Virus record (IMG/VR): IMGVR_UViG_3300044641_007115
Span: 62,001-126,000 of that record
DNA length: 64,000 nucleotides
Direction: 5' to 3' (one strand)
Source: a virus
Shown: positions 1 to 64,000 of the stretch, in pieces
Layout: the number at the start of each line of letters is the position of its first letter
Position numbering within the stretch: position 1 is the stretch's first letter
The notes under the pieces: model-generated
The model's database searches: none
What the model saw: the letters and a program-made list of their open reading frames with translations, nothing else
What the model was told of the DNA's origin: nothing
Made by a program: the position numbers and the translations under genes

Positions 1-2
1 AT

Positions 3-572
3 GAAGCTATGTCCTTTGCCACCCGGATGGTGTGCGAAGAGATCGGTGGATGCAAGTTCGCATACACCCAAAGCGACGAAGCCAGCTTTCTTGCCACCGA
101 CTACGATACACACGAAACACAGATGTGGTTCGGCGGGAACAAGGCTAAGATCGAAACCATTGCGGCGTCGGCATTCACAGCGTTCTTCAACTACTCCATG
201 ATGAAGATTTCCCCTACTCTCATCGCACAGTTTGATGCCCGCGCCTTCATCATTCCAACACAGCACGAAGTCGTCAACTACTTCATTTGGCGGCAACAGG
301 ATGCCATCCGCAACAGCGTGTCGATGTTGGCCCGTCACCACTTCAGTGCCAAGCGGCTACACAAAGTCTCATCGAAAGATGCTATCGACCTCTTGCGTAA
401 AGAGAAGAAAGTTCGGTGGGAAGAAGATACCCCTGCATGGTTCCGCCGGGGAACTGCCCTCTACAAAAAAGCACCGGGCCGTCACAAAGTCCCAAACTGG
501 TATACTGACAAAAACATCCCGGAGTTCGTCGGGAATCAAAATTTCGTGCGGCAACATATGCCTATCGAATAA
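3..572 (+). CDS. tRNA-His guanylyltransferase (Thg1)-like protein, 5' end outside window
   Basis: The reading frame is already open at the window edge, so the N terminus is missing. Thg1 family enzymes add nucleotides in the 3'-5' direction to tRNA 5' ends, either G-1 addition or repair of truncated tRNAs. Visible family marks are GCKFAYTQSDEASFL, carrying the second metal-binding Asp (SDE), and NYFIWRQQDAIRNSVSMLAR, the segment after the palm domain as found in bacterial and phage Thg1-like proteins rather than the eukaryotic HINNLYN form. The first metal-binding motif should lie left of position 1. The C terminus (MPIE) is complete. The fold family is clear. Whether it does G-1 addition or tRNA repair cannot be told. 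Confidence 0.9.
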   Translation, partial: EAMSFATRMVCEEIGGCKFAYTQSDEASFLATDYDTHETQMWFGGNKAKIETIAASAFTAFFNYSMMKISPTLIAQFDARAFIIPTQHEVVNYFIWRQQDAIRNSVSMLARHHFSAKRLHKVSSKDAIDLLRKEKKVRWEEDTPAWFRRGTALYKKAPGRHKVPNWYTDKNIPEFVGNQNFVRQHMPIE

Positions 573-590
573 AGGAAAGGTGAAACGCCC

Positions 591-722
591 GTGGTTTTGT
601 GGATTGGTATCGGATCATTTCTGTTAGGGTTGGTCGTAGGATCTGTCATCTGTTTCTTCTACTACCAGAAATCCTTCAGCAAGAAGTTGAAAGGTCTATC
701 AGTTCGTTTTCGCCGCGACTAA
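591..722 (+). CDS. small membrane protein, 43 aa
   Basis: A short GTG-started frame follows the Thg1-like gene by 18 bases, with a strong ribosome-binding site AAAGGAAAGG at 571-580. The product is one hydrophobic helix (IGIGSFLLGLVVGSVICFFYY) followed by a basic tail (KKLKGLSVRFRRD), so it should be a single-pass membrane protein with a cytoplasmic positive tail. The next gene begins just after its stop. No family recognised. Confidence 0.65.
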   Translation: MVLWIGIGSFLLGLVVGSVICFFYYQKSFSKKLKGLSVRFRRD

Positions 723-730
723 ATGTCAGC

Positions 731-1441
731 GTGCAACGAATCGACAGACGAATCAAAGGAACTACGATCAATGAACTCTATGCGCCCTATCGGAACGCAT
801 ACGATCTTCTCGAACCGATAAGAGATAGTAGTCTTCGCCCGACCGGTGTATACGACGCCATCATCGCGGATGGTGGCGTCACCAAGAATGGACGCCGGTA
901 CAGCCGCAAGGACTTCCTCAACGCCCAACGTCTATACTTCTCAAACCAGCCTGTCATTGAAGCGGGACAAGATCCTCTTGGCGTCTGCCTTGCCGATGAA
1001 TTCTACCCGGACGGCACGCTACGACTGGATCGCATGATCGGCCAAGTCATCGACATGAAAGTTGTAGACGCGGACAACAGTTGGTATGTGACCATTCGTT
1101 TCGCCATCCATGACATGACCACGCGCGCGAATCCTTGGTACGAAACCATGCAGCCGATCTTCACCAAGCTGCACGGTCACTACAAAGCGATTCCTAGCGG
1201 AATTGTGCCAGACAACTCCGGGGCTATTGTGAACGAGAATGGGGTGGAAGTGGTGACTGGTTTCATGTTGCGGTCGATCATCTTGTCGTGCAACTCCGCA
1301 TTCGAAAAAGCAAACGCGGTTCAGCCGGTATACATGGACGGTGGAAGGATGTCTGCCACCACAACATCCGCGCGCCCGCCGTTGCCACAGCGCCAAACGT
1401 CAATGCAACGCGGGTCAATCTTCGACCGACGACCGATCTAA
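731..1441 (+). CDS. possible prohead-protease-fold protein (gp21/S80-like), catalytic His not seen
   Basis: About 236 aa if GTG 731 is the start; no strong ribosome-binding site decides this. The pattern GVYDAIIADGGVTKNGRRYSR, then a strand with DGTLRLDRMIGQVIDMKV, then IPSGIV and VTGFMLRSIILS, follows the order seen in T4 gp21 (GxFxxAEVxNRNxRxYP, LGELNHP, VSSRG). The gp21 catalytic His in NHP is not present at the matching place (CLADEF), and only a Ser in IPSG could correspond to the nucleophile. It may be an inactive relative, a decorated structural protein or a chance resemblance. The tail is Thr/Arg/Pro rich. It converges on the small minus-strand gene at 1438. Confidence 0.35.
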   Translation: MQRIDRRIKGTTINELYAPYRNAYDLLEPIRDSSLRPTGVYDAIIADGGVTKNGRRYSRKDFLNAQRLYFSNQPVIEAGQDPLGVCLADEFYPDGTLRLDRMIGQVIDMKVVDADNSWYVTIRFAIHDMTTRANPWYETMQPIFTKLHGHYKAIPSGIVPDNSGAIVNENGVEVVTGFMLRSIILSCNSAFEKANAVQPVYMDGGRMSATTTSARPPLPQRQTSMQRGSIFDRRPI

Positions 1442-1596
1442 TACGTGACTGTTGCCGTCAACACAGCGGCGGCTATCCAGTATATCGCCCGGCGATAATC
1501 GCCTGAAGCGTAATACCAAACAGCCGCCGCAATGCTCAATCCAATCTGGATTGTTGGGAAAAGTTTCGGTGTGAAAATGATGTCGCGCCAGTTCAT
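1438..1596 (-). CDS. small two-helix membrane protein, 52 aa
   Basis: A minus-strand frame starts ATG directly after the TAA of the preceding minus-strand gene (TAAATG junction), which indicates translational coupling. The product has two hydrophobic stretches, FPTIQIGLSIAAAVWYY and AIYWIAAAVLTATVTY, separated by a charged turn (SGDYRR), a hairpin-type membrane protein. It could be a holin-like or other small virion-block membrane protein; nothing assigns it. Its last four bases overlap the end of the plus-strand gene ending at 1441. Confidence 0.65.
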   Translation of the reverse strand: MNWRDIIFTPKLFPTIQIGLSIAAAVWYYASGDYRRAIYWIAAAVLTATVTY

Positions 1597-1848
1597 TTAG
1601 ACTGCGATTTTCTTACTCATCGCACTCATAATTTTATCGTAACTAGTGAAGGCATCAATTTCCTTTTCGGTCGCCGGACGGACATTCACCTGACCATCCA
1701 CCTTTTGCACCGTGAAGATTCCGCGCGGGTCCTTAAGTTCGACGACTACCGATTGACGTTCCGCCAAAAGCCGGTGAAGCGCCGCCAACATAATTCGCCC
1801 CGTCGCACCCTGATCCAACGCAACGGAAGGTCCACTGTTTGCACTCAT
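1597..1848 (-). CDS. hypothetical protein, 83 aa
   Basis: The start MSANSGPSVALDQ was chosen because AGGAGA sits at proper spacing upstream; a longer in-frame start at 1911 would overlap the fibre gene and lacks such a site. The product has a helical middle (GRIMLAALHRLLAERQSVVVELKD) and a mixed C terminus. It lies between the tail-fibre gene and a small membrane protein in one minus-strand unit, so a structural or fibre-accessory role is possible. No family recognised. Confidence 0.6.
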   Translation of the reverse strand: MSANSGPSVALDQGATGRIMLAALHRLLAERQSVVVELKDPRGIFTVQKVDGQVNVRPATEKEIDAFTSYDKIMSAMSKKIAV

Positions 1849-1900
1849 TGTCTGTTCTCCTGTTTGCCCAAATTTGGGGTCACCAGTATACTTAGACACA

Positions 1901-3100
1901 CTATTCGACAATCAGGCTCATCAGTGACATAGCCGCACGGGTCGTCCCGGCACGCGAAGAAACATAGAAACCGTACTGGCTCCGGGAACTCAGGAAGTCG
2001 CTGTTGACCACGCTGTTGACATCATGCCAATGCACACCGTTCATGGAGATACGGAAGACCCGATCCGCTCCATCGTCTTGGATCTGGAACCAGATCGGCT
2101 GAGCCACCAGACCATACGATGTCGTGAAATATGTCGAGTCAACTGTTGTTTCGTTCGTCCATTTGGTGCCCACCGCACGCAACCATGTGCTTGATCCGAA
2201 GGATGCGCCATAAGTCACAATCCTGCTGTCCGTGCTGTTCCGAAGGAAGATGCCACACTCAGCGGGCGTAGAACCCGTCAGGTATGGATAGAAGGCCGCT
2301 GTGATCTTCCACGGGGCCGCGCTGAGCGATGCTTGCATCAGACGAAGGTTCTCCGACGCTTCCGCCGCCACGGTGTCGATAAACACTCCACCAAGCGAAC
2401 TGGAAGAAACCGCCGATCCGCCTTGGTTGATCCATGAGAACGATCCAAAATTCGGTGTCTCGAACTTCACCAGCGGGCCGAATGATTCGTAGGCAGAACC
2501 CGTTGACCGACGCAAACCGAAACCGGTGCCGGGCAATACCACGCGGCCAGTATTTCCAGTTGCCGGGGAAGGCGCACTTCCATACGCCGTCACGGAAACT
2601 GGATGATCCCACGACCGGCCCGTTGATCCGTCTGTAGACAGGAACCTACCAGCATTGCCACTGGCAGTCGGTAGAAGAGCCGTCACGTCAATCGCAACAC
2701 TGGACGCTGTGGTGATGATACCCTTGGACGACACCTGAACCTGTGCGACCGTCGTGCCGCTTCCATAAGTCGCGCCCGTGACGCCGGAATCGTTTAGATC
2801 GACCGTCGTCTGGTCGTTGCCAGAATCATCCGTCAGAGCGAACCCGGAAGAGAAATTGATCCGGGAACGCTGAGTGAAGGGTGTACCGGCGCGCCGCAAA
2901 GTCTGATATCGAATATCAGTGATATTGGCGATGGTGTGGGTGTGTCCCTCTTTCGACATGGCAAAACCGCCCACTGTCGAGTTGTCGTGAAGGACAAGTG
3001 TCCATTTTGTAGTGTCAACAGTGATTTCGCCAGCCGCGCCGGTAAAGGCGCTGTGGTTCGCAGTTGTACCGCGTCGAAATTGAATCGTGATGCCAGCCAT
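1901..3100 (-). CDS. tail fibre / receptor-binding-type structural protein, 399 aa
   Basis: The N terminus (ITIQFRRGTTANHSAF, then GEITVDTTKWTLVLHD and GHTHTIANITD) is the short beta-rich repeat unit common at the base of phage fibres and tropism-determinant proteins. The middle is Gly/Thr/Ser-rich with low-complexity strands (SGVTGATYGSGTTVAQVQVSS). The last 200 residues resemble a compact lectin-like beta sandwich (FETPNFGSFSWINQGG, ITAAFYPYL, WFQIQDDG, RVFRISMNGVHWHDV). GGAG precedes the ATG. It would bind the host surface from the virion. The fibre class is confident, the receptor unknown. Confidence 0.75.
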   Translation of the reverse strand: MAGITIQFRRGTTANHSAFTGAAGEITVDTTKWTLVLHDNSTVGGFAMSKEGHTHTIANITDIRYQTLRRAGTPFTQRSRINFSSGFALTDDSGNDQTTVDLNDSGVTGATYGSGTTVAQVQVSSKGIITTASSVAIDVTALLPTASGNAGRFLSTDGSTGRSWDHPVSVTAYGSAPSPATGNTGRVVLPGTGFGLRRSTGSAYESFGPLVKFETPNFGSFSWINQGGSAVSSSSLGGVFIDTVAAEASENLRLMQASLSAAPWKITAAFYPYLTGSTPAECGIFLRNSTDSRIVTYGASFGSSTWLRAVGTKWTNETTVDSTYFTTSYGLVAQPIWFQIQDDGADRVFRISMNGVHWHDVNSVVNSDFLSSRSQYGFYVSSRAGTTRAAMSLMSLIVE

Positions 3101-3103
3101 GTC

Positions 3104-3361
3104 TTATCGCTCCGTTTGACCGCCCGCGCCCACAATCGGAGCACGCCGGATCATGAATGCGATGGATTCGTCCAGATCCCATACGCCGGGATGACCGACG
3201 ACCAAAGACTGAAGCACACCATTGATCTGATGTTCAAGAGCATCACGCTCCTTGATCCACCGGCGCAAAAGAGTTTGCACAGCGGGTTGAATCGGAAGCT
3301 GGTCGCCTTGTTCGAGTCGGATTTCGGAAGGGGAGTCTTGGTCAACGAAAATAGGTTCCAT
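3104..3361 (-). CDS. hypothetical protein upstream of tail fibre, 85 aa
   Basis: ATG 3361 is preferred over the GTG just before it. There is no Shine-Dalgarno, but AATTTA (TAAATT on the coding strand) lies exactly 6 nt upstream, the spacing of the late-promoter signal seen elsewhere here. The product is acidic at the N terminus and helical in the middle (AVQTLLRRWIKERDALEHQINGVL). It ends one codon before the fibre gene's ribosome-binding site, so it is probably co-transcribed with the fibre and may be an attachment or assembly factor. No family recognised. Confidence 0.55.
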   Translation of the reverse strand: MEPIFVDQDSPSEIRLEQGDQLPIQPAVQTLLRRWIKERDALEHQINGVLQSLVVGHPGVWDLDESIAFMIRRAPIVGAGGQTER

Positions 3362-3415
3362 CACTTCAATTTAGACACCACGGAAATGGCATCTTTTGAA
3401 GTGATGGAACCTATT
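3350..3415. repeat. perfect 20-bp inverted repeat with 26-bp spacer
   Basis: Arms at 3350-3369 and 3396-3415 are exact reverse complements. The left arm covers the start codon and first codons of the minus-strand gene 3104-3361; the right arm begins at the stop codon of the minus-strand gene 3414-3632. The spacer holds the late-promoter-like TAAATT. As RNA the stem would lock the start codon in a transcript from the upstream promoter, while a transcript from the internal late signal would lack one arm. That function is inference. Confidence 0.85.
3368..3373 (-). promoter_or_regulatory. late-promoter-like TAAATT, 6 nt before start
   Basis: The coding-strand hexamer TAAATT lies 6 nt before ATG 3361, matching the spacing seen for TAAATA elsewhere in the window, and sits in the spacer of the 20-bp inverted repeat. 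Confidence 0.45.
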
Positions 3416-3632
3416 AGACTGGCAGTTGCGATGGTTCGGTCAATTTGGCTTGACACATCATACACGTGTGCTCAACAGCTTGTTCTTCCGTGAACACACG
3501 GCGATACCGGTCCATCGTCACCGGTTCGCCCTTGTGGTTGTTGAACTTGGCGGGCAGACACTTGAAATGCGTGAAACCGCGTTTGGTCAAAGTGCCCGGA
3601 CCACCCAATTCGTAAACCACATGGTATCTCAT
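3414..3632 (-). CDS. hypothetical protein with CxxC motif, 72 aa
   Basis: The start MRYHVVYELGG was chosen because the promoter at 3639-3667 predicts transcription beginning at about this codon; a start at 3653 would lie inside the promoter. The product has basic beta-type segments (RGFTHFKCLPAKFNNHKG) and a C-terminal HTCMMCQAKL, which could bind zinc with the earlier Cys. First gene of an early-type unit read toward the fibre block. No family recognised. Confidence 0.6.
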   Translation of the reverse strand: MRYHVVYELGGPGTLTKRGFTHFKCLPAKFNNHKGEPVTMDRYRRVFTEEQAVEHTCMMCQAKLTEPSQLPV

Positions 3633-3638
3633 GACTCC

Positions 3639-3667
3639 ATCATAATGAATCACAAACTATATGTCAA
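3639..3667 (-). promoter_or_regulatory. sigma70-type promoter of the TTGACATATAG family
   Basis: On the minus strand: TTGACA at 3667-3662, a 17-nt spacer starting TATAG, and TATGAT at 3644-3639. The start codon of the next gene begins 6 nt after the -10. The TGA in the -35 is the stop codon of gene 3664-3906. Confidence 0.8.
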
Positions 3668-3906
3668 GCCCCATTTTGGTTGTTGGTGTCGAACTTGATC
3701 CCGATCAGAACTTCGATGCTTTCGATCTTGTGTTTGATCGTTTGCAATTGTTCCGCTACGGACGCCGCGTCCATTTTCACCCACATCCGGCGCAACAACC
3801 GGAACTGATTGTCAATATCGGCAAACAGTTGATCTGCAACGACTCGATTCTCTTCGACGATGTTCAGAAATTTGTTGTGTGGTAATCCTTTATGCGGCAT
3901 GCGCAT
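3664..3906 (-). CDS. hypothetical helical protein, 80 aa
   Basis: Overlaps the end of the nucleotidyltransferase gene by 17 nt and has GAGGAT upstream; ATG 3900 is an alternative start. The product is almost wholly alpha-helical (NKFLNIVEENRVVADQLFADI, AASVAEQLQTIKHKIESIEVLIG), suggesting a small coiled coil. Its TGA stop is part of the -35 box of the next promoter. No family recognised. Confidence 0.6.
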   Translation of the reverse strand: MRMPHKGLPHNKFLNIVEENRVVADQLFADIDNQFRLLRRMWVKMDAASVAEQLQTIKHKIESIEVLIGIKFDTNNQNGA

Positions 3907-4666
3907 CGATCCTCAAATGCTTCCTCAAAATGTACCGGGCCAGATCCCGAATGGCTTGCTTATCTGGTTCATCCGGTAGAGAACTTGCGGAAGCTGCTTC
4001 TTTAGATGCTTCTAACAGCCGCAAGATTTCATCCCGGCCTTGCTCATACGTCCACGCGCCTTCGCGGATGGCCTTCAATTCTTCTGCGTCGATCCCGCGC
4101 CGGTCTACCATCAGCACCGCACCATTGCATGAGAAGAACTCTCCGATCATGCGGGCAAGACGAACGGCGTGGTACATGTACTTCGTATCGAAACCGAACT
4201 TGTCACGGATGGCTTTACGCTTGGCACCCATCCGACCAGTCGCCGGGTTGTCTACACCCATCTTCTCAAGCTGGCGGAAAGCGTATCCGGCGAAACTGTC
4301 GATGGCCCTCTTCGAATTGAAAATGCGACGATTTTCGATGAGCACCTGTCCCAACGGGTCAACATGCTCATATTGAGAAACCCACAACAGAGGGATCACG
4401 TTGGGATTGAAATTTTGACAGAGACGCATGAACTTCGTGAGTTCATATGACGTTTCTTCCGACAACAAATTGCCGTCTTCGTCTTTCTCTTTTTTCTCCA
4501 TCGTGCCCTGCGATCCAAACCAGTCGAGTGACAGGTAAACTTGATCGGATGCGGCGACGACTTCCATGAAATCTGTGTCGGATTCCGGTGTCGATGTGCC
4601 ATAAGCATGACTACCGACTTGCGCTCTGATTAGGGTCCTTTCTGGAATTAACTGTGGAACTTGCAT
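3890..4666 (-). CDS. RlaP-like nucleotidyltransferase (DNA polymerase beta superfamily)
   Basis: 258 aa. The N-terminal RAQVGSHAYGTSTPESDTDFM is the GS...D.D nucleotidyltransferase signature with the G-S-x-A-Y-G form typical of RlaP (RNA-ligase-associated polymerase-beta-like) proteins. The third catalytic acidic residue is probably in the VYLSLDWF or ETSYELTKF region. The middle (VIPLLWVSQYEHVDPLG, YAFRQLEKMG) and the helical C terminus are as in that family. Such enzymes are thought to act in RNA end repair or modification. Here it lies 3.3 kb from a Thg1-like protein, but no RNA ligase is visible. It is divergently placed to dUTPase. Confidence 0.8.
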   Translation of the reverse strand: MQVPQLIPERTLIRAQVGSHAYGTSTPESDTDFMEVVAASDQVYLSLDWFGSQGTMEKKEKDEDGNLLSEETSYELTKFMRLCQNFNPNVIPLLWVSQYEHVDPLGQVLIENRRIFNSKRAIDSFAGYAFRQLEKMGVDNPATGRMGAKRKAIRDKFGFDTKYMYHAVRLARMIGEFFSCNGAVLMVDRRGIDAEELKAIREGAWTYEQGRDEILRLLEASKEAASASSLPDEPDKQAIRDLARYILRKHLRIDAHAA

Positions 4667-4688
4667 GGGAATATCGAACTAGAGTCCG

Positions 4689-4696
4689 TATAAACA
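4689..4696 (+). promoter_or_regulatory. late-promoter-like TATAAACA before dUTPase
   Basis: TATAAACA differs by one base from the T4 late-promoter octamer TATAAATA and ends 8 nt before the dUTPase ATG in the divergent gap. No Shine-Dalgarno is visible. Confidence 0.35.
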
Positions 4697-4704
4697 ATCA
4701 TCAC

Positions 4705-5214
4705 ATGGCAAAGAAAACACAACTTTCCTTTTACAAGGTCAATCCCAACGCGGAAGCGCCCGCCTATGGAACCCAAGACTCTGCATGCTTCGATTTCAAA
4801 GCGTGTCTCATCGGTGAACGAGTAAGAGGGTTCGACCGCAACAACAAGGAATTCATCACACCGCTCAGCAACAAAATCGTCATCAATCCCGGCGAACGTG
4901 TTCTGGTCCCGACTGGTTTGATTCTTGACATCCCGGAAGGGTATTCTGTCCGTCTGCACGCCCGTTCCGGGTTGAGTCTCAAGCAAGGTCTGGTCTTAGC
5001 CAATGCGGAAGGCGTCATCGATAGTGACTATGTTGATCCCACGTTCATCATGATTACGAACATGTCCACGGTAATGGCTGACATCAAACACGGCGACCGT
5101 ATCGCACAAGGAGAATTGGTTCCCGTCTACCCGGCAGAGTTCAAGGAAATCAAAGAAGCACCCGGCAAGAAAACTGACCGACAAGGCGGTCTTGGGTCAA
5201 CCGGCGTCAAGTAG
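4705..5214 (+). CDS. dut: dUTP diphosphatase
   Basis: 169 aa trimeric-type dUTPase, hydrolysing dUTP to dUMP and PPi, so keeping uracil out of DNA and supplying dUMP to ThyX. All five motifs are in order: YGTQDSACFDFKA (1), HARSGLSLKQGL (2), GVIDSDYVDP (3), GDRIAQGELVPV (4) and C-terminal RQGGLGSTGVK (5). A roughly 25-residue insertion between motifs 1 and 2 (GERVRGFDRNNKEFITPL) resembles longer phage versions. Start MAKKTQ was chosen as the first ATG in the divergent gap. Confidence 0.93.
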   Translation: MAKKTQLSFYKVNPNAEAPAYGTQDSACFDFKACLIGERVRGFDRNNKEFITPLSNKIVINPGERVLVPTGLILDIPEGYSVRLHARSGLSLKQGLVLANAEGVIDSDYVDPTFIMITNMSTVMADIKHGDRIAQGELVPVYPAEFKEIKEAPGKKTDRQGGLGSTGVK

Positions 5215-5220
5215 CCCCGG

Positions 5221-5249
5221 TTGACATATAAGTCGTTCTGTGCTATAAT
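5221..5249 (+). promoter_or_regulatory. consensus promoter, TTGACATATAAGTC family
   Basis: TTGACA at 5221-5226, 17-nt spacer beginning TATAAGTC, and TATAAT at 5244-5249: a perfect sigma70 promoter. ATG 5255 lies 5 nt after the -10, so the message should have almost no leader. Confidence 0.9.
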
Positions 5250-5254
5250 GGGAT

Positions 5255-5734
5255 ATGCGCCATCTCATCCAGCCCAATTCTAGGACTTGCGGACAAACAT
5301 GCGTTGCGATGGCGGCTGGTATTGACATAGAAGCCGCCATCAAGCTGTTTGGTCACAAACACGGCACCAGCACGCGAAGCATGGTCCGTGTCCTACGTCA
5401 CCTTGGATTCAAACCGGCGGCATGTTTACAAAGGATCACTCCCGACCGGCCCATGCCGAAACGGTCCATTTGCAAGATGCGTTTCCGCCGCCGGGATGGG
5501 CGTGGATGGAAATCCGGGTGGCATTGGGTTCTGATATGGGACGGCGTGTTGTACGATCCGCTTGGTCCTGACTTCGAACACAAAGGGCAGTTCCAACTTT
5601 CCTCATTCTTGGATCTGACCCATCGTACAATAGAGAAGAATGAACTGGAACACAACAAATCTATGGAAGGTCACGTTCGCAACCATCGGCGTCGGCATCT
5701 TCCTGAATGCGATGCACTGGCCGAAAGTCGGTGA
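5255..5734 (+). CDS. C39/papain-like cysteine peptidase domain protein
   Basis: 159 aa. The N-terminal QPNSRTCGQTCVAM matches the oxyanion Gln and catalytic Cys region of C39-like peptidases; GWHWVLIWDG supplies the His and LYDPLGPD the Asp. Peptidases of this fold process leader peptides or other small targets. As the first gene behind a strong early-type promoter with no leader, it may act on a host protein early, which is inference. The last 35 residues overlap the next gene and look unlike the rest (RNHRRRHLPEC), so the true functional end may be around residue 125. Confidence 0.65.
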   Translation: MRHLIQPNSRTCGQTCVAMAAGIDIEAAIKLFGHKHGTSTRSMVRVLRHLGFKPAACLQRITPDRPMPKRSICKMRFRRRDGRGWKSGWHWVLIWDGVLYDPLGPDFEHKGQFQLSSFLDLTHRTIEKNELEHNKSMEGHVRNHRRRHLPECDALAESR

Positions 5735-5828
5735 ATTCATCGGCATCATCGGCGGCATTGCTTTCATCATAATGTGCTGTGCCCGTTTCGAAGACGTGCA
5801 AAAATTTCTGGACAGAAACAACAAATAG
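5640..5828 (+). CDS. small membrane protein, 62 aa
   Basis: Starts inside the peptidase gene (95-nt overlap, another frame), with AGAGAAG just upstream of the ATG. The product has two hydrophobic stretches, WKVTFATIGVGIFLNAM and VGEFIGIIGGIAFIIMCCA, then a polar tail (RFEDVQKFLDRNNK). The overlap is unusually long, but the hydrophobic pattern and binding site favour a real gene. Role unknown. Confidence 0.6.
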   Translation: MNWNTTNLWKVTFATIGVGIFLNAMHWPKVGEFIGIIGGIAFIIMCCARFEDVQKFLDRNNK

Positions 5829-5880
5829 CGTCTATATACCTTTCGGATGCCGCATGGCGGGTCCATAGGAGATAGAAACA

Positions 5881-6312
5881 ATGTTCAACAGTCTAGTAAC
5901 TTTCCCTGCCTCTTCAACTCAATGGGGCACCCTTCAAAAAGAAATCTTCGACGCTTTCCGTGACTTCGGTTTCGAGATCATCGGCGGCGATCAGAAGTTC
6001 CCGATCTACAACTGCCGGTACAACGAAGCCAAGGAACTCATCCTTGACTTGGCCGTCGCCGGGTACAGCAAAGATCGCTTGTCCGTCGAACTGGTGGACC
6101 GTGACACGCTGGTAGTCAAGGGAGAGGGTGACACCAACATCTCTTCTGATTTCTTCACCATCCGCAACATCAGCAACAAGAGTTTCACGAAAAGTTTCCG
6201 GCTCTCCCGCGAAGTGGATATCAAATCCGTCACGCTGGAAAACGGAATCCTCAGTGTGACTATGAGTGTGCTTGGTGAGAAGGACAATCGGAAAGTCTTC
6301 AAGCCCGCATAA
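5881..6312 (+). CDS. hsp20: Hsp20-family small heat-shock chaperone
   Basis: 143 aa with an alpha-crystallin domain: YNCRYNEAKELILDLAVAGYSKDRLSVEL, then DTLVVKGEG, FTKSFRLSREVDIKSVTLENGILSV, ending near the usual ENG(I/L)L motif. The tail is short (KDNRKVFKPA). Small heat-shock proteins hold unfolding proteins. Related genes are known in marine T4-like phages, where a role in virion assembly has been suggested. AGGAGA precedes the ATG. A late-type neighbour follows. Confidence 0.85.
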   Translation: MFNSLVTFPASSTQWGTLQKEIFDAFRDFGFEIIGGDQKFPIYNCRYNEAKELILDLAVAGYSKDRLSVELVDRDTLVVKGEGDTNISSDFFTIRNISNKSFTKSFRLSREVDIKSVTLENGILSVTMSVLGEKDNRKVFKPA

Positions 6313-6356
6313 CCCTTCGCGCGGGCGTGCTCACGCGGGTGCGCCCGCGCATCCCA

Positions 6357-6362
6357 TAAATA
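6357..6362 (+). promoter_or_regulatory. late-promoter-like TAAATA, 6 nt before start
   Basis: CATAAATACG upstream of ATG 6369; TAAATA ends exactly 6 nt before the start codon and no Shine-Dalgarno is present. Confidence 0.6.
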
Positions 6363-6368
6363 CGTTCG

Positions 6369-7163
6369 ATGCTCAGCTTTCAATCTTTTCTGGCCGAAGT
6401 GTCGAACGCGGAAGCGACCGTAATCAATCTTCTTCGTCTGGCCGATAAACCCGGTACTCCGCAAGAAGGTGCCGTCGCCTTGGCCCAAGCCAAAAAACTG
6501 GCCGCGAAACACGGCTTGAATATCGATGACTTGCGTGCCAAGATGAACGCTCAGCCGCCCCGATCAGCATCCAGCGGCGGATACGATCCACGAAAGAGCG
6601 AAGGTGTGGATGCTGTGTTCGCGATGTGGGAAGCCACCATTCGCGACGCTGATGACCATCATCATGGGTTCCAGTTCACCAAGATGGCCGGTAGTGGTTC
6701 AGACATTTACCGCATCTACAAGAGTTCCAAGTATCCTGATTACGAACTCCGCATCTTCCTCTATCACTTTGAACTGTGGAAGAAAGATCAGGAGATTGCC
6801 AGTGGCACCGGCCACGGTCGAGTAGGCGCATTCCGCATGGTTCTGATTTCGATGGACTACATCAAACGGATCACAGAATGGGCGGAACAAATCCGTACCA
6901 TCGCGGAGAAGGCCGGATACGTGGTCTTCAAAGAACCCGCCGGTCATAACGGATATGAGACATGGTTGCACCACAAAAAGAACAATCGCTTCATCGTGCG
7001 CATCTATGGATACAACACCGACAAAAATGATCGCAGTCGGGGTTCAGCCGTCGCGTTCGATGAGAAGTCCAGTGTACCTATTTTCGCCAAAGCTACAGAA
7101 GACAACCCAAAATCGATCAAGACATTTACCGCCGCTTTGAAAGCCAACAAACCGGTAAAATAG
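6369..7163 (+). CDS. candidate packaged protein: capsid-targeting N terminus + DUF2786-like domain
   Basis: 264 aa. It starts MLSFQSFLAE, matching the T4 capsid-targeting sequence (MKTYQEFIAE) and ending in the L-A-E form cut by the T4 prohead protease. Residues 15-55 (INLLRLADKPGTPQEGAVALAQAKKLAAKHGL) match the helical DUF2786 pattern. Two alpha/beta parts follow, the last (AEKAGYVVFKEPAGHNGYETW) similar to a segment in the protein at 7828-9339. A late signal with 6-nt spacing fits expression during virion assembly. Function after injection is unknown. Confidence 0.7.
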   Translation: MLSFQSFLAEVSNAEATVINLLRLADKPGTPQEGAVALAQAKKLAAKHGLNIDDLRAKMNAQPPRSASSGGYDPRKSEGVDAVFAMWEATIRDADDHHHGFQFTKMAGSGSDIYRIYKSSKYPDYELRIFLYHFELWKKDQEIASGTGHGRVGAFRMVLISMDYIKRITEWAEQIRTIAEKAGYVVFKEPAGHNGYETWLHHKKNNRFIVRIYGYNTDKNDRSRGSAVAFDEKSSVPIFAKATEDNPKSIKTFTAALKANKPVK

Positions 7164-7167
7164 AACA

Positions 7168-7482
7168 ATGGAAGGAATCACGACCGATTACTACGATTGC
7201 TCCTGTCACTCTTCGGACCACACGTTGCGGTTCACGCTACACGAAGAGCACATGGGAGACGAACCGGGACTGTACAGTGAAGTACAACTTCAACAATACC
7301 GCCCGTGGTATACGCGCATTTGGCCCGCAATCAAATACATCTTTGGTTACGAATGCCGGTATGGTCATTGGGATTGTTTCCTCTTCGAAAAGGAAACCGC
7401 CATCCGCATGCGCGACTTACTCAACCGGTATCTGAAAATGCTCGAAGAGCACGAAGCTAAGACTTCGCAAGGATCTGATTGA
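7168..7482 (+). CDS. hypothetical protein, 104 aa
   Basis: Starts 4 nt after the stop of the packaged-type protein. The product begins with a Cys/His cluster (YYDCSCHSSDHTLRF), then HEEHMGDEPGLYSEVQL, and ends in a charged helix (FEKETAIRMRDLLNRYLKMLEEH). It could be a small metal-binding or virion accessory protein. The last 26 nt overlap the convergent minus-strand gene. I recognise the general look from other phages but cannot assign a function. Confidence 0.65.
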   Translation: MEGITTDYYDCSCHSSDHTLRFTLHEEHMGDEPGLYSEVQLQQYRPWYTRIWPAIKYIFGYECRYGHWDCFLFEKETAIRMRDLLNRYLKMLEEHEAKTSQGSD

Positions 7483-7825
7483 TTTTCTCTTTGTAATTCT
7501 CCACCGGCAAAACGTGAATTGGAACGTGTTCCGTATCCACCATTTTCCAATGGCGTCCCCAATTGTATTGTTTGAAGTTGTGCCCGCGAACAATCTGACC
7601 ACGATTGACTTTGACTAAGCCAATCTTCTCCATCTTCAGAATGCTCTTCAATTCGTTCTTGTTCGCGCCGGGGACATATCCCTCTTTGTCTTTCTTCGAT
7701 ACCGCAACGATCTGCCTGAACAGCTTGGCGTCGTTGACATTGAACACGACACCGCCGGGCAACCGAATTTCCTTCCGTTCCTTTGGTTTGTCTTCCGCTT
7801 CGTTAAAGGCTTGAAAAGATTTCAT
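7457..7825 (-). CDS. candidate packaged protein with capsid-targeting-like N terminus, 122 aa
   Basis: The N terminus MKSFQAFNEAE resembles the capsid-targeting sequence, with a possible cut after AE. ATG 7825 follows the upstream stop by 2 nt, so it is in one unit with the DUF2786-like gene at 7828-9339. The rest (IRLPGGVVFNVNDAKLFRQIV, GYVPGANKNELKSILKMEKIGLV, WGRHWKMVD) looks like a small winged-helix-type alpha/beta domain, which is tentative. Confidence 0.6.
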   Translation of the reverse strand: MKSFQAFNEAEDKPKERKEIRLPGGVVFNVNDAKLFRQIVAVSKKDKEGYVPGANKNELKSILKMEKIGLVKVNRGQIVRGHNFKQYNWGRHWKMVDTEHVPIHVLPVENYKEKINQILAKS

Positions 7826-7827
7826 CA

Positions 7828-9339
7828 CTAATCCTTCGGATCGTTGAATTTGTTCTTGAACTGGTTCATCGCCTTCAGAAGTTCTTCAGCGGTATGGCCG
7901 TCTTTCAACGTCAGCGTGCTGTTGCTACCCATACCCATATTCCAATGTTTCTGAAGTGACCAGCGGCCCGTTTTCGGATCAACCACGGCGAAATACTTGC
8001 CGCCTTTGCTGCTGAAATACTCTTTCGTCGGATCGGGCCGATCCAACACTTTGTCGTCCGGGCGGAATCCGAACTGGCCCAAGATGTTGACGATCTTGTC
8101 GAAACCCATTTCGGCTTTCTTCATCAATGCTGATAGCGACCGCTCTAAGGTGTCGGCATCCTTACCCTGTGCTTTGTCACCCAACAGAGATTTGATGTCG
8201 TGGGCGGGCCGCATACCGCCGCCGGGACCCTCTTTACGGACGAACTCAGCCGTAATCATCCACCAGACTTCATCGTCTTTCTTCATCGCGCCGCGCATCT
8301 TGTTCGGACCAAACATGACCCGAAGCATTTCCACGGTGTTTGTCCAGATGTGCTGATTGCCTTGTTTGTCGAAGGGACGGAATCCGAAACTGGTCAACAC
8401 CTTGACCATGTTGTTGATTTCGTTGTGAACCGAGAACGCGGCTTCTCCGCTCTTTCTCTTTGTTGTCACCCACTTCTCAAAAGATTGTGGTCCTTTGTTC
8501 TTCTGGTCGAAACGCTTTGTGTCCAGTTTCCACTTGTTCGAAGCGCTTCCACCCTGACGGGTTTCGTGCCACCAAGCACCATCCGGCCCGACAATCAGCC
8601 GGTATGGATCACTGACCATTTCGCGGTACGATTCTCCCGTGTTGGCGGGTTTCAAAACATATCCGTGCTTCTCTGCGACTCGAACAACAGCTTCAGCTTC
8701 AGCGGTCAGCTTTTGAGCGTTGTTGTATGCCTTCTGTTCCTTTTCCCGTTGTTCCGCTTCCCGTTTGACTCTCAACCCCTTCCAGTCCACGGAGCGAAGC
8801 GCACCGATCAAATCCTGTGCGTTTGTACTCTTGGCAAGCACGTCATCCTTCGAATAACCGCCCGGACGACCGGTCGGGTCGGCATGGACCAAATACCACA
8901 TGATCGGACGTTCTCTTTCATTCTGGATGGGGAGAACAACCAACACAAAGGTTCCCTCATGAGATACACCCCACACAACAACTTCGGAACCGAACTGAGC
9001 ATAGGTGGTCCCGGAACGCATCCGTTCCCCTTTCCCTTTATGGCGGGCACCGGGGACATGACTCATGATGGTGTTGATTTCGATGAACAGCCGGTCAGCC
9101 GGATGAGTAGACGCGGAATTCGACGGCGACCGGCGCACGCTCTGTTGCTTCATCATCGACCGGGCGACTTCCAGATCGATATTGTTCTTTTTCGCTAGTG
9201 CGGTGGCTTGCGCTAAAGCGACTTCGCCTTCGTGGGGAGATCCGGGACGATCAGCAAGCGCCAATAGCTTGATGATGGTGTCCATCGCGTCCCGTTCGCT
9301 CAGAAGTTGTTCACGAAGATAGGTCAGAAAGCCACTCAT
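7828..9339 (-). CDS. candidate packaged protein with DUF2786-like domain, 503 aa
   Basis: N terminus MSGFLTYLREQLLSE fits a capsid-targeting peptide with a possible cut after LSE. Residues 19-60 (TIIKLLALADRPGSPHEGEVAL onward) are a clear DUF2786-like helical pair, homologous to that of the gene at 6369. A central alpha/beta part (AQFGSEVVVWGVSHEGTFVLVVLP) is followed by a Lys/Glu helix and three similar units of the form ...G(F/Y)...W..TV.. (KHGYVLKPANT, SFGFRPFDKQG, QFGFRPDDKVL) with KGGKYFAVVDPKTGRWSLQK. The late signal TAAATA lies 6 nt before the start. Possibly an injected multi-domain protein; target unknown. Confidence 0.65.
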   Translation of the reverse strand: MSGFLTYLREQLLSERDAMDTIIKLLALADRPGSPHEGEVALAQATALAKKNNIDLEVARSMMKQQSVRRSPSNSASTHPADRLFIEINTIMSHVPGARHKGKGERMRSGTTYAQFGSEVVVWGVSHEGTFVLVVLPIQNERERPIMWYLVHADPTGRPGGYSKDDVLAKSTNAQDLIGALRSVDWKGLRVKREAEQREKEQKAYNNAQKLTAEAEAVVRVAEKHGYVLKPANTGESYREMVSDPYRLIVGPDGAWWHETRQGGSASNKWKLDTKRFDQKNKGPQSFEKWVTTKRKSGEAAFSVHNEINNMVKVLTSFGFRPFDKQGNQHIWTNTVEMLRVMFGPNKMRGAMKKDDEVWWMITAEFVRKEGPGGGMRPAHDIKSLLGDKAQGKDADTLERSLSALMKKAEMGFDKIVNILGQFGFRPDDKVLDRPDPTKEYFSSKGGKYFAVVDPKTGRWSLQKHWNMGMGSNSTLTLKDGHTAEELLKAMNQFKNKFNDPKD

Positions 9340-9345
9340 AGTAGC

Positions 9346-9351
9346 TATTTA
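9346..9351 (-). promoter_or_regulatory. late-promoter-like TAAATA, 6 nt before start
   Basis: The coding strand reads GGTAAATAGC, with the hexamer ending 6 nt before ATG 9339. No Shine-Dalgarno is seen. Confidence 0.6.
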
Positions 9352-9368
9352 CCATTTCCGGGAACAGT

Positions 9369-9680
9369 TCAGGCTACGGTCCAGACATCCCGCTGATGGT
9401 AGTAATTGCCAATCGCGGACAGAACCGGAGTCAATTCCTTCCGAAGTGATGAAAGATTTACCGACTCCCGGACATCCAGTGTTACGTCCACGATAGCGAT
9501 CTGTGATGTCGTTGGACTCCGATCAATCCACGGGCCGGGCACACGGAACTTCCGTCGAACGAAATTTCCATACCCCCGGTCAAACTTTCCGATGTAGACA
9601 GTCGCATACGGATCAGTCGGTTTTGAAAGAACTGGAATCGCCGCGACGATTGGCAGAGCGAACAATTGCCGTCGTGTCAT
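9369..9680 (-). CDS. putative exported protein with twin-Arg-like signal, 103 aa
   Basis: Start MTRRQLFALPIVAAIPVLS reads as a signal peptide: RR followed by a hydrophobic core. The mature part (YATVYIGKFDRGYGNFVRRKFRVPG, SQIAIVDVTLDVRESVNLSSLRKELTPVLSAIG) is beta-rich and has no cysteine. It would be exported to the periplasm, by Tat or Sec. TAAGTA lies 5 nt upstream, a weak variant of the late signal. A longer frame from 9746 exists but lacks the signal at its start. Function unknown. Confidence 0.55.
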   Translation of the reverse strand: MTRRQLFALPIVAAIPVLSKPTDPYATVYIGKFDRGYGNFVRRKFRVPGPWIDRSPTTSQIAIVDVTLDVRESVNLSSLRKELTPVLSAIGNYYHQRDVWTVA

Positions 9681-9856
9681 ATTGCTACTTAGATTAACGC
9701 AGGGGCGTGACATCCGGCTTAGCGTACCGGAAATGAAGACTGCCATCGCGCGTCAGGCAATCTAACGTCGGACTGTTGATGGAATGTCCGCGCACCGGTT
9801 GATCGATCACTCAATCAACCACCTGAGATCAGTTTATCATGATCCCGGTCGGCTGA

Positions 9857-9888
9857 AAAACAAAAAGGCCGGACCCGAAGGCCCGGCC
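9857..9888 (-). terminator. strong UUCG-capped terminator
   Basis: On the minus strand a 9-bp GC-rich stem with one G-U pair and a cUUCGg loop (9867-9888) is followed by TTTTTG and more T. It ends the Ro60-like gene's transcript. The same hairpin sequence recurs at 50286 and 60557. Confidence 0.9.
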
Positions 9889-9907
9889 AGTTTTGTTCCC
9901 CGCCTGT

Positions 9908-11566
9908 TTAGGCGGTCGTGACTTCCGTTTCGTCTTCCGATCCCGAACGGCGGCTGGTGCCACCGCGCATGAAATCGGCCAACAGAACCGGCACGTTGGC
10001 GTCGAAACCAACGAAGTCCATCATACCCATATCCTTCGGATCGGCGATGGAGAACGGCGTCGCCGCCGTTGCGATGACGGCCAGCTTCGCGTTCGGCTTA
10101 TTCCGTTCCTTGCGGTACTTCACAAGCGCTTGCGACGGCTGGATGCTACCGGCCCAAGTTTCGTTGTCCGTGATTACCGTGAAGCAATCGACGTTCAAGT
10201 TGTTCTTGATGCCGTAGATCATCGGCAACGAACAATCCGTACCGCCGCCAAGACCGCGATTCGCCTTCTTCGTTGCCGATTCCAGCGTATCCTTGGCAGT
10301 GATCTTGAGATCGACGAACTGCGTGTCGAACCCACGGATGTCGTAGTTCTGTTCCGTGCGGATGAATACCATCGCTTGCGCGGCGGCAATCATCGCGTGG
10401 GTCAGAGCCGTACCATTCCAACTCATCGTCATCGAACCCGAAAGGTCGATGCCCACCAAAAGGTTCTGTCCGGTCGGCTCCACGTTGGCGAAGGTTCCGT
10501 AGAACGCATCCATCAACGCATCGACAACCGCCGGAACCACCGTCCACGAACCGTTACCACGCTGACCGTGACCGGCACCATAGGTACCGTAGGCCAGCAA
10601 CACCTGAAGCGGGTGGACCCGCGACCGGCGCAAGTATTCGGCATCGCGCAACCGGCTGGCGACCAGCTTGGAAGCATCAGACAGCGGGGCCAACAGGCCA
10701 GACTTCGACATGTTGCCCAAGTTGCGGATCATCGCAGTCAGCGGCATCTTTTGCAAGAGCGCTTCCTGAACCGTCGCGTCGTTGAGGAACTGAGTCGGAA
10801 TCATTTCGCGCGTCAAACCGTAGTCGGACACGATCTTGATGACTTCCTTGGCCGAAGTTGCCTTCTTTGCCAACTCAACGCCGTCGATCACGCGGGACAC
10901 GTCCGGCTTGTACTCACCCTTGGCCGCGTAACGGTAGATCGCGGAGCGAACTTCGTCTTCCGGCTTCGGGTGCGCCAAACGGAGAATGTCGCGCTGTGCC
11001 CATCCTTCACGCTGTTGGTACTTCGCCAACTGGTAGGCCAGATCGCGGGGCGACTTGGCAGAATACCAGTCCTTCACAGCACGGGCCAGAACAGCACCCC
11101 AACCGCGAAGCGAAGTTGCGTAGGAAATGAACGAAAACAGATGCGTGCCCGTGCGCGCGACCACCGGCAACTTGGACGCCGCGTACTGGCGCGTCTCAAT
11201 GACCGGGGAGTCGGTCGGGGACATGGCAAGTGCCAGCGCAAACAACGCCGGATCGTTCTTCGGTGCCCGGCCCGCGTCGCTGATGCCAGCGATCACATCG
11301 ACCGTGCGCTTACCGTCTTCCTTCAGACAGGCGATCACGTTCTTCGCGTGTTCGCGGGTCAGCTTTTCCGCCGAACCACCACTTGCGTAGTAGGCCGGGT
11401 TCTCAGACCCAAGGATCAGGAAGCGCTCCAAGAGCGTCCACTTATCGACGGTGAAAACGAATCCACCGTGGGCGTTCTGCGCCATTTCATTCTCACGTCC
11501 CGGAATCGGCTGATTCTGCGGGGTCGTCTTCCGGCTTGCGCCGTGCAAGCTATAGATGTTTGCCAT
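9908..11566 (-). CDS. rsr: Ro60/TROVE-domain RNA-binding protein (Rsr-like)
   Basis: 552 aa. N terminus NQPIPGRENEMAQNAHGG and FTVDKWTLLERFLILGSENPAYYA is the diagnostic opening of the TROVE ring, which continues as HEAT-like helices to about residue 350 (AYQLAKYQQREGWAQRDILRLAH). The C-terminal VWA domain has an intact MIDAS (VGIDLSGSM) and VITDNETWAG. Ro60 proteins bind misfolded RNAs and Y RNAs, and bacterial Rsr works with PNPase or RtcB. MANIYSLHG was chosen as start because AGAGG precedes it. A terminator follows. No rtcB is in view; a structured RNA candidate lies at 15.4-15.8 kb on the same strand. Confidence 0.93.
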   Translation of the reverse strand: MANIYSLHGASRKTTPQNQPIPGRENEMAQNAHGGFVFTVDKWTLLERFLILGSENPAYYASGGSAEKLTREHAKNVIACLKEDGKRTVDVIAGISDAGRAPKNDPALFALALAMSPTDSPVIETRQYAASKLPVVARTGTHLFSFISYATSLRGWGAVLARAVKDWYSAKSPRDLAYQLAKYQQREGWAQRDILRLAHPKPEDEVRSAIYRYAAKGEYKPDVSRVIDGVELAKKATSAKEVIKIVSDYGLTREMIPTQFLNDATVQEALLQKMPLTAMIRNLGNMSKSGLLAPLSDASKLVASRLRDAEYLRRSRVHPLQVLLAYGTYGAGHGQRGNGSWTVVPAVVDALMDAFYGTFANVEPTGQNLLVGIDLSGSMTMSWNGTALTHAMIAAAQAMVFIRTEQNYDIRGFDTQFVDLKITAKDTLESATKKANRGLGGGTDCSLPMIYGIKNNLNVDCFTVITDNETWAGSIQPSQALVKYRKERNKPNAKLAVIATAATPFSIADPKDMGMMDFVGFDANVPVLLADFMRGGTSRRSGSEDETEVTTA

Positions 11567-11604
11567 GTTATTTTGACCTCTTTTCAAACACTACACCGTG
11601 TTAA

Positions 11605-12276
11605 CTACTCCTGTTCATCTTCCAAACTACGCATCACGTCTTCGAAAGGCACCAGTTCGGCCCGGCCTTCTTCCACTTCATTGATGCGTTCCTTCATCTC
11701 TGCCAGAAACTCTTCGTTCTCTTTAGGACCGCCGTGAAAGCTGATATCCCAATAGATTCCTTCCAGAAATTCCAACAGACTGAGAACTCTTTTGCCGCTG
11801 AGAATTGATTCCGTCCAGTTCCGGCGGATCGTAAACGTCTCATCGATCACAACCGGGATATGCGCCAACTGGTACATCGGTGAGTACGAAACCGACCAAC
11901 GTTCTCCTTGCGCATCCACTCCAATGAAGTCCGTCGAAATGTTGAAATCATTCGTGCCATCATGCTCGAAAACTTCACCGTAGGAACTGACAACCAATTT
12001 GACCAGCGATTCTTCCAGATCCTTACGTGGCTCACGGGCCTGTGCATGGAATTCATCGATTGCCCCACACCATGCATAATGTGCAACAACTTCCTTGAGA
12101 GTCGGATGTTGATCCACAATCGCAAAAATCTGACCCAAAGTCACGCCGTCGTCAACCTTAACCCGAACTCGAAGATCGGTCAGGCGAAACGGCTTTTCGA
12201 CGTAATCCTTCTTTTCCTTTCCATCCCACTCATACGCCGCTAGGCGGTCGCTGTGGAACACAACGTAATCACTCAT
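11605..12276 (-). CDS. hypothetical protein, 223 aa
   Basis: Starts MSDYVVFHSDRLAAYEWDGKEKKDYVEKP with CTGGAG upstream, overlapping the macrodomain gene's end by 4 nt. Alternating alpha/beta prediction: strands DLRVRVKVDDGVTLGQIF, VVSSYGEVFEHDG, FIGVDAQGERWSVSYSPMYQLAHIPVVID, then an acidic helical tail (ENEEFLAEMKERINEVEEG). It sits between the Ro60-like and macrodomain genes in one minus-strand unit. No family recognised; one reading is a globular cytoplasmic accessory factor. Confidence 0.6.
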   Translation of the reverse strand: MSDYVVFHSDRLAAYEWDGKEKKDYVEKPFRLTDLRVRVKVDDGVTLGQIFAIVDQHPTLKEVVAHYAWCGAIDEFHAQAREPRKDLEESLVKLVVSSYGEVFEHDGTNDFNISTDFIGVDAQGERWSVSYSPMYQLAHIPVVIDETFTIRRNWTESILSGKRVLSLLEFLEGIYWDISFHGGPKENEEFLAEMKERINEVEEGRAELVPFEDVMRSLEDEQE

Positions 12277-12713
12277 GTTGGTTCGTATATCTCCAGCCCC
12301 GGTATGAAACCAAGGGAATCCACAATCATGGGTCTAACGACAGACCATTGAAGTCCGCCTAAGCCACAACCGATGGCCGGGATCGCAAGACTCGAAATCT
12401 CATGATCCTTGCACCAGTCAACAAGGACCACCAGACCAGCTTCAATCCACTCTATCTTCGAGGGGTTTCGCCAATGATCCTTGGTCGCAAAGCAGACGAC
12501 CCATTTTGGCGGTGGGGTGGTGTCATGCTGAGGCAACACGATGATGTTGCCCGGAAAAAGCGTTTTTGGTTCAGCACAAGCATGACGATATGAATTTAGC
12601 ACACCCGGAAACCGATTTGCAAACTTTTTTGCAAGACCGGCTCCCATCACTCCCACACAGTTCACCGGGTTGACCCAAACCTGTGCTTGGGACCGGAACA
12701 TATCGCCCGGCAC
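12273..12713 (-). CDS. macrodomain protein, DarG/ADP-ribose-hydrolase-like
   Basis: 146 aa. VWVNPVNCVGVMGAGLAKKFANRFP is the ADP-ribose-binding macrodomain motif of the ALC1/DarG-like branch, and LAIPAIGCGLGGLQW is the second binding loop. DarG-type domains remove ADP-ribose from thymidine in DNA, reversing DarT toxin; others remove it from proteins or hydrolyse ADP-ribose-1''-phosphate. GTG 12713 is the start, with GGAG upstream; the first strand is slightly short. Domain is certain, substrate not. A counter-defence role against a DarTG-like system is inference. Confidence 0.88.
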   Translation of the reverse strand: MPGDMFRSQAQVWVNPVNCVGVMGAGLAKKFANRFPGVLNSYRHACAEPKTLFPGNIIVLPQHDTTPPPKWVVCFATKDHWRNPSKIEWIEAGLVVLVDWCKDHEISSLAIPAIGCGLGGLQWSVVRPMIVDSLGFIPGLEIYEPT

Positions 12714-12717
12714 CGGA

Positions 12718-13137
12718 TCACTCCAATTCCTTCAACTGTTTCAACAACTCTTGCCGCTTCCGTTCCTTCTCAGATTCATCCGGGCGTGACGGCATCGACA
12801 GCACGCGGAAATCGGTTACCCAAACACCCGCGTCGCCGCTACATGGTCCGCTGAAATTCGACTTCGTGTAGGTGACTTCAATTTCCTGTTGATCTTCCAT
12901 CACCTTCAGCAACCGCTTGTAGAGAGCTTCGTCTTTGACGCTGAAATGAAACGCGGACCCATTTACTCCACTACCGCCATTGAATCCGCCCCGGACCAGT
13001 TCACCTTCATAGGTGTCACAGACCATTCCATACTGGCCCATCTTAACCACTTGGCCGATCTTCTTGCCGTCGCCGCTTTTGATGCCATAGCCACAACCGA
13101 CCAAGAACAATCCCATCAACACAAGAACGTATCGCAT
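12718..13137 (-). CDS. putative lipoprotein, 139 aa
   Basis: MRYVLVLMGLFLVGCGYG has a hydrophobic core and lipobox LVGC, so the protein should be lipidated and held at a membrane facing the periplasm. The mature part (KSGDGKKIGQVVKMGQYGMVCDTYEGELVRGG, FSVKDEALYKRLLKVMEDQQEIEVTYTKS) is a beta-rich domain with a CxGDAGVWVTDFRVL end, then a charged helix. Similar phage lipoproteins have been linked to superinfection exclusion or lysis; here that is only a possibility. Confidence 0.7.
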   Translation of the reverse strand: MRYVLVLMGLFLVGCGYGIKSGDGKKIGQVVKMGQYGMVCDTYEGELVRGGFNGGSGVNGSAFHFSVKDEALYKRLLKVMEDQQEIEVTYTKSNFSGPCSGDAGVWVTDFRVLSMPSRPDESEKERKRQELLKQLKELE

Positions 13138-13170
13138 ACATCCATTGTCTATCCGATACCACAGCGCACA

Positions 13171-13205
13171 AAAACAAAAACGCCCCGGCGGAACTCACCG
13201 GGGCG
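13171..13205 (-). terminator. hairpin terminator downstream of 13236 gene
   Basis: Stem CGCCCCGG at 13181-13188 pairs with 13198-13205 around a 9-nt loop. The minus strand continues into a T-rich run (complement of 13171-13180), so it should end transcripts of the VWA unit before the lipoprotein gene. It has some T on the plus side as well. Confidence 0.85.
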
Positions 13206-13235
13206 TTTTGTCGTCGGGAACCAGTCCCAACTCTA

Positions 13236-13559
13236 TCACTTCGTTGTGGTTGTGATGAAACCCGAAGTGGCTGGTGTATTTGTGCCGGTTGTCGTACCAA
13301 TCACTTGGTTCGGCCCACACAAAGTCCAACGCTCCCAATTGTTCCAAGGAAAGTACGGCTTCCACACCGGTTGCGGCACTGGCACCGGCGTCGGCACGAA
13401 CTGTACCTTGTCTTTCCCCTTGACTTCTACGACCTTGATTTTCTCCACAACTTTTTGTTTGACTTGCACCTTGACGGTGTTTGTCTCTTGGTCGAAGAAA
13501 ACCTGTGCGTCGTTTGCGCCATCGATCTGAATTTTCAATCCGTTGATGGTGACTTCCAT
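13236..13559 (-). CDS. hypothetical protein, 107 aa, Val/Lys then Pro-rich
   Basis: Starts 2 nt after the VWA gene ends. N terminus MEVTINGLKIQIDGANDAQVFF and VKVQVKQKVVEKIKVVEVKG are beta strands; then VPTPVPVPQPVWKPYFPWNNWERWT, a Pro/Trp-rich stretch; then a Thr/Gly tail. This resembles a small virion or surface-binding protein, but nothing assigns it. Confidence 0.6.
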   Translation of the reverse strand: MEVTINGLKIQIDGANDAQVFFDQETNTVKVQVKQKVVEKIKVVEVKGKDKVQFVPTPVPVPQPVWKPYFPWNNWERWTLCGPNQVIGTTTGTNTPATSGFITTTTK

Positions 13560-13561
13560 TC

Positions 13562-14230
13562 TTACTTCCTCTTCCCGGTGCCGGTAGTCGTGGTGAACGT
13601 CACGTTGTTTAGAACAGCTTCGTCAACATCTGCCGTCAGATTCATCGACCGGGCGGCACCAGACATTCCTTTCGACACATTCGAAGTGTAGGTGCTCCGA
13701 ACAGCACTGGTCGCATACATCGCTCCCGCTGTGTTCGCCGAAGCGTAATTGACCGAATTCATGATGTTGATGCTCGAAGCCGCCGCCGCCGCGTCCATGT
13801 CCGCGCCGAAGTAGGTGAATCCCCATCCTTGCTTTTGCCGGATGTCGATCAAGGCTTTGATCGCTTCATGGCTGAAGTTCTTCGAAGAGTTCTCCGCACC
13901 ATCGGTGAAGATGTACACCAGAACGTTTTGTTCTCCCTCTTCCGCCGTGTCGATCCGCATGCCGACAGCATCATACAATGCCGTCATTCCATTCGGAGTG
14001 TAATCGGCGGTCCCGATTTCCTTCACTTCGCTCAAGGGCTTGTCAGCAAACACCACTGTAGCTTCAGATGAGAACTTGGTGAGACTGACCGTGTACTCAA
14101 CGTCCTTGGTCTTCTCTTCCTTTCTCATTTCCTGAATCTGTTCATTGAATCCATTGATGACGGTCTTCTGTTGACCTTGCATCGACCCGGATTCGTCCAA
14201 GATAAACTCAACTCTGATTTTGTTCTTCAT
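13562..14230 (-). CDS. von Willebrand factor A domain protein, 222 aa
   Basis: A stand-alone VWA domain: VEFILDESGSMQGQ carries an intact DxSxS MIDAS, TPNGMTALYDAV holds the metal-binding Thr region, and VLVYIFTDGAENSS the Asp. The C-terminal 80 residues are Ala/Ser/Asn/Thr-rich and low complexity (AAAAASSINIMNSVNYASANTAGAMYATSAVR). VWA domains bind protein partners through a metal ion. It is one of three VWA proteins in the window. Good site AGGAAAGGAG before ATG. Confidence 0.85.
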   Translation of the reverse strand: MKNKIRVEFILDESGSMQGQQKTVINGFNEQIQEMRKEEKTKDVEYTVSLTKFSSEATVVFADKPLSEVKEIGTADYTPNGMTALYDAVGMRIDTAEEGEQNVLVYIFTDGAENSSKNFSHEAIKALIDIRQKQGWGFTYFGADMDAAAAASSINIMNSVNYASANTAGAMYATSAVRSTYTSNVSKGMSGAARSMNLTADVDEAVLNNVTFTTTTGTGKRK

Positions 14231-14266
14231 GCTCCTTTCCTTGGGTGCATCTTGCCACCCCTATGT

Positions 14267-14446
14267 TTATGTAGACTGTCCACCAACGGTTTTCGTGCGC
14301 AAAGTCGAATTCTTTTCCAACTTTTCACGCAACCGCCGGGCGGCGTCCAGTTTGAGGAAGGCAATCTCATAGTTGCCGTTCTTCTTGGCGGACTCCGCTT
14401 CGAGTTCGCACCGGTCAATTTCAGCTTGAATCAAATCACGATCCAT
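14267..14446 (-). CDS. small coiled-coil protein, 59 aa
   Basis: MDRDLIQAEIDRCELEAESA and then KKNGNYEIAFLKLDAARRLR form a heptad-like helix with a short polar tail. GGGAGAAGG lies at ideal spacing before the ATG. It lies just upstream of the VWA gene on the same strand. No family recognised; probably a small accessory or assembly factor. Confidence 0.7.
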   Translation of the reverse strand: MDRDLIQAEIDRCELEAESAKKNGNYEIAFLKLDAARRLREKLEKNSTLRTKTVGGQST

Positions 14447-14474
14447 GACCTTCTCCCAACCCCTAAAATGAACT

Positions 14475-14879
14475 TTACCTACTGGTAGTGCTGACTTCGG
14501 AAAACGAGATCGGTGGTGTGTGCTCGAAATCGTAATCCATCACTTCATCATGAGCAATCATCGCCATTCGGTAGTGATGCCGATCTTTGTGCATGATGAT
14601 GCGAATGATGATATTGTCATCGCTGAAATTCGGCAAGCAATCGACAAGGAACCCATCCACGATATTCTTTTCTTTCGCAACGTTCAGAACCGGCGTCAAT
14701 GCCATCTTGAGTTGCGAACAGGAAAAATTGTCTGTGAATAGACCTAGTTGAGCCGCCCGCTGAACCACACCAAATAGATTGTCGCGCAAACCATTCAGGT
14801 CATTGAACCCGGATGGTATGGGCCACATTTCTTCGGTATCAGCACCGACAACTACATCATTTGATAATCGAAATGCCAT
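14475..14879 (-). CDS. hypothetical protein, 134 aa
   Basis: MAFRLSNDVVVGADTEEMWPIPSGFNDLNGLRD is followed by FGVVQRAAQLGLFTDNFS, a helix-rich middle, and strands (IIIRIIMHKDRHHYRMAMIAHDEVMDYDFE). Its short acidic Thr/Ser end (SEVSTTSR) is typical of phage structural accessories. Same direction as its neighbours, separated by about 25 nt. No function recognised. Confidence 0.6.
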   Translation of the reverse strand: MAFRLSNDVVVGADTEEMWPIPSGFNDLNGLRDNLFGVVQRAAQLGLFTDNFSCSQLKMALTPVLNVAKEKNIVDGFLVDCLPNFSDDNIIIRIIMHKDRHHYRMAMIAHDEVMDYDFEHTPPISFSEVSTTSR

Positions 14880-14903
14880 TGACTTCCTTCATCGTAGCGT
14901 GGA

Positions 14904-15110
14904 CTATCCCAAGCGAAAACTGACAACTTTTCCTTCATTCACCGTGAAGGTTACACGGTTTTGTTTCACGTCATTGGTTAACGGGACCGGCATGCCGGGT
15001 TGAATCACGCGCACTTCCATGCCTAGCTGTGTCGCTTTCGCTGTGGCTTCGGTGATCGGCTGTCCCATGAAATTCTGTTTGACGGCAATCGCTAAGGCTT
15101 CATTCAACAT
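14904..15110 (-). CDS. peptidase inhibitor I78-like protein, 68 aa
   Basis: Start MLNEALAIAVKQ chosen because AAGAGGAAG lies upstream and the gene overlaps the end of the membrane gene at 15100. The pattern GQPITEATAKATQLGMEVRVIQPGMPV followed by NRVTFTVNEGKVVSFRLG fits the I78 elastase/subtilisin-inhibitor fold (GxxxxxA...VRVIRPGxxVTxDxRxDRLxVxxDxxGxI). I78 proteins block serine peptidases. No signal peptide is present, so it would act in the cytoplasm or virion. Family likely, target unknown. Confidence 0.65.
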   Translation of the reverse strand: MLNEALAIAVKQNFMGQPITEATAKATQLGMEVRVIQPGMPVPLTNDVKQNRVTFTVNEGKVVSFRLG

Positions 15111-15369
15111 CTGGTTCTTCCTCTTCATCTTCTTCTTCGTCTTCATCAGGTTCCCGGCTGAGCCAAAGAACAATGACCAATACCAACGCACTGATAGAAA
15201 CAAACGCTCCTGACCATGCGGCAATCACAACAACCGGATTGGACGGGAATGTGTGAATGGACCAATTGACAGAAACGTAGAGCGCTGTCAATAGCAGGAT
15301 AAGAAGATTGATCCCACCGAAAACAGCGGCGTATTCAGCAATGCGTGAACGGATTTTGTCGGGTTGCAC
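15100..15369 (-). CDS. two-helix membrane protein with acidic tail, 89 aa
   Basis: GTG start at 15369. Two hydrophobic segments (YAAVFGGINLLILLLTALYVSV and VVVIAAWSGAFVSISALVLVIVLWL) end in a strongly acidic tail (REPDEDEEEDEEEEPDVE). The coding strand has TAAATC 6 nt before the GTG, the late-type spacing. Size, two helices and charged C terminus would suit a holin-type or spanin-adjacent protein, but no lysin is next to it, so this is not claimed. Confidence 0.65.
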   Translation of the reverse strand: MQPDKIRSRIAEYAAVFGGINLLILLLTALYVSVNWSIHTFPSNPVVVIAAWSGAFVSISALVLVIVLWLSREPDEDEEEDEEEEPDVE

Positions 15370-15375
15370 GTGATG

Positions 15376-15381
15376 GATTTA
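15376..15381 (-). promoter_or_regulatory. late-promoter-like TAAATC, 6 nt before start
   Basis: The coding strand reads TCTAAATCCATCAC then GTG 15369; the hexamer ends 6 nt before the start. Confidence 0.4.
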
Positions 15382-15439
15382 GACACGCCAGAAGACGGCA
15401 TCCCAATCATATTGAGTCTGTTGTGCAATTGCTCGGTTC

Positions 15440-15803
15440 GGTGGAAATGGAATCTACCTAGCGCGGGCTACTCCGCTAAGTCGATTCCCTTTCGCGTCTG
15501 TCGTGCTTCGGACAGGCGGTCGCCCTTGATCTTGGTGGTCGCTACCAGTGGTTCTCTATCGGTGGCTCCGGGGTCATACCACATTCTTCCAAGTTCCCCA
15601 CTGAAGGGGTCAGGTATGGGTCCGGTAACTGACGACACTCCACACGCCGCTCTACATGGTCTGTTGTGGGTATTCCCACCGTTTGCCAAAAGCCATGCAG
15701 CCGGGTCAATTCCCGACGAACTGCGGTCCTACGTGCCGGGCACCTTTCGGTGCCGATATTCTGCGATTAGGCTTGGGTGACTGAGAACGTCTTGAGCGCC
15801 TGA
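15440..15803 (-). ncRNA. candidate structured RNA in the only large gene-poor stretch
   Basis: Between 15370 and 15854 no convincing gene is present. The stretch holds at least six compact hairpins: 15449-15488 (two nested stems), 15498-15515, 15568-15625 (CATACC/GGTATG around a CCCC/GGGG hairpin), 15666-15679, 15702-15715 and 15739-15754. The last has a GNRA loop (GAAA) only when read on the minus strand, which favours that strand. TTCTGA, 17 nt, TATATA (minus strand, near 15810) could be a promoter. It does not match a tRNA, tmRNA or RNase P RNA that I can recognise. It lies on the same strand as the Ro60-like gene 4 kb away. Confidence 0.5.
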
Positions 15804-15854
15804 TTCCTATATAGCATACAGGTTCGTTGTTCAGAACCTAAAACGGCGAAGTCC

Positions 15855-16289
15855 ATGAAAACATTCCAAAGATTCCTTCGAGAGTCATACGAACTCTTGC
15901 CCGGCACCCTGCTCTTGATCGTTCAGGGTGGCGGATTCAGCCGTCGTATCCAGTATGGCGTAACGACCGGGCGGGTGGTTTTCAAAATCAACAACCTTCA
16001 TCAGCACGGTCATGAGTTCAAAGGCACACCGACACATGAAGTGATCGACATCGGCGGAATGCAAACTGAAGTTCTTTTGCCGGGCGTCAAGCCCGGCGAC
16101 ATCATCCAAAGCCATTTGCAGTTGGATGGTCTTCCCGGTGGGTCGATAATTGAATCCACCTTGCCGGGGTCGGACGGCCAGTACAAGAAAACGGATTCGA
16201 TGAAGTGGACCAAGGTTGGTTCTCCGACCGGCGCGAAATTTGACTCGTTTCACTTTGACGCATCGCTTAAATACAAGTGGGTCAAATAA
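15855..16289 (+). CDS. candidate packaged protein with capsid-targeting N terminus, 144 aa
   Basis: MKTFQRFLRE is almost the T4 capsid-targeting peptide (MKTYQEFIAE). The remainder (ELLPGTLLLIVQGGGFSRRIQYGVTTGRVVFKI, VIDIGGMQTEVLLPGVKPGD, PGGSIIESTLPGSDGQYKKT) is a beta-barrel-like domain. GAAGTCC precedes the ATG; TAAAAC is 8 nt upstream. It would be placed in the capsid and cut after RE; what it does there is unknown. It is followed at once by a tail-tube-family gene. Confidence 0.65.
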   Translation: MKTFQRFLRESYELLPGTLLLIVQGGGFSRRIQYGVTTGRVVFKINNLHQHGHEFKGTPTHEVIDIGGMQTEVLLPGVKPGDIIQSHLQLDGLPGGSIIESTLPGSDGQYKKTDSMKWTKVGSPTGAKFDSFHFDASLKYKWVK

Positions 16290-16292
16290 TCT

Positions 16293-16847
16293 ATGCCAAT
16301 GGACACTACAGCCGAACAACTCATCGGCATCATCAAACGCCAGCCTTCGAACCCCAACTTTTTGAATGCTCATCGTTTTCGGATGGTTCTTCATCGCACG
16401 CCGTCGATGATCTACTTCATGCAAGAAGTCAACCTTCCGGGAATTTCCACTGGTGCGCCGATTCAACCAACGCCGTTTGTGGACATCCCGCATCACGGCG
16501 ACAAGCTGGTGTTTGAAGATTTGACGGTGAGTTTCGCTATCGATGAGGACATGAAGAATTACAGGGAAATCCAACAGTGGTTGTATGGATTGACCTTTCC
16601 GCAACGGTTCGAACAACATGCCGATCTTGTGCAAGGAATGCATAACCGGTACTCCGATATTCTACTGGTGATCCTCAACAGCAACTACAATCCACAACAC
16701 TACGTCATGTTCCGTCAGGCGTGGCCGTCTTCGCTTGGATCGATCCAGTTCAATTCGAAGGATCAGGACGTGGTTGTACAGCCGGTTTCTGTCACATTCA
16801 AGTATGCGTATTATGAATTTTTGGATATCGGCGACGTGTCATCATAA
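16293..16847 (+). CDS. tail tube / tube-initiator family protein (gp19/gp54-like)
   Basis: 184 aa. FRMVLHRTPSMIYFMQEVNLPGI, then TPFVDIPHHGDKLVFEDLTVSFAIDEDMKNYREIQQWLYGLTFP, is the tube-fold pattern (LPG..., GDKL.F..L...F..DE...Y..I..W). The C-terminal ILNSNYNPQHYVMFRQAWPSSLGSIQFNS and VSVTFKYAYYEF close the barrel. Such proteins stack to form the tail tube or cap the baseplate hub. The second tube-family gene (21686-22135) suggests one is the tube and the other an initiator; this one, with the longer DE...NY insert, may be the gp54 counterpart. Confidence 0.75.
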   Translation: MPMDTTAEQLIGIIKRQPSNPNFLNAHRFRMVLHRTPSMIYFMQEVNLPGISTGAPIQPTPFVDIPHHGDKLVFEDLTVSFAIDEDMKNYREIQQWLYGLTFPQRFEQHADLVQGMHNRYSDILLVILNSNYNPQHYVMFRQAWPSSLGSIQFNSKDQDVVVQPVSVTFKYAYYEFLDIGDVSS

Positions 16848-16880
16848 GTCCTAAGTGATTCACTCACGAAAGGACAACTC

Positions 16881-17459
16881 ATGCTCGAAACAATGCTGGC
16901 TCTAACGGGCCTTGCGTTTTGGACGGTTGCAATCGGCACCGTCATTTTCTGTCTCATCATTATGGCCTTGGTAGAGTACAACCGGCCATTTTGGGCGACG
17001 ACCCTGATGATCGTCACGATCAGCGGATTGGTGTTCGTTACCAAGTACCCGCTGTGGGACGAAATCCGTGCAAACCCTCTTTTGCTGGTCTACTGGACCA
17101 TCGGCTATTTGCTGATCGGTGCCGGTTGGTCTTTATTCAAGTGGTGGCGGTACGTGGATCGGACTGTCAAGCGTTGGTCGAAGAGCGACTATTCCGGTCA
17201 TAAGCGAAATCTGGAAATGATTCGGTCAGCGGATTCAGATTCTACGGTCCAACTGCCATCGGAAATTGATCCGGGGAACAACAAGGATCGTTTCTTCGGC
17301 TGGACCTTATACTGGCCCTTCTCCGGGATCTGGACATTACTGGATGATCCGCTCCGGGCGGCGTTTGAGTTCATGTATGAACAGTTTGGTCAAATCTATA
17401 CCAAGATCGCTCAGCGTGTGGCCCGGCGGATCGCTTCGAGTGTCAAACTGACATCCTAA
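16881..17459 (+). CDS. membrane protein, 192 aa
   Basis: AAAGGA precedes the ATG. Three hydrophobic segments lie in the first 85 residues (ALTGLAFWTVAIGTVIFCLII, WATTLMIVTISGLVFVT, LLLVYWTIGYLLIGAGWSLF), then a soluble basic/polar region (RYVDRTVKRWSKSDYSGHKRNLEMI) and an amphipathic C-terminal part (FMYEQFGQIYTKIAQRVARRIAS). It lies between a tube gene and uvsY. Likely inner-membrane; function unknown. Confidence 0.65.
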   Translation: MLETMLALTGLAFWTVAIGTVIFCLIIMALVEYNRPFWATTLMIVTISGLVFVTKYPLWDEIRANPLLLVYWTIGYLLIGAGWSLFKWWRYVDRTVKRWSKSDYSGHKRNLEMIRSADSDSTVQLPSEIDPGNNKDRFFGWTLYWPFSGIWTLLDDPLRAAFEFMYEQFGQIYTKIAQRVARRIASSVKLTS

Positions 17460-17467
17460 ACACGAAC

Positions 17468-17938
17468 ATGGTACTGGAAGACTACGCGGCTCTGGCAGAC
17501 AAAGAGCTTCGGATTGATGTGACGCGGCTTGTCGAAGAAGCCGCGTCCATCGCCTATCTCCACGGTCGGTGGATGAAGTTCTACGAAGAAGAGAAGAGGC
17601 AATTCCGCCGGATGAAGCGGGAAGTCGCCAAGATGTACACGAAGCGGTTCAACTTCTATCGCGGCACCGGCGACCCTGATGATTTTCCGAATGAGCGCCC
17701 GCCGGATTTGATTCTCGATACATCCATGAAGACCGGCACGAAGAAGCGTAGCCATACGCCGGTCAACGTGGTCGAAATGTACATGGAATCCGACGATCTG
17801 TATCAGGACATGAAAGACAAGCTGGAAGATCAAGAAGTTCTTTTGGACTATCTCGAACAATGTCTCAAGGGTATTGCCTTCCGCCGGAACCAGATCGATA
17901 CCATCAACGAAACCCGCAAGTTCGAGTTTGGAAGGTGA
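17468..17938 (+). CDS. uvsY: UvsY recombination mediator
   Basis: 156 aa. LEDYAALADKELRIDVTRLVEEAASIAYLHGRWMKFYEEEKRQ and YTKRFNFYRGTGDPDDF follow T4 UvsY (LEDLQEELKKDVFIDSTKLQYEAANNVMLYSKWL... DYYSGRGDGDEF) along the whole length, ending RKFEFGR like its DMRAFEAGK. UvsY helps load UvsX recombinase on ssDNA covered by single-strand-binding protein. An insertion of about 20 residues (MKTGTKKRSHTPVNV) is extra. Position next to capsid-type and uvsW genes matches the T4 neighbourhood. Confidence 0.9.
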   Translation: MVLEDYAALADKELRIDVTRLVEEAASIAYLHGRWMKFYEEEKRQFRRMKREVAKMYTKRFNFYRGTGDPDDFPNERPPDLILDTSMKTGTKKRSHTPVNVVEMYMESDDLYQDMKDKLEDQEVLLDYLEQCLKGIAFRRNQIDTINETRKFEFGR

Positions 17939-17940
17939 GC

Positions 17941-18039
17941 ATGGGTGGATTGTTCAAATCAGTGACGGGCTTACAGTGTTGGGGATTGATGTTCTTCTCT
18001 TTTTGCATGGGATTATTGGTAGCGAAGGTGTTTTCATGA
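17941..18039 (+). CDS. very small membrane protein, 32 aa
   Basis: ATG 17941 follows the uvsY stop by 2 nt, with GGAAGG at 17930-17935. The product MGGLFKSVTGLQCWGLMFFS then FCMGLLVAKVFS is one hydrophobic helix. Its TGA overlaps the next ATG (ATGA), indicating coupled translation. No family. Confidence 0.55.
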   Translation: MGGLFKSVTGLQCWGLMFFSFCMGLLVAKVFS

Positions 18040-18251
18040 GTGCATTCTATTTCCACTTCAACAAACCAGCCACACAGCGCGCCGGGAAAGTGCAAGTCAG
18101 TCTGCACTACAAAGACACTTGTCATGTGATCGATAACATTGACTGTCGCGTGCCCGTGCGCGGGCGCATACGCAAGACTCAACCCCGGTTTGTCATGGCC
18201 GGGAAAGCGAAGTCCGTTCGCTTTGAAGATGGCGTGGCGGTGATCGAATGA
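18036..18251 (+). CDS. hypothetical protein, 71 aa
   Basis: Starts in the ATGA overlap with the small membrane gene and ends in an ATGA overlap with the next. MSAFYFHFNKPATQRAGKVQ, LHYKDTCHVIDNIDCRVPVR and KTQPRFVMAGKAKSVRFEDG describe a compact, basic, beta-rich protein. A DNA- or nucleoprotein-binding role is conceivable from its charge. No family assigned. Confidence 0.6.
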   Translation: MSAFYFHFNKPATQRAGKVQVSLHYKDTCHVIDNIDCRVPVRGRIRKTQPRFVMAGKAKSVRFEDGVAVIE

Positions 18252-18571
18252 AAGTCTACCAAGACCCGGTATACCGGTTCAATTTCGACAAGATGACCCG
18301 CCGGGACATGTGGGCCTTTTTGTTGATGCTGGTGACGGCTCCGTCGCTGGCCGTTCAAGCGTGGAAGATGTACAAGGCACCGAAGACGGTTGCCAGTGCA
18401 TTGATGGTTGGCTACAAAGGAACAACTCCATTTGAAGCCGGTTTCTTCTATGCGCCATACATTCCGCTGCAAATGGTTTCGCCCATTCCTACGACAAAAC
18501 CGCCGGTGGCGTTCAAAACTCGATACGGAACATATTCAGGTTCGAGTTACTATAGAAAGGTACAGCTATGA
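18248..18571 (+). CDS. small protein resembling the C-terminal segment of capsid protein gp23
   Basis: 107 aa. The second half, VGYKGTTPFEAGFFYAPYIP then FKTRYGT, closely follows the conserved end of T4-type major capsid protein gp23 (VGYKG..PYDAG.FY.PY(V/I)PL ... GFKTRYG). MKVYQDPVY at the start could match the KVYVDPYA that precedes it there, with an insertion of about 40 residues carrying a hydrophobic helix (FLLMLVTAPSLAVQAW) between them. A full gp23 is about 500 aa, so this is a mini-paralogue or relic. ATGA overlaps on both sides show it is kept within an operon. A head decoration or assembly role is inference. Confidence 0.6.
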   Translation: MKVYQDPVYRFNFDKMTRRDMWAFLLMLVTAPSLAVQAWKMYKAPKTVASALMVGYKGTTPFEAGFFYAPYIPLQMVSPIPTTKPPVAFKTRYGTYSGSSYYRKVQL

Positions 18572-18831
18572 AGAAACTGTTTCTGATTCCTCTTCTTATC
18601 CTTGCCGGGTGCGCCACGACTCCCATGCAAACCCTCTCTACCAACAACCCGGAGTTGCAGATCGATGTTGTCGGTAAAGCGGATGGATGTACCATATATC
18701 GTTTTCGCGACGCCGGTAAGAACCACTATTTTGTCAAGTGTATCGAAGGCACCGCGCAAGCCATGTCGATGCAATCATGCGGTAAGAATTGTCAGTATGA
18801 GGATCGCATTCAGACCGTAACCACGCACTAG
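18568..18831 (+). CDS. small lipoprotein, 87 aa
   Basis: MKKLFLIPLLILAGCATTP has a classic signal with lipobox LAGC; GAAAGG lies upstream. The mature part holds four Cys (DGCTIYRF, VKCIEG, QSCGKNCQYED), possibly two disulfides in the periplasm. ATGA overlap with the capsid-like gene. It could be a lysis (spanin-type) or exclusion lipoprotein, but no partner is evident. Confidence 0.7.
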   Translation: MKKLFLIPLLILAGCATTPMQTLSTNNPELQIDVVGKADGCTIYRFRDAGKNHYFVKCIEGTAQAMSMQSCGKNCQYEDRIQTVTTH

Positions 18832-18847
18832 ATCCCGCGTCTAGTGC
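18825..18847 (+). promoter_or_regulatory. hairpin between lipoprotein gene and uvsW
   Basis: GCACTAGA at 18825-18832 pairs exactly with 18840-18847 around TCCCGCG; the stop codon is in the left arm. No U-run follows, so it is more likely a 3'-end stabiliser or weak terminator than a full terminator. Confidence 0.5.
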
Positions 18848-18861
18848 TCAAAATGGCCGCG

Positions 18862-18869
18862 TATAAACA
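18862..18869 (+). promoter_or_regulatory. late-promoter-like TATAAACA before uvsW
   Basis: TATAAACA ends 5 nt before GTG 18875. It differs by one base from the T4 late octamer; no Shine-Dalgarno is present. Confidence 0.45.
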
Positions 18870-18874
18870 CATGC

Positions 18875-20392
18875 GTGGTCGTCATTCGCAAAGTCAACGA
18901 ATCCTATCTTCAGGTTGACGCCGATCCCGGAATCGTTCGAGAGATCAGCGAAGTTCTAACCTTCGAAGTCCCGAACGCACATCACATGCGCCGCATGATG
19001 GAGAAGCGCGGGCGCAAGATGTACAACAATTGGGATGGGCGCATCAAGCTGTTGGACTATCGCAACGGCGCGGCCTATCTTGGTCTTCACCGTTTCATTC
19101 GTCAGTACTGCGAAGAGAACAACTATGAAGTCCAGTACGAAGACAACTTCGATTCAGAAAACCCTTTCTCCCTGTGGGAAGCCCGTAAGTTCTTCGAGTC
19201 ACTAAACCTGTCTGTACAGGGTAAACCGCTGGATGTGCGCGACTACCAAGAGCGTGCATTTGTTCACGGGGTTCAGCGCCGCCGGGCCATTCTCGTTTCT
19301 CCCACGGCGTCCGGCAAGTCGCTCATCATCTATCTTCTGTTGCGGTATCTGCAAGAGTACAAGATGGGAGACACGGGGAAAATTCTTGTCATTGTTCCCA
19401 CGACATCGCTGGTCGAACAGATGTACTCCGACTTCGCCGATTACAGCGCGGCGGACCCGAATTGGAATGTCGAAGAGAATGTCCATCGCGTCCACTCCGG
19501 GGCGGAACGAAACACCGATCTTCCAATCACTGTGACGACGTGGCAGTCCATTTATCGGATGAACGATGAGTGGTTTTTACAATTCCACGGGGTTGTCGGT
19601 GACGAAGCCCATCAGTTTGACTCCAAATCGCTCAGCAAGATTATGTCGTCGCTGGTGAACGCGGAGTATCGTTTCGCCACGACCGGCACATTGAAGGGAT
19701 CGATGGTCAATGAAATGGTGTTGGAAGGTCTGTTCGGTCAGGTCTACAACGTCACCACGACCCGCGAACTCATGGATGCTGGTACGGTCGCGGATCTGAC
19801 AATCAAAGCGCTGGTGCTCCGTTACTCCGATGAAGATTGTCAAATGGTCCGGGGTGCCGACTTCCATGCGGAGCGGGACTACATTTCCGCACACACGACC
19901 CGCCGGAACTTTGTGCGCAATCTGGTGTTGAGCCTGAAAGGAAACACGCTGGTTCTTTTCGCTCTTGTCGATAAGCAGGGGAAGCCGCTGTATGAGTCGA
20001 TCATGGAGCGGGTGGAACCGGGCCGAAAGGTCTTCTATGTCTCCGGTGAGACGGAAGCCGATGACCGGGAACAGGTGCGTCAGATCACGGAACAGGAAGA
20101 GAACGCCATCATCATTGCCAGCTACGGCGTCTTTTCGACCGGTGTCAATATCCGCAATCTGGACAATCTGGTATTCGCCGCCGGGACGAAATCGAAGATC
20201 CGTACCCTACAAAGCATCGGTCGCGGCCTTCGGAAAAGTGATCGGAAATCCACGGTGACGGTCTTCGACATCGTGGATGATTTGAGCGTTAAGTCTAAGA
20301 AAAATTTCGCCTTAATGCATTTCGCCGAACGCTTGGCGTTCTATGCGGCGGAACAGTTCCGGTACAAGATTTACCGGATCGACCTGTCGTAA
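18875..20392 (+). CDS. uvsW: UvsW DNA/RNA helicase
   Basis: 505 aa superfamily-2 helicase. The N-terminal part (HHMRRMMEKRGRKMYNNWDGRIKLLD) matches the UvsW substrate-binding domain. Motifs: LVSPTASGKSLIIY (Walker A), VGDEAHQFD (DEAH-type), FATTGTLKG (III), GVFSTGVNIRNLDNLVFA (V) and LQSIGRGLRKS (VI). UvsW unwinds R-loops and branched DNA, shifting replication from origin to recombination mode. GTG 18875 is used; the ATG at 18871 is out of frame. About the length of T4 UvsW. Confidence 0.95.
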   Translation: MVVIRKVNESYLQVDADPGIVREISEVLTFEVPNAHHMRRMMEKRGRKMYNNWDGRIKLLDYRNGAAYLGLHRFIRQYCEENNYEVQYEDNFDSENPFSLWEARKFFESLNLSVQGKPLDVRDYQERAFVHGVQRRRAILVSPTASGKSLIIYLLLRYLQEYKMGDTGKILVIVPTTSLVEQMYSDFADYSAADPNWNVEENVHRVHSGAERNTDLPITVTTWQSIYRMNDEWFLQFHGVVGDEAHQFDSKSLSKIMSSLVNAEYRFATTGTLKGSMVNEMVLEGLFGQVYNVTTTRELMDAGTVADLTIKALVLRYSDEDCQMVRGADFHAERDYISAHTTRRNFVRNLVLSLKGNTLVLFALVDKQGKPLYESIMERVEPGRKVFYVSGETEADDREQVRQITEQEENAIIIASYGVFSTGVNIRNLDNLVFAAGTKSKIRTLQSIGRGLRKSDRKSTVTVFDIVDDLSVKSKKNFALMHFAERLAFYAAEQFRYKIYRIDLS

Positions 20393-20393
20393 G

Positions 20394-20401
20394 TATAAAT
20401 A
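20394..20401 (+). promoter_or_regulatory. exact T4 late-promoter octamer TATAAATA
   Basis: TATAAATA lies just after the uvsW stop. The only plus-strand gene it could serve is gp55, about 270 nt downstream, and the transcript would be antisense to the small gene at 20505-20636. Confidence 0.55.
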
Positions 20402-20504
20402 CGGGGATTGTCGTCGCATTTGGAAGGGTGCGGCGAATTCTCTTGGTGAAACGAGTTTTTCAGTGCGACATCGCGCGCTGATAATGGAAGTTAGGTCGGT
20501 GTGT

Positions 20505-20636
20505 CTAGTACCCGAAATGAGCTTTGATAAGGTTCATCACCAAGATGAACCATGCAATGCCAACGACGGACATCAAGATCCATCCGGCGAACAAAGCTAT
20601 CGCGATCTTCAAAGTGAATCGCAGAAAGGATAACAT
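20505..20636 (-). CDS. small membrane protein, 43 aa
   Basis: A minus-strand frame (ATG at 20636) gives MLSFLRFTLKIAIALFAGWI then LMSVVGIAWFILVMNLIKAH, two close hydrophobic helices with basic ends. No strong ribosome-binding site, but it fills an otherwise empty gap and the composition is clearly membrane-like. An overlapping minus frame exists and is less protein-like. Confidence 0.45.
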   Translation of the reverse strand: MLSFLRFTLKIAIALFAGWILMSVVGIAWFILVMNLIKAHFGY

Positions 20637-20672
20637 ATGCTTCAAGCATAACAGGGATGGACATATAAGTCA

Positions 20673-21251
20673 ATGGAGCGCAAGAAAAATCAGTACGTGG
20701 ACAACAAGAAGCTGTACGATGCCCTAGTCGAATGGCTGAAGGACCGGAAGGCGGCACAACGCAATAAGCAAAACCTCCCTCCGCTCCCCGACTATATTGG
20801 TGAGTGTATCTTGTTGATGGCAAACCGTTTGGCTCAAAAAGCCAACTTCGTCAACTACACTTTCAAAGATGACATGATCGGCGATGCGATGGAATCGTGT
20901 TTGCGGTATCTGCACAATTTCAACCCGACGCGGAGCACCAACGCTTTTGCCTATGTGACACAGATCCTTCACAATGCGTTTGTGCGCCGGATTCAGCGGG
21001 AACGGCGGAACAGCTATACCAAGGCGATGTTGATTAGCCACGGTATGCCGGGGTATTCGGTGCAAGAAGGCGACGAAACGGAATACACCAACACCTACGT
21101 CGATTTCCTTCAAGAGAATGTCACCGACGTGATTGAAAAGTTCGAGTCCGCCAAGAAACGGAAGAAGGACCGGCAACAGAAGAAGTTGGGTCTGGAAAGT
21201 TTCTTCGTGGAAGAACCAACCGAACAAGTAGTCGGGGCCGGTTCACAGTAA
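20673..21251 (+). CDS. 55: late-transcription sigma factor gp55
   Basis: 192 aa. PPLPDYIGECILLMANRLAQKANFVNYTFKDDMIGDAMESCL and FNPTRSTNAFAYVTQILHNAFVRRIQRER follow T4 gp55, a short sigma70-family factor that lets RNA polymerase read TATAAATA late promoters with the gp45 clamp as activator. Its presence supports reading the TAAATA sites here as late promoters. AGGGATGG precedes the start. The basic/acidic tail (KRKKDRQQKKLGLESFFVEE) may hold the clamp-binding end as in T4 (inference). Confidence 0.93.
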   Translation: MERKKNQYVDNKKLYDALVEWLKDRKAAQRNKQNLPPLPDYIGECILLMANRLAQKANFVNYTFKDDMIGDAMESCLRYLHNFNPTRSTNAFAYVTQILHNAFVRRIQRERRNSYTKAMLISHGMPGYSVQEGDETEYTNTYVDFLQENVTDVIEKFESAKKRKKDRQQKKLGLESFFVEEPTEQVVGAGSQ

Positions 21252-21276
21252 GAACAATTTTGGTGCGGTAGGAAAA

Positions 21277-21307
21277 GGCGGGATGTGCGCTCCATCCCGC
21301 CTTTTTC
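21277..21307 (+). terminator. hairpin terminator after gp55
   Basis: GGCGGGATG at 21277-21285 pairs with CATCCCGCC at 21293-21301, followed by TTTTTCTTTT. A-rich upstream as well, so partly two-way. Confidence 0.92.
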
Positions 21308-21335
21308 TTTTGCTCAAAACATACATAGAGTGTGT

Positions 21336-21677
21336 ATGGCCGTTGAAACTGTTTCGACGATGATAGGGTACGATCTTCGGGATCACCGGTGGGTAGCATT
21401 TTGTCCGCACTACGATCTGGACGCGCACGACACGACAATTGAATCTAGTTGGGACCGGCTAGTCGATTTGTGCAACGGGTGGGTCGAATGGTGCCTTCTG
21501 CAAGGATTGCCGGAATTGAGCGAAACACACGCGCCTTATCTCAATGTGATTGAAGAGTCGATCAAAGAACCATATGCGACGGTGGAACTGGCCGGGTTGA
21601 GCATCGAAATGACCGGCTGGCTGATTCTGGATCGGTTGCCGGGTAATTGGCAACAGGGACGAATTCTGGACGCCTAA
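21336..21677 (+). CDS. hypothetical protein, 113 aa
   Basis: ATG 21336 is the first start after the gp55 terminator. The product has strands and Trp-rich segments (GYDLRDHRWVAFCPHYDLD, RLVDLCNGWVEWCLLQGL, SIEMTGWLILDRLPGNWQQ). It directly precedes the second tail-tube-family gene, so a tail or tube assembly role is possible. No family recognised. Confidence 0.6.
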   Translation: MAVETVSTMIGYDLRDHRWVAFCPHYDLDAHDTTIESSWDRLVDLCNGWVEWCLLQGLPELSETHAPYLNVIEESIKEPYATVELAGLSIEMTGWLILDRLPGNWQQGRILDA

Positions 21678-21685
21678 ATGGATGT

Positions 21686-22135
21686 ATGAGTAAGAAATCA
21701 GGGGCGGCAACCGCCGCCAAAAACGAATACATCCCTCTTGACAAATTCCGTTTGGAGTTCACCAGCATTCCCGGTGTGAAGGAATTGGCTGGTATCAGTC
21801 AAAGTGTCCGACAAGTTAATCTGCCCGGCGGTGAACGTGGTAAGTCGAACACGATGATCTGTGATTCGATGACTGTGACTTTCGTAGAGACGACGGATTT
21901 GAATTTCGTCAAGTTCGTCTCATGGCTCCAAACATCATCCGGTGATCTGGCGACCGCGAAGTTGTACATTCAGAATCAATCGGAAAAAGACGTACTGTGT
22001 GTGTCTATGGAAGGCATGGAGATCACACAGGTGTGTAGTGTTAGCCTTGGCAATTCGGCCTTGATCGGAACGACTGGCAATATGGAATTTGATGTTGTGT
22101 TCCGTGTCGGACGGACCAATTACACCGTCCTCTAA
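21686..22135 (+). CDS. tail tube family protein (gp19-like)
   Basis: 149 aa from MSKKSGAATAAKNEYIPLD. FRLEFTSIPGVKELAGISQSVRQVNLPG, then CDSMTVTFVETTDLNFVKFVSWL and ITQVCSVSLGNSALIGTTGNMEFDVVFRV, is the tube fold (strand, LPG turn, SMTVTF, FV..W, final strands) with the usual length for a tube monomer. It would polymerise inside the contractile sheath. A terminator follows. Family likely; tube monomer versus hub component not decided. Confidence 0.75.
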   Translation: MSKKSGAATAAKNEYIPLDKFRLEFTSIPGVKELAGISQSVRQVNLPGGERGKSNTMICDSMTVTFVETTDLNFVKFVSWLQTSSGDLATAKLYIQNQSEKDVLCVSMEGMEITQVCSVSLGNSALIGTTGNMEFDVVFRVGRTNYTVL

Positions 22136-22150
22136 TTCTCTTCAACATGT

Positions 22151-22188
22151 GTGGCCGCGTTTTCAAAGCGCGGCCACTTTCCATTTTT
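22151..22188 (+). terminator. hairpin terminator after tail-tube gene
   Basis: GTGGCCGCG at 22151-22159 pairs with CGCGGCCAC at 22169-22177, then TTTCCATTTTT. Confidence 0.85.
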
Positions 22189-22220
22189 GCGGGCGTTTCT
22201 CGATACGACAATAGAGAAAG

Positions 22221-22364
22221 ATGTCGGACCCGCGATACCTTCACAGTGCGGTGGTGATTGCCTTCACCATACTCGTTTCGCTTGGCCCTGTCATCTGTGA
22301 CCGAATGATCGCACTTTACCGACAACATGTGAAGGGAAAGGCCCAATTATCGAGGTTTGAATGA
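22221..22364 (+). CDS. small membrane protein, 47 aa
   Basis: MSDPRYLHSAVVIAFTILVS then LGPVICDRMIALYRQHVKGK is a single-pass protein with a basic cytoplasmic tail. AGAGAAAG precedes the ATG and its TGA overlaps the gp47 start (ATGA). Translationally coupled to gp47; role unknown. Confidence 0.65.
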   Translation: MSDPRYLHSAVVIAFTILVSLGPVICDRMIALYRQHVKGKAQLSRFE

Positions 22365-23524
22365 AGATTGCATTGCTGGCGGACACGCATTTCGGCGTCC
22401 GCAACGACATGGCGGCGTTCTATGACACGTTCGATAGTTTCTACACCAAGACGTTTTTTCCGACAATTGATCGGCGCGGGATCAAGCATATTTTGCACTT
22501 GGGTGATGTGTTCGACCGTCGCAAGTACGTCAACTTCCAGACCTTAGAGAAGACCCGTCAGGTGTTTTTCGATCCCATGCGCGCGCGTGGGATGCAGATG
22601 AAAGTCATCTTGGGCAATCACGACGTTTACTACCGATCCACAAACCGGCTGAATGCTGTCTCTTTGCTCTTGGGTGAGTATCTGAAGAATCCGACCAATG
22701 ATCCCAACGAAGGCAAATTGGTTGAAGGTGGGCTACCGCTTCCGTACCTACATGACATCGACGTATACGAACAGCCATGTGAAACCGATATCTTCGGTAT
22801 GGACTGTGTTGTCATGCCGTGGATCAACGGAGAAAATTACGAAGCCGCGATGAAAATTGCGAAGGGCGCGCGCGGTTCGAAACCGGTGTTCGGTCATTTG
22901 GAACTCACCGGATTCAACATGTATCGCAACAGCGTATGCGAACACGGACTGGACCCGAAGGTCTTCAATCGTTTCGACATGGTGTTGACAGGTCACTTTC
23001 ACCACCAATCACAGAAGGGCGGCATCCGCTATGTAGGCGCGCCATACGAAATGATCTGGTCGGACTATGATGATCCGCGTGGTTTCCACATCCTTGACAC
23101 GGAAACGTTCGAGCTTGAGTTTGTCAGGAACCCGGATCAGATGTTCTACAAAGTCCGCTATGATGATTCTGCGGATGTGCCGGGACGTTCCGCTCCGGGG
23201 CCGGACATCGAACCATCGGCGGACTGGAAAGGCAAGTTCATCAAGATCATTGTCATGCGGAAGAAAGATCCGTATGCCTTCGATCAATTCATGGACGCGG
23301 TGTGGGCAACCCAACCACATGATGTGTCGCTGGTCGAAGATGAAACCCTTGACATCGATAAGGTGCTCGAAGGGAAAGATGAAACGCTCATCATCGACGA
23401 CACTCCAACTGTGTTGAATGCATACGTGGATGCGATCACTACACAGGATGTGAACAAACCGGCACTGAAGCGACTGATGTTAGAACTCTACACAGAAGCC
23501 GTGGCGACCAGTGGAAAAGACTGA
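22361..23524 (+). CDS. 47: recombination endonuclease subunit gp47 (Mre11-like)
   Basis: 387 aa. Phosphoesterase motifs in order: LLADTHFG (I), HLGDVFDRR (II), ILGNHDVYY (III), FGHLELTGF (IV), LTGHFHHQS (V). With gp46 it forms the nuclease that resects DNA ends for recombination-driven replication and host DNA breakdown. A C-terminal region of about 110 residues (KGKFIKIIVMRKKD...) should bind gp46. Separated from gp46 by one small gene. Confidence 0.95.
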   Translation: MKIALLADTHFGVRNDMAAFYDTFDSFYTKTFFPTIDRRGIKHILHLGDVFDRRKYVNFQTLEKTRQVFFDPMRARGMQMKVILGNHDVYYRSTNRLNAVSLLLGEYLKNPTNDPNEGKLVEGGLPLPYLHDIDVYEQPCETDIFGMDCVVMPWINGENYEAAMKIAKGARGSKPVFGHLELTGFNMYRNSVCEHGLDPKVFNRFDMVLTGHFHHQSQKGGIRYVGAPYEMIWSDYDDPRGFHILDTETFELEFVRNPDQMFYKVRYDDSADVPGRSAPGPDIEPSADWKGKFIKIIVMRKKDPYAFDQFMDAVWATQPHDVSLVEDETLDIDKVLEGKDETLIIDDTPTVLNAYVDAITTQDVNKPALKRLMLELYTEAVATSGKD

Positions 23525-23709
23525 TGCAATTTGAAGGTCTGGTGTTTCGTTATTGGGTCGATGATGGCATCGGCTATCTTCGAACGAAAGAAGGTTACGT
23601 GTATCTGTTCCGGGATACACGAATTGATGGTGTGGTCGCGAACGGAAAGATTGTTGATTTTGATGTTGAGGGCGATCAAGTTGTCCGGGGCATCGTCAGG
23701 GAAAGATAA
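23524..23709 (+). CDS. small protein between gp47 and gp46, 61 aa
   Basis: One-base overlaps on both sides (TGATG and TAATG). MQFEGLVFRYWVDDGIGYLR then TKEGYVYLFRDTRIDGVVAN is a short beta-barrel-like protein similar in pattern to cold-shock/OB folds (strand-turn-strand with aromatic faces). Phages of this group often carry a tiny gene here; a nucleic-acid-binding or regulatory role is inference. Confidence 0.7.
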   Translation: MQFEGLVFRYWVDDGIGYLRTKEGYVYLFRDTRIDGVVANGKIVDFDVEGDQVVRGIVRER

Positions 23710-25421
23710 TGCTTGAATTCCAATCCATTCGATACAAAAACTTTCTGAGCACCGGCAACAATGAAACGGTCATTCAGATCAACACGTCGCCAACGACTCT
23801 CATCTTAGGCGACAACGGAAGCGGCAAGTCAACCATGCTGGATGCATTGTGCTTCGGGTTGTTTGGTAAGCCGTATCGCAAGATCAAAAAAGAACAGCTT
23901 ATCAATTCCATCAATCAACGCGATTGTCTGGTGGAGATCGAATTCCATACGCGCGGAGATCACTACAAGATCCGGCGCGGCATCAAGCCGAACTTCTTGA
24001 ACATTCTCAAGAACGGGCAATTGCTCGAAGAGAATGCGGCGGTGAAGGACCAGCAAGAATATCTCGAAACTCACATCCTGAAGCTGTCGATGAAATCCTT
24101 CACTCAGTTGGTCATTCTCGGTTCCGCTAGTTTCGTGCCGTTTATGCAACTGAGCGCGGCTGACCGCCGGGCGCTGGTCGAAGATATCCTTGAGATTCAA
24201 GTCCTGTCAGAAATGAATGAAGTTCTGAAGGGCCGGGTGTCGAAGATCAAGCAAGAAATCGCCTTGGTAGAACAGCAAGTTCTCAGTACCAATGAAGCGA
24301 TTCGGTTGGTGGAAGACTCCATCAATTCCATGAAACAACAGGCCGATCAGGAACGGCAACGGAAGCTGGATCGCATCGCGGAGATTGAAACGCAAATCCA
24401 AGCGATCACAGATGACATACAAGTCAAAACCGAAGAAGTTGAAGGCGTGTTGGCCCGGATTGCCGACGAACCCGCTGTCAATGAGAAGCTGTCTGACTAC
24501 AGCGAAAGAAAGACGAAAATCAAGTCCAAGGCTCAAGAGTTGACGACGGAGATTCGGTTTTTCCAAGACAACGACACATGTCCGACCTGTACACAGCCGA
24601 TCCAGACGGATTTCCGGGACAAGACGATTGCAGACAAGAAGACCTTCTTGGCGAAACTGAAGGACGGTCATACTGCACTGACAGAGAAAGAATCGACCTT
24701 TCTACATCGCCGGGAAGAAATTTCTCAGTGCCGGTCGCAGATTCAATCGATCCGTCAGGAGATCGCGGCGCGCCGGGCTGAGTCCAACACACTCAACACT
24801 GAATCGCGGCGGCTGAGTCTTGACATACAGAAGACGGACAGCACGCTGATCGCCAAGGAAGAAGGAAAACTGGAAGAGTTGCACCGGCGCGAAGAAGAGT
24901 TGGAAGTCATGCGGAAGCATTTGGCGGAAACCAAACAGCTTCAGGATGTGGCCGCTATCATGTTGAAAGATGGAGGGATCAAGACTAGTATCATCCGTCA
25001 ATATCTGCCTGTCATCAACAAGGTGGTCAATCGTTTCCTCTCCGCGTTGAATTTTCCGGTACAATTCAGTTTAGACGAAACATTCAACGAAACCATCAAG
25101 GCGCGACATAGGGATGAGTTCAGCTACCCATCCTTCTCCGAAGGGGAAAAGTTGCGCATCGACTTGGCAATCTTGTTTTGCTGGCGGGAAGTCGCCCGCC
25201 TCAAAAACAGTATGGCAACGAACTTGCTCATTCTTGATGAAGTAGTCGATTCTAGTTTGGATGTGACCGGAATTGACGCCTTCATGACGGTGCTGGCGGA
25301 ATTGTCTGAAACGACTCACGTGTTCGTTATCTCACACAAATCCGATGCCTTGGCCGAAAAGTTTGATCGCACGATCAAATTTGTGAAACGGGCGAACTTC
25401 TCACAGATCCAACTAGCGTAG
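23709..25421 (+). CDS. 46: recombination endonuclease subunit gp46 (Rad50-like)
   Basis: 570 aa SMC-type ATPase: Walker A LGDNGSGKSTML near residue 35, two long coiled coils around a zinc hook DTCPTCTQPI, signature YPSFSEGEKLRIDLAI, Walker B LLILDEVVDSSLD and the His-switch region HVFVISHKSDAL. It gives ATP-driven control to the gp47 nuclease. Length and order are normal for T4-like phages. Confidence 0.95.
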   Translation: MLEFQSIRYKNFLSTGNNETVIQINTSPTTLILGDNGSGKSTMLDALCFGLFGKPYRKIKKEQLINSINQRDCLVEIEFHTRGDHYKIRRGIKPNFLNILKNGQLLEENAAVKDQQEYLETHILKLSMKSFTQLVILGSASFVPFMQLSAADRRALVEDILEIQVLSEMNEVLKGRVSKIKQEIALVEQQVLSTNEAIRLVEDSINSMKQQADQERQRKLDRIAEIETQIQAITDDIQVKTEEVEGVLARIADEPAVNEKLSDYSERKTKIKSKAQELTTEIRFFQDNDTCPTCTQPIQTDFRDKTIADKKTFLAKLKDGHTALTEKESTFLHRREEISQCRSQIQSIRQEIAARRAESNTLNTESRRLSLDIQKTDSTLIAKEEGKLEELHRREEELEVMRKHLAETKQLQDVAAIMLKDGGIKTSIIRQYLPVINKVVNRFLSALNFPVQFSLDETFNETIKARHRDEFSYPSFSEGEKLRIDLAILFCWREVARLKNSMATNLLILDEVVDSSLDVTGIDAFMTVLAELSETTHVFVISHKSDALAEKFDRTIKFVKRANFSQIQLA

Positions 25422-25431
25422 AAAAAATGAA

Positions 25432-25460
25432 TTGCTTCCTTCATCGGTTTCTGGTATGCT
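25432..25460 (+). promoter_or_regulatory. sigma70-like promoter TTGCTT-17-TATGCT
   Basis: TTGCTT at 25432-25437, 17-nt spacer, TATGCT at 25455-25460. It lacks the TATAGGTC extension. Transcription would give a leader of about 70 nt to ATG 25538 with a perfect 7-bp hairpin (25504-25521) and GGGA loop just before the binding site. Confidence 0.6.
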
Positions 25461-25503
25461 TGGGATCGACGGAGAGGCGTGCGTACTTTTAGAACTATCG
25501 CCG

Positions 25504-25521
25504 TTACGTTGGGAAACGTAA
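25504..25521 (+). promoter_or_regulatory. leader hairpin with GNRA-type loop
   Basis: TTACGTT pairs with AACGTAA around GGGA, placed 16 nt before the start codon and just before AAAGAAAGAG. Could control or stabilise the message; no ligand class recognised. Confidence 0.5.
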
Positions 25522-25537
25522 AGAAAGAGAGCTTGAT

Positions 25538-25756
25538 ATGGCCCGGAACAATGTGGTTGAGGTTAGACCACCCAAGGGTTCGAACTTGGATACGGTCCTA
25601 GTGGCTTTGCACGGACTACAGGAGCAACAGGCAGAGTTGCGGGAAGGAATCAGTAGCATCCGTTCGCAACTGAACCGTCTGCGGCGACCGGTGCGCAAAT
25701 CTGTCAGTCGTATTCGCGTGGTGCCAGTATCCGGCATTCACGCAATTGCCGGTTAA
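25538..25756 (+). CDS. small basic helical protein, 72 aa
   Basis: MARNNVVEVRPPKGSNLDTV, then a heptad-like helix (LVALHGLQEQQAELREGISSIRSQLNRL) and an Arg-rich end (RRPVRKSVSRIRVVPV). It looks like a short coiled coil with a nucleic-acid-binding tail. It has its own promoter and leader and stands between gp46 and the VWA-peptidase operon. No family. Confidence 0.6.
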   Translation: MARNNVVEVRPPKGSNLDTVLVALHGLQEQQAELREGISSIRSQLNRLRRPVRKSVSRIRVVPVSGIHAIAG

Positions 25757-25759
25757 CAC

Positions 25760-25789
25760 TTGACATATAGGTCCGCATCATGCTATCTT
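25760..25789 (+). promoter_or_regulatory. TTGACATATAGGTC-family promoter
   Basis: TTGACA at 25760-25765, TATAGGTC next, and TATCTT at 25784-25789 (18-nt spacer). ATG 25797 lies 7 nt after the -10. Confidence 0.85.
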
Positions 25790-25796
25790 GAGTGTG

Positions 25797-28001
25797 ATGC
25801 GGATCGAAGTAAACGAAACACTAGCCCGGATGCTGGCAACGGAAAATCTTCACATCCGTTACAGTCCATCTACGAAGACTGCCCATTTCGAAGTCAAGAC
25901 CCGTCTCTTGACCCTTCCGCTATACTCCCGCCTAGAACAAATCGTACATTTGCTGTTGGCCGGTCACGAAGCATTCCATGCGTTGTGGACGAAGATAGAT
26001 CGTGCCACCGCTTCGCGCCTGATTGACGCGAACCCGAAGAATGAGAAGCGCGCCGCCCGGTACTTCAACATTTGTGAAGACGTTCGCATCGAAAATTTGG
26101 GCAAGGAACTGTATCCGGGAATGCGCGCGGTTTTCCGTGACGGGTACAAGCTGATGGTCAAGGCCGGATTCTTCGGTGATATGACCAAGATCGACCAGAT
26201 GAGCCTGATCGACCGGGTGAACATCTTCTTCAAGGCCGGGGCGACGGTGAATGTCTCGTTTTCCGAACAAGAAACTCCGCTGGTCCAAGCGATCAATAAA
26301 GCCCGGTCGTTCGATGAAATGATCGCGGCGTGCCGGGCGATCTACGAATACGCCAAGCAACAACAGCAACCCGAAGACGAACCGGATCAGGATCAAGATC
26401 AGGACGACCAGCAACAGCAACAGTCGAAGTCCAAATCGAAAAAGAATCAGAAGGAACGTGAAGAGTCGGAAACCGATGACAGTGACGATTCTGAAGAGTC
26501 TGAAGACGGGGAAGATTCTGAGGATGATGAATCGGATTCCGATCAATCTGAGGACAGCGAAGAGTCTGCCGGTGATGAATCCGGTGATGACGAACAAGAC
26601 GGTGATGATGAATCTGATGCCGGGGATTCGGACGATGCGGACGGTGACGAATCCGATGCCGACGCGGATGATGCGGACGGCGAAAGTGACGATCAACAGG
26701 AAGCCGACAGCGACAAAAAAGAGGCAAAGTCCAAGTCCAAACCGCAAGACAAGAAACCGGAAGAGGGAAGCACCCAAGACGAATTCGATAAGCACCTTGC
26801 CGATCACTGCGATCCGCAACAGTCTTACATCTACACGACTTTGCCGAAGGTCAAGATGGACGCGGCGGTCGTCGATTACAAAATCGTGATGGATGATTTG
26901 ACGAAAGCCTGTGCAAAGGCGTCGTCTGAAACCACGACCCGCCGGACGAAATATGTGCCGAAAAAAGTCTGGTTCGATCATATCATGCGGTCACTCGAAC
27001 CGGATGTGCTGTACATGGTCCAACAGTTCATGATGATGCGCCGGGCAGATCAACACGCGCGCACGCGCACGGCTTCAACCGGGGATCTGGACATGACGAA
27101 GCTGTGGGCGCACCGGATCACCGAAAACATTTTCGCCACCACTGAAATCGTACCTGACGACAAGAATCATGGTTTGGTGCTGGTCGTCGATTGGTCCGGT
27201 TCGATGAAGGGACCGCTGTTTGATGTGCTGGTTCAACTGTTGGCACTGATGTTGTTCTGTCGGAAAGCGGGCATTCCATTCGAAGTGTTCGTCTTCATCA
27301 CGCGCCCGTCTGACAAGGGTGACAGTTTCATCCCGGCGAAAGATTCCGTGTCGGTCAATGGCTTGACCCGGCTCTACAACCTGTTCTCTAGCAGGATGCC
27401 TCAAGCGCACTTCTATCAGATGTGCCTGATGATTTTCAGTTCGTTCGACAATCGGGATTTCAATCCGCCGCTGGCATATCTGGACCCGTCGAAGTATGGC
27501 ACTCCGTTAGGTGAAGCGATGTTGATTGCCAGCGAATTTGTCCCGGAGTTCCAGAAGAAAAACCGGCTTCAGTTCGTTCACACAATCTTCCTCACTGACG
27601 GCGACGGTAATAGCTCCATGACGGTGTGTACGAATCAGCTTGAAGATCAGAAAACACGCCGGACGTATAGCCCTGAACCGAATGAACAGACAGTTGAAAT
27701 TCTTCACCTGTTGCCCCGGATCATCCGTGATCGGACGCGGGCGAAGATGATTGGGTTCTATGTTGGATTGCCGACAGCGCGCATGCTGCAAGACTCGAAG
27801 ACGAAATATCAGGCCGCGAATGACTTGCTTCAAAAAGAGGGCTTCATGTCGGTCAGCGGGACGCATTACGATGCTTTCTACGTGCTGAATCCGGCCATGA
27901 GCGTGCCCACTGTCAGTACCACCGGTGATCCGACCGAACAGATTCAGATGCGCCGCAAATCGCGGGTCATGCTGCAACAGTTTATCAAGATGATCGCTTG
28001 A
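25797..28001 (+). CDS. VWA protein with HExxH metallopeptidase-like domain and acidic linker (CobT-like)
   Basis: 734 aa from MRIEVNETLARML, chosen by the promoter position. Residues 57-61 are HEAFH, a zincin HExxH motif, followed by YFNICEDVRIENLG (91-101), the usual partner segment in VWA-linked peptidases. From about 190 to 330 it is a nearly pure Asp/Glu/Ser tract. The C-terminal VWA has an intact MIDAS (VVDWSGSMKG). The plan resembles CobT/DUF-type partners of MoxR/CobS ATPases, and such an ATPase is the next gene. Substrate unknown. The TGA stop is inside the next promoter's -35 box. Confidence 0.8.
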   Translation: MRIEVNETLARMLATENLHIRYSPSTKTAHFEVKTRLLTLPLYSRLEQIVHLLLAGHEAFHALWTKIDRATASRLIDANPKNEKRAARYFNICEDVRIENLGKELYPGMRAVFRDGYKLMVKAGFFGDMTKIDQMSLIDRVNIFFKAGATVNVSFSEQETPLVQAINKARSFDEMIAACRAIYEYAKQQQQPEDEPDQDQDQDDQQQQQSKSKSKKNQKEREESETDDSDDSEESEDGEDSEDDESDSDQSEDSEESAGDESGDDEQDGDDESDAGDSDDADGDESDADADDADGESDDQQEADSDKKEAKSKSKPQDKKPEEGSTQDEFDKHLADHCDPQQSYIYTTLPKVKMDAAVVDYKIVMDDLTKACAKASSETTTRRTKYVPKKVWFDHIMRSLEPDVLYMVQQFMMMRRADQHARTRTASTGDLDMTKLWAHRITENIFATTEIVPDDKNHGLVLVVDWSGSMKGPLFDVLVQLLALMLFCRKAGIPFEVFVFITRPSDKGDSFIPAKDSVSVNGLTRLYNLFSSRMPQAHFYQMCLMIFSSFDNRDFNPPLAYLDPSKYGTPLGEAMLIASEFVPEFQKKNRLQFVHTIFLTDGDGNSSMTVCTNQLEDQKTRRTYSPEPNEQTVEILHLLPRIIRDRTRAKMIGFYVGLPTARMLQDSKTKYQAANDLLQKEGFMSVSGTHYDAFYVLNPAMSVPTVSTTGDPTEQIQMRRKSRVMLQQFIKMIA

Positions 28002-28026
28002 CATGTATGTCAATTCCGGGTACAAT
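27998..28026 (+). promoter_or_regulatory. consensus promoter overlapping stop codon, TTGACATGTATGTC
   Basis: TTGACA at 27998-28003, 17-nt spacer, TACAAT at 28021-28026. The TGA of the VWA-peptidase gene is in the -35. ATG 28034 is 7 nt after the -10. Confidence 0.85.
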
Positions 28027-28033
28027 GGGACTG

Positions 28034-29179
28034 ATGACAAAACTGACCAACGAACAAAAGAAGTTTCTGGCGGCGGTGGCGGCGGAATTCAGCACGAACG
28101 GTGAACTCCCTTCATCTATCACCGTTTCGCAAATATCTCTTTTGGTCGGTCGCGGATACAAACGTCCGAACTGGCTCATGACGCGCGACAAGCAAATGTC
28201 AAAAGATCGTTTCATGCTTTCTGAAGCGTTGTGGCAATCGGCGGATTTACAGGCCCCGGAAACCGTTACGACTGCGGGTACACTGGATGATGAAGACACT
28301 GTGCAACCTCTTACCGAATTCATGCCTGACCGTGACCCGCTCTATGTCCCGGAAGGTGCCTACTTCAAACTTGTGAAGTTGTTCAAGTCGAAGCGATGGG
28401 TCCCGATGTGGATCACCGGTCCTACGGGCGTCGCCAAAACAATGAGTATCGAACAGGCGTGTGTCGCCGCCGGGCGGGAATTTTTCCGCATCCAGATCAC
28501 GAAAGAATCGGACGAAGCTGCGTTGTTGGGCACGTTCCATTTGCGGAATGGGGAAACCGAGTTTGTCCAGTCGCGTGTCATTACGGCGATGGAGCGTGGC
28601 GGCGTTCTTCTTCTGGACGAATGCGATTTGGCGTCGGATAAGGCCATGTGCCTTCAGCCGGTGCTTGAAGGGAAGTCGGTGTACCTGACCCGCGCGAATC
28701 GCACGGTGACGCCCGCGCCCGGTTTCCAGTGCGTCGCTACCGCGAACACGAAGGGACGCGGCGATGACACCGGAATGTACTTCGGCACCAACATGGTCAA
28801 CGAAGCCTTTCTGGACCGCATTGCGGCCATGACAGTGGATCACGGGTATCCGAACCCGGCCAATGAGCGCACGATCTTGAAGCGTGTCATGCAAGCGGCG
28901 GGCATCATGGACGAACAGTTCATTGTCCAGCTTGTTGCGTGGGCCGGGAAGTGCCGTGAGAACTATGACCAAGGGGTTATCTCCCACACAATTTCCCCGC
29001 GCCGGTTGTGCCGCATCGTCGAAGCCTACGCCATTTTCGAAGACAAGGATGATGTGGTGGATATGTCGCTGGCCCGCTTCAATTCAGTGGATCGTGCGGC
29101 GATGAAACAGTACTTCACCATGTTCAACGGCACGACGATTCCACCGGATCACTCTTCGAATCAGTCTCAGACGTGGTAA
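28034..29179 (+). CDS. MoxR/CobS-like AAA+ ATPase
   Basis: 381 aa from MTKLTNEQKKFLAAV. Walker A WITGPTGVAKTMS near residue 130, Walker B GGVLLLDECDLA near 190, sensor-1 CVATANTKGRG and sensor-2 region ISPRRLCRIVEA fit the MoxR branch, nearest CobS. CobS-like genes are well known in T4-like cyanophages, where a cobaltochelatase role has been proposed. MoxR ATPases remodel proteins with VWA partners, and the VWA-peptidase upstream fits that pairing. The class II RNR here needs cobalamin, so a link to B12 is possible but unproven. Confidence 0.82.
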   Translation: MTKLTNEQKKFLAAVAAEFSTNGELPSSITVSQISLLVGRGYKRPNWLMTRDKQMSKDRFMLSEALWQSADLQAPETVTTAGTLDDEDTVQPLTEFMPDRDPLYVPEGAYFKLVKLFKSKRWVPMWITGPTGVAKTMSIEQACVAAGREFFRIQITKESDEAALLGTFHLRNGETEFVQSRVITAMERGGVLLLDECDLASDKAMCLQPVLEGKSVYLTRANRTVTPAPGFQCVATANTKGRGDDTGMYFGTNMVNEAFLDRIAAMTVDHGYPNPANERTILKRVMQAAGIMDEQFIVQLVAWAGKCRENYDQGVISHTISPRRLCRIVEAYAIFEDKDDVVDMSLARFNSVDRAAMKQYFTMFNGTTIPPDHSSNQSQTW

Positions 29180-29205
29180 GTCGGATTCCAAATTTTACTC
29201 TCCAT

Positions 29206-29256
29206 ACCCCGTGATAGCTTGGTCTAAGAGCCACCGATCACGGGGTTCTACTTTTT
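29206..29256 (+). terminator. hairpin terminator before sliding clamp gene
   Basis: ACCCCGTGAT at 29206-29215 pairs exactly with 29237-29246, followed by TTCTACTTTTT. The T-run abuts the GGAGAG site of the clamp gene. Confidence 0.8.
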
Positions 29257-29264
29257 GGAGAGCA

Positions 29265-29990
29265 ATGTCAATCAAACTCACACCAGACACCATCGCAATT
29301 CTCGAAAACTATGCTGCCATTGCGAAGGGAGTCATCCTCAAGCCGGGCCGGGAACTCAAGACCCTGAGTAAGTCCGGTGCATCGGCGGCGGCGGCAACGA
29401 TCACGGAAGATTTCCCCCATCAGGTTCCGATTCACGACATTCTGAATTTCCTGAATGTCTTGGGCCTGTTCAACGAACCGCTCATCGACTTCAACGAAAA
29501 CAACAACTACATGACCATCACGGACGCGACTGACCCGTCGCGGAGCACGCGGTTCATGTACAGTGCGCCGGAACTCATGCGTTCACCGTCCGGTCGCATC
29601 AAGCCGAAAGGCCCGGAAGTCTGTTTCAAGTTGACCGAATCTCAGTTGTCAGTTCTGGTCAAGGCGACGGCGGTTTTGAAGAAGCCTGAATGGGCGGTCA
29701 TCAGCAACGGCAAGACGATCAAGCTGGTCACCTACAACAGCAAGGAACCGAACAGCAACGACTTCTCACTGATCGTTGAAGGCGAACCGAACGGCGTGGA
29801 ATGCACTTCGGTGTTCAGCTTCGAAAACATCCGCTTGCTCAAGGGCAATTACGATGTGATCGTGACTGAGCAACTTGCGCAATTCACCAACACGGATCGC
29901 GCGTCATCTGGCGGCGAACTGGTCTACTGGATCGGAGTCGAAGCCAGCACGAAGTTCAACACCAAACGCGGCGAAGCCGCCGGGAACTAA
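29265..29990 (+). CDS. 45: sliding clamp gp45
   Basis: 241 aa from MSIKLTPDTIAILENYAAIA. The fold order (KGVILKPGRELKTLSKSGASAAAATITEDFP, NFLNVLGLFNEPLIDF, FKLTESQLSVLVKATAVLKKPEW, and the C-terminal VSLIVE-type strand) agrees with T4 gp45, the trimeric processivity clamp and late-transcription activator. GGAGAG at 29257-29262 is its binding site. It is followed in the usual order by gp44 and gp62. Confidence 0.92.
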   Translation: MSIKLTPDTIAILENYAAIAKGVILKPGRELKTLSKSGASAAAATITEDFPHQVPIHDILNFLNVLGLFNEPLIDFNENNNYMTITDATDPSRSTRFMYSAPELMRSPSGRIKPKGPEVCFKLTESQLSVLVKATAVLKKPEWAVISNGKTIKLVTYNSKEPNSNDFSLIVEGEPNGVECTSVFSFENIRLLKGNYDVIVTEQLAQFTNTDRASSGGELVYWIGVEASTKFNTKRGEAAGN

Positions 29991-29998
29991 ACATCCAC

Positions 29999-30940
29999 AT
30001 GGAAACGAACGACCGCCAATTCTTGTGGGTGGAAAAATACCGTCCAACCAAGATCGCGGATTGCATTCTGCCGGAAGCGATGAAGAAAACCTTCGTGGAC
30101 ATCGTTGCTTCCGGCTCAATGCCGAACATGATCTTCTCTGGTCGTCCGGGCATCGGTAAGACTACCGTTGCCCGCGCGCTGTGTGAAGAAATGGACCGCG
30201 ATTACTTGTTCGTTCCGGCCAGCGAACAGGGCAACATTGAAACGCTCCGGTACACCGTTCGGCAATACGCCGGGACGATGGCTTTCAACGGCAAACCCAA
30301 GGCGGTGATCTTCGACGAAGGCGACGGCATGACCAAGGCCGCGCAAGATGCGTTGCGGTCATTCATCGAAGAGTTCTCCGTCAACTGTAACTTCATCTTC
30401 ACGGCCAACAACAAAGGTAAGATCGCGGAAGCGATTCGTGAATCCCGGCTGGTCCCGGTTGACTTCACCATCCCCAAGGTGGAGAAGGCAACGCTGGCCC
30501 GGCAATTTTTCGAACGGGCGAAAGAGATTCTGGATTCGGAGAAGATCGTCTATGATCCGAAGGCCGTCACTCAAATCGTTCTTCGGAACTTCCCCGACTT
30601 CCGTAAGATTCTGAACCAGCTACAGTACCATAGCAAGTCTGGTACTTTGGTCTTCGAAGAAGGTGTCGGGACGGCACAGATCAAAGAGGTCATTGACAAG
30701 CTGGCCGAAAAGGATATGTCCTTTGTCCGGCAATGGGTTGCGCAAAATGCGGAGAATGACACGCAACACATCTACCGCCGGATCTATGACGTGCTCTACG
30801 ATAGGCTGGTACCTTCGACCATTCCCGATGCGATTGTTGCTCTGGCAAAATATCAGCATTGGGCAATCACGGCGGCGAACCAAGAAATCAACCTCATGGC
30901 TTGCTTAGTTGAGATTGCGGTAGTGTGCCAATTCAAGTAA
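29999..30940 (+). CDS. 44: clamp loader large subunit gp44
   Basis: 313 aa AAA+ ATPase: FLWVEKYRPTKIADCILPEA at the N terminus, Walker A SGRPGIGKTTVARAL, Walker B AVIFDEGDGMTKAAQDALRSFIEEF, sensor-1 NFIFTANNKGKI and arginine-finger/SRLVPVDF region. Four copies with one gp62 open the gp45 clamp. Close in length to T4 gp44. Confidence 0.95.
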   Translation: METNDRQFLWVEKYRPTKIADCILPEAMKKTFVDIVASGSMPNMIFSGRPGIGKTTVARALCEEMDRDYLFVPASEQGNIETLRYTVRQYAGTMAFNGKPKAVIFDEGDGMTKAAQDALRSFIEEFSVNCNFIFTANNKGKIAEAIRESRLVPVDFTIPKVEKATLARQFFERAKEILDSEKIVYDPKAVTQIVLRNFPDFRKILNQLQYHSKSGTLVFEEGVGTAQIKEVIDKLAEKDMSFVRQWVAQNAENDTQHIYRRIYDVLYDRLVPSTIPDAIVALAKYQHWAITAANQEINLMACLVEIAVVCQFK

Positions 30941-30950
30941 GAAGGACATC

Positions 30951-31067
30951 ATGCAAGAAAATCAACAACCCGATCCAGACGACGTGTTGGCGGACGTAAT
31001 TCGCGCGTTCGCCCCGCACTTCATTCGCTACATGGAAGAACATGGAACTGAAGGACGTACTGACTAG
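30951..31067 (+). CDS. small protein between gp44 and gp62, 38 aa
   Basis: MQENQQPDPDDVLADVIRAF then APHFIRYMEEHGTEGRTD, with AGAAGGA before the ATG; its end overlaps the start of gp62 by 26 nt. Short acidic helix. Its main effect may be to couple translation of gp62 to gp44. Confidence 0.5.
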   Translation: MQENQQPDPDDVLADVIRAFAPHFIRYMEEHGTEGRTD

Positions 31068-31458
31068 TCTGTTCAAGACCAAGGAAGACTTGGCAACAGA
31101 GATTGACGGCCAACGGGAACTGGTGGAAGCACCCGGCCCGTGGGTCATCAATCGCATGGTTTCATTGTTCCCGGATTGTGTTGGTGATGTCAACGAAATC
31201 AACACAATCCAAGGGATCGATGCGGTCATGCAATATGACTTCCTTCGGTTCCGGTTGAAACCGCGCGCGAAGACGTTTACACCGTGGCTTAAAGCGGAGA
31301 AGCCGACCGAAGATGTGAAGTTGGTCATGGAGTATTACAAGTACTCCGAAGAGAAGGCGCGCGAAGCGCTGGAACTTCTGACTGACGATCAGTTGGAGTT
31401 GATCCGGGAGTCGTTTTTCGAAGGCGGGGTAGTGAAGAAAAAAGGAAAGAAAGACTAG
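31042..31458 (+). CDS. 62: clamp loader small subunit gp62
   Basis: 138 aa. MELKDVLTSLFKTKEDLATE, APGPWVINRMVSLFPDCVGDVNEINTIQGIDAVMQYDFLRFRLKPR and the YYKYSEEKAREALELLTDDQLELI helix follow the small-subunit family, somewhat shorter than T4 gp62 (187 aa). Position directly after gp44 supports it. It starts inside the small ORF at 30951 with GGAAGAA nearby. Confidence 0.85.
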   Translation: MELKDVLTSLFKTKEDLATEIDGQRELVEAPGPWVINRMVSLFPDCVGDVNEINTIQGIDAVMQYDFLRFRLKPRAKTFTPWLKAEKPTEDVKLVMEYYKYSEEKAREALELLTDDQLELIRESFFEGGVVKKKGKKD

Positions 31459-31682
31459 CTTTTCGGCGGCGTTTGCGGAATCAACTTCGCAATACGCGGT
31501 TTGAAGATTTTCTGATCGCCCTTGTTTGTATGCGCGACGGGCTGACCATGTTCGTCGCGCGAAAATCCTTTGATCGTCGCCCGGCGATTTTTGAATTTGC
31601 CCACCATCAACTCATCACCGACTTCCAGCTTGGGAAGTTCTAGTTCGGCGATGAACTCAGCGAAAGATTTCACGGGCACCAT
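31455..31682 (-). CDS. candidate packaged protein: capsid-targeting N terminus + small beta domain, 75 aa
   Basis: MVPVKSFAEFIAE matches the capsid-targeting peptide with the I-A-E cut site of the T4 prohead protease. The following LEVGDELMVGKFKNRRATIK and QKIFKPRIAKLIP is a KOW/SH3-like barrel, a domain I associate with similar packaged proteins in marine T4-like phages. TAAATA lies 5 nt before the start. It is convergent with gp62, overlapping its last 4 nt. Confidence 0.7.
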   Translation of the reverse strand: MVPVKSFAEFIAELELPKLEVGDELMVGKFKNRRATIKGFSRDEHGQPVAHTNKGDQKIFKPRIAKLIPQTPPKS

Positions 31683-31687
31683 GCTAG

Positions 31688-31693
31688 TATTTA
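31688..31693 (-). promoter_or_regulatory. late-promoter-like TAAATA, 5 nt before start
   Basis: Coding strand AACTAAATACTAGC then ATG 31682; the hexamer ends 5 nt upstream. Confidence 0.6.
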
Positions 31694-31696
31694 GTT

Positions 31697-32188
31697 ATGG
31701 CCTTCTACATCGAACTTCCTCCCCGTGGTCCGCTGAAAACTCATGAGTTCAAATCGCCACAACAGGCGGATCGAATTCTGTCAGAGATTTTCAAGGGCCG
31801 GAAGTATGAAGAGGGTGAGCACTTCGGCGGGGTGTGGATTTGCGCCGATGGCAACTGCTACTCCGAAACGGAATGGCCGATGAATCAGTACATCGCCGGG
31901 GTGCCGGGGACTGTCGTTCTGACCAACCGTGGACCCGGTTTCTCTTCTGGCGAAATCTCCCGCGCGTGCGCGAACGTATCCCGGAACTGGATGACCATCG
32001 ACGAAGCGGAACAGCACCGCCCGCCGGTCATCCAGATGGAATTGAATGTCAACTACTGCCGGGTGAAGATCATCGGTGAATCGACGCCGGAAGGTATGTT
32101 CTCTGTCGATCCGTTTCTGGATTATGTTCGTTCGACGGCGAAGCAGAATGATGCTGTTGTTGAAATTGAACGGGTCGTCTCTGCCTGA
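31697..32188 (+). CDS. hypothetical protein, 163 aa
   Basis: Begins 15 nt from a divergent gene with no clear binding site. Mixed alpha/beta: MAFYIELPPRGPLKTHEFKS, FGGVWICADGNCYSETEWPM, VVLTNRGPGFSSGEISRAC, VIQMELNVNYCRVKIIGEST. One-base overlap (ATG inside TGATG) with the DUF4326 gene, so in its operon. No family recognised. Confidence 0.65.
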   Translation: MAFYIELPPRGPLKTHEFKSPQQADRILSEIFKGRKYEEGEHFGGVWICADGNCYSETEWPMNQYIAGVPGTVVLTNRGPGFSSGEISRACANVSRNWMTIDEAEQHRPPVIQMELNVNYCRVKIIGESTPEGMFSVDPFLDYVRSTAKQNDAVVEIERVVSA

Positions 32189-32514
32189 TGTCTGGCCGGA
32201 TTGTCCACTGCCGGAAAGAACCCTACGACATCTATATCGGTCGCGGGAAATGTCCGGCGACCGGGAAACCTTCCATATGGGGCAACCCTTATTCTCACAA
32301 ACCTGATACAGCCGCCCGCTTTCGCGTGGAAAGCCGCTCTGAAGCCATCGCCGCCTATGAACGGTACATCCGCTCCCGCCCGGATTTGATCGCAGCCTTG
32401 GCCGATTTACGTGGCAAGACGCTAGGATGCTGGTGCCATCCGAAGCCGTGCCACGGATCGGTACTGATTCGGATGGCCGAAGAATTTCACGGACTGGCTT
32501 CCTTTTTCTCTTGA
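32188..32514 (+). CDS. DUF4326-like protein, 108 aa
   Basis: HCRKEPYDIYIGRGKCPATG, SIWGNPYSHKPD, AIAAYERYIRSRPDLIAALADLRGKTLGCWCHPKPCHG is the DUF4326 pattern (YIGRG...WGNP...Y..Y......L..LRGK.LGCWC.P..CHG), with conserved Cys-Trp-Cys and Cys-His that could bind metal or act in catalysis. Molecular function of this family is not established. Its TGA is inside the next promoter's -35 box. Confidence 0.8.
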   Translation: MSGRIVHCRKEPYDIYIGRGKCPATGKPSIWGNPYSHKPDTAARFRVESRSEAIAAYERYIRSRPDLIAALADLRGKTLGCWCHPKPCHGSVLIRMAEEFHGLASFFS

Positions 32515-32539
32515 CATATAGGTCGGATCTTGCTATTCT
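32511..32539 (+). promoter_or_regulatory. TTGACATATAGGTCGG promoter overlapping stop codon
   Basis: TTGACA 32511-32516, TATAGGTCGG, then TATTCT 32534-32539 (17 nt). The next start (32560) has a GGAGAG site in a short leader of about 14 nt. Confidence 0.88.
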
Positions 32540-32559
32540 GGCAATGGAGAGAACGACCA

Positions 32560-33816
32560 ATGACGACTTCACCCGCTGTCAAAGAAACGATGCCCGCGAT
32601 CACGCTGGCTTACTACCAGATTCCCGATATCAACTTCACCGCTCTTGAAGAGAAGATCGCGAAATTATCGCGTCGCTCCAAGCGCTTCGGGATGGGTGAG
32701 ATCACGATCAATGTCACGAACGTGACTCCGCACGAATCCGGCAAGTACAACTTGTTGACCGTCGAACTCAAAGGTGCTGAGCCGGTCGTCACCGGCTGGT
32801 ACTTCGTCGCCAGCATCAGCCACGATCACGAAACCGGCAACATCCTTCGCTACACCCCGCCGTTCACCGCCGCCAACGTCGATGAGAAGTACCGCACGAC
32901 CGCCGCGATCTGCGAACACTGCAAACTGAACCGCCAGCGCAAAGACACCTACGTCGTCCGACACCAGACCACGGGCGAAGAACGTCAGGTTGGTCGCACG
33001 TGCCTTGGTGAGTTCTTCAACGGTGCGAATCCCCATCACATCGCGGAATACAGCGAAATGTTGGGCAACATCGGCATCCTGATGGACGAAGCGACTAACC
33101 CGCCCGTCGCGACCGGATCGATGATGCGCAAGCCGCTCTTCTACAATCTGAAGAGCCTTCTGACGACCGCCGCCGCTGTGATCCGTGTCAAGGGCCGCTT
33201 CGTGTCGGGTGGTCAGGCTTACAACGACCGGAGCTTGGTTTCGACCGCCAGCATCGTCAAGGACATCCTGTGGTTCGTGAATCCTGAATTGGTGGCGATG
33301 TACGCTCCGACTCCGGCGGACGAAGCGATGGCCGAAGCCGCGATTGAGTGGGGTGCGAACGTCGAAGCCGACGCCAGCAACGACTACCTGTGGAACGTCC
33401 GTGTGCTCTGCACTTCGGAAATGCTGACGACACAGCAGATCGGTTTGGCTGTCAGCATCGTGGGTGTCTACCTTCGGGAAAGCGCTCCGAAGCCCGCTGG
33501 CAACGCTTACGTCGGCACCAAAGGAGAACGGCTGACCTTCACCGGAACGCTTCTGGAGATTCGCCCGACTCAGTTCTCTACGCTCTACAAGTTCGTGGAT
33601 GACGCCGGGAACGTCCTGAAGTGCTTCTCCAAGTCGCTCGAAGTTGAAGTCGGTGCCAAGGGAATCTTCACCGGCACGGTGGTGGATCACAAGGAATGGA
33701 AGGGTGCCAAGGAAACGGTCCTGACCCGCATGATGGTCGGTGCGCCCAAGGCCAAGGCTAAGGCCGATAAGCCAGTGAACACCAAAGAATTTGCCACCGT
33801 CGAAGTGCCCTTCTAA
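32560..33816 (+). CDS. Zn-finger/OB-type protein with acidic-hydrophobic tail, possible ssDNA-binding protein
   Basis: 418 aa from MTTSPAVKETMPAITL. A Cys4-type site is seen as AAICEHCKLNRQRKDTYVVR ... QVGRTCLGEFF; a C-terminal domain (GERLTFTGTLLEIRPTQFSTLYKFVDDAGNVLKCFSK, GAKGIFTGTVVDHKEWKGAKETVLTR) has OB-fold character. The extreme C terminus ATVEVPF resembles the SSB tip (DDxPF). The Cys-rich domain occurs in many phage and plasmid proteins of unknown role. A single-strand DNA-binding role is inference; no other gp32 candidate is visible. Confidence 0.6.
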   Translation: MTTSPAVKETMPAITLAYYQIPDINFTALEEKIAKLSRRSKRFGMGEITINVTNVTPHESGKYNLLTVELKGAEPVVTGWYFVASISHDHETGNILRYTPPFTAANVDEKYRTTAAICEHCKLNRQRKDTYVVRHQTTGEERQVGRTCLGEFFNGANPHHIAEYSEMLGNIGILMDEATNPPVATGSMMRKPLFYNLKSLLTTAAAVIRVKGRFVSGGQAYNDRSLVSTASIVKDILWFVNPELVAMYAPTPADEAMAEAAIEWGANVEADASNDYLWNVRVLCTSEMLTTQQIGLAVSIVGVYLRESAPKPAGNAYVGTKGERLTFTGTLLEIRPTQFSTLYKFVDDAGNVLKCFSKSLEVEVGAKGIFTGTVVDHKEWKGAKETVLTRMMVGAPKAKAKADKPVNTKEFATVEVPF

Positions 33817-33824
33817 GGGGCGCT

Positions 33825-33850
33825 TCGACATATGAATCGGATGTTATACT
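33825..33850 (+). promoter_or_regulatory. variant promoter TCGACATATGAATCGG with short spacer
   Basis: TCGACA 33825-33830, then TATGAATCGG, and TATACT 33845-33850. The spacer is 14 nt instead of 17, so it is probably weaker or needs a factor. GTG 33857 is 6 nt after the -10. Confidence 0.55.
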
Positions 33851-33856
33851 GATTTC

Positions 33857-34837
33857 GTGAGCACAGAATCGGTCGCTGTAATCGTCGGGAGATTCCAGAT
33901 CCCGTCAATGGATGACGAATTCAAAGTCATGATCCGGCTGGTCAAAGAGGCCCACCAGTTCACGATGTTGATGTTGTCTAGTAACCCGGTGCCCGGAAAC
34001 CGAGAAGAACCGTTGAGTTACGTCATGCGCTGCATGATGATCCATGAAGTCTTTCCAGATTTGTTCATCGCCCCGCTGATGGACATGGCAAGCGCGAAAA
34101 AATGGGTGGCGGTTCTGGAAAGCCGCGTGCGTGAGTCTTTTCCGCTGATGACGGCACGTATCTATGCAGCGCCGGAAATCGTCACCATGTACAAAGACTC
34201 CGGTGGTGTGTTGCCGGTCACTGAATTGACTGGACCCAACATCACCAAAATTCTCCCGGCGGTTCGGGAGAAGATCGTCAACAATACTGATTTCCGCAAG
34301 GGAGTCATCTATGCAACGAATCACACACACAAAAAAGTCCTTTCGACTGTAGACGGAGCAATCATCCGGGGTAACGAAACCCTGTTAGGACGGAAGCACA
34401 ACGAATCGGCATGGCGGTTCATGGGCGGCTTCACGGAAGTGACCAGTGAATCGGATGAAGAGGATCTGAGCCGCGAAGCGATGGAAGAAACCCGCCTCAA
34501 GATCAAGCCCGATGACTGGTATTACCTTGGCCGGGTTCGTGTTAATGACTGGCGATATATCAACAGCGGAGACGTGATTCGCACCGGGTTCTATGTCACA
34601 TTCGATTTTGAAGGGGAACCTGTCGCCGGGGACGATCTGGCGGAAGTTCGTTGGGTGAGTCTGGACGCTGAGTCGGATGAGATCCCGTTGGTCCATGAAC
34701 ACCGGCATCTGTGGGACCGGCTTCAAGCGGCAAGGAACGCGGTGTATGAACAGCACACCGCGAACAAACGCGCGGAAGAGGCCCGGCGGAAGCTGATGGA
34801 ATCGATCACACAACAGGAAGAAGACGTACCATTCTGA
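33857..34837 (+). CDS. nucleotidylyltransferase (NMNAT-like) fused to Nudix hydrolase
   Basis: 326 aa. The N domain begins AVIVGRFQIPSMDDEFKVMI: the GRFQ of NMN adenylyltransferases is there, but the following (T/H)xGH is replaced by PSMDDE, so adenylyl transfer may be lost or altered. The C domain has a full Nudix box (GGFTEVTSESDEEDLSREAM then EET), with IIRGNETLLGRK before it. Intact two-domain versions make NAD from NMN and cleave ADP-ribose. Directly followed by NAMPT. The tail QQEEDVPF resembles the SSB tip. GTG start placed by the promoter. Confidence 0.75.
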   Translation: MSTESVAVIVGRFQIPSMDDEFKVMIRLVKEAHQFTMLMLSSNPVPGNREEPLSYVMRCMMIHEVFPDLFIAPLMDMASAKKWVAVLESRVRESFPLMTARIYAAPEIVTMYKDSGGVLPVTELTGPNITKILPAVREKIVNNTDFRKGVIYATNHTHKKVLSTVDGAIIRGNETLLGRKHNESAWRFMGGFTEVTSESDEEDLSREAMEETRLKIKPDDWYYLGRVRVNDWRYINSGDVIRTGFYVTFDFEGEPVAGDDLAEVRWVSLDAESDEIPLVHEHRHLWDRLQAARNAVYEQHTANKRAEEARRKLMESITQQEEDVPF

Positions 34838-34856
34838 AAGGAAGAAAAACAGACGC

Positions 34857-36245
34857 ATGATTTTACGACGGACGGACTCCTACAAGGTAGGACATTTCGG
34901 GCAATACCCGCCGGGAACGAAGATGATTCATTCGTATCTCGAAGCGCGTGGTGGCATGTTTCCACGGACTGTAGTCTTCGGAAACCGCTACTACATGGAA
35001 CGCTACATGGCCGGACAACAGGTGGATTTGCCGTCCATCGATCAAGCGGAGAAGCACGCCTATCATCACTTCGGTAACGGTGACATGTTCAACCGGGCCG
35101 GTTGGCTCCATATCCTCGAAAAGCACAAAGGGCGGCTTCCGTTGCGGATCTGTGCGCCGCCGGAAGGCACGGTGGTTCCGACTGGCAACGTGCTGATGAC
35201 CATTGAAAACACGGATGAAGCCGTTCCGTGGTTGACCAACTACGTCGAAACGATGCTCATGCGGGAATGGTACCCGTACACGGTTGCTTCGCTGAGCTAC
35301 TACTGTCGTGACATCATCCTCAAATACCTGATCGAAACCGGCACGCCGGAAGACATCTGGTTCAAGTTGCATGATTTTGGCGGACGGGGCGGATCGTCCA
35401 CGGAAACCATCGAAATCGGTGGTGCTGCCCACTTGGTCAATTTCAAGGGAACTGACACCCTCGAAGCCATCGACTTCCTGTTCCGGTGGTACGACGCCAA
35501 CTTCGAAAACTATCCGGCCTTCTCTGTCGCCGCGTCTGAACATTCCACGATGACGACGTGGGGCCAGAAACGGGAACGCGACGCTTATGCGAATATGCTG
35601 GAAAAGTATCCGACCGGCATTGTCAGCGTCGTCAGCGATTCGTGGGACATCTTCAACGCGGTAGACAAGATTTGGGGACAGGAACTCAAGGATAAGGTTC
35701 TGAACCGCAACGGGCGTGTAGTCATCCGGCCCGACTCCGGTGAAGTCATCCCGACTTTGATTGCCATTTTCCGGTCACTGGAAGCCCGCTACGGCATGGA
35801 AACGAACGCGAAGGGATACAAGGTCCTTCCGCCGCAAATTCGCGTCCTGCAAGGCGACGGCATCACGTCCTTGACCATCGAACCGATCCTTCAGGCGCTC
35901 AAGGCCGAAGGCTGGTCCGCTGACAACATCGTGTTCGGTATGGGCGGCGGTCTTCTTCAGAAGGTGGACCGGGATACCATGTCGATGGCGCTGAAGTGCT
36001 CCCGCGCCCTCATCGGCGATGAAGAGATCGATGTCTACAAGGCGGCGCGCGGTAAGGGTTCGAAGCGTGGTCGGTTGGCATTGATCGCCAATGGCGACAG
36101 CTTTAGCACGGTGCGTATCAATGAAGCGGAGATCCCCGGCAACGTTCTCAGTCCCATCTTCCTTGACGGTGACAGCACCAGCAAGCCGACCATCTACGAC
36201 ATTCGCAAACGCTCCACCCCGGCACTTCTCCGGGCGGCGGCATGA
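34857..36245 (+). CDS. nadV: nicotinamide phosphoribosyltransferase (NAMPT/NadV)
   Basis: 462 aa. LRRTDSYKVGHFGQYPPGTKM, SYLEARGG, YVETMLMREWYPYTVAS, HDFGGRGGSS, AASEHSTMTTWGQ, SDSWDIFNAV, VIRPDSGE and VFGMGGGLLQKVDRDT are the NAMPT motifs in order. It joins nicotinamide to PRPP, giving NMN. With an NMN adenylyltransferase this rebuilds NAD, a route known in phage KVP40 and shown to counter NAD-depleting defences (NARP2). AAGGAAG precedes the ATG. Confidence 0.94.
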   Translation: MILRRTDSYKVGHFGQYPPGTKMIHSYLEARGGMFPRTVVFGNRYYMERYMAGQQVDLPSIDQAEKHAYHHFGNGDMFNRAGWLHILEKHKGRLPLRICAPPEGTVVPTGNVLMTIENTDEAVPWLTNYVETMLMREWYPYTVASLSYYCRDIILKYLIETGTPEDIWFKLHDFGGRGGSSTETIEIGGAAHLVNFKGTDTLEAIDFLFRWYDANFENYPAFSVAASEHSTMTTWGQKRERDAYANMLEKYPTGIVSVVSDSWDIFNAVDKIWGQELKDKVLNRNGRVVIRPDSGEVIPTLIAIFRSLEARYGMETNAKGYKVLPPQIRVLQGDGITSLTIEPILQALKAEGWSADNIVFGMGGGLLQKVDRDTMSMALKCSRALIGDEEIDVYKAARGKGSKRGRLALIANGDSFSTVRINEAEIPGNVLSPIFLDGDSTSKPTIYDIRKRSTPALLRAAA

Positions 36246-36310
36246 ACCAGCGGGTTATTGTCGGAGAGGTCGCGGGTCTGCAAATCAAGTCACAGGAAAA
36301 ATCAGAGTGA
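36242..36310 (+). CDS. tiny ORF coupling NAMPT to next gene, 22 aa
   Basis: ATGA overlap with the NAMPT stop; MNQRVIVGEVAGLQIKSQEK-SE; its TGA overlaps GTG 36307. Might be translated mainly to couple the genes. Weak evidence. Confidence 0.3.
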   Translation: MNQRVIVGEVAGLQIKSQEKSE

Positions 36311-36783
36311 GAAACAAACTGATTGATGTTGTTCGATTCGTGCGGCACTACCTACCAAGGTGGTGCCGTCCGTATTTTCAATGGACTGTGTACCGGCTCC
36401 GTCGTCTGCATGAGATTCGGTGCTATGGATTGCGCCCCGGCTATCATGACGCGCGCGAACGCATTCTGTACGGATCGTTCGCGGCACTGGTCGATTTTGT
36501 CGAACATGATTGTGCGTGGGAACACCAGCGGTCGGAGAACAAGCCCGGTCGCCGGTCGGTCGAAGATGGATTGATCTATCTGGACTGGTGCGCTGGTCTG
36601 AAAGATGGTCCGCCACATCAAGTAGAGTGTGGACGGCTTGCCAAGGAATTGTACTTGTGGTGGACTGTTGGACGACCGGCCCGGCCTGAAATAGAAACAG
36701 CGGAACAAGAGATTGCGCACGATATGGAAGACCAGACGATGTTGAAAAAATTGGTCAGTATCCGGCTGGATCTATGGACTTAG
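36307..36783 (+). CDS. hypothetical phage protein with HDARER motif, 158 aa
   Basis: GTG start in overlap with the tiny ORF. CYGLRPGYHDARERILYGSF and AALVDFVEHD belong to a short protein I have seen in many tailed phages; a second conserved part is GLIYLDWC then helical EIETAEQEIAHDMEDQTMLKKLVSIRLDLWT. Function not known. Basic N terminus (RFVRHYLPRWCRPYFQWTVYRLRRLHEIR). Confidence 0.65.
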   Translation: MRNKLIDVVRFVRHYLPRWCRPYFQWTVYRLRRLHEIRCYGLRPGYHDARERILYGSFAALVDFVEHDCAWEHQRSENKPGRRSVEDGLIYLDWCAGLKDGPPHQVECGRLAKELYLWWTVGRPARPEIETAEQEIAHDMEDQTMLKKLVSIRLDLWT

Positions 36784-36804
36784 GGGATGACTAACTAGTT
36801 TGTG

Positions 36805-37041
36805 ATGTCACACGAACTAGATCAAGAAATCGATTCTACACTCAAGAATTTCAAATTCCACATCGGCACGGTGGATTTCCAAGACGGTGCCGGGTATCAA
36901 GTCGTTGTGTATTTGGCTGAAAAGAACTTGGCACTGTGCCTTTCGCCGGAAGGTGCCCGTTCGATGGCCTACGCTTTGACGCGGTGCGCGGATGAATTGC
37001 AGCCGCCCATGATTGAATTGGACGATACGGAAGTGGATTGA
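36805..37041 (+). CDS. hypothetical protein, 78 aa
   Basis: ATG 36805 preferred over the GTG just before. MSHELDQEIDSTLKNFKFHI, VDFQDGAGYQVVVYLAEKNLAL and SPEGARSMAYALTRCADEL give a beta-then-helix protein similar in plan to small phage proteins that read out a ligand or fold on a partner. Its TGA overlaps the Nudix ATG (TGATG). Confidence 0.6.
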   Translation: MSHELDQEIDSTLKNFKFHIGTVDFQDGAGYQVVVYLAEKNLALCLSPEGARSMAYALTRCADELQPPMIELDDTEVD

Positions 37042-37514
37042 TGCCGTCTTTCTCGACAATCACAAAACAGCCAAACGAAGCCGCTGGTGTGCTTCCCATT
37101 TGTGTGAAGACACAGCGGATGTGTTTCTTGTGGCGCGCGCCGGGATCGGACTTTGGTAACGTGTGGGGATTGCCCGGCGGCGGTATGGATGAGGGAGAGA
37201 CACCGGAGCAATCGGCCCGGCGGGAGTTGATCGAAGAAACCGGCTACGAAGGTCCGTTGAAATTGGTTCCCTCTTACGTGTACGAATCGGAAAAGCTCAT
37301 CTTCCATAACTTCATCGGATTGGTGCCGCAAGAGTTCTCATTCCGTCCGAAGGACTTTGAGTTTGCTCAAGAACACACCCGGATGGAGTGGATGTCGTGG
37401 ATTCAATTCTGTGCCCGGCTGGATGCGAACATCAAAAATTTCCATCCCGGCATCGTTGAATTTTTCTTCCATCATCAGGACGACATCAAGAAGCACATTC
37501 GATACCAGTGTTGA
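37041..37514 (+). CDS. Nudix hydrolase, 157 aa
   Basis: Nudix box GGGMDEGETPEQSARRELIEETGY is complete (Gx5Ex7REUxEExGU). Upstream AAGVLPICVKTQRMCFLWRAPG and VWGLPG form the first strands. The family removes NDP from nucleotide derivatives, so it may clean NTPs, NADH, ADP-ribose or caps. Its TGA stop is inside the -35 box of the next promoter. Substrate unknown. Confidence 0.88.
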   Translation: MPSFSTITKQPNEAAGVLPICVKTQRMCFLWRAPGSDFGNVWGLPGGGMDEGETPEQSARRELIEETGYEGPLKLVPSYVYESEKLIFHNFIGLVPQEFSFRPKDFEFAQEHTRMEWMSWIQFCARLDANIKNFHPGIVEFFFHHQDDIKKHIRYQC

Positions 37515-37539
37515 CATATAGGTGTTAATGTGACAAGAT
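37511..37539 (+). promoter_or_regulatory. TTGACATATAGGTG promoter with poor -10
   Basis: TTGACA 37511-37516 with TATAGGTG next; the -10 at 17 nt is CAAGAT (37534-37539), a weak match. ATG 37549 is 9 nt after it. The TGA of the Nudix gene is in the -35. Confidence 0.65.
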
Positions 37540-37548
37540 GGTAGTTCT

Positions 37549-37800
37549 ATGAAGGAATACTGGCTCAACGGGCGGAAGGTCGCCTTCACCACTTCGTACA
37601 CTCCCGGATTTGGGTTCTCTAAAGTCGGGGACGTTCAAGTGATGGAAGAGACTATCATCGGGATCGGTGATGATGATCCTCCTTCTACCATACGGTATCA
37701 ACACACCGCATCGTTCATTGTGATGGGCGATGCGGTGACGTATTTGCGCGGCAAGTACCCGGCGGCGGAAGAGCGTATGACCAGAAAGGTGGTGTCGTGA
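37549..37800 (+). CDS. hypothetical protein, 83 aa
   Basis: MKEYWLNGRKVAFTTSYTPG, DVQVMEETIIGIGDDDPPST, HTASFIVMGDAVTYLRGKYPAAE. No Shine-Dalgarno; the start is at the predicted transcription start. First gene of an early-type unit of three. No family recognised. Confidence 0.6.
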   Translation: MKEYWLNGRKVAFTTSYTPGFGFSKVGDVQVMEETIIGIGDDDPPSTIRYQHTASFIVMGDAVTYLRGKYPAAEERMTRKVVS

Positions 37801-37976
37801 TGGCGAAACGATTGGAAGATCAGTTGGCGATGTGTGAGCGGGATATGTCCCGGCTGTTGTCGATGAACGACCGCCGGTGGATGACATCCACGTTCCAACT
37901 GATCGACGGGAAGATCACGACGTTGAAGAAAAAGATCGCAGCGCGGGAGAGAAAGAGAAATGGCAAAGTCACGTAG
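37800..37976 (+). CDS. small basic helical protein, 58 aa
   Basis: ATG overlaps the previous TGA (GTGATGG). MAKRLEDQLAMCERDMSRLL and FQLIDGKITTLKKKIAARER form helices, ending in a Lys/Arg tail. Overlaps the next gene by 17 nt. Possibly nucleic-acid binding. Confidence 0.6.
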   Translation: MAKRLEDQLAMCERDMSRLLSMNDRRWMTSTFQLIDGKITTLKKKIAARERKRNGKVT

Positions 37977-38625
37977 CCAGTCGAACGGCAAGCTCATCGA
38001 TACATGGTGGTATGAGTACAGTGGCGTCCCGGCGCATCAAAGCGATGACCCGGACGCTGAGCCGGAAGTCAAGCCGATCAAGGTGCCGGTCAAGCTGTAC
38101 ATCCTGAAGAAGTTCAAAGGGGATACGCCGCCGCTGGCGACCAAGGAAGTTTGGTTTGAAGTGGTGTGTGAGAACCCGGAGTTCTCTTTCCAAGGGCCGG
38201 ATATCGAATCACTCCGGGCGACCATGTGGGGAGAACTGAACGATCACTACAAGGTCGGGTGGGAAGAGTACTACCTTGTCAGCATTGACCACCGTGCGCC
38301 CTATGAAGGTATGGGAACCGGTCTGTCGTTCGGCTATGAGACGGTGTGGAAGGGCACCGCATTTGACGGCACCCTGTTGTTGAAGCAATACCGCTACGGT
38401 CGCGGTGAAGTGATTGAACCGTGGCCCGGTGAGTTCAAAGACAAACAGGGAAATGTCACGGCATGCATCCCGGCTAACAAATCGAATCGTGGATCGCTTG
38501 AAGAGTTCTCCCGCCGAATCGATATCCTTCGGGAGAAACTGGTCGATCTGGTGCGCCCGGAGAAGATCGACCAGACGTTGTTAACGTTGGCTACCAACAA
38601 GCTGTTGCCGTCAGGCGACGACTAG
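37960..38625 (+). CDS. hypothetical protein, 221 aa
   Basis: GAGAGAAAGAG precedes the ATG. Beta-rich N part (VPVKLYILKKFKGD, KEVWFEVVCENPEFSFQG), middle (YYLVSIDHRAPYEGMGTGLSFGYETVWKGTAFDG), acidic/basic C-terminal helices (SLEEFSRRIDILREKLVDLVRPEKIDQTLL). No known family; the last 4 nt overlap the convergent nucleotidase gene. Confidence 0.65.
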   Translation: MAKSRSQSNGKLIDTWWYEYSGVPAHQSDDPDAEPEVKPIKVPVKLYILKKFKGDTPPLATKEVWFEVVCENPEFSFQGPDIESLRATMWGELNDHYKVGWEEYYLVSIDHRAPYEGMGTGLSFGYETVWKGTAFDGTLLLKQYRYGRGEVIEPWPGEFKDKQGNVTACIPANKSNRGSLEEFSRRIDILREKLVDLVRPEKIDQTLLTLATNKLLPSGDD

Positions 38626-39170
38626 GCCGGAAGGGTACCAATCTCACTCCACACAGCCGCGTGTTCCAAGCTGATCTTGCCTTCTTTGATGGAGTTGATG
38701 ATGTTGACGGTCGATTCGGTGTTGTTTTTGTGATAGACAGCCACCCCGCCCGCGCGCGCCCATTCGCGCACGTTGGTTTGATTGTCATCGATCAACACGT
38801 TGCGCGTTCCATCCAGATTGCGGGCAAAATGGAACTTGTCTTCGCGCATACATACCTTGACTTTCCAGTCGGGGATCAACAGTTCGCGCCGGACCCATTC
38901 CAGTTTGCCGATGATGGTGGACTGCATGACTTCTTTGTTGTAGGCACTCAAGATCCACGGGTCCATCGATTTGACAGCTTCCCACAGTTCCCGCCCGCCC
39001 GGTTGCCATTCCATGTGCGCCCAAAAGTCCGTGTCATATTCGATCATCTTCCAGTGGTGGTCTTCGATGTCATACCACCCCGACCCGTCCGGTTTGAAGC
39101 CCCATTTGTCGCATGCTCGTTTATCGAAAAAGCACAGAACGCCATCCATGTCGCAGTAAATTCGTGTCAT
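38622..39170 (-). CDS. HAD-family 5'(3')-deoxyribonucleotidase-like protein
   Basis: 182 aa. IYCDMDGVLCFFDK (motif I DxDG), PWILSAYNK (motif II), helix with Lys (KLEWVRRELL, WKVKVCMREDKFHFA) and NVLIDDNQTNVREW (motif IV, DD). This matches the small 5'-nucleotidase branch that removes phosphate from deoxynucleoside monophosphates, fitting nucleotide recycling in phage. Only minus-strand gene in this part; its start is 47 nt from that of DNA polymerase, divergent. Confidence 0.8.
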   Translation of the reverse strand: MTRIYCDMDGVLCFFDKRACDKWGFKPDGSGWYDIEDHHWKMIEYDTDFWAHMEWQPGGRELWEAVKSMDPWILSAYNKEVMQSTIIGKLEWVRRELLIPDWKVKVCMREDKFHFARNLDGTRNVLIDDNQTNVREWARAGGVAVYHKNNTESTVNIINSIKEGKISLEHAAVWSEIGTLPA

Positions 39171-39204
39171 TCTGTTTCTAGTTTATGAGTGGAGAAACGC
39201 ACGG

Positions 39205-39210
39205 TAAATT
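39205..39210 (+). promoter_or_regulatory. late-promoter-like TAAATT, 6 nt before gp43
   Basis: CGGTAAATTGG with the hexamer ending 6 nt before GTG 39217. A weak GGAAA also lies there, so its meaning is less certain than for virion genes. Confidence 0.35.
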
Positions 39211-39216
39211 GGAAAC

Positions 39217-41805
39217 GTGCAACCTTTCTACACATGGGTCGGACGGCATCGCGATGAAATTTTGGTTCGGGAAGTGCGGGATGGGAAACGCAAGAATTTT
39301 CAAGTCAATCATAAGCCCACCCTCTATACACCGGCCCCGCCCGGCGAATCCTACGAACTGACCACGCTTGAAGGTCGCGGCGTCGTTCCTCTTCATTTTG
39401 ACTCCATGAGTGCCGCCCGGCGGCACGTGCAAGAATCTGCCGGGGTTGACGGATACACGTTGTACGGCAACGACATGTATCAGTATGTCTACATTGCCGA
39501 AAACTACCCCGGCCACATTGAATACGATCCCAAACAGATCGTTATCGCCAACGTCGATATCGAAGTCGGAGCGAAGAACGGGTTCCTGTCGGCACTCAAC
39601 ACCGTTGATACGCCGGAAGAAGTGACAGCTATCACGATGAAGCTGTCCACCGAAAACAAGTTCCGGGTGTTCGGTATGAAGGATTTCATGCCGACCGAAG
39701 AGATCGAATACATCCATTGTGACGACGAAGGCGATTTGTTGGAACAGTTCTTGGCCGCGTGGATCGCCACGTACCCGGACGGCATGACCGGCTGGAACAT
39801 CACCGGTTACGATATCCCGTATTTGGTCAATCGGATCACCAAGCGGCTGGATAAGAAGCGCGCCGCCAAGCTGTCGCCTTTCGGACACATCCGTCAAATC
39901 ACATTGCGCCGGTTCGATTCGGAGTACATCAGCTATTCCATTGCGGGCGTCAACAATCTTGACTACCGCGAACTCTACCGCAAGAACGTTCTTGAGCCGC
40001 TGGAATCATATCGGTTGGATTACGTGGCGGAAATTGAGTTGAGTGAACGCAAACTGGACTACTCCGAATACAGGAATCTGTGGGAGATGTACCAGAAGAA
40101 TCACCAGAAATTCATCGAATATAACGTCCATGACGTTCGTCTGGTGGATCGGCTGGAAGCCAAGAAGCGCATCATCGATCTGCAAATGCTTGTCGCGTAT
40201 CGCTCGAAAGTGAACATGGAAGACGTGATGAGCCAAGTCCGCACGTGGGACGCGGCCATCTACAACCATCTTCGAGACAGGAACATTGTGGTGCCGTTCC
40301 GCGAAATTGACGACAAAGATACACAGTATGAAGGCGCGTTCGTCAAAGAGCCGGTCCCGAAGCTCTACAAATGGGTTGTCAGTTTCGACGTGAACTCTCT
40401 GTATCCGTCGTTGATCGCCGCATTGAACATCGGAGTCGAAACAAAGATTGACCGGGAAATGTGGGAACCCGCACAGCGGAAAGTCGTTGACACGATGAGT
40501 GCTCATCGCATGCTCCAAGGCCCACCGGAATGGTCTTTATTTGAAGGGTTGAACATTTCGATGGGATCGAACGGGGCGACCTACGACAGAGGGAAGAACT
40601 CGATTTTCACCACCATGATTATTGAGTTGTTGGCCGCGCGTAAGGAATTCCGTAAGATCGCGGAGTCGTCTGAAAAGGAACTCGAAGAAATCAAGCGTCA
40701 GTTGAAAGATACGCCGGATGACCCGGAACTGAAGCGGCGCTACAACGAACTGGACTACACCAAGAGTGAGTTCGACCTGAAACAGAAAATGACCAAGGTC
40801 CTGAACAACAGTCTCTATGGTTGTGTGGGAAACGAGTTCTTCCGGTTTTACGACACTGAGAACGCGGAAGCCATCACTGTCACCGGCCAGTTCGTCATTC
40901 AGTACGTCGAACAGTCGTTGAATCGCTTCTTGAACAAGAGTTTTGGCACCGGTGATTTCAACTATGTCATCGCGGCGGACACGGACTCGAACTACATCAA
41001 CCTTGATCCAATGGTTCAGAAGTATCTTCCGAATGAGAAGGACCCGAAGAAGATCGTGGACTACATCGACAAGGTGTGCAAGAAGATCATCGAACCGGAG
41101 ATTGACCGGATCTTCGCGGAGATTCGTGACGTGTTCATCCACGGCAATGGCAACTACCTTGCAATGAAGCGCGAAGTCATCGCGGAGAAGGGCATCTGGA
41201 CGAAGAAGAAGCGCTATGTGCTGTCGATTTGGGACAAGGAAGGTATCCGCTACGACAAGCCCAAATTGAAGTACACCGGGCTGGAAATGAAGCGGTCAGA
41301 TACGCCGAAGACGTGCCGGGTTGCAATGATGAAGTGCTGTGAGTACATCATGCACGGGACACAAGAAGAACTGTATGAGTATGTCGGCAAGTACTATCAG
41401 GAATTCATGGCATTGCCAATTGAGGATATTGCGAAGCCCAAAGGCGTGAAAGAATTCAAAGAGAAGTACATTGACCCGCGTTCGGTGACGGCACATGGGT
41501 GCCCGCAACATGTTCGCGCGGCGCTGTGGCACAACCACTTGATTAAAGAGAAGGGATTGGAATCGGTATACCCGCCCATCCTCGAAGGTGACAAGATCAA
41601 GCTGGCCTATCTCAAGATGCCCAATCCCACGGATCAGAATGCGATTGGGTTCGTTGGTAATCTCCCGCCCGAATTTGGGCTGGACAAGTATGTGGATCGG
41701 GAAGCCTTGTATGAGAAAAATTTCCTCGAACCGATGGCCCGGATCGCGGACGCGGCGGAATGGAAATTGGTCAAAAAAGCCAATATAGCTGACCTGTTTT
41801 CGTAG
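39217..41805 (+). CDS. 43: DNA polymerase gp43 (family B)
   Basis: 862 aa. Exonuclease motifs: IANVDIEVGA (Exo I), GWNITGYDIPYLV (Exo II), YNVHDVRLVDRLE (Exo III). Polymerase motifs: VVSFDVNSLYPSL (A), KVLNNSLYG (B), IAADTDSNYI (C), all intact. It replicates the phage genome with the gp45 clamp. The gene is unbroken, with no intein or intron. The C-terminal end ANIADLFS carries a clamp-binding-like peptide. GTG start. Slightly shorter than T4 gp43 (898 aa). Confidence 0.97.
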   Translation: MQPFYTWVGRHRDEILVREVRDGKRKNFQVNHKPTLYTPAPPGESYELTTLEGRGVVPLHFDSMSAARRHVQESAGVDGYTLYGNDMYQYVYIAENYPGHIEYDPKQIVIANVDIEVGAKNGFLSALNTVDTPEEVTAITMKLSTENKFRVFGMKDFMPTEEIEYIHCDDEGDLLEQFLAAWIATYPDGMTGWNITGYDIPYLVNRITKRLDKKRAAKLSPFGHIRQITLRRFDSEYISYSIAGVNNLDYRELYRKNVLEPLESYRLDYVAEIELSERKLDYSEYRNLWEMYQKNHQKFIEYNVHDVRLVDRLEAKKRIIDLQMLVAYRSKVNMEDVMSQVRTWDAAIYNHLRDRNIVVPFREIDDKDTQYEGAFVKEPVPKLYKWVVSFDVNSLYPSLIAALNIGVETKIDREMWEPAQRKVVDTMSAHRMLQGPPEWSLFEGLNISMGSNGATYDRGKNSIFTTMIIELLAARKEFRKIAESSEKELEEIKRQLKDTPDDPELKRRYNELDYTKSEFDLKQKMTKVLNNSLYGCVGNEFFRFYDTENAEAITVTGQFVIQYVEQSLNRFLNKSFGTGDFNYVIAADTDSNYINLDPMVQKYLPNEKDPKKIVDYIDKVCKKIIEPEIDRIFAEIRDVFIHGNGNYLAMKREVIAEKGIWTKKKRYVLSIWDKEGIRYDKPKLKYTGLEMKRSDTPKTCRVAMMKCCEYIMHGTQEELYEYVGKYYQEFMALPIEDIAKPKGVKEFKEKYIDPRSVTAHGCPQHVRAALWHNHLIKEKGLESVYPPILEGDKIKLAYLKMPNPTDQNAIGFVGNLPPEFGLDKYVDREALYEKNFLEPMARIADAAEWKLVKKANIADLFS

Positions 41806-41902
41806 GGCGGTTATATAGCGACCCGCTGATTTTTGAGGGTTCGGGTGCTAAATCATTCCGAATTCCGATCAGCCGATTCAAGGCTACACTAGGAGACAAA
41901 TC

Positions 41903-43123
41903 ATGGCAAAGAAGAAAGGAACTGAAGAAAACGATCAACGCAAAGCCGACAAGAAAGCCAAGGCGAAGAAAGCCGCCGGGCTGTTTTCCAAGCTAGGCGA
42001 AATCATGAAGAACCCGCTTGCGGCACCCGCAAGCGCTGAGCATCATTCCGGGTTGACCAATGGATTCATTGACACCGGATGCTACTTGCTCAATGCACTC
42101 ATCAGCGGATCGATGCATGGCGGCTTTCCCGGCAACCACATCACCGCACTGGCGGGCGCGCCGTCCACCGGCAAGACCTATTTCGCATTGACAGCCGTCA
42201 AGCGCTTCCTCGACAAGAACCCGGAAGGTTATGTCCTGTACGTGGAAACGGAAGGCGCGGTCTACAAGGAAATGCTGGAAGAGTGGGACATTGATACGGA
42301 ACGCTGCATCATCGTCCCGCTGAACACTGTCGAAGAACTCAAGCATCAGCTTTCGAATTTCATCGCGGCCTATCGCAAAGAAGACAATGCTGTGCCCTGT
42401 TTCGTCGTGCTGGACTCCGCTGGTATGCTTTCCACGACCAAGGAAGTCACGGACGCCTTGGAAGGCAAACAGGCCCGCGACATGACCCGCGCGCAACTGT
42501 TGCGCGGCGCTATGCGCATCCTGACCTATCCCTTGCGTCAGGCGCAAGTACCCTTCCTGTTCACCAATCACACCTACGATGTTCCCGGAGCATATGTGCC
42601 GACCAAGAATATGGCGGGCGGTGATGGTCTGGTCTACGCCGCTTCGGTGGTGATCGAACTTGACAACCGCCGGTTGAAGGAAGGTCACAAGGACGTTGCA
42701 ACCAAGGAATTCACTGCGAAGGATGCGGTGGGTGGAGCGGCTGAGAAGAAGGCCAAGGATGTGGTTGCCAACATCGTCAAGGTGAAGCTGAAGAAGGGCC
42801 GGTTCACGCGCGACGGCAAGGAGATCGAAGTTTATCTGGATCACCGGCGCGGCCTGTTACCGTACTTCGGTCTGGTGGAGTTCGGATTGAAGCACGGCAT
42901 CTTGAAGAAGGAAGGCAACTACGTGCATTTCCCGACCGGTGCCAAGGGTTTTGTAAGTGCGATCAACACGAAGCCCGAAGATTATTTCACCGACGAAGTG
43001 ATGGCTAAACTGGAAGAAGCCTGTATCGCAGAGTTCACTTTCAAGGGTCGGCTTTCAAGGCCGGATGAAGTCGAAATCGAAGCGGTGACAGGAGAAGAAG
43101 AGGAACAACCCGAAAATGAGTAA
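41903..43123 (+). CDS. uvsX: UvsX recombinase (RecA-like)
   Basis: 406 aa. N terminus is a Lys-rich helix (KGTEENDQRKADKKAKAKKAA). Walker A ALAGAPSTGKTYFAL, LYVETEGAVY, Walker B CFVVLDSAGML, and FTNHTYDVPGAYVPTKNMAGGDGLVYAAS with L2-loop character match T4-type UvsX. It forms filaments on ssDNA for strand invasion. AGGAG precedes the ATG. The acidic end (TGEEEEQPENE) resembles that of RecA. Confidence 0.94.
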   Translation: MAKKKGTEENDQRKADKKAKAKKAAGLFSKLGEIMKNPLAAPASAEHHSGLTNGFIDTGCYLLNALISGSMHGGFPGNHITALAGAPSTGKTYFALTAVKRFLDKNPEGYVLYVETEGAVYKEMLEEWDIDTERCIIVPLNTVEELKHQLSNFIAAYRKEDNAVPCFVVLDSAGMLSTTKEVTDALEGKQARDMTRAQLLRGAMRILTYPLRQAQVPFLFTNHTYDVPGAYVPTKNMAGGDGLVYAASVVIELDNRRLKEGHKDVATKEFTAKDAVGGAAEKKAKDVVANIVKVKLKKGRFTRDGKEIEVYLDHRRGLLPYFGLVEFGLKHGILKKEGNYVHFPTGAKGFVSAINTKPEDYFTDEVMAKLEEACIAEFTFKGRLSRPDEVEIEAVTGEEEEQPENE

Positions 43124-43514
43124 CGACCGCGCCTTTGAGAATTATGACGACGCATATGAAGTCGTCGAACATCCTTCAATGGCGGCGGGTAACTACTGCA
43201 TCCGGTTCCGGCAAGCACCATTTGCCGGAACCGTGATCGCACCAAAGACCTTCCAGTTGACAGGTGTTGAAGGGACCGAAGAGATGAAGATGGACTTCGA
43301 ATACGATATCCTCGAATCACCTACCGGCCCATCAGACGAATTAGAGAAAGACCCGACTTTCCAGTTGCATGTTGGTCGCATCATCCTGAACCTGTATGAG
43401 CGCACGATGGCGACGGTCATTGAGCCGGGTGAGACAGTCGTACATGACGACGGAACTGTTGAAGTCCAGTATGAGATCAGTGACGCGCGCCCGCACGGAG
43501 AGGTAGTCGAATGA
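43116..43514 (+). CDS. hypothetical protein, 132 aa
   Basis: Overlaps the uvsX end by 8 nt. MSNDRAFENYDDAYEVVEHP, AGNYCIRFRQAPFAGTVIAP, EMKMDFEYDILESPTGPSDELE, FQLHVGRIILNLYERTMATVIEPGE: a beta-rich acidic protein. In an operon with two pyrophosphohydrolases and gp41. No family recognised. Confidence 0.65.
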   Translation: MSNDRAFENYDDAYEVVEHPSMAAGNYCIRFRQAPFAGTVIAPKTFQLTGVEGTEEMKMDFEYDILESPTGPSDELEKDPTFQLHVGRIILNLYERTMATVIEPGETVVHDDGTVEVQYEISDARPHGEVVE

Positions 43515-43813
43515 CACTCGAAGAGTATCTGGAACGACAACAGGTTTGGTCAGAAGCAACATTTGGTCCCGGCCAGCGTACCGGCGGGATCACCAAGCAC
43601 ATCGAAAAAGAGATCAATGAAGTGCGGGAGAACCCGCGCGACTTGTCCGAATGGATCGATGTGATGATTCTTGCTATGGATGGCTATTGGCGACATGGTG
43701 GAACCCCGGAAACCCTGATGCGGGACCTGATCGCTAAGCAAGCTGAAAATTTCAGTCGCCGATATGTGCCGCCCACATCGGAAGACGAACCATCGGAGCA
43801 CATTCGCACATGA
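43511..43813 (+). CDS. dATP/dGTP diphosphohydrolase-like (MazG-type, DUF550)
   Basis: 100 aa. FGPGQRTGGITKHIEKEINE and RENPRDLSEWIDVMILAMDGYWRHG follow DUF550, the all-alpha NTP-pyrophosphatase group (KE..E......DL.EWID..IL..DG.WR.G), in which E and D bind Mg. Such phage enzymes hydrolyse dNTPs and may shape nucleotide pools or help DNA modification. ATGA overlaps on both sides. Confidence 0.75.
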   Translation: MTLEEYLERQQVWSEATFGPGQRTGGITKHIEKEINEVRENPRDLSEWIDVMILAMDGYWRHGGTPETLMRDLIAKQAENFSRRYVPPTSEDEPSEHIRT

Positions 43814-44181
43814 TCCGCCAAGAAACAACAGATCGTGCCGTGGAGATCACCAAAAAGAGCTTCCCGGATCGTGCCTTCAACAAAGACACGTTTGATCGTT
43901 TGATGGCCCGTCTGTTGGAAGAGGGCGGTGAGTTGTCCGGGGCCATTCGATCCTACTTCGGGCGGAAATACCGGCCCGATGTTGCTACCGGCAATATCGA
44001 AAATGTGAAGGGTGAAATCGGCGATATCCTGACAGTGATGAATGGTGTTTGCACACTCTTCGGCATCACGATGGACGAATGCCTGTCGATGGCGAACGAC
44101 AAACTACAGCGGCGATACGATCAGGAACAAATGCGTGTCGCCGCCGCTGCGCTTCCTCCGTTTGAGCGGATCGATCACTAA
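43810..44181 (+). CDS. MazG-like nucleotide pyrophosphohydrolase
   Basis: 123 aa. MARLLEEGGELSGAIRSY and NVKGEIGDILTVMNGVCTLFGITMDECL show the MazG ExxE(x)12+ExxD pattern. MazG proteins hydrolyse NTPs or (p)ppGpp-like nucleotides; phage versions have been proposed to change host nutrient signals. Overlaps the previous gene (ATGA), precedes gp41. Confidence 0.82.
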   Translation: MIRQETTDRAVEITKKSFPDRAFNKDTFDRLMARLLEEGGELSGAIRSYFGRKYRPDVATGNIENVKGEIGDILTVMNGVCTLFGITMDECLSMANDKLQRRYDQEQMRVAAAALPPFERIDH

Positions 44182-44217
44182 GAAGCGTCCGGCATAAACC
44201 ACCTATAGAAGAGGCCA

Positions 44218-45693
44218 ATGAGCATTAGCCCTACACGTGTGGAACCACTTATTTTGCGCGAACTCTTTAGAAATGAAGAGTTTATGCGGAAGGTGAGTCC
44301 TTTTCTCAAACCCGACTACTTCGACGACAAGGCCGAACGGTTGGTGTATGAAGCCGCGTCGAAACACATTCAGGAGTACAATCACGCCCCTTCGACCGAA
44401 GTTATCCGCCTGAATTTCAGTCAGCGCGGCATGGACGGAAAAGAGTTCGCTGATTGCATGGAAGTCGTTGGCGAATTGGAAAACGAGATTCCGAAAGCGG
44501 AACCGGTCCAATTGAAATGGATGTTGGACACCACCGAAAAATGGTGTAAGGATCAAGCCATCGCGAACGCAGTACTTAAAGCGGTAGAGATTCTGGAAGA
44601 GAAGAGCGGCAAAGACCGTGGTCATATCCCCGGTATGCTGTCCGAAGCCCTTGCCATCAGTTTCGATAACAAGATTGGGCATCGTTACTTTGACGAAGCC
44701 AGCGACCGGTACGACAGTTATCACCTGAAAGAATCGAAGATGCCATTCAACATCGGTAACTTCAACCGGGTGACGGATGGTGGTGTGCCTTCGAAAACGC
44801 TGAACATTGTCATGGCGGGCACCGGCGTCGGTAAGTCGTTGTTCCTCTGTCATCATTCCGCGCACTGTCTCAAGATGGGGAAGAACGTGCTTTACATCAC
44901 GCTCGAACTCTCTGAGAAGGCAGTCGGTGAGCGTATCGACGAAAATCTGTTGAGGATGACCCGTGAAGATTTGCGGGGCATGGAAAAGGAACAGTATCTT
45001 GCTGAACTTGCCAAGATGCAAGAACAGTACAAGAGTCATCTGGTGATCCGGGAGTTCCCGACATCATCCGCGCACGTCGGTCATTTCCGGGCTTTGTTGA
45101 ATGAGTTGCTGTTGAAGCAAAAGTTCAAGCCGGATGTCATCATGATCGACTACTTGAACATCTGTGCCAGTCAGCGCTACAAGAGCATTGAATCGTCGTA
45201 CAGCTACGTCAAGGCCATCGCGGAAGAGGTTCGCGGTCTGGCGGTCGAATTCGATGTGCCGATCTTCTCCGCGACTCAGGTCAATCGGGGCGGCTTCAAT
45301 GATGTGGATATCGATCTGACTGACACTTCGGAATCGTTCGGTTTGCCGTTCACGGCAGATTTCTTCTTCGCGCTCATCGAAACTGAAGAGTACAAAACGA
45401 TGAAGAAGCTGAAGGTCAAGGTGCTGAAGAATCGTTACGGTACCCTTGGCAATCCGTTCATCATTGGCGTGGACAAGGCCCGGATGATGCTCTTCGAAGC
45501 GGAAGACGAAGCCCAAGCCGACATTCATAACAGTGATGTTTCTATCGCCAAGTATGAGCAAAAGAAAGCGACGCTGCGCATGAATCCCGAAGATGCGGAA
45601 ACGGATTCGGAGAAAAAATTTCAAGCCCGTTTTTCGCGTGGGATGCAAATCATGTCACAATTGACGGGCGGTAAGGATGATATGAAATGGTAG
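44218..45693 (+). CDS. 41: replicative DNA helicase gp41 (DnaB-type)
   Basis: 491 aa. N-terminal helical domain (EPLILRELFRNEEFMRKVSPFLKPDYF), then RecA core: Walker A MAGTGVGKSLFLCH, LYITLELSEKAVGERI, Walker B VIMIDYLNICAS, FSATQVNRGGF and arginine finger in LKVKVLKNRYG. It unwinds DNA ahead of gp43 and works with primase gp61. AAGAGG before the ATG. Confidence 0.95.
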   Translation: MSISPTRVEPLILRELFRNEEFMRKVSPFLKPDYFDDKAERLVYEAASKHIQEYNHAPSTEVIRLNFSQRGMDGKEFADCMEVVGELENEIPKAEPVQLKWMLDTTEKWCKDQAIANAVLKAVEILEEKSGKDRGHIPGMLSEALAISFDNKIGHRYFDEASDRYDSYHLKESKMPFNIGNFNRVTDGGVPSKTLNIVMAGTGVGKSLFLCHHSAHCLKMGKNVLYITLELSEKAVGERIDENLLRMTREDLRGMEKEQYLAELAKMQEQYKSHLVIREFPTSSAHVGHFRALLNELLLKQKFKPDVIMIDYLNICASQRYKSIESSYSYVKAIAEEVRGLAVEFDVPIFSATQVNRGGFNDVDIDLTDTSESFGLPFTADFFFALIETEEYKTMKKLKVKVLKNRYGTLGNPFIIGVDKARMMLFEAEDEAQADIHNSDVSIAKYEQKKATLRMNPEDAETDSEKKFQARFSRGMQIMSQLTGGKDDMKW

Positions 45694-45706
45694 GGGTACA
45701 CCACAA

Positions 45707-46279
45707 ATGAGTTTCATCAGTGATTACATTCGCGTCTATCACAATGTTCTTCCTCTCAATCTTTGTCAGGAGTTGATCGTCCGGTTCGACGAACATCCGG
45801 CGGTGATTGAAGGGGCGATCAACACAGAGCATGGCGAACACAAAGAAGAGATCCGGCGCTGCACGGAACTCAACATCAGCCGTCAGGATGATCTGAAAAA
45901 TCATCATGACGCCCTCACCAAGATTGGACAGGTCGCATTGGCGAAGTACCAGTCGGACATCAAACATGCGATCTTCCCGGCGCAATACGGATTCGAAGCC
46001 TTTCGCATGAAGAAGTATGCGCCGGAACGCGGCGATCATTTTGCTCTTCATGTCGATGTGGCGGACTATGCCAGCGCCCGGCGGTTCTTGGCTTTCTTCT
46101 GGTATCTCAACGATGTGGAAAAAGGCGGGGAAACATACTTCCCCGACATGAACATCCAAGTTCGCCCGCGCGCGGGAAGCCTCTTGATGTTCCCGCCGCT
46201 TTGGATGTATCCGCACATCGGCCAGAAACCGATCAGCAACAACAAGTACATCGTCGGAAGCTACGCTCACTATCTGTAA
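45707..46279 (+). CDS. 2-oxoglutarate/Fe(II)-dependent oxygenase (P4H-like)
   Basis: 190 aa. Metal/2OG motif: HFALHVDVADY (HxD), FYLNDVEKGGETYFPDMNI (double-stranded helix strand), PPLWMYPHIGQKP (second His) and K(I)VGSYAHYL holding the 2OG-binding Lys/Ser region. This group hydroxylates prolines, other residues or nucleic acid bases; related genes are common in T4-like cyanophages with no defined substrate. Follows gp41 in the operon. Confidence 0.88.
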   Translation: MSFISDYIRVYHNVLPLNLCQELIVRFDEHPAVIEGAINTEHGEHKEEIRRCTELNISRQDDLKNHHDALTKIGQVALAKYQSDIKHAIFPAQYGFEAFRMKKYAPERGDHFALHVDVADYASARRFLAFFWYLNDVEKGGETYFPDMNIQVRPRAGSLLMFPPLWMYPHIGQKPISNNKYIVGSYAHYL

Positions 46280-46296
46280 AGAAAGGAACCAAGGGA

Positions 46297-46605
46297 ATGA
46301 TTACTCCCGCTCTTCTGTCCGATCTTCGGACGATCATGAGGATTCTGAAGGAACAAGCGACCAAGTATGTCGCAGAGACGACGAACAAGACAACGTTAGG
46401 CCGGTTCATGATTGCCCGGTTGGATACGTTGAATCGGATTGATGTTTACATCACCGCCGCTTCGCCCGGCGATTCCATCGGAGAACTCCGCGACTCCATC
46501 GGCATGATTCGGGATGAACGATTGGCTGAGATCGACGGTAGTGAAGAAGTCGAAACGCTTGCCGTCTACATGACAGCCAAAGAGTTTTGGAACTACTTGG
46601 GTTAG
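46297..46605 (+). CDS. hypothetical helical protein, 102 aa
   Basis: Start MITPALLSDLRTIMRILKEQ chosen for the upstream AAGGGA. Almost all helix: ATKYVAETTNKTTLGRFMIARLDTLNRI, SIGELRDSIGMIRDERLAEI. A terminator follows. No family recognised; could be a small bundle-forming accessory protein. Confidence 0.65.
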   Translation: MITPALLSDLRTIMRILKEQATKYVAETTNKTTLGRFMIARLDTLNRIDVYITAASPGDSIGELRDSIGMIRDERLAEIDGSEEVETLAVYMTAKEFWNYLG

Positions 46606-46628
46606 GCAAAATCGGAGAGTTCCAAAGG

Positions 46629-46660
46629 GCGCTCGACAGAAATGTCGGGCGCTTTCCTTT
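46629..46660 (+). terminator. hairpin terminator with GAAA loop
   Basis: Ten-pair stem (one G-U) at 46629-46638 with 46643-46652, loop GAAA, then TTTCCTTTTG. It lies directly before the Acb1-like start codon. Confidence 0.8.
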
Positions 46661-46667
46661 TGTTAGG

Positions 46668-47144
46668 ATGGTTTTAGTGCAAGTTACAGCCTTCTACACC
46701 CGCCGAATGGTTGATCCTAAATCGGCTGATTTCCTTCAACAGTGGTTCGATGAAAATGAGATACCGAATACCATCCCGGTAGACCAACTTCACTGTTCGG
46801 TCATCACGGCGATGGAAGAGATTCCTTCCTATCGACCCGATCCGGTGCCGGTGTTGATCCGCCCCAAAGAATACCGGCTCACGTTCCTGAAGGAAGCACT
46901 GGTTATCGCGTTTGATTCGCCGATGTTGAAGCGGGCTTGGGACCGGGCGGTCCAGATGGGTGTGGGGCTGAAGTATCCAAAATACGTGGGGCACGTGAGT
47001 GTATCCTACTCCGTGCCCCTTGAGTTTGAATTGTCCGAAGTGAAACCGCCTACGTTTCCGATCCGGCTGTTAGCCGAAGAGTCCGCGCCGGTCACTCCAC
47101 TGTGGTTTAGTGCAAGCCCAACTTCTGAACCTGTAGCGGCGTAA
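46668..47144 (+). CDS. acb1: Acb1-like 2H phosphoesterase (anti-CBASS)
   Basis: 158 aa from MVLVQVTAFY. Two HxS motifs, LHCSVI (H42, S44) and VGHVSVSY (H109, S111), fit the 2H fold, and their spacing is near that known for T4 Acb1 (gp57B: His44/Thr46 and His113/Thr115). EALVIAFDSPMLKRAWDRAVQMG and LKYPKYVGHVSV also follow that family. Acb1 cleaves 3'3'-cGAMP and related cyclic nucleotides, blocking CBASS defence. The start lies 8 nt after a terminator, and no clear promoter was found. Family good, substrate inferred. Confidence 0.78.
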   Translation: MVLVQVTAFYTRRMVDPKSADFLQQWFDENEIPNTIPVDQLHCSVITAMEEIPSYRPDPVPVLIRPKEYRLTFLKEALVIAFDSPMLKRAWDRAVQMGVGLKYPKYVGHVSVSYSVPLEFELSEVKPPTFPIRLLAEESAPVTPLWFSASPTSEPVAA

Positions 47145-47886
47145 GTGCCCACTTACTATCCATATCAAGTTCACCATTGCTGCGGACTAGTTCTTGATAC
47201 CACTTACCTCTTTTGGTCTTGTAGACATATGCTCCTTTGTAACCATTAGACCGGTCTTTTTTGCCTAGTGCCGTCATGAACTGTGATGTGGTGAAAAACT
47301 TGTAGTCCGCGTATTCATTGCCGAACTTCTTGAAGTGTTCGTCCGCGTCGATGCCTTCCGTCAATTTGCCTTTCGGTTCAAACGAATTGGCAAACGATGT
47401 AATCGGCGACCGGCTACCACGACCCTTGTTGTAATCGGACGGCCACGGCATGCGCTGATTAAACTTCGCATCCTTTTCCGCCTTGCTCATCGGTTTCTTT
47501 TCGACTGCCTTGAAGCCTTTGTGGTCCGGGTTGGGTTGCGGCGTCACAATCCCGCCAATGCTCTTGGCGTAGTGATTCGCGGCATTTTTGTCAGCGAATT
47601 CGCGCGCACCGACCCACACATGCTGTGGAGCTTCTTTCAGCTTTGCCGCGTTGGTCCATTCATCGACTTTCTGTTGCTTGGCGGCTGAGAACAAATCGAT
47701 TTCCGGGTTGATGATGATGTCTTCTTTTTCGCCGGACGGTTCAGACAGTTCTTCTTGGTCGTCTTCGTTTACTTCCGCACAGCCGCATGTGCCAGCTTCG
47801 TCGCCGCATACTTCACATACCGGCATGTTGTCAATCACTTCGCGGATCGACTTTAGAACGGCTTCGTCAACTTGCATGAGGTTCAT
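47107..47886 (-). CDS. hypothetical late protein with Cys-rich N-terminal motif, 259 aa
   Basis: TAAATA lies 6 nt before ATG 47886. MNLMQVDEAVLKSIREVIDN, then PVCEVCGDEAGTCGC (possible zinc site), an acidic stretch, a helix-rich middle (KVDEWTNAAKLKEAPQHVWVGAREFADKNAANHYAKS), and a C-terminal part (FGNEYADYKFFTTSQFMTALGKKD, VYKTKRGKWYQELVRSNGELD). Likely virion or packaged. Its 3' end overlaps the Acb1-like gene by 38 nt in convergent fashion. Confidence 0.6.
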   Translation of the reverse strand: MNLMQVDEAVLKSIREVIDNMPVCEVCGDEAGTCGCAEVNEDDQEELSEPSGEKEDIIINPEIDLFSAAKQQKVDEWTNAAKLKEAPQHVWVGAREFADKNAANHYAKSIGGIVTPQPNPDHKGFKAVEKKPMSKAEKDAKFNQRMPWPSDYNKGRGSRSPITSFANSFEPKGKLTEGIDADEHFKKFGNEYADYKFFTTSQFMTALGKKDRSNGYKGAYVYKTKRGKWYQELVRSNGELDMDSKWALTPLQVQKLGLH

Positions 47887-47892
47887 GTTCTT

Positions 47893-47898
47893 TATTTA
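47893..47898 (-). promoter_or_regulatory. late-promoter-like TAAATA, 6 nt before start
   Basis: Coding strand GATAAATAAAGAAC then ATG 47886; the hexamer ends 6 nt upstream. Confidence 0.6.
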
Positions 47899-47971
47899 TC
47901 GCCCGGCGTTGATATCCAAGAACATATAGCCGATCCACCCCCACCCCTACCCCTCGAAAATGATGTGTCTC

Positions 47972-47977
47972 TAAATA
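47972..47977 (+). promoter_or_regulatory. late-promoter-like TAAATA with normal leader
   Basis: TCTAAATAGA lies 25 nt before ATG 48003, giving a short leader that holds the Shine-Dalgarno GGAGG (47983-47987). This is the one late site here that is clearly not leaderless. Confidence 0.55.
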
Positions 47978-48002
47978 GAATTGGAGGTTTCCTCAAGACA
48001 AT

Positions 48003-50264
48003 ATGAGTTGGTCACTAACACAACCACCCAATTGGGTACCGGATGCAATCGCGACGGATCGTGGATGGGTTGATCCCGCCACGGGCGAATTGATTGTTGC
48101 AATTCGTGGATTGAACGTCAAGAATGCTGGTCCCGCCGTCGTGAAGGTTTCACGTATCGGCAACATCACAAAGTATGGCCGGACGACTACACTGTCGTTC
48201 CGCGTCAAGTTTAACGAAGTCGTCGTGGTTACGGGTACGCCGCGTATCCCATTGACGATTGGTGCGAATAGCAGTTTGTTTGCGACGTATGCATCTGGAA
48301 CCGGCTCTTCGAGCTTGGTTTTCAGCTATGCGATTCAGAACGTCGATTCTGGCGCGATTTCGATTGCAAGCCCGATTGCTTTGAACAGCGGCACGATCTT
48401 GGATGCGTCAAACACCCCGGCGGTGTTGACCTTTACCCCGCCGAACACGGCGGGCATGACGGTAGACACCACGTTGCCGACCGCTGATGATTCGGAAGAC
48501 ATCACCCCCACGGCTTTTGTGACAGGAGACAACATCGATGTCATCGTCAATTTCAGTGAGCCGGTGGCTGTGACTGGTGTTCCGCGCGTCGAACTGGATT
48601 TTAACGGAACTCAGAAATTTGCGAATTATGCATCAGGTTCCGGTACCAGCGCTTTGACGTTCCGGTACACCGTACAAGAAGCTGACTCGGTTAATGCTGG
48701 TGATTTCGATGTTGTGAACACGACGGGTGATGCAACCATCGACTTGAACGGCGGTACGATCAAGGACTTGGCTGGTAACTCAACCGGTACGCCGGACTTT
48801 ACCATTCCGACCAACTTGGCGTCTGTTTCGGTGAATTCGACTGCCGCCCCGACGATTACGGGTGTGACGTTCGATTCCGGCAACGGCCCGCACAGCTTGG
48901 CGAAGACCAGTCTTCTGAACTTCACGGTCAACTTCAGCAAAGCTGTTGTTGTGACTGGTTCTCCGCGCATGACTCTTTCGGTCAACGGAAACGCCAAGAA
49001 CGCCACCTATTTGAGCGGATCTGGTTCGAAGGCTTTGGTCTTCCAGTATGCTGTTGTTTCGGGTGACAATGCGACGGCTAGCCAGTTCAGTGCTTCTAGC
49101 CCGTTGACGTTGAACGGCGGAACGATCAAGGACATCTACGGCACTAATGCCACATTGTCCTTCACCGCTCCTACCACTTCAGGCGTTGTGATCGACAACA
49201 CAGCACCCGCCGCTCCGTCTGTTGCATTCGTACAGGGTGCGGGCAACTACAACGCTGGCGACGTGTTCGAGTTCACGGCAACCTATGTCGGCAATATCGC
49301 CGTGGTTGGTTCGCCGCGCATTCCGTTCACGATCAACGGAGTTCAGCGTTATGCGTTGTTCTCAAGTGTTGCATCGAACGTAGCGACGTTCTCTTACACG
49401 GTTCAGGCGTCGGACGCCGCGACCAGCGGTCAGATTGTCTTGACTTCGCCTATCGATTTGAATGGCGGAACGATCAAGGATCTGGCGGAAAACAATGCTG
49501 TTGTGACCTTCACCCCGCCGTCGATGTCGGGTGTTGTGATCGACAACGTTGCGCCGGTCATCAACACGGTGACGGGTCCGTCCGGTGGTCCGAACTACAA
49601 GTTGGGCGACACGTTGACCTTGACAGCGACCTTCAGCGAAGCTGTTACGGTTACGGGCACCCCGCGCATTGCGATGGACGTGAACTTCACGACCAAGTAT
49701 GCGACCTACGCTTCGGGAACTGGTACTTCGACTTTGACCTTCACCTACACGGTGGCGTCGAACGACAATGCCAATTTGCCGGGTCAGTTCGCACTGATTT
49801 CGCCGATGCAATTGAACGGTGGAACGATTGTGGACGCCGCTGGCAACCCGATCACGAACCTCAGCTTCAACTTGCCGGACAATTCCGCCAAGCGTGTTGA
49901 CGGCGTGGCACCGGCATCCCCGGTTGTTACGATCAGCGGCGACACGGCCAATGCGTTTGTCACTGGCAACGTGTTGACCTTGACGGCAACCTTCAACGAA
50001 GCTGTAGTGGTGACCAACACTCCGCGTATCGCTGTGACTATCGGTAGCAATACCCGTCAGGCGAACTACGCTTCGGGTTCTGGAACCAATGCGTTGGTCT
50101 TCCAGTACACCATCGTCGGTGGCGACAGCGCAACGGCTGGCAACGTCACGACGGGCGCGGTGATCGATCTGAACACCACGGGAACGGTCAAGGACGTGGT
50201 TGGAAACAACGCTACCTTGTCCTTCTTGCAACCCAACTTCATCGTCGCAAAGACGGTCAACTAA
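48003..50264 (+). CDS. large virion surface protein with six Ig-like/adhesin repeats, 753 aa
   Basis: The first 50 residues (MSWSLTQPPNWVPDAIATDR, GWVDPATGELIVAIRGLN) are a head found on other phage virion proteins. Then about six repeats of near 110 residues follow the scheme F.E.V.VTG(T/V)PRI....G..(R/K)YA.YASGSGT.AL.F.YTV...D......I......LNGGTI.D.AGN......P...GV.VD...AP, as in large bacterial adhesins. It could decorate the head or tail and bind surface carbohydrates. A clear late signal, GGAGG site and a terminator frame it as a one-gene unit. Confidence 0.78.
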   Translation: MSWSLTQPPNWVPDAIATDRGWVDPATGELIVAIRGLNVKNAGPAVVKVSRIGNITKYGRTTTLSFRVKFNEVVVVTGTPRIPLTIGANSSLFATYASGTGSSSLVFSYAIQNVDSGAISIASPIALNSGTILDASNTPAVLTFTPPNTAGMTVDTTLPTADDSEDITPTAFVTGDNIDVIVNFSEPVAVTGVPRVELDFNGTQKFANYASGSGTSALTFRYTVQEADSVNAGDFDVVNTTGDATIDLNGGTIKDLAGNSTGTPDFTIPTNLASVSVNSTAAPTITGVTFDSGNGPHSLAKTSLLNFTVNFSKAVVVTGSPRMTLSVNGNAKNATYLSGSGSKALVFQYAVVSGDNATASQFSASSPLTLNGGTIKDIYGTNATLSFTAPTTSGVVIDNTAPAAPSVAFVQGAGNYNAGDVFEFTATYVGNIAVVGSPRIPFTINGVQRYALFSSVASNVATFSYTVQASDAATSGQIVLTSPIDLNGGTIKDLAENNAVVTFTPPSMSGVVIDNVAPVINTVTGPSGGPNYKLGDTLTLTATFSEAVTVTGTPRIAMDVNFTTKYATYASGTGTSTLTFTYTVASNDNANLPGQFALISPMQLNGGTIVDAAGNPITNLSFNLPDNSAKRVDGVAPASPVVTISGDTANAFVTGNVLTLTATFNEAVVVTNTPRIAVTIGSNTRQANYASGSGTNALVFQYTIVGGDSATAGNVTTGAVIDLNTTGTVKDVVGNNATLSFLQPNFIVAKTVN

Positions 50265-50285
50265 GGTTGATTTTTTCCCTCTACA

Positions 50286-50312
50286 GGCCGGGCCTTCGGG
50301 TCCGGCCTTTTT
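50286..50312 (+). terminator. UUCG-capped terminator (second copy)
   Basis: Same 22-nt hairpin as at 9867-9888 (here on the plus strand, 50286-50307), followed by TTTTTC. Confidence 0.93.
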
Positions 50313-50340
50313 CTTTTCAACAGTCTCGTTTCGCGAAGAG

Positions 50341-50346
50341 TAAATA
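50341..50346 (+). promoter_or_regulatory. late-promoter-like TAAATA, 5 nt before start
   Basis: AGTAAATATCGGT then GTG 50352; the hexamer ends 5 nt upstream; no Shine-Dalgarno. Confidence 0.6.
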
Positions 50347-50351
50347 TCGGT

Positions 50352-51839
50352 GTGAAACGGATAATCTACGAAGCCCCGACGTGTGACCCCAACCATGTCG
50401 TTACACAATCAGATTTGGATGCTCTTGAACGGCATCTGGACAAAGTATGGAACAAGTTGGGGATCGATATTGCCTTCACGCGGCATTTCTTGGACCGGGT
50501 GAACGACGCCCGGAACGGAAAACAGATCACGCTCTGTGAACTGGCCCGAATTTTTCTGGAAACATTCCGTCAACACGGAAAGAAGTTGACCGGCATCAGC
50601 ACCCGTGATTGGGAAGCTGTGTTGTCAGACAAGATAACGAATGTGAACGTGCCGTTCGTTCTGAAACATAATGGCAAAGAAGTGGAGATCGTGGCGAAGA
50701 CGGTGATGCGGAAGCCCAATTTCCACACGCCCGATCCGAAATTGGTAGTGGCGCATTTCCGTCAGGGAGACAACAAGATGTCGAAAACATTGCGTGAGTG
50801 GACCGGTCTAGGTCTGCCTCAGAATGATCCTGTGGCCGGTGTCTATGCCGTCGATGATGTCGATGTCAACCCGTCCCAAATCGATGACCCGGAAGTACTC
50901 ACGATGTTGAACGGCTTCCTTGCGTCATTGACCAAGAAAACGTTCATCAACCCGTACTACCCGGTACAACAGGCGTTTGCCAAACTGAGCGCGGTCGGAC
51001 TTTCCTTCCAGCTTCGTGGTTTGGATTTGGGCGGCGATACGGGTGTGGTGCTCATCCCGGTTTCTCATTTTGGTGGTCGTTTGGGGCGGAACCTTGATGG
51101 GTCTTGGGCGGACAACGATGGAATTTCAGAGAAGATCCCCGGCGGCATTTTCCTGAAGGTCACTTACACACAAACCAACGGAGAGTTTGTGGTGAACATG
51201 CAGTTGGTCCCGGCGGAAGAAGGTGTGGAACTGGACACCACCGACATCGAAGAGGATGTCACTACCGGCACGTCCGATGCGACGACTGATGAGTATCCGT
51301 TCGATTCTGATTTCCAACCGACACAAGACGGAGAAACCATTTTTGATGCGGTGAACTTCGAGTCGTTCATTCAGAGGGGCCGGAAGATTGCGGAAGCAGC
51401 AAATAGTATCACTGTCAAGCCTTCGACGCGGAAGAAGGGAATGTATGATGTCATCGTCGGAAACATCCCACGGGTCACCAAGCCCACTGTGAAGGGTGCC
51501 AATGGTTATGCCAGCCGCATCGCCAAGGAAAATCCGCATATGAGTTTCACCCCGCTCAAAGAAGCGGAACTGAACGAAGCGGATGCGAAAGTGGTGTTGA
51601 ACATTCCCGGCGTTCCCTCGAACTATGCCAATTTACCGCTTGGTCGAAAGATGGATCATCACGCCGCCATCAAGAAGTTCAAGGATGAAGCCAAGCGTAC
51701 TCACTTCGGTGCAAAGGGCAAACCGATCATGAAAGCCTTTGGAGAATTCAAGCGACTAAACAATGTTAGCCAATGGTACTTCTTGGATCGCGGGCCGCAA
51801 GGGATGAAAGACGATTCCGTGGAGATTTGGTACAAGTAA
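50352..51839 (+). CDS. conserved T4-like phage structural/packaged protein, 495 aa
   Basis: GTG start by the late signal. The N part (DLDALERHLDKVWNKLGIDIAFTRHFLDRVNDARNG, then TNVNVPFVLKHNGKEVEIVAKTVMRK) is a block I recognise from proteins of cyanophage-type T4 relatives, function unknown. The middle is beta-rich with an acidic Thr linker (DTTDIEEDVTTGTSDATTDE). The C part (HHAAIKKFKDEAKRTHFGAKGKPIMKAFGEF) is helical. Followed closely by two further conserved genes and a packaged-type protein, so probably a virion component. Confidence 0.6.
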   Translation: MKRIIYEAPTCDPNHVVTQSDLDALERHLDKVWNKLGIDIAFTRHFLDRVNDARNGKQITLCELARIFLETFRQHGKKLTGISTRDWEAVLSDKITNVNVPFVLKHNGKEVEIVAKTVMRKPNFHTPDPKLVVAHFRQGDNKMSKTLREWTGLGLPQNDPVAGVYAVDDVDVNPSQIDDPEVLTMLNGFLASLTKKTFINPYYPVQQAFAKLSAVGLSFQLRGLDLGGDTGVVLIPVSHFGGRLGRNLDGSWADNDGISEKIPGGIFLKVTYTQTNGEFVVNMQLVPAEEGVELDTTDIEEDVTTGTSDATTDEYPFDSDFQPTQDGETIFDAVNFESFIQRGRKIAEAANSITVKPSTRKKGMYDVIVGNIPRVTKPTVKGANGYASRIAKENPHMSFTPLKEAELNEADAKVVLNIPGVPSNYANLPLGRKMDHHAAIKKFKDEAKRTHFGAKGKPIMKAFGEFKRLNNVSQWYFLDRGPQGMKDDSVEIWYK

Positions 51840-51846
51840 GTTTCGC

Positions 51847-52254
51847 ATGGATTTCGCTAATCTGACAAATGATAACGTGTTGCTCTACGCGATACGCGCC
51901 TACGACAACCCTTCGGCTCACGGGTCGAAGGAATTTGAAGAAGACTTCGAGCGCTTCAAATACGTCAAACGACTGTTGAAGCGCTACGTGAAGAAAGGCG
52001 TTATCAAGGAACGGCTGGTACTGAATCACATTCAAATTCTGTACAACGTTTTCGGGCTGTCATCCACACGAATTCTGTTTCTGAAAATGGAGCCGGACCT
52101 GTATCCGGCTCTGAAAACATTTTTGATCGCGATCAGTTTTATGCCGGACACGGTACCGGGAATCAATGGGAAGACGATTCGTTCGAGCGACATTATGCCG
52201 GACCCAATTCTAGTCAATCTCATTCGGAACAGCACACGGGCAATCGCAGCATGA
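51847..52254 (+). CDS. conserved protein of marine T4-like phages, 135 aa
   Basis: MDFANLTNDNVLLYAIRAYD, FERFKYVKRLLKRYVKKGVIKERLVLNHIQILYNVFGLSSTRILFLK and LYPALKTFLIAISFMP form a helical protein with a strongly kept LNH..(I/L)LYNVFG core that I know from many marine T4-like genomes. No molecular role is known. ATGA overlap with the next gene. Confidence 0.7.
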   Translation: MDFANLTNDNVLLYAIRAYDNPSAHGSKEFEEDFERFKYVKRLLKRYVKKGVIKERLVLNHIQILYNVFGLSSTRILFLKMEPDLYPALKTFLIAISFMPDTVPGINGKTIRSSDIMPDPILVNLIRNSTRAIAA

Positions 52255-52817
52255 GCATTATTGACACATGGATCGTTTATCGCGTACTTCGAATCCTCTC
52301 TACGTCTTGGGACGAAATGGATGCATTCAAGTATGGGATCATCGACGCCAGTGGTCACGTTCTCAGGAAGCAAAAGGAACTCCGAAAGTCGGAAGAGAAA
52401 AGCGCATACACGCTTTTACACCGTCTGGTTTTCAACCTGAAACGAATCTTGGAGAAATTGCCGTTCGGCAAAACCAAGCTGGCCCGGTACGCGACCGCGC
52501 TTTTCTTATTGAAAGAGCATGTGAAGACACGAAGAGGTAAATGGATGTTGGAAGAAGGATTCAAGTCATTTCTGGCAAAGCATGCCAATGAAGCCGTGGT
52601 CATCAAGGAATCCGCGCCCGTTGGCCTACCGGCTGGCCGGTACAAGATCCTAAACCATATGCTCGATGCTGACTCCCGAATTGTGAAGGCTGGATCGGTC
52701 ATCAGCGTTCGGAAACCGGTCAGAGGTCAGTTTGTGATGGGTGTGGAAGTGTTTCCGGTGATGACCACGACCGGGCAAGAACTTGCCGTCAGTCACGACG
52801 ATATTGAGGCAGTGTGA
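52251..52817 (+). CDS. conserved protein of marine T4-like phages, 188 aa
   Basis: TWIVYRVLRILSTSWDEMDAFKYGIIDASGHVLRKQKELRKSEEKSAYTLLHRLVFNLKRILEKLPFGKTKLARYATALFLLKEH is a helical block typical of proteins encoded beside structural genes in this phage group. A C-terminal small beta domain (GRYKILNHML, AGSVISVRKPVRGQFVMGVEVFPV) follows. Likely a virion or assembly factor. Coupled on both sides by ATGA. Confidence 0.7.
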   Translation: MSIIDTWIVYRVLRILSTSWDEMDAFKYGIIDASGHVLRKQKELRKSEEKSAYTLLHRLVFNLKRILEKLPFGKTKLARYATALFLLKEHVKTRRGKWMLEEGFKSFLAKHANEAVVIKESAPVGLPAGRYKILNHMLDADSRIVKAGSVISVRKPVRGQFVMGVEVFPVMTTTGQELAVSHDDIEAV

Positions 52818-53500
52818 TGAAGACCTATCGACAGTTCAAAGAAGAAATTGGCAATACCGCCGGTAGCGGGGCTATCGCTGGTATCGGGGTTGGTCCACAA
52901 GGCGAACCCGGTGTGAGTATGAAGGACGATGAGTTGCGTTCCAGTTCATTGGCGGCGAAGACTCCGGTCTGGCCGATGATGAAGCGAAAGAAGCCGACCG
53001 GTCTGGATGAAGATGTCAAACTCAATCCCGGTGAACTCAACATTCTGGACCTGTTCGTCACAGAAACACTGTTCTTGAAGGGATCAAAGGTTGGAAAGAT
53101 CAAGCGCCGGATCAGCGGCGAACAGGTGAAGTCAAGGACGCTGGAATCGTTGCTTGACAAGAAAATGATCGACTTCCAAGTCAATACCAATGTCGGGGAA
53201 GGTTATGCGGCAACCCCGTTGGGTTTCGAGTACTGGAAGAAGAGCAAGCAACTCAAAGAGGATTTGTTCGCCGGTGCGGAAGTGTTTGACGTGTCGCCGG
53301 AAGTCTTTTCGAACTGCCGTCTTGGGAAACTACGATATCATCGGTGGGCGCGGTACGTTGGCGACGACATGATCGGTCAAAAGATCCGCGACTACGGTAT
53401 TGCCAATCCGAACAAAAGCATCGTGATCCGGGACAAGCGTACCGGGGCTATGATGTTCCTACGGCACGCCGCCCTTCCGTCATTTGCTTCGTTTTGCTAG
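52817..53500 (+). CDS. candidate packaged protein with capsid-targeting N terminus, 227 aa
   Basis: MKTYRQFKEE is close to the T4 capsid-targeting peptide MKTYQEFIAE, with a possible cut at EE. The next NTAGSGAIAGIGVGPQGEPG is a linker I know from related phage proteins. Two further parts: a helical domain (NILDLFVTETLFLKGSKVGKIKRR) and FSNCRLGKLRYHRWARYVGDDMIGQ with NKSIVIRDKRTGAMMFLR, where His and Arg are frequent. Ends overlapping the convergent dehydrogenase by 4 nt. Confidence 0.65.
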   Translation: MKTYRQFKEEIGNTAGSGAIAGIGVGPQGEPGVSMKDDELRSSSLAAKTPVWPMMKRKKPTGLDEDVKLNPGELNILDLFVTETLFLKGSKVGKIKRRISGEQVKSRTLESLLDKKMIDFQVNTNVGEGYAATPLGFEYWKKSKQLKEDLFAGAEVFDVSPEVFSNCRLGKLRYHRWARYVGDDMIGQKIRDYGIANPNKSIVIRDKRTGAMMFLRHAALPSFASFC

Positions 53501-54333
53501 ATCAGGCCGCAATCTTGAAGTAGGTCAAGATCCTTGTTGGTGCTGGTGAGCAATTCCACGTTTTTCTTTTCGACAGCATCCAGCATTTTTACACCAAGCT
53601 GGTCTTCCGGCACCATTTTCCGATATATTTCCTCGAAGGCGGCAAAATCTTTGATGAAGCAATGTCCGCCCGCTCCCCGGCCACTTTTGTGCATCGGGTC
53701 CAAGTGCGTTGCTCCCAAACGCGGATCGGCGGCGATAGCGTCCTTGATCGGCTTCCAGTCCAGATAGAGAGATTGGGAAAGATCGTATAGGATGTTGGTG
53801 AAGATCACCTTCAGATACAACAGACAGTTGCCCGCATACTTGACCAGTTCCGCCGATGAACTATCCATGACGGCGTTGAAAGGAGCCTTCGGCAACACAC
53901 TGAGCACAGCTTCCGCTTTCTCCCGATAAGTTTCATTGTCCACCGGAATGCCAATGATGTTACGCATCGGATTGGCTGCATCGTGTTTGGCCGTCGCTTC
54001 CACTAGGAATTCAGGCGAATGGAAGACGAATAGATCCGGGAAACGATGTTGTAGGGCCTTGGTCGTTCCGGGGATCATCGTTGATTTGATGACGGCAGTA
54101 GTGCCGGGGTTGAGAAGTTTTAGGCATGCCGCGACGATGGATGCGTCAAATCCTTCCGCTGTGGTGGGCGTCGGGACTGCAATGAAAACGATGTCGCAAT
54201 TCTTGATTGCTTCTCGATTTTCATTGTACGGCGGTTCGAGTGCGTAACGGGTGACCGGGAAGCCTCTGCTTTCAAGGTCGTCTGAGTAGTTCTTACCAAT
54301 CCATCCCTGTCCGATGAAACCGATTTTGTGCAT
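53497..54333 (-). CDS. UDP-glucose/GDP-mannose dehydrogenase-like protein, short
   Basis: 278 aa against more than 380 for usual members. Rossmann start KIGFIGQGWIGKNYSDDLE, VFIAVPTPTTAEGFD, VIKSTMIPGTT, FHSPEFLVEATA and SSAELVKYAGNCLLYLKVIFTN are all family motifs, and GGHCFIKDFAAF keeps the catalytic Cys. The C-terminal NAD-linked domain is absent, so it probably works as a reduced form or on another sugar. It could make uronate for virion or surface glycans. Isolated minus-strand gene, suggesting later acquisition. Confidence 0.82.
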   Translation of the reverse strand: MHKIGFIGQGWIGKNYSDDLESRGFPVTRYALEPPYNENREAIKNCDIVFIAVPTPTTAEGFDASIVAACLKLLNPGTTAVIKSTMIPGTTKALQHRFPDLFVFHSPEFLVEATAKHDAANPMRNIIGIPVDNETYREKAEAVLSVLPKAPFNAVMDSSSAELVKYAGNCLLYLKVIFTNILYDLSQSLYLDWKPIKDAIAADPRLGATHLDPMHKSGRGAGGHCFIKDFAAFEEIYRKMVPEDQLGVKMLDAVEKKNVELLTSTNKDLDLLQDCGLI

Positions 54334-54366
54334 ATCTGAAGGTATCTATCATAAAGAGAGTCTTCA

Positions 54367-55458
54367 ATGAGCCTACTGACCGATATCCAATTCGCGGGCC
54401 GGGTGTCAGTCTACGTCCGTAACTTCAAGCAAAAAGGGGACTTCATTTGGAATTTCTCTTGTCCGATCTGTGGAGATTCCAAGAAGAAACGGGGCAAGGC
54501 GCGTGGCTATCTCTATCGGGTCGAAGATCGACTGTTATTCAAATGTCACAATTGTGAATTGCCGCCCATGTCATTGGGACGGTTCTTCCAACAGATCGAC
54601 GAAAGCCTCTACAAAGAATACATCGTCGCATCGGCCATAGAACGCAACAAAGGCCGCATAGGGCGACCGAAGAAGGATTGGAAGGAACAGATCCGGGACA
54701 TGGACTTCAGTCGTCCTGTGGTCGCTGTAGACCCATTTGCGGGCCTTCCTACGCTGGCATCACTCCCGGACGATCATCCCGCCAAGTCGTACATCGTCAA
54801 CCGTAAGATACCAAACTCGTTTCTCAACGTGCTGTTGTATGCGGAAGACTTTGCGGCGGTGGTGGACAAGTGGAAACCGAACGGCCCGGCGTTGGTCCAC
54901 GAACCTCGAATCATTATTCCATTCCGCAACCGAAAACGAATCTTGGCGATCCAAGGACGGAGTTTGGAGCCGGACGCCGCTCTACGGTATATCACGATCA
55001 AAGCGGATGATGACACCCCCAAGATTTTCGGGTTAGACAGGATCGATCTGACGGCGGATCGCATCTATGTGCTCGAAGGTCCCTTCGACAGCATGTTTTT
55101 GCCGAACGCGCTGGCAATGGCGGGCGCGGATTTGCCGAAGATTCTACCCAAACACAAGACGATTGTGGTGTATGACGACGAACCACACAATGCGGAGATC
55201 GTCGCCAAGATGGACGCGGCAATCCGGTATGGATACCGGGTATGCATCTGGCCGCGCCGCCAACAGAACACAGGACGAAAGGACATCAATCAGATGGTTT
55301 TGGACGGTCAAACGCCGGAAGAGATCCAGCAGATCATCGAAGAAAACAGCTATTCAGGGACGGCGGCTAAGATGTGGCTGACTAAATGGAGAAGAGACGA
55401 TTATGAACGACGAACTCAGCAAAATCGAAGCAACCGAAACGGAATTGCCGGGAACTGA
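54367..55458 (+). CDS. 61: DNA primase gp61
   Basis: 363 aa. Zinc site SCPICGDSKKKRG ... LLFKCHNCEL, RNA-polymerase domain, TOPRIM motifs YVLEGPFDSMFLPNALAM and TIVVYDDEPHNAEI with intact Glu and Asp pairs. It makes RNA primers with gp41. Its last 56 nt overlap the next gene in another frame. Close in length to T4 gp61 (342). Confidence 0.92.
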   Translation: MSLLTDIQFAGRVSVYVRNFKQKGDFIWNFSCPICGDSKKKRGKARGYLYRVEDRLLFKCHNCELPPMSLGRFFQQIDESLYKEYIVASAIERNKGRIGRPKKDWKEQIRDMDFSRPVVAVDPFAGLPTLASLPDDHPAKSYIVNRKIPNSFLNVLLYAEDFAAVVDKWKPNGPALVHEPRIIIPFRNRKRILAIQGRSLEPDAALRYITIKADDDTPKIFGLDRIDLTADRIYVLEGPFDSMFLPNALAMAGADLPKILPKHKTIVVYDDEPHNAEIVAKMDAAIRYGYRVCIWPRRQQNTGRKDINQMVLDGQTPEEIQQIIEENSYSGTAAKMWLTKWRRDDYERRTQQNRSNRNGIAGN

Positions 55459-55711
55459 AGCGCTGGACGCGGATGGTCTGGAAGAGTACGAACTGACACT
55501 GAACAACATGGATGGAGTGGACGGATACGACACTCTCATGGAAAGCCAGTTTGAAGAACGTACCATTTACACGAAGGCCCGGAGTCTGGAAGAAGCAACA
55601 GAGAAATTCACAGCGTATTTTGACCAATTGGTTGAAGCTCATGGATACAACGGCGCGCGCCCGATGACGTTGTGGTTGTTTCAGCGGATTGAAGACGGAA
55701 CACGAATTTGA
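55403..55711 (+). CDS. hypothetical acidic protein, 102 aa
   Basis: GAAGAGACG precedes the ATG inside the primase gene. MNDELSKIEATETELPGTEA, YELTLNNMDGVDGYDTLMESQFEERTIYTKARSLEEATEKFTAYFDQLVEA: acidic, helical C part. No family recognised. Confidence 0.6.
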   Translation: MNDELSKIEATETELPGTEALDADGLEEYELTLNNMDGVDGYDTLMESQFEERTIYTKARSLEEATEKFTAYFDQLVEAHGYNGARPMTLWLFQRIEDGTRI

Positions 55712-55729
55712 TCGCCCGAAGATCGCGAT

Positions 55730-55918
55730 ATGTTGGATCTAGTGCAAGTATCTGATGAGTTGATCGCACAGATGACGATTCGCCAACGCGAAGAGTTTCT
55801 GACTATTCTCGAACAACAAAAGGCATTGGTCGGGAAGACCATTTCTTTGCTGGAACAGGTGGCGAAAAATCATATCGTGATCGCTTCGCGCCGTCGTTGT
55901 ACCCACAGAAAAATATGA
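55730..55918 (+). CDS. small helical protein, 62 aa
   Basis: MLDLVQVSDELIAQMTIRQR then EEFLTILEQQKALVGKTISL is coiled-coil-like with a basic end (RRRCTHRKI). TGA overlaps the ThyX ATG (ATGA). Role unknown. Confidence 0.55.
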   Translation: MLDLVQVSDELIAQMTIRQREEFLTILEQQKALVGKTISLLEQVAKNHIVIASRRRCTHRKI

Positions 55919-57204
55919 ATCTACGCATTCTCAAGAAAGAGGCCGTACCAGAAACAGGTGATCTGAGCCGGGTCCTGTTCCTACTTCCATCCGAAAACGA
56001 ACCGACTGCCGAAGACCTTGCAATGCTGCAAGCTCTTTACTCACGCGATCCACGGCCAATCGACGCGGCGGTGAAGTTGCTGAAGACATCCAAGTCAGGC
56101 GATTTCATGAACAAGTTCTACGTCGGTTATGGTCATGAATCCATCGCCGAACTTGGTGATGTCGTGATCGCTGTTGAAAACGTCCCGATGCCGGTAGCGA
56201 AGCTCATTCAGCACTACCAGCTTTACAAGGGTCAGGAGTGTTCCACACGGTATATCGACTTCAGCAATCAACCTTTCATCGCGCGCACGGACGCGGGGAA
56301 GGCATACCAAGAGAAGTTGCGGTCGTTCTATCTCAAGGCATTGGAGCCGACGACGGAACATTTGATCGCCCGGTTTGGTATTGATCGTGACAACGCCAAT
56401 GAAATGCGCGGCGCAAAGGCGGCGGCATTTGACGTGCTTCGTGGGTTCCTGCCTAACGGTGCGGTTACGAATCTGGCGTGGAAGACTGATCTTCGCTACC
56501 TGAACAACCGTTTGCATGCATTGAGCGATCACATCGAAGATTTCCCGGAACTCAAGGTGGTCATCGACAAGATCCGTGCGCTGGCGATGAAAGCCTTCCC
56601 CAATTCGATCCGTGAAGAGCGCAACGTCAACACCGATCCGCTCGAATGGCCTTTCGGCGGGGATATGGCAGAGTTCTGGATGTCGGATGTCAAGTACATC
56701 CCATTACGTCCCGTCAACGGAGAACAGCGCGGCATTATCGAATGGACCGATACCATCGACTTTGCCTCATGGCGCGATCTGGCCCGGCACCGGAGCGTCT
56801 ATCAGACCTTCCCGGTCATCGGTACCGACTACGGCTTTGAATGGTGGTACCACGATCAATTGCCGCCATCTTTGCAAGAAGAAGCCGAAGCCTTGGTCGA
56901 AGAAGGCCGCGCTATCAAAGACGATGTGTACGCCATCCCGATGGGGTTCAAAGTACCGTTCGTGGTGTCCGGCCCGTTGGAGAAATTCCGCTACATCATC
57001 CGGCTTCGTTCCGGGCTGACAGTTCATCCGACTCTTCGTGAGGCAATCTATTCTTTGGCTGGCCGTCTCACGGCACAATATGGATTGACTTTCTCCCGGC
57101 TGAATAGTTTGGCTTGGGTTGTAGGTGGGAAACGGGGCACACAGGACATCGTTCAGAAGGAAGAACAACCCCGTAATCCAGTGCTGCTACAGGAGAACGA
57201 ATAA
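55915..57204 (+). CDS. thyX: flavin-dependent thymidylate synthase ThyX, long form
   Basis: 429 aa from MNLRILKKEAV. YGHESIAELGDVVIAVENVPMPVAKLIQHYQLYKGQECSTRYIDFS is the ThyX core, with the RHRxxSxNxxSxRY motif changed to the YKGQECSTRY form. A second, related half (FASWRDLARHRSVYQTFPVI, YRLRSGLTVHPTLREAIYSL) makes a protein about twice the usual ThyX length, as in some phage and bacterial double-domain forms. It makes dTMP from dUMP using FADH2, fed by the dUTPase. Start overlaps the previous stop. Confidence 0.88.
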   Translation: MNLRILKKEAVPETGDLSRVLFLLPSENEPTAEDLAMLQALYSRDPRPIDAAVKLLKTSKSGDFMNKFYVGYGHESIAELGDVVIAVENVPMPVAKLIQHYQLYKGQECSTRYIDFSNQPFIARTDAGKAYQEKLRSFYLKALEPTTEHLIARFGIDRDNANEMRGAKAAAFDVLRGFLPNGAVTNLAWKTDLRYLNNRLHALSDHIEDFPELKVVIDKIRALAMKAFPNSIREERNVNTDPLEWPFGGDMAEFWMSDVKYIPLRPVNGEQRGIIEWTDTIDFASWRDLARHRSVYQTFPVIGTDYGFEWWYHDQLPPSLQEEAEALVEEGRAIKDDVYAIPMGFKVPFVVSGPLEKFRYIIRLRSGLTVHPTLREAIYSLAGRLTAQYGLTFSRLNSLAWVVGGKRGTQDIVQKEEQPRNPVLLQENE

Positions 57205-58025
57205 TGAGCGGAACAGGAACAGCCAAGGCACTTGAGGCGGCGGTAGAGAATATCACCCCGCCCGTCGCCCGCGACTATCTGAAGCTGAACAAATCCAACA
57301 ACCGGCCCATGAGCAACACCATTGTTCGTAGCTACCGGATGGATATGCTCAGCTACAACTTCAAACTGACGGGAGAACCCATTCAGTTTGATGTGAATGG
57401 TGTATTGGTCAACGGACAGCACCGCATGGAAGCGTTGGCGGGAATCGCGGATGACACTTTCTCGGTTCCCATGCTGGTCGTGCGGAATGTCCCGGAAGAT
57501 GCTTTCCGCTACATGGACAATGGTCTTCGTCGGTCCACTTCACAGGTTGCACAGATGGAGAACATTCCCTATGCATCGACTGTGGCGGCGGTCGGTCGCA
57601 TCATGTACATCATGGAGAACTATGGCCCGCACTACTTGAAGGGCGGAAAGAATCCTACCCGGATTCAGATCCTTGATTATGTGCGCAACAACTTCGAAAT
57701 GATTCAACGGGCCGCACAGATCGCGGATAGCTGTCGGGATCTGGTCATGCAGAGCGTTACCGGTGCATGCTTCTGCCTCTTCTACAAACAGAGCGGGCCG
57801 TCCGCTGAAACATTTTTCGAACGCTTGCGCACCGGCATCAATTTGACGGAATCGGACGCGGTGTATCATCTTCGCCAAAGGCTGATCGCCAACCGTGCCC
57901 GGCGCGGTAAGCTGGCTCAAGTCGATTTGATGGCTCTGTTCATTCTGGCTTGGAAGGCATTTCTGAATGGAAAGCCGATGCGTAAACTATACTGGAAAGA
58001 AGGGACAGAATTCCCAACACTCTAA
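57204..58025 (+). CDS. ParB-like nuclease-fold protein, 273 aa
   Basis: NNRPMSNTIVRSYRMDMLSYNFKLTGEPIQFDVNGVLVNGQHRMEALAG is the ParB/sulfiredoxin-type nucleotide-binding motif (GQHR). The rest is helical (RIQILDYVRNNFEMIQRAAQIADSCRDL, LTESDAVYHLRQRLIANRARRGKLAQ), ending EGTEFPTL. ParB-like phage proteins can be nucleases, CTPases or regulators. Family clear, activity not. One-base overlap with ThyX (TAATG). Confidence 0.75.
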   Translation: MSGTGTAKALEAAVENITPPVARDYLKLNKSNNRPMSNTIVRSYRMDMLSYNFKLTGEPIQFDVNGVLVNGQHRMEALAGIADDTFSVPMLVVRNVPEDAFRYMDNGLRRSTSQVAQMENIPYASTVAAVGRIMYIMENYGPHYLKGGKNPTRIQILDYVRNNFEMIQRAAQIADSCRDLVMQSVTGACFCLFYKQSGPSAETFFERLRTGINLTESDAVYHLRQRLIANRARRGKLAQVDLMALFILAWKAFLNGKPMRKLYWKEGTEFPTL

Positions 58026-58027
58026 CT

Positions 58028-58528
58028 ATGCGTTTACTCATCACATCGTTTCTCTTCGTCGCGTCCGTGTTCGGTCAGACGAAGAATGATCTGTTCGTTA
58101 TGGCCGGGTCCAGTTTTTTCAGGCCCGGTCTGGCGGCGAAATCCTCTTTCAATCTTGGCTATGGTTATCTGCCAGACAAGTTGAAAGGCAACAAATTCAT
58201 CAATGAATTGACGGTTGGCTACACCTATGAGAACTGTGGTTCCGGGTTTTGGCCGACCGGAAATGGTGGTTGTCACACCCCGGCGGTTGGTGTCATGCGA
58301 AACTTTGACGTGCATCCGAAAATCACTCTCTACGGGTGGGTACAGGCGGGTGCAACTGGCATCACAGGCGGTAAAGATGTGGCGTGGCGATTCTATTCTG
58401 GCTACAGCGCTGGAATGATATATAAGCTACCACACAACTATTCCATCTGGACGCAAGTGACTCTAAACAAAGTAGTTACCGCGCCGGTGTATCCGAATGT
58501 GATGACAGGTTTGACGAAGAGTTGGTAG
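58028..58528 (+). CDS. secreted beta-barrel-like protein, 166 aa
   Basis: MRLLITSFLFVASVFGQTKN is a signal peptide with a probable cut after FGQ. The mature part alternates short strands ending in aromatic residues (SFNLGYGYLP, INELTVGYTYENC, PAVGVMRNFDV, KITLYGWVQAGATG, WRFYSGYSAGMIYKL, YSIWTQVTLNKV, VMTGLTKSW), typical of an eight-strand outer-membrane barrel. Two Cys (YENCGSG, NGGCHTP) may pair. An outer-membrane protein made by the phage would be unusual; it might mask the receptor. Inference. Confidence 0.6.
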   Translation: MRLLITSFLFVASVFGQTKNDLFVMAGSSFFRPGLAAKSSFNLGYGYLPDKLKGNKFINELTVGYTYENCGSGFWPTGNGGCHTPAVGVMRNFDVHPKITLYGWVQAGATGITGGKDVAWRFYSGYSAGMIYKLPHNYSIWTQVTLNKVVTAPVYPNVMTGLTKSW

Positions 58529-58600
58529 TGCTCCAATCTTCTAAATACCCGACAGCTTTCAGGATTCGATAGTTTTCAAACCGACAGAATCTTATTGGCG

Positions 58601-58636
58601 GGCGCGTCAGCCATCGCTGCCTGACGCGCCATTTTT
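58601..58636 (+). terminator. hairpin terminator before RNR
   Basis: GGCGCGTCAG at 58601-58610 pairs exactly with 58621-58630 around a 10-nt loop, then ATTTTTG. Confidence 0.92.
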
Positions 58637-58668
58637 GTCGCCAAAAATACGTGGCGAAGGAAGGAGTA

Positions 58669-60534
58669 ATGAATAAAGACTGGTCTAATCTTGCGAAGAT
58701 TGTCTATCGCAGAACGTATTCCCGACGTGATACGGGAGTTTTAGAGGGATGGAAAGAGACGGTTGACAGAGTGATCGCCGGGAACACCCGAACTGTTCCG
58801 GTGAGCGATCAAGAGAAGGAACGATTGCGGTATTTCATGATGAACCGCAAGGCGATTCCTGCCGGTCGCGGCTTGTGGTTTTCGGGTGCTCCGTCGCATG
58901 AGAAGATCGGCGGTTGTGCTCTGAACAACTGCTACTACTTCAACACAGCCGACTGGAACAACTTCGTGATCGCTCAAGACATGTTGATGTTGGGCGGCGG
59001 TGTTGGCATGAGTGTTGAGAACCGGTTCGTGTCGAAGTTGCCCAAGGTCAAGCGTGATGTCACGATTGTCCACAAGGACACGAACGATGCCGACTACATC
59101 GTGCCGGACTCCCGCGAAGGTTGGTGTGAGCTAACGCGCCGCGTGCTCGAATCGTTCTTCGTGACCGGAAAGTCCTTTTCGTATTCCACGGTTTGCATTC
59201 GTGGATATGGTCAGAAGATCAAAGGGTTTGGTGGTGTTGCATCCGGGCCGATTCCGTTGATTGGCTTCGTGGAGAAGCTGTGTGCCATTCTCAAGGAACG
59301 GGAAGGCAAGCATATTCGCCCGCTGGACGCGGCGGACATGATCTGTGTCACTGGTGAAATGGTCGTTGCTGGCAATGTCCGCCGTTCTGCCATCATCGTT
59401 CTTGGCGATCCTTACGACAAGGTGTATTTGGCGGCGAAACGCTGGTCCCTTGGCAACATTCCGACGTACCGGGCCTTTGCCAATTTCAGTGTCGTTGTAG
59501 ATGATGTGGAAGACCTTCATCCAGCGTTCTGGAAGACCTACGAAGATGGTGAACCGTTCGGTATCGTCAACCGCACGAACATCCAGAAGTATGGCCGTAT
59601 GGGTGAGTTGAAGCCGGATACAGCGGAAGGCGTCAATCCGTGCGCTGAAGCGACATTGGAGTCGGGTGAGAACTGCAATCTTCAGGAACTCCCGCTGATG
59701 AATCTCGAAGACGAAGGGGAATTCATTGAAGGCGCGCGGCTCATGCATCGGTATGGTAAGCGTGTTGCGATGGAAACCTACCATCAGCCGTCGATTCAAT
59801 CCGTTGTGCATCGGAACATGCGTATCGGGACCGGCATCACGGGATGCTTGGCAAGCCCGCTGTTCAACCCGAAGACGTTGGATAAGGTCTATGCCGCTAT
59901 CCAAGATGAGAATGTTCGCTACTCCAAGGAACTGAAGGTGCCGGAATCGATCCGCACCACGGTTGTCAAGCCGTCCGGCACGGTCAGCAAGTTGCTTGAC
60001 CAGCAAGGATATGAAGGCATTCATCCGGCGTTCTCCCGCTACATCATCCAGCGTGTGCGCTTCGCGGCGAACGATCCGTTGATTCCGATTCTTCGTGCTG
60101 CTAAGCATCAGATGGAACCGGTGATCCGTTTCGATGGCACCTACGACAACAACACGATAGTGGTAGACTTCTACGTCGAAGCACCGGAAGGCATGCCGGT
60201 CGCTGATGAAGATTGGGATACGTGGAAGCAACTGGATGTCGTCAAGATGGCCCAAGAACATTGGGCGGATCAGTCGGTGTCTGTGACGGTCTACTACAAG
60301 AAGGAAGAGATCCCGGAACTGAAGGCGTGGTTGGCTGAGAATCTTCAATACATCAAGACGATCAGTTTCTTGTGTCATTCTGACCACGGGTTCAAGCAAG
60401 CCCCGAAGGAAAAGATCAGCAAGGAGCAATTCCAGCGTTTGTCTTCGCGGGTCAAAGCTATCGACTTCGATCAGATTGCCGAAGGTGATTTGGAGTCTCA
60501 AGAATGTGTTTCGGGCGCTTGCCCGATTCGCTAA
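58669..60534 (+). CDS. nrdJ: adenosylcobalamin-dependent class II ribonucleotide reductase
   Basis: 621 aa from MNKDWSNLAKIVYRRTYSRR; AAGGAAGGAG precedes this ATG, so the in-frame GTG at 58651 is not used. IGGCALNNCYYFNT, GGGVGMSVENRF, VNPCAEATLESGENCNLQE (active-site Cys and Glu), VKPSGTVSKLL and C-terminal redox pair CVSGACPIR fit the monomeric class II reductase. It needs B12, so links to host cobalamin and perhaps to the CobS-like ATPase. It replaces NrdA/NrdB of T4. Confidence 0.92.
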   Translation: MNKDWSNLAKIVYRRTYSRRDTGVLEGWKETVDRVIAGNTRTVPVSDQEKERLRYFMMNRKAIPAGRGLWFSGAPSHEKIGGCALNNCYYFNTADWNNFVIAQDMLMLGGGVGMSVENRFVSKLPKVKRDVTIVHKDTNDADYIVPDSREGWCELTRRVLESFFVTGKSFSYSTVCIRGYGQKIKGFGGVASGPIPLIGFVEKLCAILKEREGKHIRPLDAADMICVTGEMVVAGNVRRSAIIVLGDPYDKVYLAAKRWSLGNIPTYRAFANFSVVVDDVEDLHPAFWKTYEDGEPFGIVNRTNIQKYGRMGELKPDTAEGVNPCAEATLESGENCNLQELPLMNLEDEGEFIEGARLMHRYGKRVAMETYHQPSIQSVVHRNMRIGTGITGCLASPLFNPKTLDKVYAAIQDENVRYSKELKVPESIRTTVVKPSGTVSKLLDQQGYEGIHPAFSRYIIQRVRFAANDPLIPILRAAKHQMEPVIRFDGTYDNNTIVVDFYVEAPEGMPVADEDWDTWKQLDVVKMAQEHWADQSVSVTVYYKKEEIPELKAWLAENLQYIKTISFLCHSDHGFKQAPKEKISKEQFQRLSSRVKAIDFDQIAEGDLESQECVSGACPIR

Positions 60535-60556
60535 ACTGAGAGCGATTCCGTCAAGA

Positions 60557-60583
60557 GGCCGGGCCTTCGGGTCCGGCCTTTTT
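60557..60583 (+). terminator. UUCG-capped terminator (third copy)
   Basis: Same 22-nt hairpin as at 9867 and 50286, followed by TTTTTG. Confidence 0.93.
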
Positions 60584-60605
60584 GTGTCTAACATACGGGT
60601 TCCTG

Positions 60606-60611
60606 TAAATA
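60606..60611 (+). promoter_or_regulatory. late-promoter-like TAAATA, 6 nt before start
   Basis: TGTAAATATCGGTG then ATG 60618; the hexamer ends 6 nt upstream. The context GTAAATATCGGTG is the same as at 50340-50352. Confidence 0.6.
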
Positions 60612-60617
60612 TCGGTG

Positions 60618-60899
60618 ATGGCAGAACCGATCAGCATTTCCGTGGAGTTTGCTTCGTATAGCCGCACCAAGGACAACGAATATCTTGGCGAAGAGAAATT
60701 CACCGGCACTCGTTTAACACAATTGGCGCATAGCATCGCGGCGCATCTTCTCCCGCTCGAACGGTTCCATTCCGGTGTCGAATTTGAGATCGTCTCCTAT
60801 CATCGGCATGACGTGTCTTTCGACTCCCGGTGCAAACGACAACTGGAAGGAATGACGGAGCTTTTTCGAGTCCTTGTAGATCAAGTACTTAAGAGATAA
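60618..60899 (+). CDS. hypothetical protein, 93 aa
   Basis: MAEPISISVEFASYSRTKDN, LTQLAHSIAAHLLPLERFHSGVEFEIVSYHRHDVSFDSRCKRQ, MTELFRVLVDQVLKR. Alternating strand and helix. Late signal without Shine-Dalgarno. No family recognised. Confidence 0.6.
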   Translation: MAEPISISVEFASYSRTKDNEYLGEEKFTGTRLTQLAHSIAAHLLPLERFHSGVEFEIVSYHRHDVSFDSRCKRQLEGMTELFRVLVDQVLKR

Positions 60900-60944
60900 C
60901 CGCACTTGTATGTCAAAAATTGCGGACGCCTAAACAGTGTCAGC

Positions 60945-61118
60945 ATGAGTGACTTTCGGAAACTTAGCATCATTTGCCAGTACTGTGAATCGACGTTTGT
61001 GTTGCGATTCGACGAAGCCTTTGACGGGCCACAATTCTGCCCATTTTGCGGAGAGCCACTGGACCTAGAAGAAGATGACGATGACCTAGAACCAGCGGAT
61101 GAGGATGATGACGACTAA
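60945..61118 (+). CDS. small zinc-ribbon protein with acidic tail, 57 aa
   Basis: MSDFRKLSIICQYCESTFVL and FCPFCGEPL hold two CxxC pairs of a zinc ribbon, then a run of Asp/Glu to the end (LDLEEDDDDLEPADEDDDD). Zinc ribbons like this bind nucleic acids or protein partners, and the tail could mimic DNA. ATG 60945 is chosen over 60906 as it begins the ribbon domain. Confidence 0.6.
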   Translation: MSDFRKLSIICQYCESTFVLRFDEAFDGPQFCPFCGEPLDLEEDDDDLEPADEDDDD

Positions 61119-61128
61119 AGCCAGTTCC

Positions 61129-61284
61129 ATGTCCGACGCTTCCAGATGTGATGAGCAGCAATCATTTTTCCATCAATTCGAAAAGAACCATATCGACCAT
61201 TGGATGACAGACACCCTGTCCATTTCCAACAGGTTTCACTTTTCTGAACTTTTGACCAAAACCGGTTTTGGTGTTCGGCGGTAA
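61129..61284 (+). CDS. short hypothetical protein, 51 aa (uncertain)
   Basis: MSDASRCDEQQSFFHQFEKN, HIDHWMTDTLSISNRFHFSE, LLTKTGFGVRR. No good binding site; an ATG at 61108 is also in frame. It fills the gap before the RuvC-like gene. Might not be real. Confidence 0.35.
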   Translation: MSDASRCDEQQSFFHQFEKNHIDHWMTDTLSISNRFHFSELLTKTGFGVRR

Positions 61285-61289
61285 CTAGC

Positions 61290-61862
61290 ATGTGTCGTTA
61301 TGTAGTTGGAATAGATTACAGTATGACATGTCCGGCGGGCGTCTGCATCGATATGCACGCGCCAGCCGATTTTGCATCTACCAAGTTCATCTACGTGATG
61401 GATTCGAAGAAGGCGTCGCCATTGAAAAACATTGAAGCGGTTCCATACCCGGAAACCGATTCACAGGAAGCCCGGTTCGATTTCCTTGCACAGACTTTCG
61501 TGGGATGGATCGATATGGAAACCGGCGGCGATGTGGAAGTGTGGCTGGAAGACTACGCTTTCAACGCACGCGGGAAGGTGTTCCACATCGGTGAGAATAC
61601 CGGCCTGTTGAAGCATCATCTGTGGATGAAGGGTCGGACGTTTCATGTCATTGCTCCCACGGTCGCAAAAAAGCATGGAACGGGCAAAGGGACAGCCGAC
61701 AAACCGGCAATGTATGAGGCTTTTAGCAAGCGCATAAACATGGATTTGAAGAGCGTGTATGGGTCGAAAATGAAAGGAACAGGTAGTCCCTTCTCAGACC
61801 TTGCGGACGCCTACTTCATCGCACAGTATGGTGCGACCCAAGTTCTATGCCGAAAACCTTAA
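61290..61862 (+). CDS. RuvC/RNase-H-fold Holliday-junction-type nuclease
   Basis: 190 aa. YVVGIDYSMTCPAGVCID (first Asp), VEVWLEDYAFNARGKVFHIGENTGLLKHHLW (Glu) and GTGSPFSDLADAYFIAQY (two Asp) fit the RuvC catalytic set. Phage relatives act on branched DNA during packaging or recombination, in place of T4 gp49 endonuclease VII. Overlaps the phosphoesterase gene by 16 nt. Confidence 0.8.
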   Translation: MCRYVVGIDYSMTCPAGVCIDMHAPADFASTKFIYVMDSKKASPLKNIEAVPYPETDSQEARFDFLAQTFVGWIDMETGGDVEVWLEDYAFNARGKVFHIGENTGLLKHHLWMKGRTFHVIAPTVAKKHGTGKGTADKPAMYEAFSKRINMDLKSVYGSKMKGTGSPFSDLADAYFIAQYGATQVLCRKP

Positions 61863-62560
61863 TCGTTGCTGATATCCACGAAGACGACATCTATCTTCAA
61901 CAGGCCGAAGAGCGCGCGGCGCAAGCCGATGCGGTCGTTTGCCTTGGAGACTATTGGGATTCGTGGAACGGTGTGACGGAAGTCACCCACACGATCACTG
62001 AATGGGTCAAGAAGAAGCTGTATGACCCGAAGTGGACGATGCTGTGGGGAAATCACGATCTTCACTACGCATTCGATATCCGGGCCTTCCGTTGCTCTGG
62101 ATACTCTTCCTTGCGTGCGTCGATCATCAAACCGAAATACACCATGAAAGATTGGGCGCGGATGCGTTGTCATGCTTTCGTGGATGGTTGGTTGTTAACG
62201 CATGCCGGGGTTGTGCCGCAATTGGTGACGGTGCCGGATGGAATGTCCTTTCCAGACTGGATGCATCAACAGGAAGCGGATATTCGCCGGGCACTAGGTC
62301 AGGCGGTTCCGCACCCGTGGCTTGAGGCTGGCCGGTCGCGTGGTGGAAGTTTCCACAACGTCTATGGCGGTCTGGTGTGGGCGGACTGGTCGGAGATGGG
62401 TGTGATTCCCGGTGTCAATCAGTTGGTCGGTCACACCGAAGCCCGGCAAGTCCGGCGCATCGAAGTGGACGGATTCCAGTCTGTTTGCATGGACACACAA
62501 CGTCGTCATTTTGCTTGGATCGAAGATGGTATTCTGAAGTTCGAGCAAGTGAAGAATTGA
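61847..62560 (+). CDS. calcineurin-type metallophosphoesterase, 237 aa
   Basis: LIVADIHEDDIYL (D.H), VVCLGDYWDSW (GD), MLWGNHDLHYAF (GNHD), LLTHAGVVPQL and QLVGHTEARQ (GHT) are the metal-binding motifs in order. Related to phage and bacterial serine/threonine phosphatases and ApaH-like enzymes; substrate may be protein or nucleotide. Stop codon lies in the next promoter. Confidence 0.87.
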   Translation: MPKTLIVADIHEDDIYLQQAEERAAQADAVVCLGDYWDSWNGVTEVTHTITEWVKKKLYDPKWTMLWGNHDLHYAFDIRAFRCSGYSSLRASIIKPKYTMKDWARMRCHAFVDGWLLTHAGVVPQLVTVPDGMSFPDWMHQQEADIRRALGQAVPHPWLEAGRSRGGSFHNVYGGLVWADWSEMGVIPGVNQLVGHTEARQVRRIEVDGFQSVCMDTQRRHFAWIEDGILKFEQVKN

Positions 62561-62585
62561 CATATAGGTCGGTATGATGTATACT
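62557..62585 (+). promoter_or_regulatory. TTGACATATAGGTCGG promoter overlapping stop codon
   Basis: TTGACA 62557-62562, TATAGGTCGG, TATACT 62580-62585 (17 nt). GGAGAG at 62592 starts about at +1 and serves ATG 62602, like the site at 32511. Confidence 0.9.
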
Positions 62586-62601
62586 GACTTTGGAGAGAAC
62601 G

Positions 62602-62991
62602 ATGCCGGATCAGGAATTAGTCATGCCTAAACCGCGCCGGGCCGCACGCCCCGTTGTGAAAAATTTTCGTTTGGTTCCGCCCGTAGTTGATCCAGCCAGC
62701 TTCCTTGGCTCTTTGAATGCGCGGGCGGAATTTCACGTCAAGTTGTTGAAGGTGATCGAATCGAATGGAACGCGCTACTGGAAAGTGGAAACCCGCGAAC
62801 ACAAGATTGGAATCATCCCGGAGTCTGCGGTATCCTATGCGTCAATGGTTGAAATTGTTGAAGTGAATGATTGCTTCCTGATGTCGGGCACTGTTCAGCG
62901 ACAAGCCGCGACGGAATCGGGCGAAGCGCAAACGTTTTTCCGTGACGTAGAGATCACACGGAACTTCGGAACACCTACGAAAGCGAAGTGA
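62602..62991 (+). CDS. hypothetical protein, 129 aa
   Basis: MPDQELVMPKPRRAARPVVK has a basic, Pro-rich head, then a beta-rich domain (ARAEFHVKLLKVIESNGTRYWKVETREHKIGIIPESAV, VNDCFLMSGTVQRQAATESG). Might be an OB-like domain. First gene behind an early-type promoter with GGAGAG. No family. Confidence 0.62.
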   Translation: MPDQELVMPKPRRAARPVVKNFRLVPPVVDPASFLGSLNARAEFHVKLLKVIESNGTRYWKVETREHKIGIIPESAVSYASMVEIVEVNDCFLMSGTVQRQAATESGEAQTFFRDVEITRNFGTPTKAK

Positions 62992-62995
62992 TGGT

Positions 62996-63655
62996 ATGAA
63001 AAAGGTTCGAACCGAACCATTCTTTCGGGGCGATACATTCACCGGATCTGTCTCTGAAGCTCTGACATGGTATCGCAAGAACAGTACGGCCACCCAACAA
63101 AAACAATGGGTGATCGACTTCCTCATCTATCACAACCGCATAACTCGGTTACCGTTCACTGACGAAAAGCCATTCCCCGCTGATGTAGTGGATCGCGCCC
63201 GCGCGTGTGATGAGCACGGGTGTATAGGCGTCGGATCTGTTGCCCGACTGTTGACCAAAGGGGTCCCGCTGGACAAGAAAACGGTCACCCGCCTATACGA
63301 TCACATCCGGTCGCTGAAACCCAAACCGCCCCGTGCCGCCCGGCCCGTCGAAGACTCCGAACTCACCAAAATTCGCTACTACATCGATGGTGTGATCGAT
63401 GATATCTGTCTTCATCGAAAACCCAAACTACCGTCGCCAAATCGGGAGAAGTGGCGGGAGTCTTTGACATTGGAACAGCGGGCGATATTGGCCCGCGTTT
63501 ACCAGAAGACCTACGATGAGATTTTCGCGGCGGCATCGGAAGAAGACGAAGAGTTGATGGAAGCCTACAGCAATATGAGTGTTTTCCAGATGGATGCGCT
63601 GGTCAACTATTTGCAAAGCATCGTGGTCTACAAGAAAGCGAAGGCGGGCAAATGA
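62996..63655 (+). CDS. hypothetical protein, 219 aa
   Basis: MKKVRTEPFFRGDTFTGSVS, EALTWYRKNSTATQQKQWVIDFLIYHNRITRLPF, then a middle with CDEHGCIGVGSVARLLTKGVPLDKKTV, and helices to the end (LTLEQRAILARVYQKTYDEIFAAASEEDEEL). Basic, helical, may bind nucleic acid. ATGA overlap with the RyR gene. No family recognised. Confidence 0.62.
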   Translation: MKKVRTEPFFRGDTFTGSVSEALTWYRKNSTATQQKQWVIDFLIYHNRITRLPFTDEKPFPADVVDRARACDEHGCIGVGSVARLLTKGVPLDKKTVTRLYDHIRSLKPKPPRAARPVEDSELTKIRYYIDGVIDDICLHRKPKLPSPNREKWRESLTLEQRAILARVYQKTYDEIFAAASEEDEELMEAYSNMSVFQMDALVNYLQSIVVYKKAKAGK

Positions 63656-64000
63656 CCGAAGAACAAGTACGGGCGATTGCGGTGCGCATCTATTCCGTGA
63701 TTCGTGCTCTGAACAATGAGTTTGGGAAGTTGTACCCTGCATGGGAGCACGCCGGGGATGACCAGCAAACTACGTTTATTGAAGGTGTCCGTTTTCATCT
63801 GAACAACCCGGACATGACGCCGAAGGAAACGCACGATTGGTGGATGGAAGACAAGGCGGCGAAGGGATGGACCTATGGGCCGGTCAAAGATGAAGTCGCT
63901 AAGCATCATCCAAGCATGATCCCTTACGAAGACCTTTCCGAACTGGAACGCGGCAAGGATGTGGTGTTCATCGAACTGTGCCGAATCCTTTCTTCGCTGG
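63652..64000 (+). CDS. RyR-domain protein, 3' end outside window
   Basis: From MTEEQVRAIAVRIYSVIRAL. LYPAWEHAGDDQQTTFIEGVRFHLNNPDMTPKETHDWWMEDKAAKGWTYGPVKDE and HPSMIPYEDLSELERGKDVVF is the RyR (ryanodine-receptor-type) domain, common in phages and some defence-linked proteins. In bacteria RyR domains are suspected to bind nucleotide ligands. The frame runs off the right edge. Function in phage unknown. Confidence 0.85.
   Translation, partial: MTEEQVRAIAVRIYSVIRALNNEFGKLYPAWEHAGDDQQTTFIEGVRFHLNNPDMTPKETHDWWMEDKAAKGWTYGPVKDEVAKHHPSMIPYEDLSELERGKDVVFIELCRILSSL

Follow-up and report, generated by a model that had tools for sequence, protein, structure and literature searches.

The virus genome analyzed here very probably encodes a capsid targeting system of the T4 type together with an expanded set of cargo proteins, which would be packaged into the head, cut by the protease gp21 and injected into the host. 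One tag on at least twelve mostly unrelated proteins, some of them enzymes, suggests that a preloaded toolkit enters the bacterium together with the DNA. A T4-type capsid targeting peptide (CTS) had been proposed in a preliminary description, and this reading is supported by the presence of gp21, gp22 and gp23, by conservation of the positions mapped in T4 IPIII, by the removable nature of the module, by purifying selection and by late promoters. The window, a stretch of 64,000 nucleotides, corresponds to bases 62001-126000 of a virus record of 224,490 bases. As judged from the gp23 shell protein (E 9e-143), the gp22 scaffold (E 2e-65) and the gp21 protease (E 7e-38) encoded in the genome, the phage is T4-like. 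Its gp23 contains a plausible L/I-x-E cleavage site (...ATLLSE/GSN; here and below, a slash marks the cut), and the gp23 relatives among the matches listed share 55-59% identity and belong mostly to Pelagibacter, cyanobacterial, Methylophilales and Stenotrophomonas phages. A close isolate was not found by megablast with 24 kb of the window. Genes were called by a simple codon-usage script, which yielded 325 genes genome-wide (84 in the window, 241 in the rest), and all gene starts are therefore predictions. Six window genes carry the N-terminal peptide:

6369..7163, plus strand: DUF2786-like protein, 264 aa; CTS MLSFQSFLAE at 6369-6398, TAAATA at 6357-6362
7457..7825, minus strand: protein of 122 aa, no family assigned; CTS-like MKSFQAFNEAE at 7793-7825, F4 and F7 kept, without L/I-x-E
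7828..9339, minus strand: DUF2786 protein, 503 aa; N-terminus MSGFLTYLREQLLSE, CTS MSGFLTYLRE at 9310-9339, TAAATA (minus strand) at 9346-9351
15855..16289, plus strand: protein of 144 aa, no family assigned; CTS MKTFQRFLRE at 15855-15884
31455..31682, minus strand: protein of 75 aa; CTS MVPVKSFAEFIAE at 31644-31682 and a 60-aa domain, TAAATA (minus strand) at 31688-31693
52817..53500, plus strand: protein of 227 aa; CTS-like MKTYRQFKEE at 52817-52846, Y4 and F7 kept, no L/I third before the cut

The starts and peptides of all six agree with the preliminary description, and the sequence with which it had compared them, MKTYQEFIAE, is indeed the N-terminus of T4 IPII and IPIII. Three late signals had been placed at 5-6 nt, and the distance from the end of TAAATA to the start is indeed 6 nt at 6369 and 9339 and 5 nt at 31682; no late promoter was seen ahead of the gene at 15855. 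Aromatic residues occupy positions 4 and 7 in all six peptides (shifted by 3 in 31682). The six had also been called unrelated, which does not apply to the products of 6369 and 9339, as these are paralogues (42% over approximately the first 70 residues, E 6e-11), but holds for the others, among which no homology was detected at E 0.05. A gp21-type processing site (L/I-x-E) is present in 6369, 9339, 15855 and 31682 but missing from 7825 (FNEAE) and 52817 (FKEE), two proteins that may be targeted but remain uncut and whose genes each have an in-frame GTG one codon ahead of the ATG. The 503-aa protein scores above the DUF2786 cut-off (E 2e-7), whereas the 264-aa protein falls slightly below it (22.5 bits, cut-off 23.9; phrog_421 E 3e-7). 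The 122-aa gene lies immediately behind the 503-aa gene, and a C-terminal stretch of the 227-aa protein is common to an HTVC008M ORF (115347-116426) that begins with MKTFTDF.

The ten N-terminal residues of T4 IPIII are sufficient for packaging, and substitution and suppression experiments assigned positions 4 and 7 to targeting and positions 8 and 10 to processing, with gp21 cleaving behind L/I-x-E (PMC9026906). The conserved positions of the tag described here are these same four. An external pattern based on T4, with aromatic residues at 4 and 7, a hydrophobic one at 8 and E near 10, matched 13 of the 325 N-termini. The frequency at internal positions of the same proteins predicts 0.60 matches (p 1e-13), and 2000 N-terminal shuffles gave a mean of 0.67 and a maximum of five; for the strict form [FY]xx[FY][LIV]xE, ten N-termini compare with 0.10 expected. 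Seven of the 13 pattern genes lie outside the window. When the genome was split, 5/84 genes of the window (0.06 expected) and 7/241 genes of the rest (0.18 expected) matched, and the motif thus replicates beyond the part on which the preliminary description was based. Past residue 10, [FY]xx[FY][LIVMNK]xE occurs at only seven other sites of the proteome, one of them the end of gp21. A stricter regular expression gave 11 matches in this phage, three in T4, two each in Melnitz and phiM12, one each in DLP6 and S-SM2, and none in HTVC008M and T5. In T4, the motif is matched only by IPII, by IPIII and by one uncharacterised ORF of 54 aa; Alt of T4 does not fit, and the expression is consequently not the whole rule. 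A loose pattern that accepts L/I-x-E at any place within residues 1-10 showed no clear enrichment in this genome (26 versus 19.5, p 0.09) and was discarded as a finder.

The predicted tagged set has roughly double the size previously described and comprises at least twelve or 13, perhaps 16, proteins. Outside the window, it includes the following (genome coordinates; cargo functions are read from domains):

39744-40649: SprT-like peptidase (E 1e-6)
135472-136761: protein with HEVGHH, by eye probably a metallopeptidase, no match in Pfam
136761-137351: Dps-type ferritin (E 2e-20)
172453-173874: CCA-type nucleotidyltransferase with HD domain (E 5e-23)
173901-174269: protein of 122 aa, ParB-like in appearance, by eye only
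212260-213108: DUF5710 protein (E 2e-12)
216078-217163: protein without assigned function
201829-202473: NMNAT/cytidylyltransferase-like protein (E 3e-6), looser tag MLSFREFVE
139309-139815: Acb1-like protein (Acb1 E 0.0014, below cut-off), looser tag MMSFSAFSRIPSLLFEE

Roughly every second tagged gene is preceded by a late promoter of its own. Of the 55 TAAATA copies in the genome, 30 end 5-9 nt ahead of a called start; at a distance of 3-8 nt, the signal precedes six of 13 tagged but 19 of 312 other genes (p 1e-4), counts that can be slightly inflated by a small bonus given to TAAATA in start choice by the gene caller. Both looser-tag genes possess it as well, and the tagged genes at 7825, 135472 and 172453 are located directly behind a tagged gene with TAAATA. 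The window also encodes a likely late sigma factor of the gp55 type, which would recognize this signal:

20673..21251, plus strand: sigma-70 region 2 protein, 192 aa (Pfam Sigma70_r2 E 2e-5)

Comparison with untagged homologues indicates that the tag is a removable N-terminal module. Matches of the CCA-type nucleotidyltransferase, the Dps-type ferritin and the metallopeptidase in other phages begin at query residues 7-35; most of these starts lie immediately after the tag or deeper in the protein, and a few lie within the tag. The DUF2786 family is represented in the genome by one untagged (1448-2026) and two tagged genes. Furthermore, the Acb1-like protein at 139309-139815 appears to be a diverged tagged paralogue of an anti-CBASS enzyme encoded in the window:

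46677..47144, plus strand: Acb1 anti-CBASS enzyme, no CTS, no late promoter (Pfam Acb1 E 2.9e-14, PDB 7t26 E 4e-6)

This untagged Acb1 passes the Pfam cut-off (53.5 bits versus 27) and was called from 46707, but an in-frame GTG at 46677 agrees with its relative. Its tagged counterpart has an extension of approximately 18 residues and a late promoter, and its two H-x-S motifs (2H phosphoesterase H-x-[ST]) align with those of the untagged paralogue; the AlphaFold prediction was too poor (mean pLDDT 36) and the model was left unused. The 75-aa protein provides a further case. Its 60-aa part, predicted by AlphaFold to be a small beta-barrel domain (mean pLDDT 70; helix 7-14, then beta strands), shares 63-70% identity with segments of five ORFs on other contigs, of which four are multidomain and two contigs encode gp21, and four of the five matches begin directly behind the predicted cut. 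One of these ORFs (869 aa, start MRIHQITE/A) combines a cytidylyltransferase related to the 201829 gene with sigma region 4 and a GNAT-like domain, and another (start MRIKEITE/E) contains ART-PolyVal (PF18760, E 6e-9). A fold search with the 75-aa protein returned Tudor/SH3-like matches that were not significant (E 0.06 or worse). In the phage collection, tblastn gave no match for the 503-aa, 282-aa, 361-aa or 75-aa protein, nor for the N-terminal 60 aa of the 52817 protein.

These observations bear on the strongest competing explanation, according to which the tagged proteins do reach the prohead and gp21, but as core or scaffold parts that are degraded or left behind instead of being injected. 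In T4, gp21 also has core proteins among its substrates, namely gp22 and gp67 (PMC9026906), the genes adjoining gp21 start with MNIITAIRE and MKPKVQRLIE, and some of the motif-bearing genes may encode prohead core proteins. However, the tagged set includes enzymes that are not needed for scaffolding, such as the Dps-type ferritin, the CCA-type nucleotidyltransferase and the SprT-like peptidase, its genes are spread across the genome, and untagged paralogues exist for two kinds of them. For the set as a whole, we therefore regard this explanation as unlikely and prefer packaging of injected cargo.

For the entry of gp21 itself into the prohead, CTS-like gp21 propeptides have been suggested (PMC9026906). 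The gp21 C-terminus of this phage (MVEAFSRFLSELSRKH) ends in a tail, EAFSRFLSE/LSRKH, that bears the tag motif. F-x-x-F-[LIMV] was found at the gp21 C-terminus in six of seven T4-like genomes, including DLP6 (LFENFISKL), HTVC008M (AFEKFMRKVAK), S-SM2 (LFNDFLNSI), phiM12 (MFEQFLSSLKNS) and Melnitz (AFAKFLSKL), the exception being T4 itself (AYMALAEAMKKAL), whereas approximately 0.6% of the other proteins of those genomes contain it in their last 16 residues. Because these phages are related, the six tails are not independent and are no more than suggestive. In G008 and G012, contigs that are more distantly related, the motif was not clearly seen in gp21. The common F-x-x-F-[LIM] tail is evidence for CTS-like gp21 propeptides, and the tag allows a direct test of how gp21 enters the prohead.

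The tail of gp21 also speaks against the idea that the peptides form a common N-terminal amphipathic helix serving another purpose. An aromatic-rich N-terminal helix could act in tail or membrane localisation, and a 1370-aa protein in which peptidase- and glucosaminidase-like regions were recognized by eye starts with MSKFQDFV. Yet the peptides agree with T4 IPIII at the four mapped positions, and in the strict set the acidic residue is exactly at +3 from the second aromatic, which makes such an alternative role quite improbable.

Key codons of the tag are under purifying selection. Between 14 tagged genes and their relatives in G002, G003, G005 and G006, the tag peptides differ by 20 synonymous and eight non-synonymous changes, and at the key positions seven synonymous changes are accompanied by a single non-synonymous one (V to I). 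In individual cases, the peptide of the 264-aa protein is unchanged in G005 and G006, the 122-aa protein retains F4 and F7 in a relative (A6 is replaced by D), and the N-terminal 42 aa of the 144-aa protein are 98% identical in two relatives. The tag is not invariably retained, since approximately the first 35 residues of the 503-aa protein are absent in the relatives L003 and L004 and the 264-aa gene is split in two relatives in which the 503-aa protein also lacks the tag. Chance, or one N-terminus inherited by related genes, deserves almost no credence: although the DUF2786 pair represents two related proteins among the six, a common descent of all six was ruled out, as the other tagged proteins lack homology at E 0.05, and the controls with internal positions and with shuffles ruled out chance (p about 1e-13 to 1e-17), which also conflicts with selection on the key codons.

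Other lineages seem to use different peptides. Around the multidomain ORF of L127, genes start with MRYQELLE, MYLHQLFE, MYLKELFD, MRLYELLD and MRYNELTE, and around that of L125 with MKIREITE, MKISEIME and MRIHQITE. An Alt-like pattern, which was framed after those neighbourhoods had been seen, matched 12 of 113 genes versus 1.5 expected. Homologous cargo appears to be tagged differently by lineage, because the relative of the Acb1-like protein in L127 begins with MRYQELLE and that of the CCA-type nucleotidyltransferase in L123 with MKIKEIF. A possible general form of the code is hydrophobic-x-x-hydrophobic-(hydrophobic)-x-E, realized as F-x-x-F-L-x-E in this phage and as I/L-x-x-I/L-x-E in other lineages. 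A broader proposal, which to us seems equally open to confirmation and rejection, is that each T4-like lineage has an address code matched to its own prohead core and worn by the gp21 C-terminus and by homologous cargo (NMNAT-like, CCA-type nucleotidyltransferase, Acb1-like), and that the present phage preloads more than 12 proteins, among which one anti-CBASS enzyme would be injected in addition to another that is newly made. The window contains one weaker cargo candidate with an Alt-like tag:

50352..51839, plus strand: protein of 495 aa; GTG start, tag MKRIIYE/A, TAAATA at 50341-50346

It shows homology to the N-terminal part of a multidomain protein of 1131 aa, L121, directly after MSYLTE (39%, E 3e-19), and to the L123 ORF 7119-9116, which starts with MKLNELFSGE (E 5e-16).

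In the preferred reading of packaged and injected cargo, at least a dozen proteins starting with M-x-x-[FY]-x-x-[FY]-[LIV]-x-E would be made during late transcription, and the aromatic residues 4 and 7 would dock each of them on the prohead core. Cleavage by gp21 behind E10 (L/I-x-E) would then free the mature proteins inside the head, gp21 itself having probably entered through the same code via its C-terminal tail. At infection, the freed proteins would accompany the DNA into the cell and be active ahead of phage gene expression, their jobs likely being counter-defence and take-over.

As in T4 IPII and IPIII (and similarly IPI), the tag consists of about ten N-terminal residues with aromatics at 4 and 7, L/I/V at 8 and E at 10, and precedes dissimilar mature parts in a phage with gp21, gp22 and gp23. 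Unlike the few small restriction inhibitors of T4, however, the tagged genes number 13 (perhaps 16) and many encode enzymes. The packaged ADP-ribosyltransferase Alt of T4 has a short propeptide with L/I-x-E (MELITE/L), which MKRIIYE/A of the 50352 gene and MRIKEITE/E on another contig resemble, whereas the main tag of this phage is of the IP type; an ADP-ribosyltransferase was not detected in those tagged proteins that were scanned. ART-PolyVal, present in a multidomain ORF with the 75-aa-type domain, is shared with the polyvalent proteins (Iyer et al., 2017; PMC5512222), but here the proteins are separate, individually tagged and unfused. Giant phages of the SPN3US type likewise package many ejection proteins in the head that are matured by a prohead protease (PMC5694885; PMC7411985), a process predicted here from genes; SPN3US belongs to another phage group, while gp21, gp22 and gp23 mark this phage as T4-like.

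The tag would offer a sequence-only route to listing what a T4-like phage injects, and it picks out enzymes otherwise not expected in a virion. T4 Ip1, Ip2 and Ip3 each inhibit a GmrSD subtype (PMC12373910), and because all three internal proteins block GmrSD restriction, the tagged proteins without assigned function are good candidates for counter-defence.

In two relatives, the gene for the 503-aa DUF2786 protein has lost by deletion the codons for its first ~35 residues, the capsid targeting tag among them (around 9990 in L003 and at the corresponding position in L004), and the gene for the 264-aa DUF2786-like protein is broken into two in the same relatives. In a further ORF the tag motif is C-terminal, in the fashion of the prohead protease gp21:
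Genome 56914-57153, minus: ORF of 79 aa that has a late promoter and ends in ...VKSFKEFVEDRR

T4 itself (L030) may encode a further gp21 substrate, as suggested by the sequence of one small ORF, in which the N-terminus is followed by GTTSGAV, resembling the gp23 sequence behind the gp23 cut:
T4 18966-19130, minus: 54-aa ORF, N-terminus MKTFKEFIKE

Pieces of the major capsid protein gp23 were found in two small ORFs, each behind a hydrophobic, twin-arginine-like leader, and a third ORF has a similar leader:
Window 18248-18571: gp23 C-terminal part (E 6e-13), leader MTRRDMWAFLL
Genome 211335-211586: gp23 middle part (E 1e-8), leader MKFTRRGLFGL
Window 9369-9746: third ORF, leader MTRRQLFALPIVAAIPVLS

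Genome-wide, the distance of the late signal TAAATA from start codons peaks at 5-6 nt upstream, as exemplified by four copies:
Window 6357-6362, TAAATA
Window 9346-9351, TAAATA
Window 31688-31693, TAAATA
Window 50341-50346, TAAATA
The corresponding peak lies ~20-30 nt before starts in T4, S-SM2, DLP6 and phiM12, whereas Pelagibacter phage HTVC008M resembles this phage with a peak at 5 nt. Since CTAAATA begins at -12 relative to the transcription start (PMC1524935), such spacing implies that the late mRNAs of this phage would be leaderless.

Follow-up and report, generated by a model that had tools for sequence, protein, structure and literature searches.

Does the junction of two divergent operons in this phage (positions 15370-15854 of the window, the whole 64,000-nt stretch of DNA analysed) encode an RNA, and is that RNA a partner of the Ro60 protein encoded in the same region? 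An earlier note had described at least six hairpins there, one of them GNRA-capped on the minus strand, and had proposed a phage Ro-RNA particle. The hairpins are indeed present: more than six are found, including the GNRA-capped one (Table 1). Crude gene calling left other gaps in the window besides this one.

Table 1. Features at and around the operon junction, in window positions
Feature	Position	Strand	Basis
Orphan structured RNA element of about 410 nt (boundaries approximate)	15389-15803	-	Conservation, non-triplet indels, covariation, no Rfam match
5' strand of closing helix P1 (AAGACG and UCUCAGUCA)	15778-15793	-	Alifold helices 4 and 5
3' strand of closing helix P1	15392-15409	-	Alifold
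GNRA-capped hairpin GGCACC-GAAA-GGUGCC	15739-15754	-	Invariant in sister phage
Hairpin CUGUC...GACAG	15498-15515	-	Predicted fold
Hairpin CCCC...GGGG	15596-15609	-	Predicted fold
Hairpin GUCGGG...CCCGGC	15700-15717	-	Predicted fold
Hairpin in which two pairs have changed on both sides (GUGGG-AAUA-CCCAC to ACGGG-AAUA-CCCGU)	15666-15679	-	Sister comparison
Longest hairpin, an interrupted stem of 19 bp in which one A-U pair has become U-A	15444-15493	-	Alifold, sister comparison
Promoter-like extended -10 TGCTATATA, immediately preceding the RNA	15808-15816	-	Fits the phage's early-promoter -10
Conserved inverted repeat AGGTTC-N8-GAACCT, upstream of the putative promoter	15820-15839		Sister phage has the same arms and another loop
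Site resembling late promoters, serving the next minus-strand operon (GTCTAAATCC followed by ATCAC-GTG)	15375-15384	-	Score 9.0
Degenerate late-promoter-like CCTAAAAC before the plus-strand gene at 15855	15838-15845	+	Comparison with late sites; putative, unscored
Global minimum of cumulative GC skew, 224-kb genome	16496 (genome 78496)		Skew computation
UvsY-like recombination mediator	17468-17938	+	PHROG 231, 4.1e-24
UvsW-like helicase	18875-20392	+	PHROG 16, 1e-96; named UvsW in several relatives
Ro60/TROVE-vWA protein gene	9908-11566	-	Profile and structure-relative matches
Second non-coding stretch, conserved and structured, right after the Ro60 terminator	9690-9825	-	Conservation, folding

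When about 18 kb were compared with a diverged sister phage, the element proved to be the most conserved 390-nt segment, with 96.4% identity against a mean of 85.9%. The two versions differ by indels of 1, 1, 2 and 1 nt, and because these are not multiples of three, protein coding is excluded. The predicted fold consists of a closing helix and about 20 inner helices. All 140 predicted pairs stay intact in both lineages, and in four of them both partners have changed. In 120 simulations of the null, double-compensated pairs numbered zero (88 runs), one (29) or two (3), and shifting the pairing by 1-3 columns lowered the paired cells from 100% to 33-41%. The covariation check in relatives that the earlier note called for thus gives compensatory change above the null; since only two sequence variants are known, it is confined to four pairs, which are spread over three helices, including a weak one of 2 bp. 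The built-in shuffle control of the covariation tool matched or beat the observed value in 39 of 500 cases. Folding of the single sequence is not above chance (z about -1 on both strands, -1.5 for the core), so that conservation and compensatory change, not hairpin content, are the signals that stand out. The absence of a protein, the highest local conservation and pairing kept by paired mutations together indicate that the element is probably a new structured RNA. The minus strand is favoured by sequence features of the fold: 43% of its unpaired bases are A, one loop is of the GNRA type, and P1 contains U-G and G-U wobbles whose plus-strand equivalents are A-C mismatches. The RNA is presumably transcribed, from that strand.

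The element belongs to no recognised family, as had been suggested from the sequence. Rfam returned nothing at gathering thresholds or at E values up to 10, Y RNA, ROOL, GOLLD, OLE, RNase P and tmRNA included, and RNase P sequence motifs are absent nearby. Outside the lineage, searches of viral, phage, plasmid and genome-contig sequences found no homologue. Four viral k-mer or pattern scans, checked with blastn and nhmmer, gave lineage members and chance hits only; blastn against phages and plasmids gave short chance matches, and two genome-contig scans gave nothing. The best distant candidate (L139) turned out to be coding sequence, and a 31-nt match in a Salinibacter plasmid is a GATAGnGACCAC simple repeat. 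Relatives retrieved through UvsW, gp3 and a 144-aa gene are either lineage members (90-100% identical) or relatives at about 40%, and nhmmer searches of the loci of the more distant group turned up no copy of it. Between gp3 and the capsid gene, Synechococcus phage Bellamy and Pelagibacter phage HTVC008M have a single small gene and lack a large gap.

The element (genome 77389-77803) is some 0.7 kb away from the genome-wide GC-skew minimum, and three sister contigs have their minimum at the equivalent place. At third codon positions, the skew of plus-strand genes goes from -0.24 on the left of the minimum to +0.01 on the right, and that of the few minus-strand genes from 0.00 to above +0.1. 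Any divergent operon junction would, in part, be expected to coincide with the skew minimum. A change-point model corrected for gene strand places the origin at 15.5-16.5 kb of the window (77.5-78.5 kb of the genome) and beats all 100 permutations. Composition skew thus predicts a replication origin near the element. In T4, oriE, oriF and oriG lie at switches of transcription direction and skew, oriF is ori(uvsY), and origin R-loops are removed by UvsW (PMC3016281). The element likewise lies where transcription strand and composition skew change over, close to uvsY-like and uvsW-like genes, in a T4-like phage, with a promoter-driven transcript proposed here.

Our best guess, to which we give somewhat less than even weight, is that the element is a structured transcript made at the origin, with a part in initiating replication. 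The locus would encode a folded RNA of about 410 nt as its own minus-strand unit at the main origin. RNA polymerase would initiate at the -10-like site, at about 15816, and the RNA would fold during synthesis into the closing helix and the inner ones. The fold might then control how the RNA is retained on the DNA template or processed from it, allowing it to prime leading-strand synthesis. In location and purpose this would be like the R-loops of T4 oriF. Its -10-like site scores above the 99.9th percentile genome-wide and is conserved in the sister phage; as a promoter it is putative because it has no good -35, and a generic sigma-70 scan found no promoter for the element. The inverted repeat further upstream is a possible operator. 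On the other side, the late-promoter-like site is at the 99.99th percentile genome-wide, with a start-codon spacing like that of other late sites. Together, the promoter-like motifs make the element look like a unit separate from the Ro60 operon.

The likeness to T4 has limits. The minimal oriF spans about 100 bp, in which a MotA promoter is combined with an AT-rich unwinding element, and its R-loops require no specific RNA sequence (PMC3016281), so that a model of the oriF type does not predict a conserved fold. Here, by contrast, the element is GC-richer (44% AT) and has a conserved fold of 410 nt. No strong AT-rich unwinding element was found at it, the best nearby 60-bp peak (65% AT, at 16236) being on the opposite side. 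Of a middle-mode promoter such as drives the oriF transcript, the extended -10-like element is the one part seen here. ColE1-type RNA II, a plasmid pre-primer, provides a working idea only: it is a folded transcript of several hundred nt at an origin, as is proposed here, but it comes from a plasmid, not a phage, and no sequence similarity to the element was found. That a large T4-like dsDNA phage primes replication, unlike T4 at oriF, from a long transcript with a conserved fold is an idea we hold tentatively. If true, the fold would be open to mutation and compensation, and would offer a handle on what governs R-loop formation at phage origins, an open question in T4 (PMC3016281).

The main alternative is a stand-alone, trans-acting RNA (RNP scaffold, ribozyme or decoy) lying by chance in the divergent junction near the origin; conservation and compensatory change support a real RNA here just as well. 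We regard this as a serious, though doubtful, contender. The promoter-like site and the late-type site between the element and the next gene would fit it, as would the phage's further RNA machinery, with a permuted tmRNA and some 40 tRNAs. In size class and in phage or mobile-element context, the element recalls the large structured RNAs ROOL, GOLLD and OLE; however, it is smaller, belongs to one lineage only and gave no Rfam match even at E 10, whereas such RNAs are usually more widespread, and the position at the skew minimum would be left unexplained. If trans-acting, it would be a new large RNA family in phages rich in RNA baggage, Ro60 included. A cis-regulatory 5' leader of the minus-strand operon that includes Ro60 appears unlikely. 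It would lie on the right strand, directly upstream, and no terminator was found in between; yet the late-type promoter site stands right before the first gene, a multi-branched fold of 410 nt is long for a leader, and no leader family in Rfam matched.

Compensatory changes would preserve extruded DNA hairpins as well as RNA helices, and the skew minimum and the conserved palindrome at 15820-15839 would suit a DNA-level origin element or protein-binding sites. However, the A-rich loops, the GNRA loop and the wobbles of P1 fit an RNA from one strand better and no iterons were found at the element, which makes this reading quite improbable. Chance structure in a non-functional spacer would agree with the ordinary single-sequence folding energy, but is largely refuted by conservation, this being the best-conserved stretch of the region, and the compensatory changes exceed the null; we consider it the most improbable reading of all.

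As for Ro60, the protein is full length with an intact MIDAS, as anticipated. It has 552-559 aa, with TROVE (Pfam 1.8e-38) and vWA (vWA_Ro60, 1.9e-52) domains over its full length. Its best solved relatives are D. radiodurans Rsr (2nvo, 6e-107) and vertebrate Ro60 (about 1e-101), the alignment spanning residues 12-535 of 552. Aligned to Rsr and Ro60, the MIDAS is complete: DLSGS supplies DxSxS, GGGTDC the T and TDNETW the D. In the alignment, K170, R174 and H187 of the human protein, which are RNA-binding residues, are likewise retained. No RtcB and no PF09414 RNA ligase, both RNA repair partners, were found in the genome. Ro60 in phages has been described before (PMC7824862, PMC7765460) and is well known, with 358 phage records.

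An intact Ro60 with these residues, on the same strand as the element, would suit a Y RNA-like partnership of the kind formed by bacterial Y RNA/YrlA (RF02553) and Rsr. The element does lie in the same region as Ro60, but 3.8 kb and about eight genes separate the two. Typical Y RNAs measure about 80-120 nt, and the fold is several times larger. It has no YrlA similarity: the covariance model gave no match at the element up to E 10, ARAGORN found no tRNA, and a tRNA-like module was not found either. Genome-wide, the hits of the covariance model all stayed below the cutoff; almost all fell within or beside the tRNA clusters, and none near Ro60 or the element. In other phages, weak Y RNA-like hits sit close upstream of Ro60, unlike here. 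Lack of Y RNA similarity, promoter-like separation and origin position thus point away from the proposed Ro-RNA particle. The partnership is unsupported and very improbable; the protein is an ordinary phage Ro60, and the orphan RNA is very probably unrelated to it. Behind the Ro60 gene, the second non-coding stretch matched nothing in Rfam, and as a Y RNA it was rejected, its compensatory change being inside the null range. By position it would, on weak evidence, be a better candidate than the element for a Ro60-linked RNA. Folding favours its minus strand, where z is -1.75, over the plus strand, where it is +0.3.

The gene-free stretch of about 410 nt between the divergent operons very probably constitutes a conserved, structured non-coding element. 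Its single-sequence fold is ordinary (z about -1; core z -1.5) and proves nothing, whereas comparison with a diverged sister phage, represented by the contigs behind sequences L003-L005, does. The 390 nt from position 15400 are 96.4% identical to the sister, the top value among 290 windows that together span about 18 kb (mean 85.9%); identity is 94.5% for the Ro60 gene and 82-91% for the immediate neighbours of the element. Its indels relative to the sister are of 1, 1, 2 and 1 nt, so that it is not coding. Among 19 substitutions in 487 aligned columns, 8 are located at paired positions and all 8 are compensated, with four double changes and none of 140 pairs broken. The clearest compensated hairpin is GUGGG-AAUA-CCCAC versus ACGGG-AAUA-CCCGU. 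When sisters were simulated by scattering the same substitutions at random and refolding in the same way, double changes numbered zero in 88, one in 29 and two in 3 of 120 runs. Conservation and compensation therefore bear out the structured RNA candidate of the earlier note. As to covariation in relatives, the four double changes stand above this simulated null, but they compare two variants only, one of the four pairs belongs to a weak helix of 2 bp, and the observed level is reached in 39 of 500 cases by the simple shuffle control of the tool. The statement that the RNA belongs to no recognised family also held, as an Rfam search at E up to 10 returned only one chance-level leader match. 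Blastn searches of 50,697 phage records and 72,556 plasmid records, viral pattern and protein-anchored searches, and genome-contig scans gave only lineage members or chance matches.

We consider it likely that the element is a minus-strand RNA forming a separate transcription unit. On this strand, the core contains 105 A versus 68 U, A represents 43% of unpaired bases, one hairpin carries a GNRA loop, and G-U wobbles of the closing helix become mismatches on the opposite strand. Promoter motifs were derived from the whole genome (G000, stretches L100-L111): an early motif, TTGACATATA(A/G)GTC-N-TGCTATNNT, with 23 sites, and a T4-like late motif, (C/A)TAAATA(C/G), near start codons. Both flanking operons have promoter-like sites of their own, so there is no need to regard the element as a leader of one or the other. 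The borders drawn from these sites are putative. No good -35 accompanies the -10-like site, and a generic sigma-70 scan was empty.

Features of the region and of the genome (window positions unless marked)
Feature	Position	Strand	Remark
Conserved non-coding stretch	~9690-9825	minus	immediately behind Ro60 terminator
Ro60 gene	9908-11566	minus	
Macro-domain protein gene	12273-12713	minus	two genes upstream of Ro60
Second, smaller vWA-like protein	13562-14230	minus	within gene run of Ro60
Late-like site	15384-15375	minus	immediately before GTG of gene after element; 99.99th percentile score
Element	~15389-15803		G000 77389-77803
Closing helix	15778-15793 / 15392-15409		
GNRA hairpin	15739-15754	minus	
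Extended -10-like TGCTATATA		minus	just upstream of closing helix; preceded by conserved inverted repeat
Degenerate late-like CCTAAAAC			before ATG of plus-strand gene
Tail completion/tube gp3-like	16293-16847		PHROG 45
UvsY-like	17468-17938		
UvsW-like helicase	18875-20392		
SbcCD/gp46-47-like nucleases	right of 15855		
Nicotinamide phosphoribosyltransferase (NAD salvage)	34857-36245	plus	
Permuted (two-piece) tmRNA	L102:4946-5187 (G000 ~45 kb)	minus	98 bits vs RF04321
Permuted-looking tRNA-Cys(GCA)	L106 ~10928-11080 (G000 ~131 kb)		3' half before 5' half
tRNA genes with apparent inserts	L106 ~11365-11495, 11505-11630		inserts ~50-60 nt

The Ro60 protein is full length and typical, with TROVE and Ro60 vWA domains; it aligns over almost its whole length with Rsr of Deinococcus and Ro60 of vertebrates and retains the MIDAS residues, in agreement with the earlier note. 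Such proteins are already known in phages: relatives occur in 358 phage records, usually annotated 'Ro-like RNA binding protein', and TROVE/Ro60 proteins are mentioned in jumbo-phage papers (PMC7824862; PMC7765460). Neither RtcB nor a PF09414 RNA ligase was found in the genome. The proposed particle of Ro60 with the element found no support, and we judge this partnership highly improbable. As a positive control, Mycobacterium phage Sparky and Streptomyces phage Comrade show weak matches to the Rfam YrlA model a short distance upstream of their Ro60 genes; here, the model matches neither near Ro60 nor at the element, and across the whole genome its matches are all sub-threshold and lie nearly all within or beside tRNA clusters. 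A better-placed candidate for any local RNA partner of Ro60 is the second conserved stretch, behind its gene. This stretch, possibly a small RNA or leader, folds better on the minus than on the plus strand and is retained in sister contig L003, where the gene behind has diverged; its compensatory changes are within chance level.

On balance, the element seems to lie at or beside the main origin. Over the 224,490-bp record, of which the window covers positions 62001-126000, cumulative GC skew is lowest at 78496 (window 16496); a distance of 0.7 kb separates this global minimum from the element. In three sister contigs (fragments), the minimum lies about 0.6 kb from the element, on the same side. 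Across the minimum, plus-strand third-codon-position skew shifts from -0.24 to +0.01 in plus-strand genes; in minus-strand genes, which are few, it goes from 0.00 to above +0.1. The switch is thus not due to gene orientation alone. With gene strand as covariate, a change-point model places the origin at 77.5-78.5 kb (improvement 99 versus 82 for the best of 100 permutations); the underlying gene calls are crude, and the 0.5-kb spacing limits the resolution. The active T4 origins (oriE, oriF and oriG) sit where transcription direction and composition switch; at oriF, or ori(uvsY), the primer is an RNA made from a promoter and retained as an R-loop, and UvsW shuts this origin off by unwinding R-loops (PMC3016281). 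Gene content to the right of 15855 is T4-like, the nearest cultured relatives showing only about 40-47% identity in these proteins. Like oriF, the element lies at a composition switch near uvsY (about 1.7 kb to its right) and uvsW (about 3 kb); unlike oriF, it is long, structured and not AT-rich. No iterons were found. That the RNA of the element takes part in replication initiation is a tentative reading; the main rival, only a little less probable, is an orphan RNA acting in trans.

Outside the window, the record carries about 40 tRNA genes and the permuted tmRNA, whose tag is ANSNVLAMAA according to ARAGORN. In stretch L106, UUCG joins the acceptor strands of the seemingly circularly permuted tRNA-Cys, and a long inverted repeat, GGAAGTGGCAAG...CTTGCCGCTTCC, closes its outer ends. 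The apparent inserts in two other tRNA genes may represent a small intron or a processing element; they share the ends TCTTCRYCGCC...AGCCGnnnGnTGAnGGTTATC, which also occur in the flanks of this tRNA-Cys.
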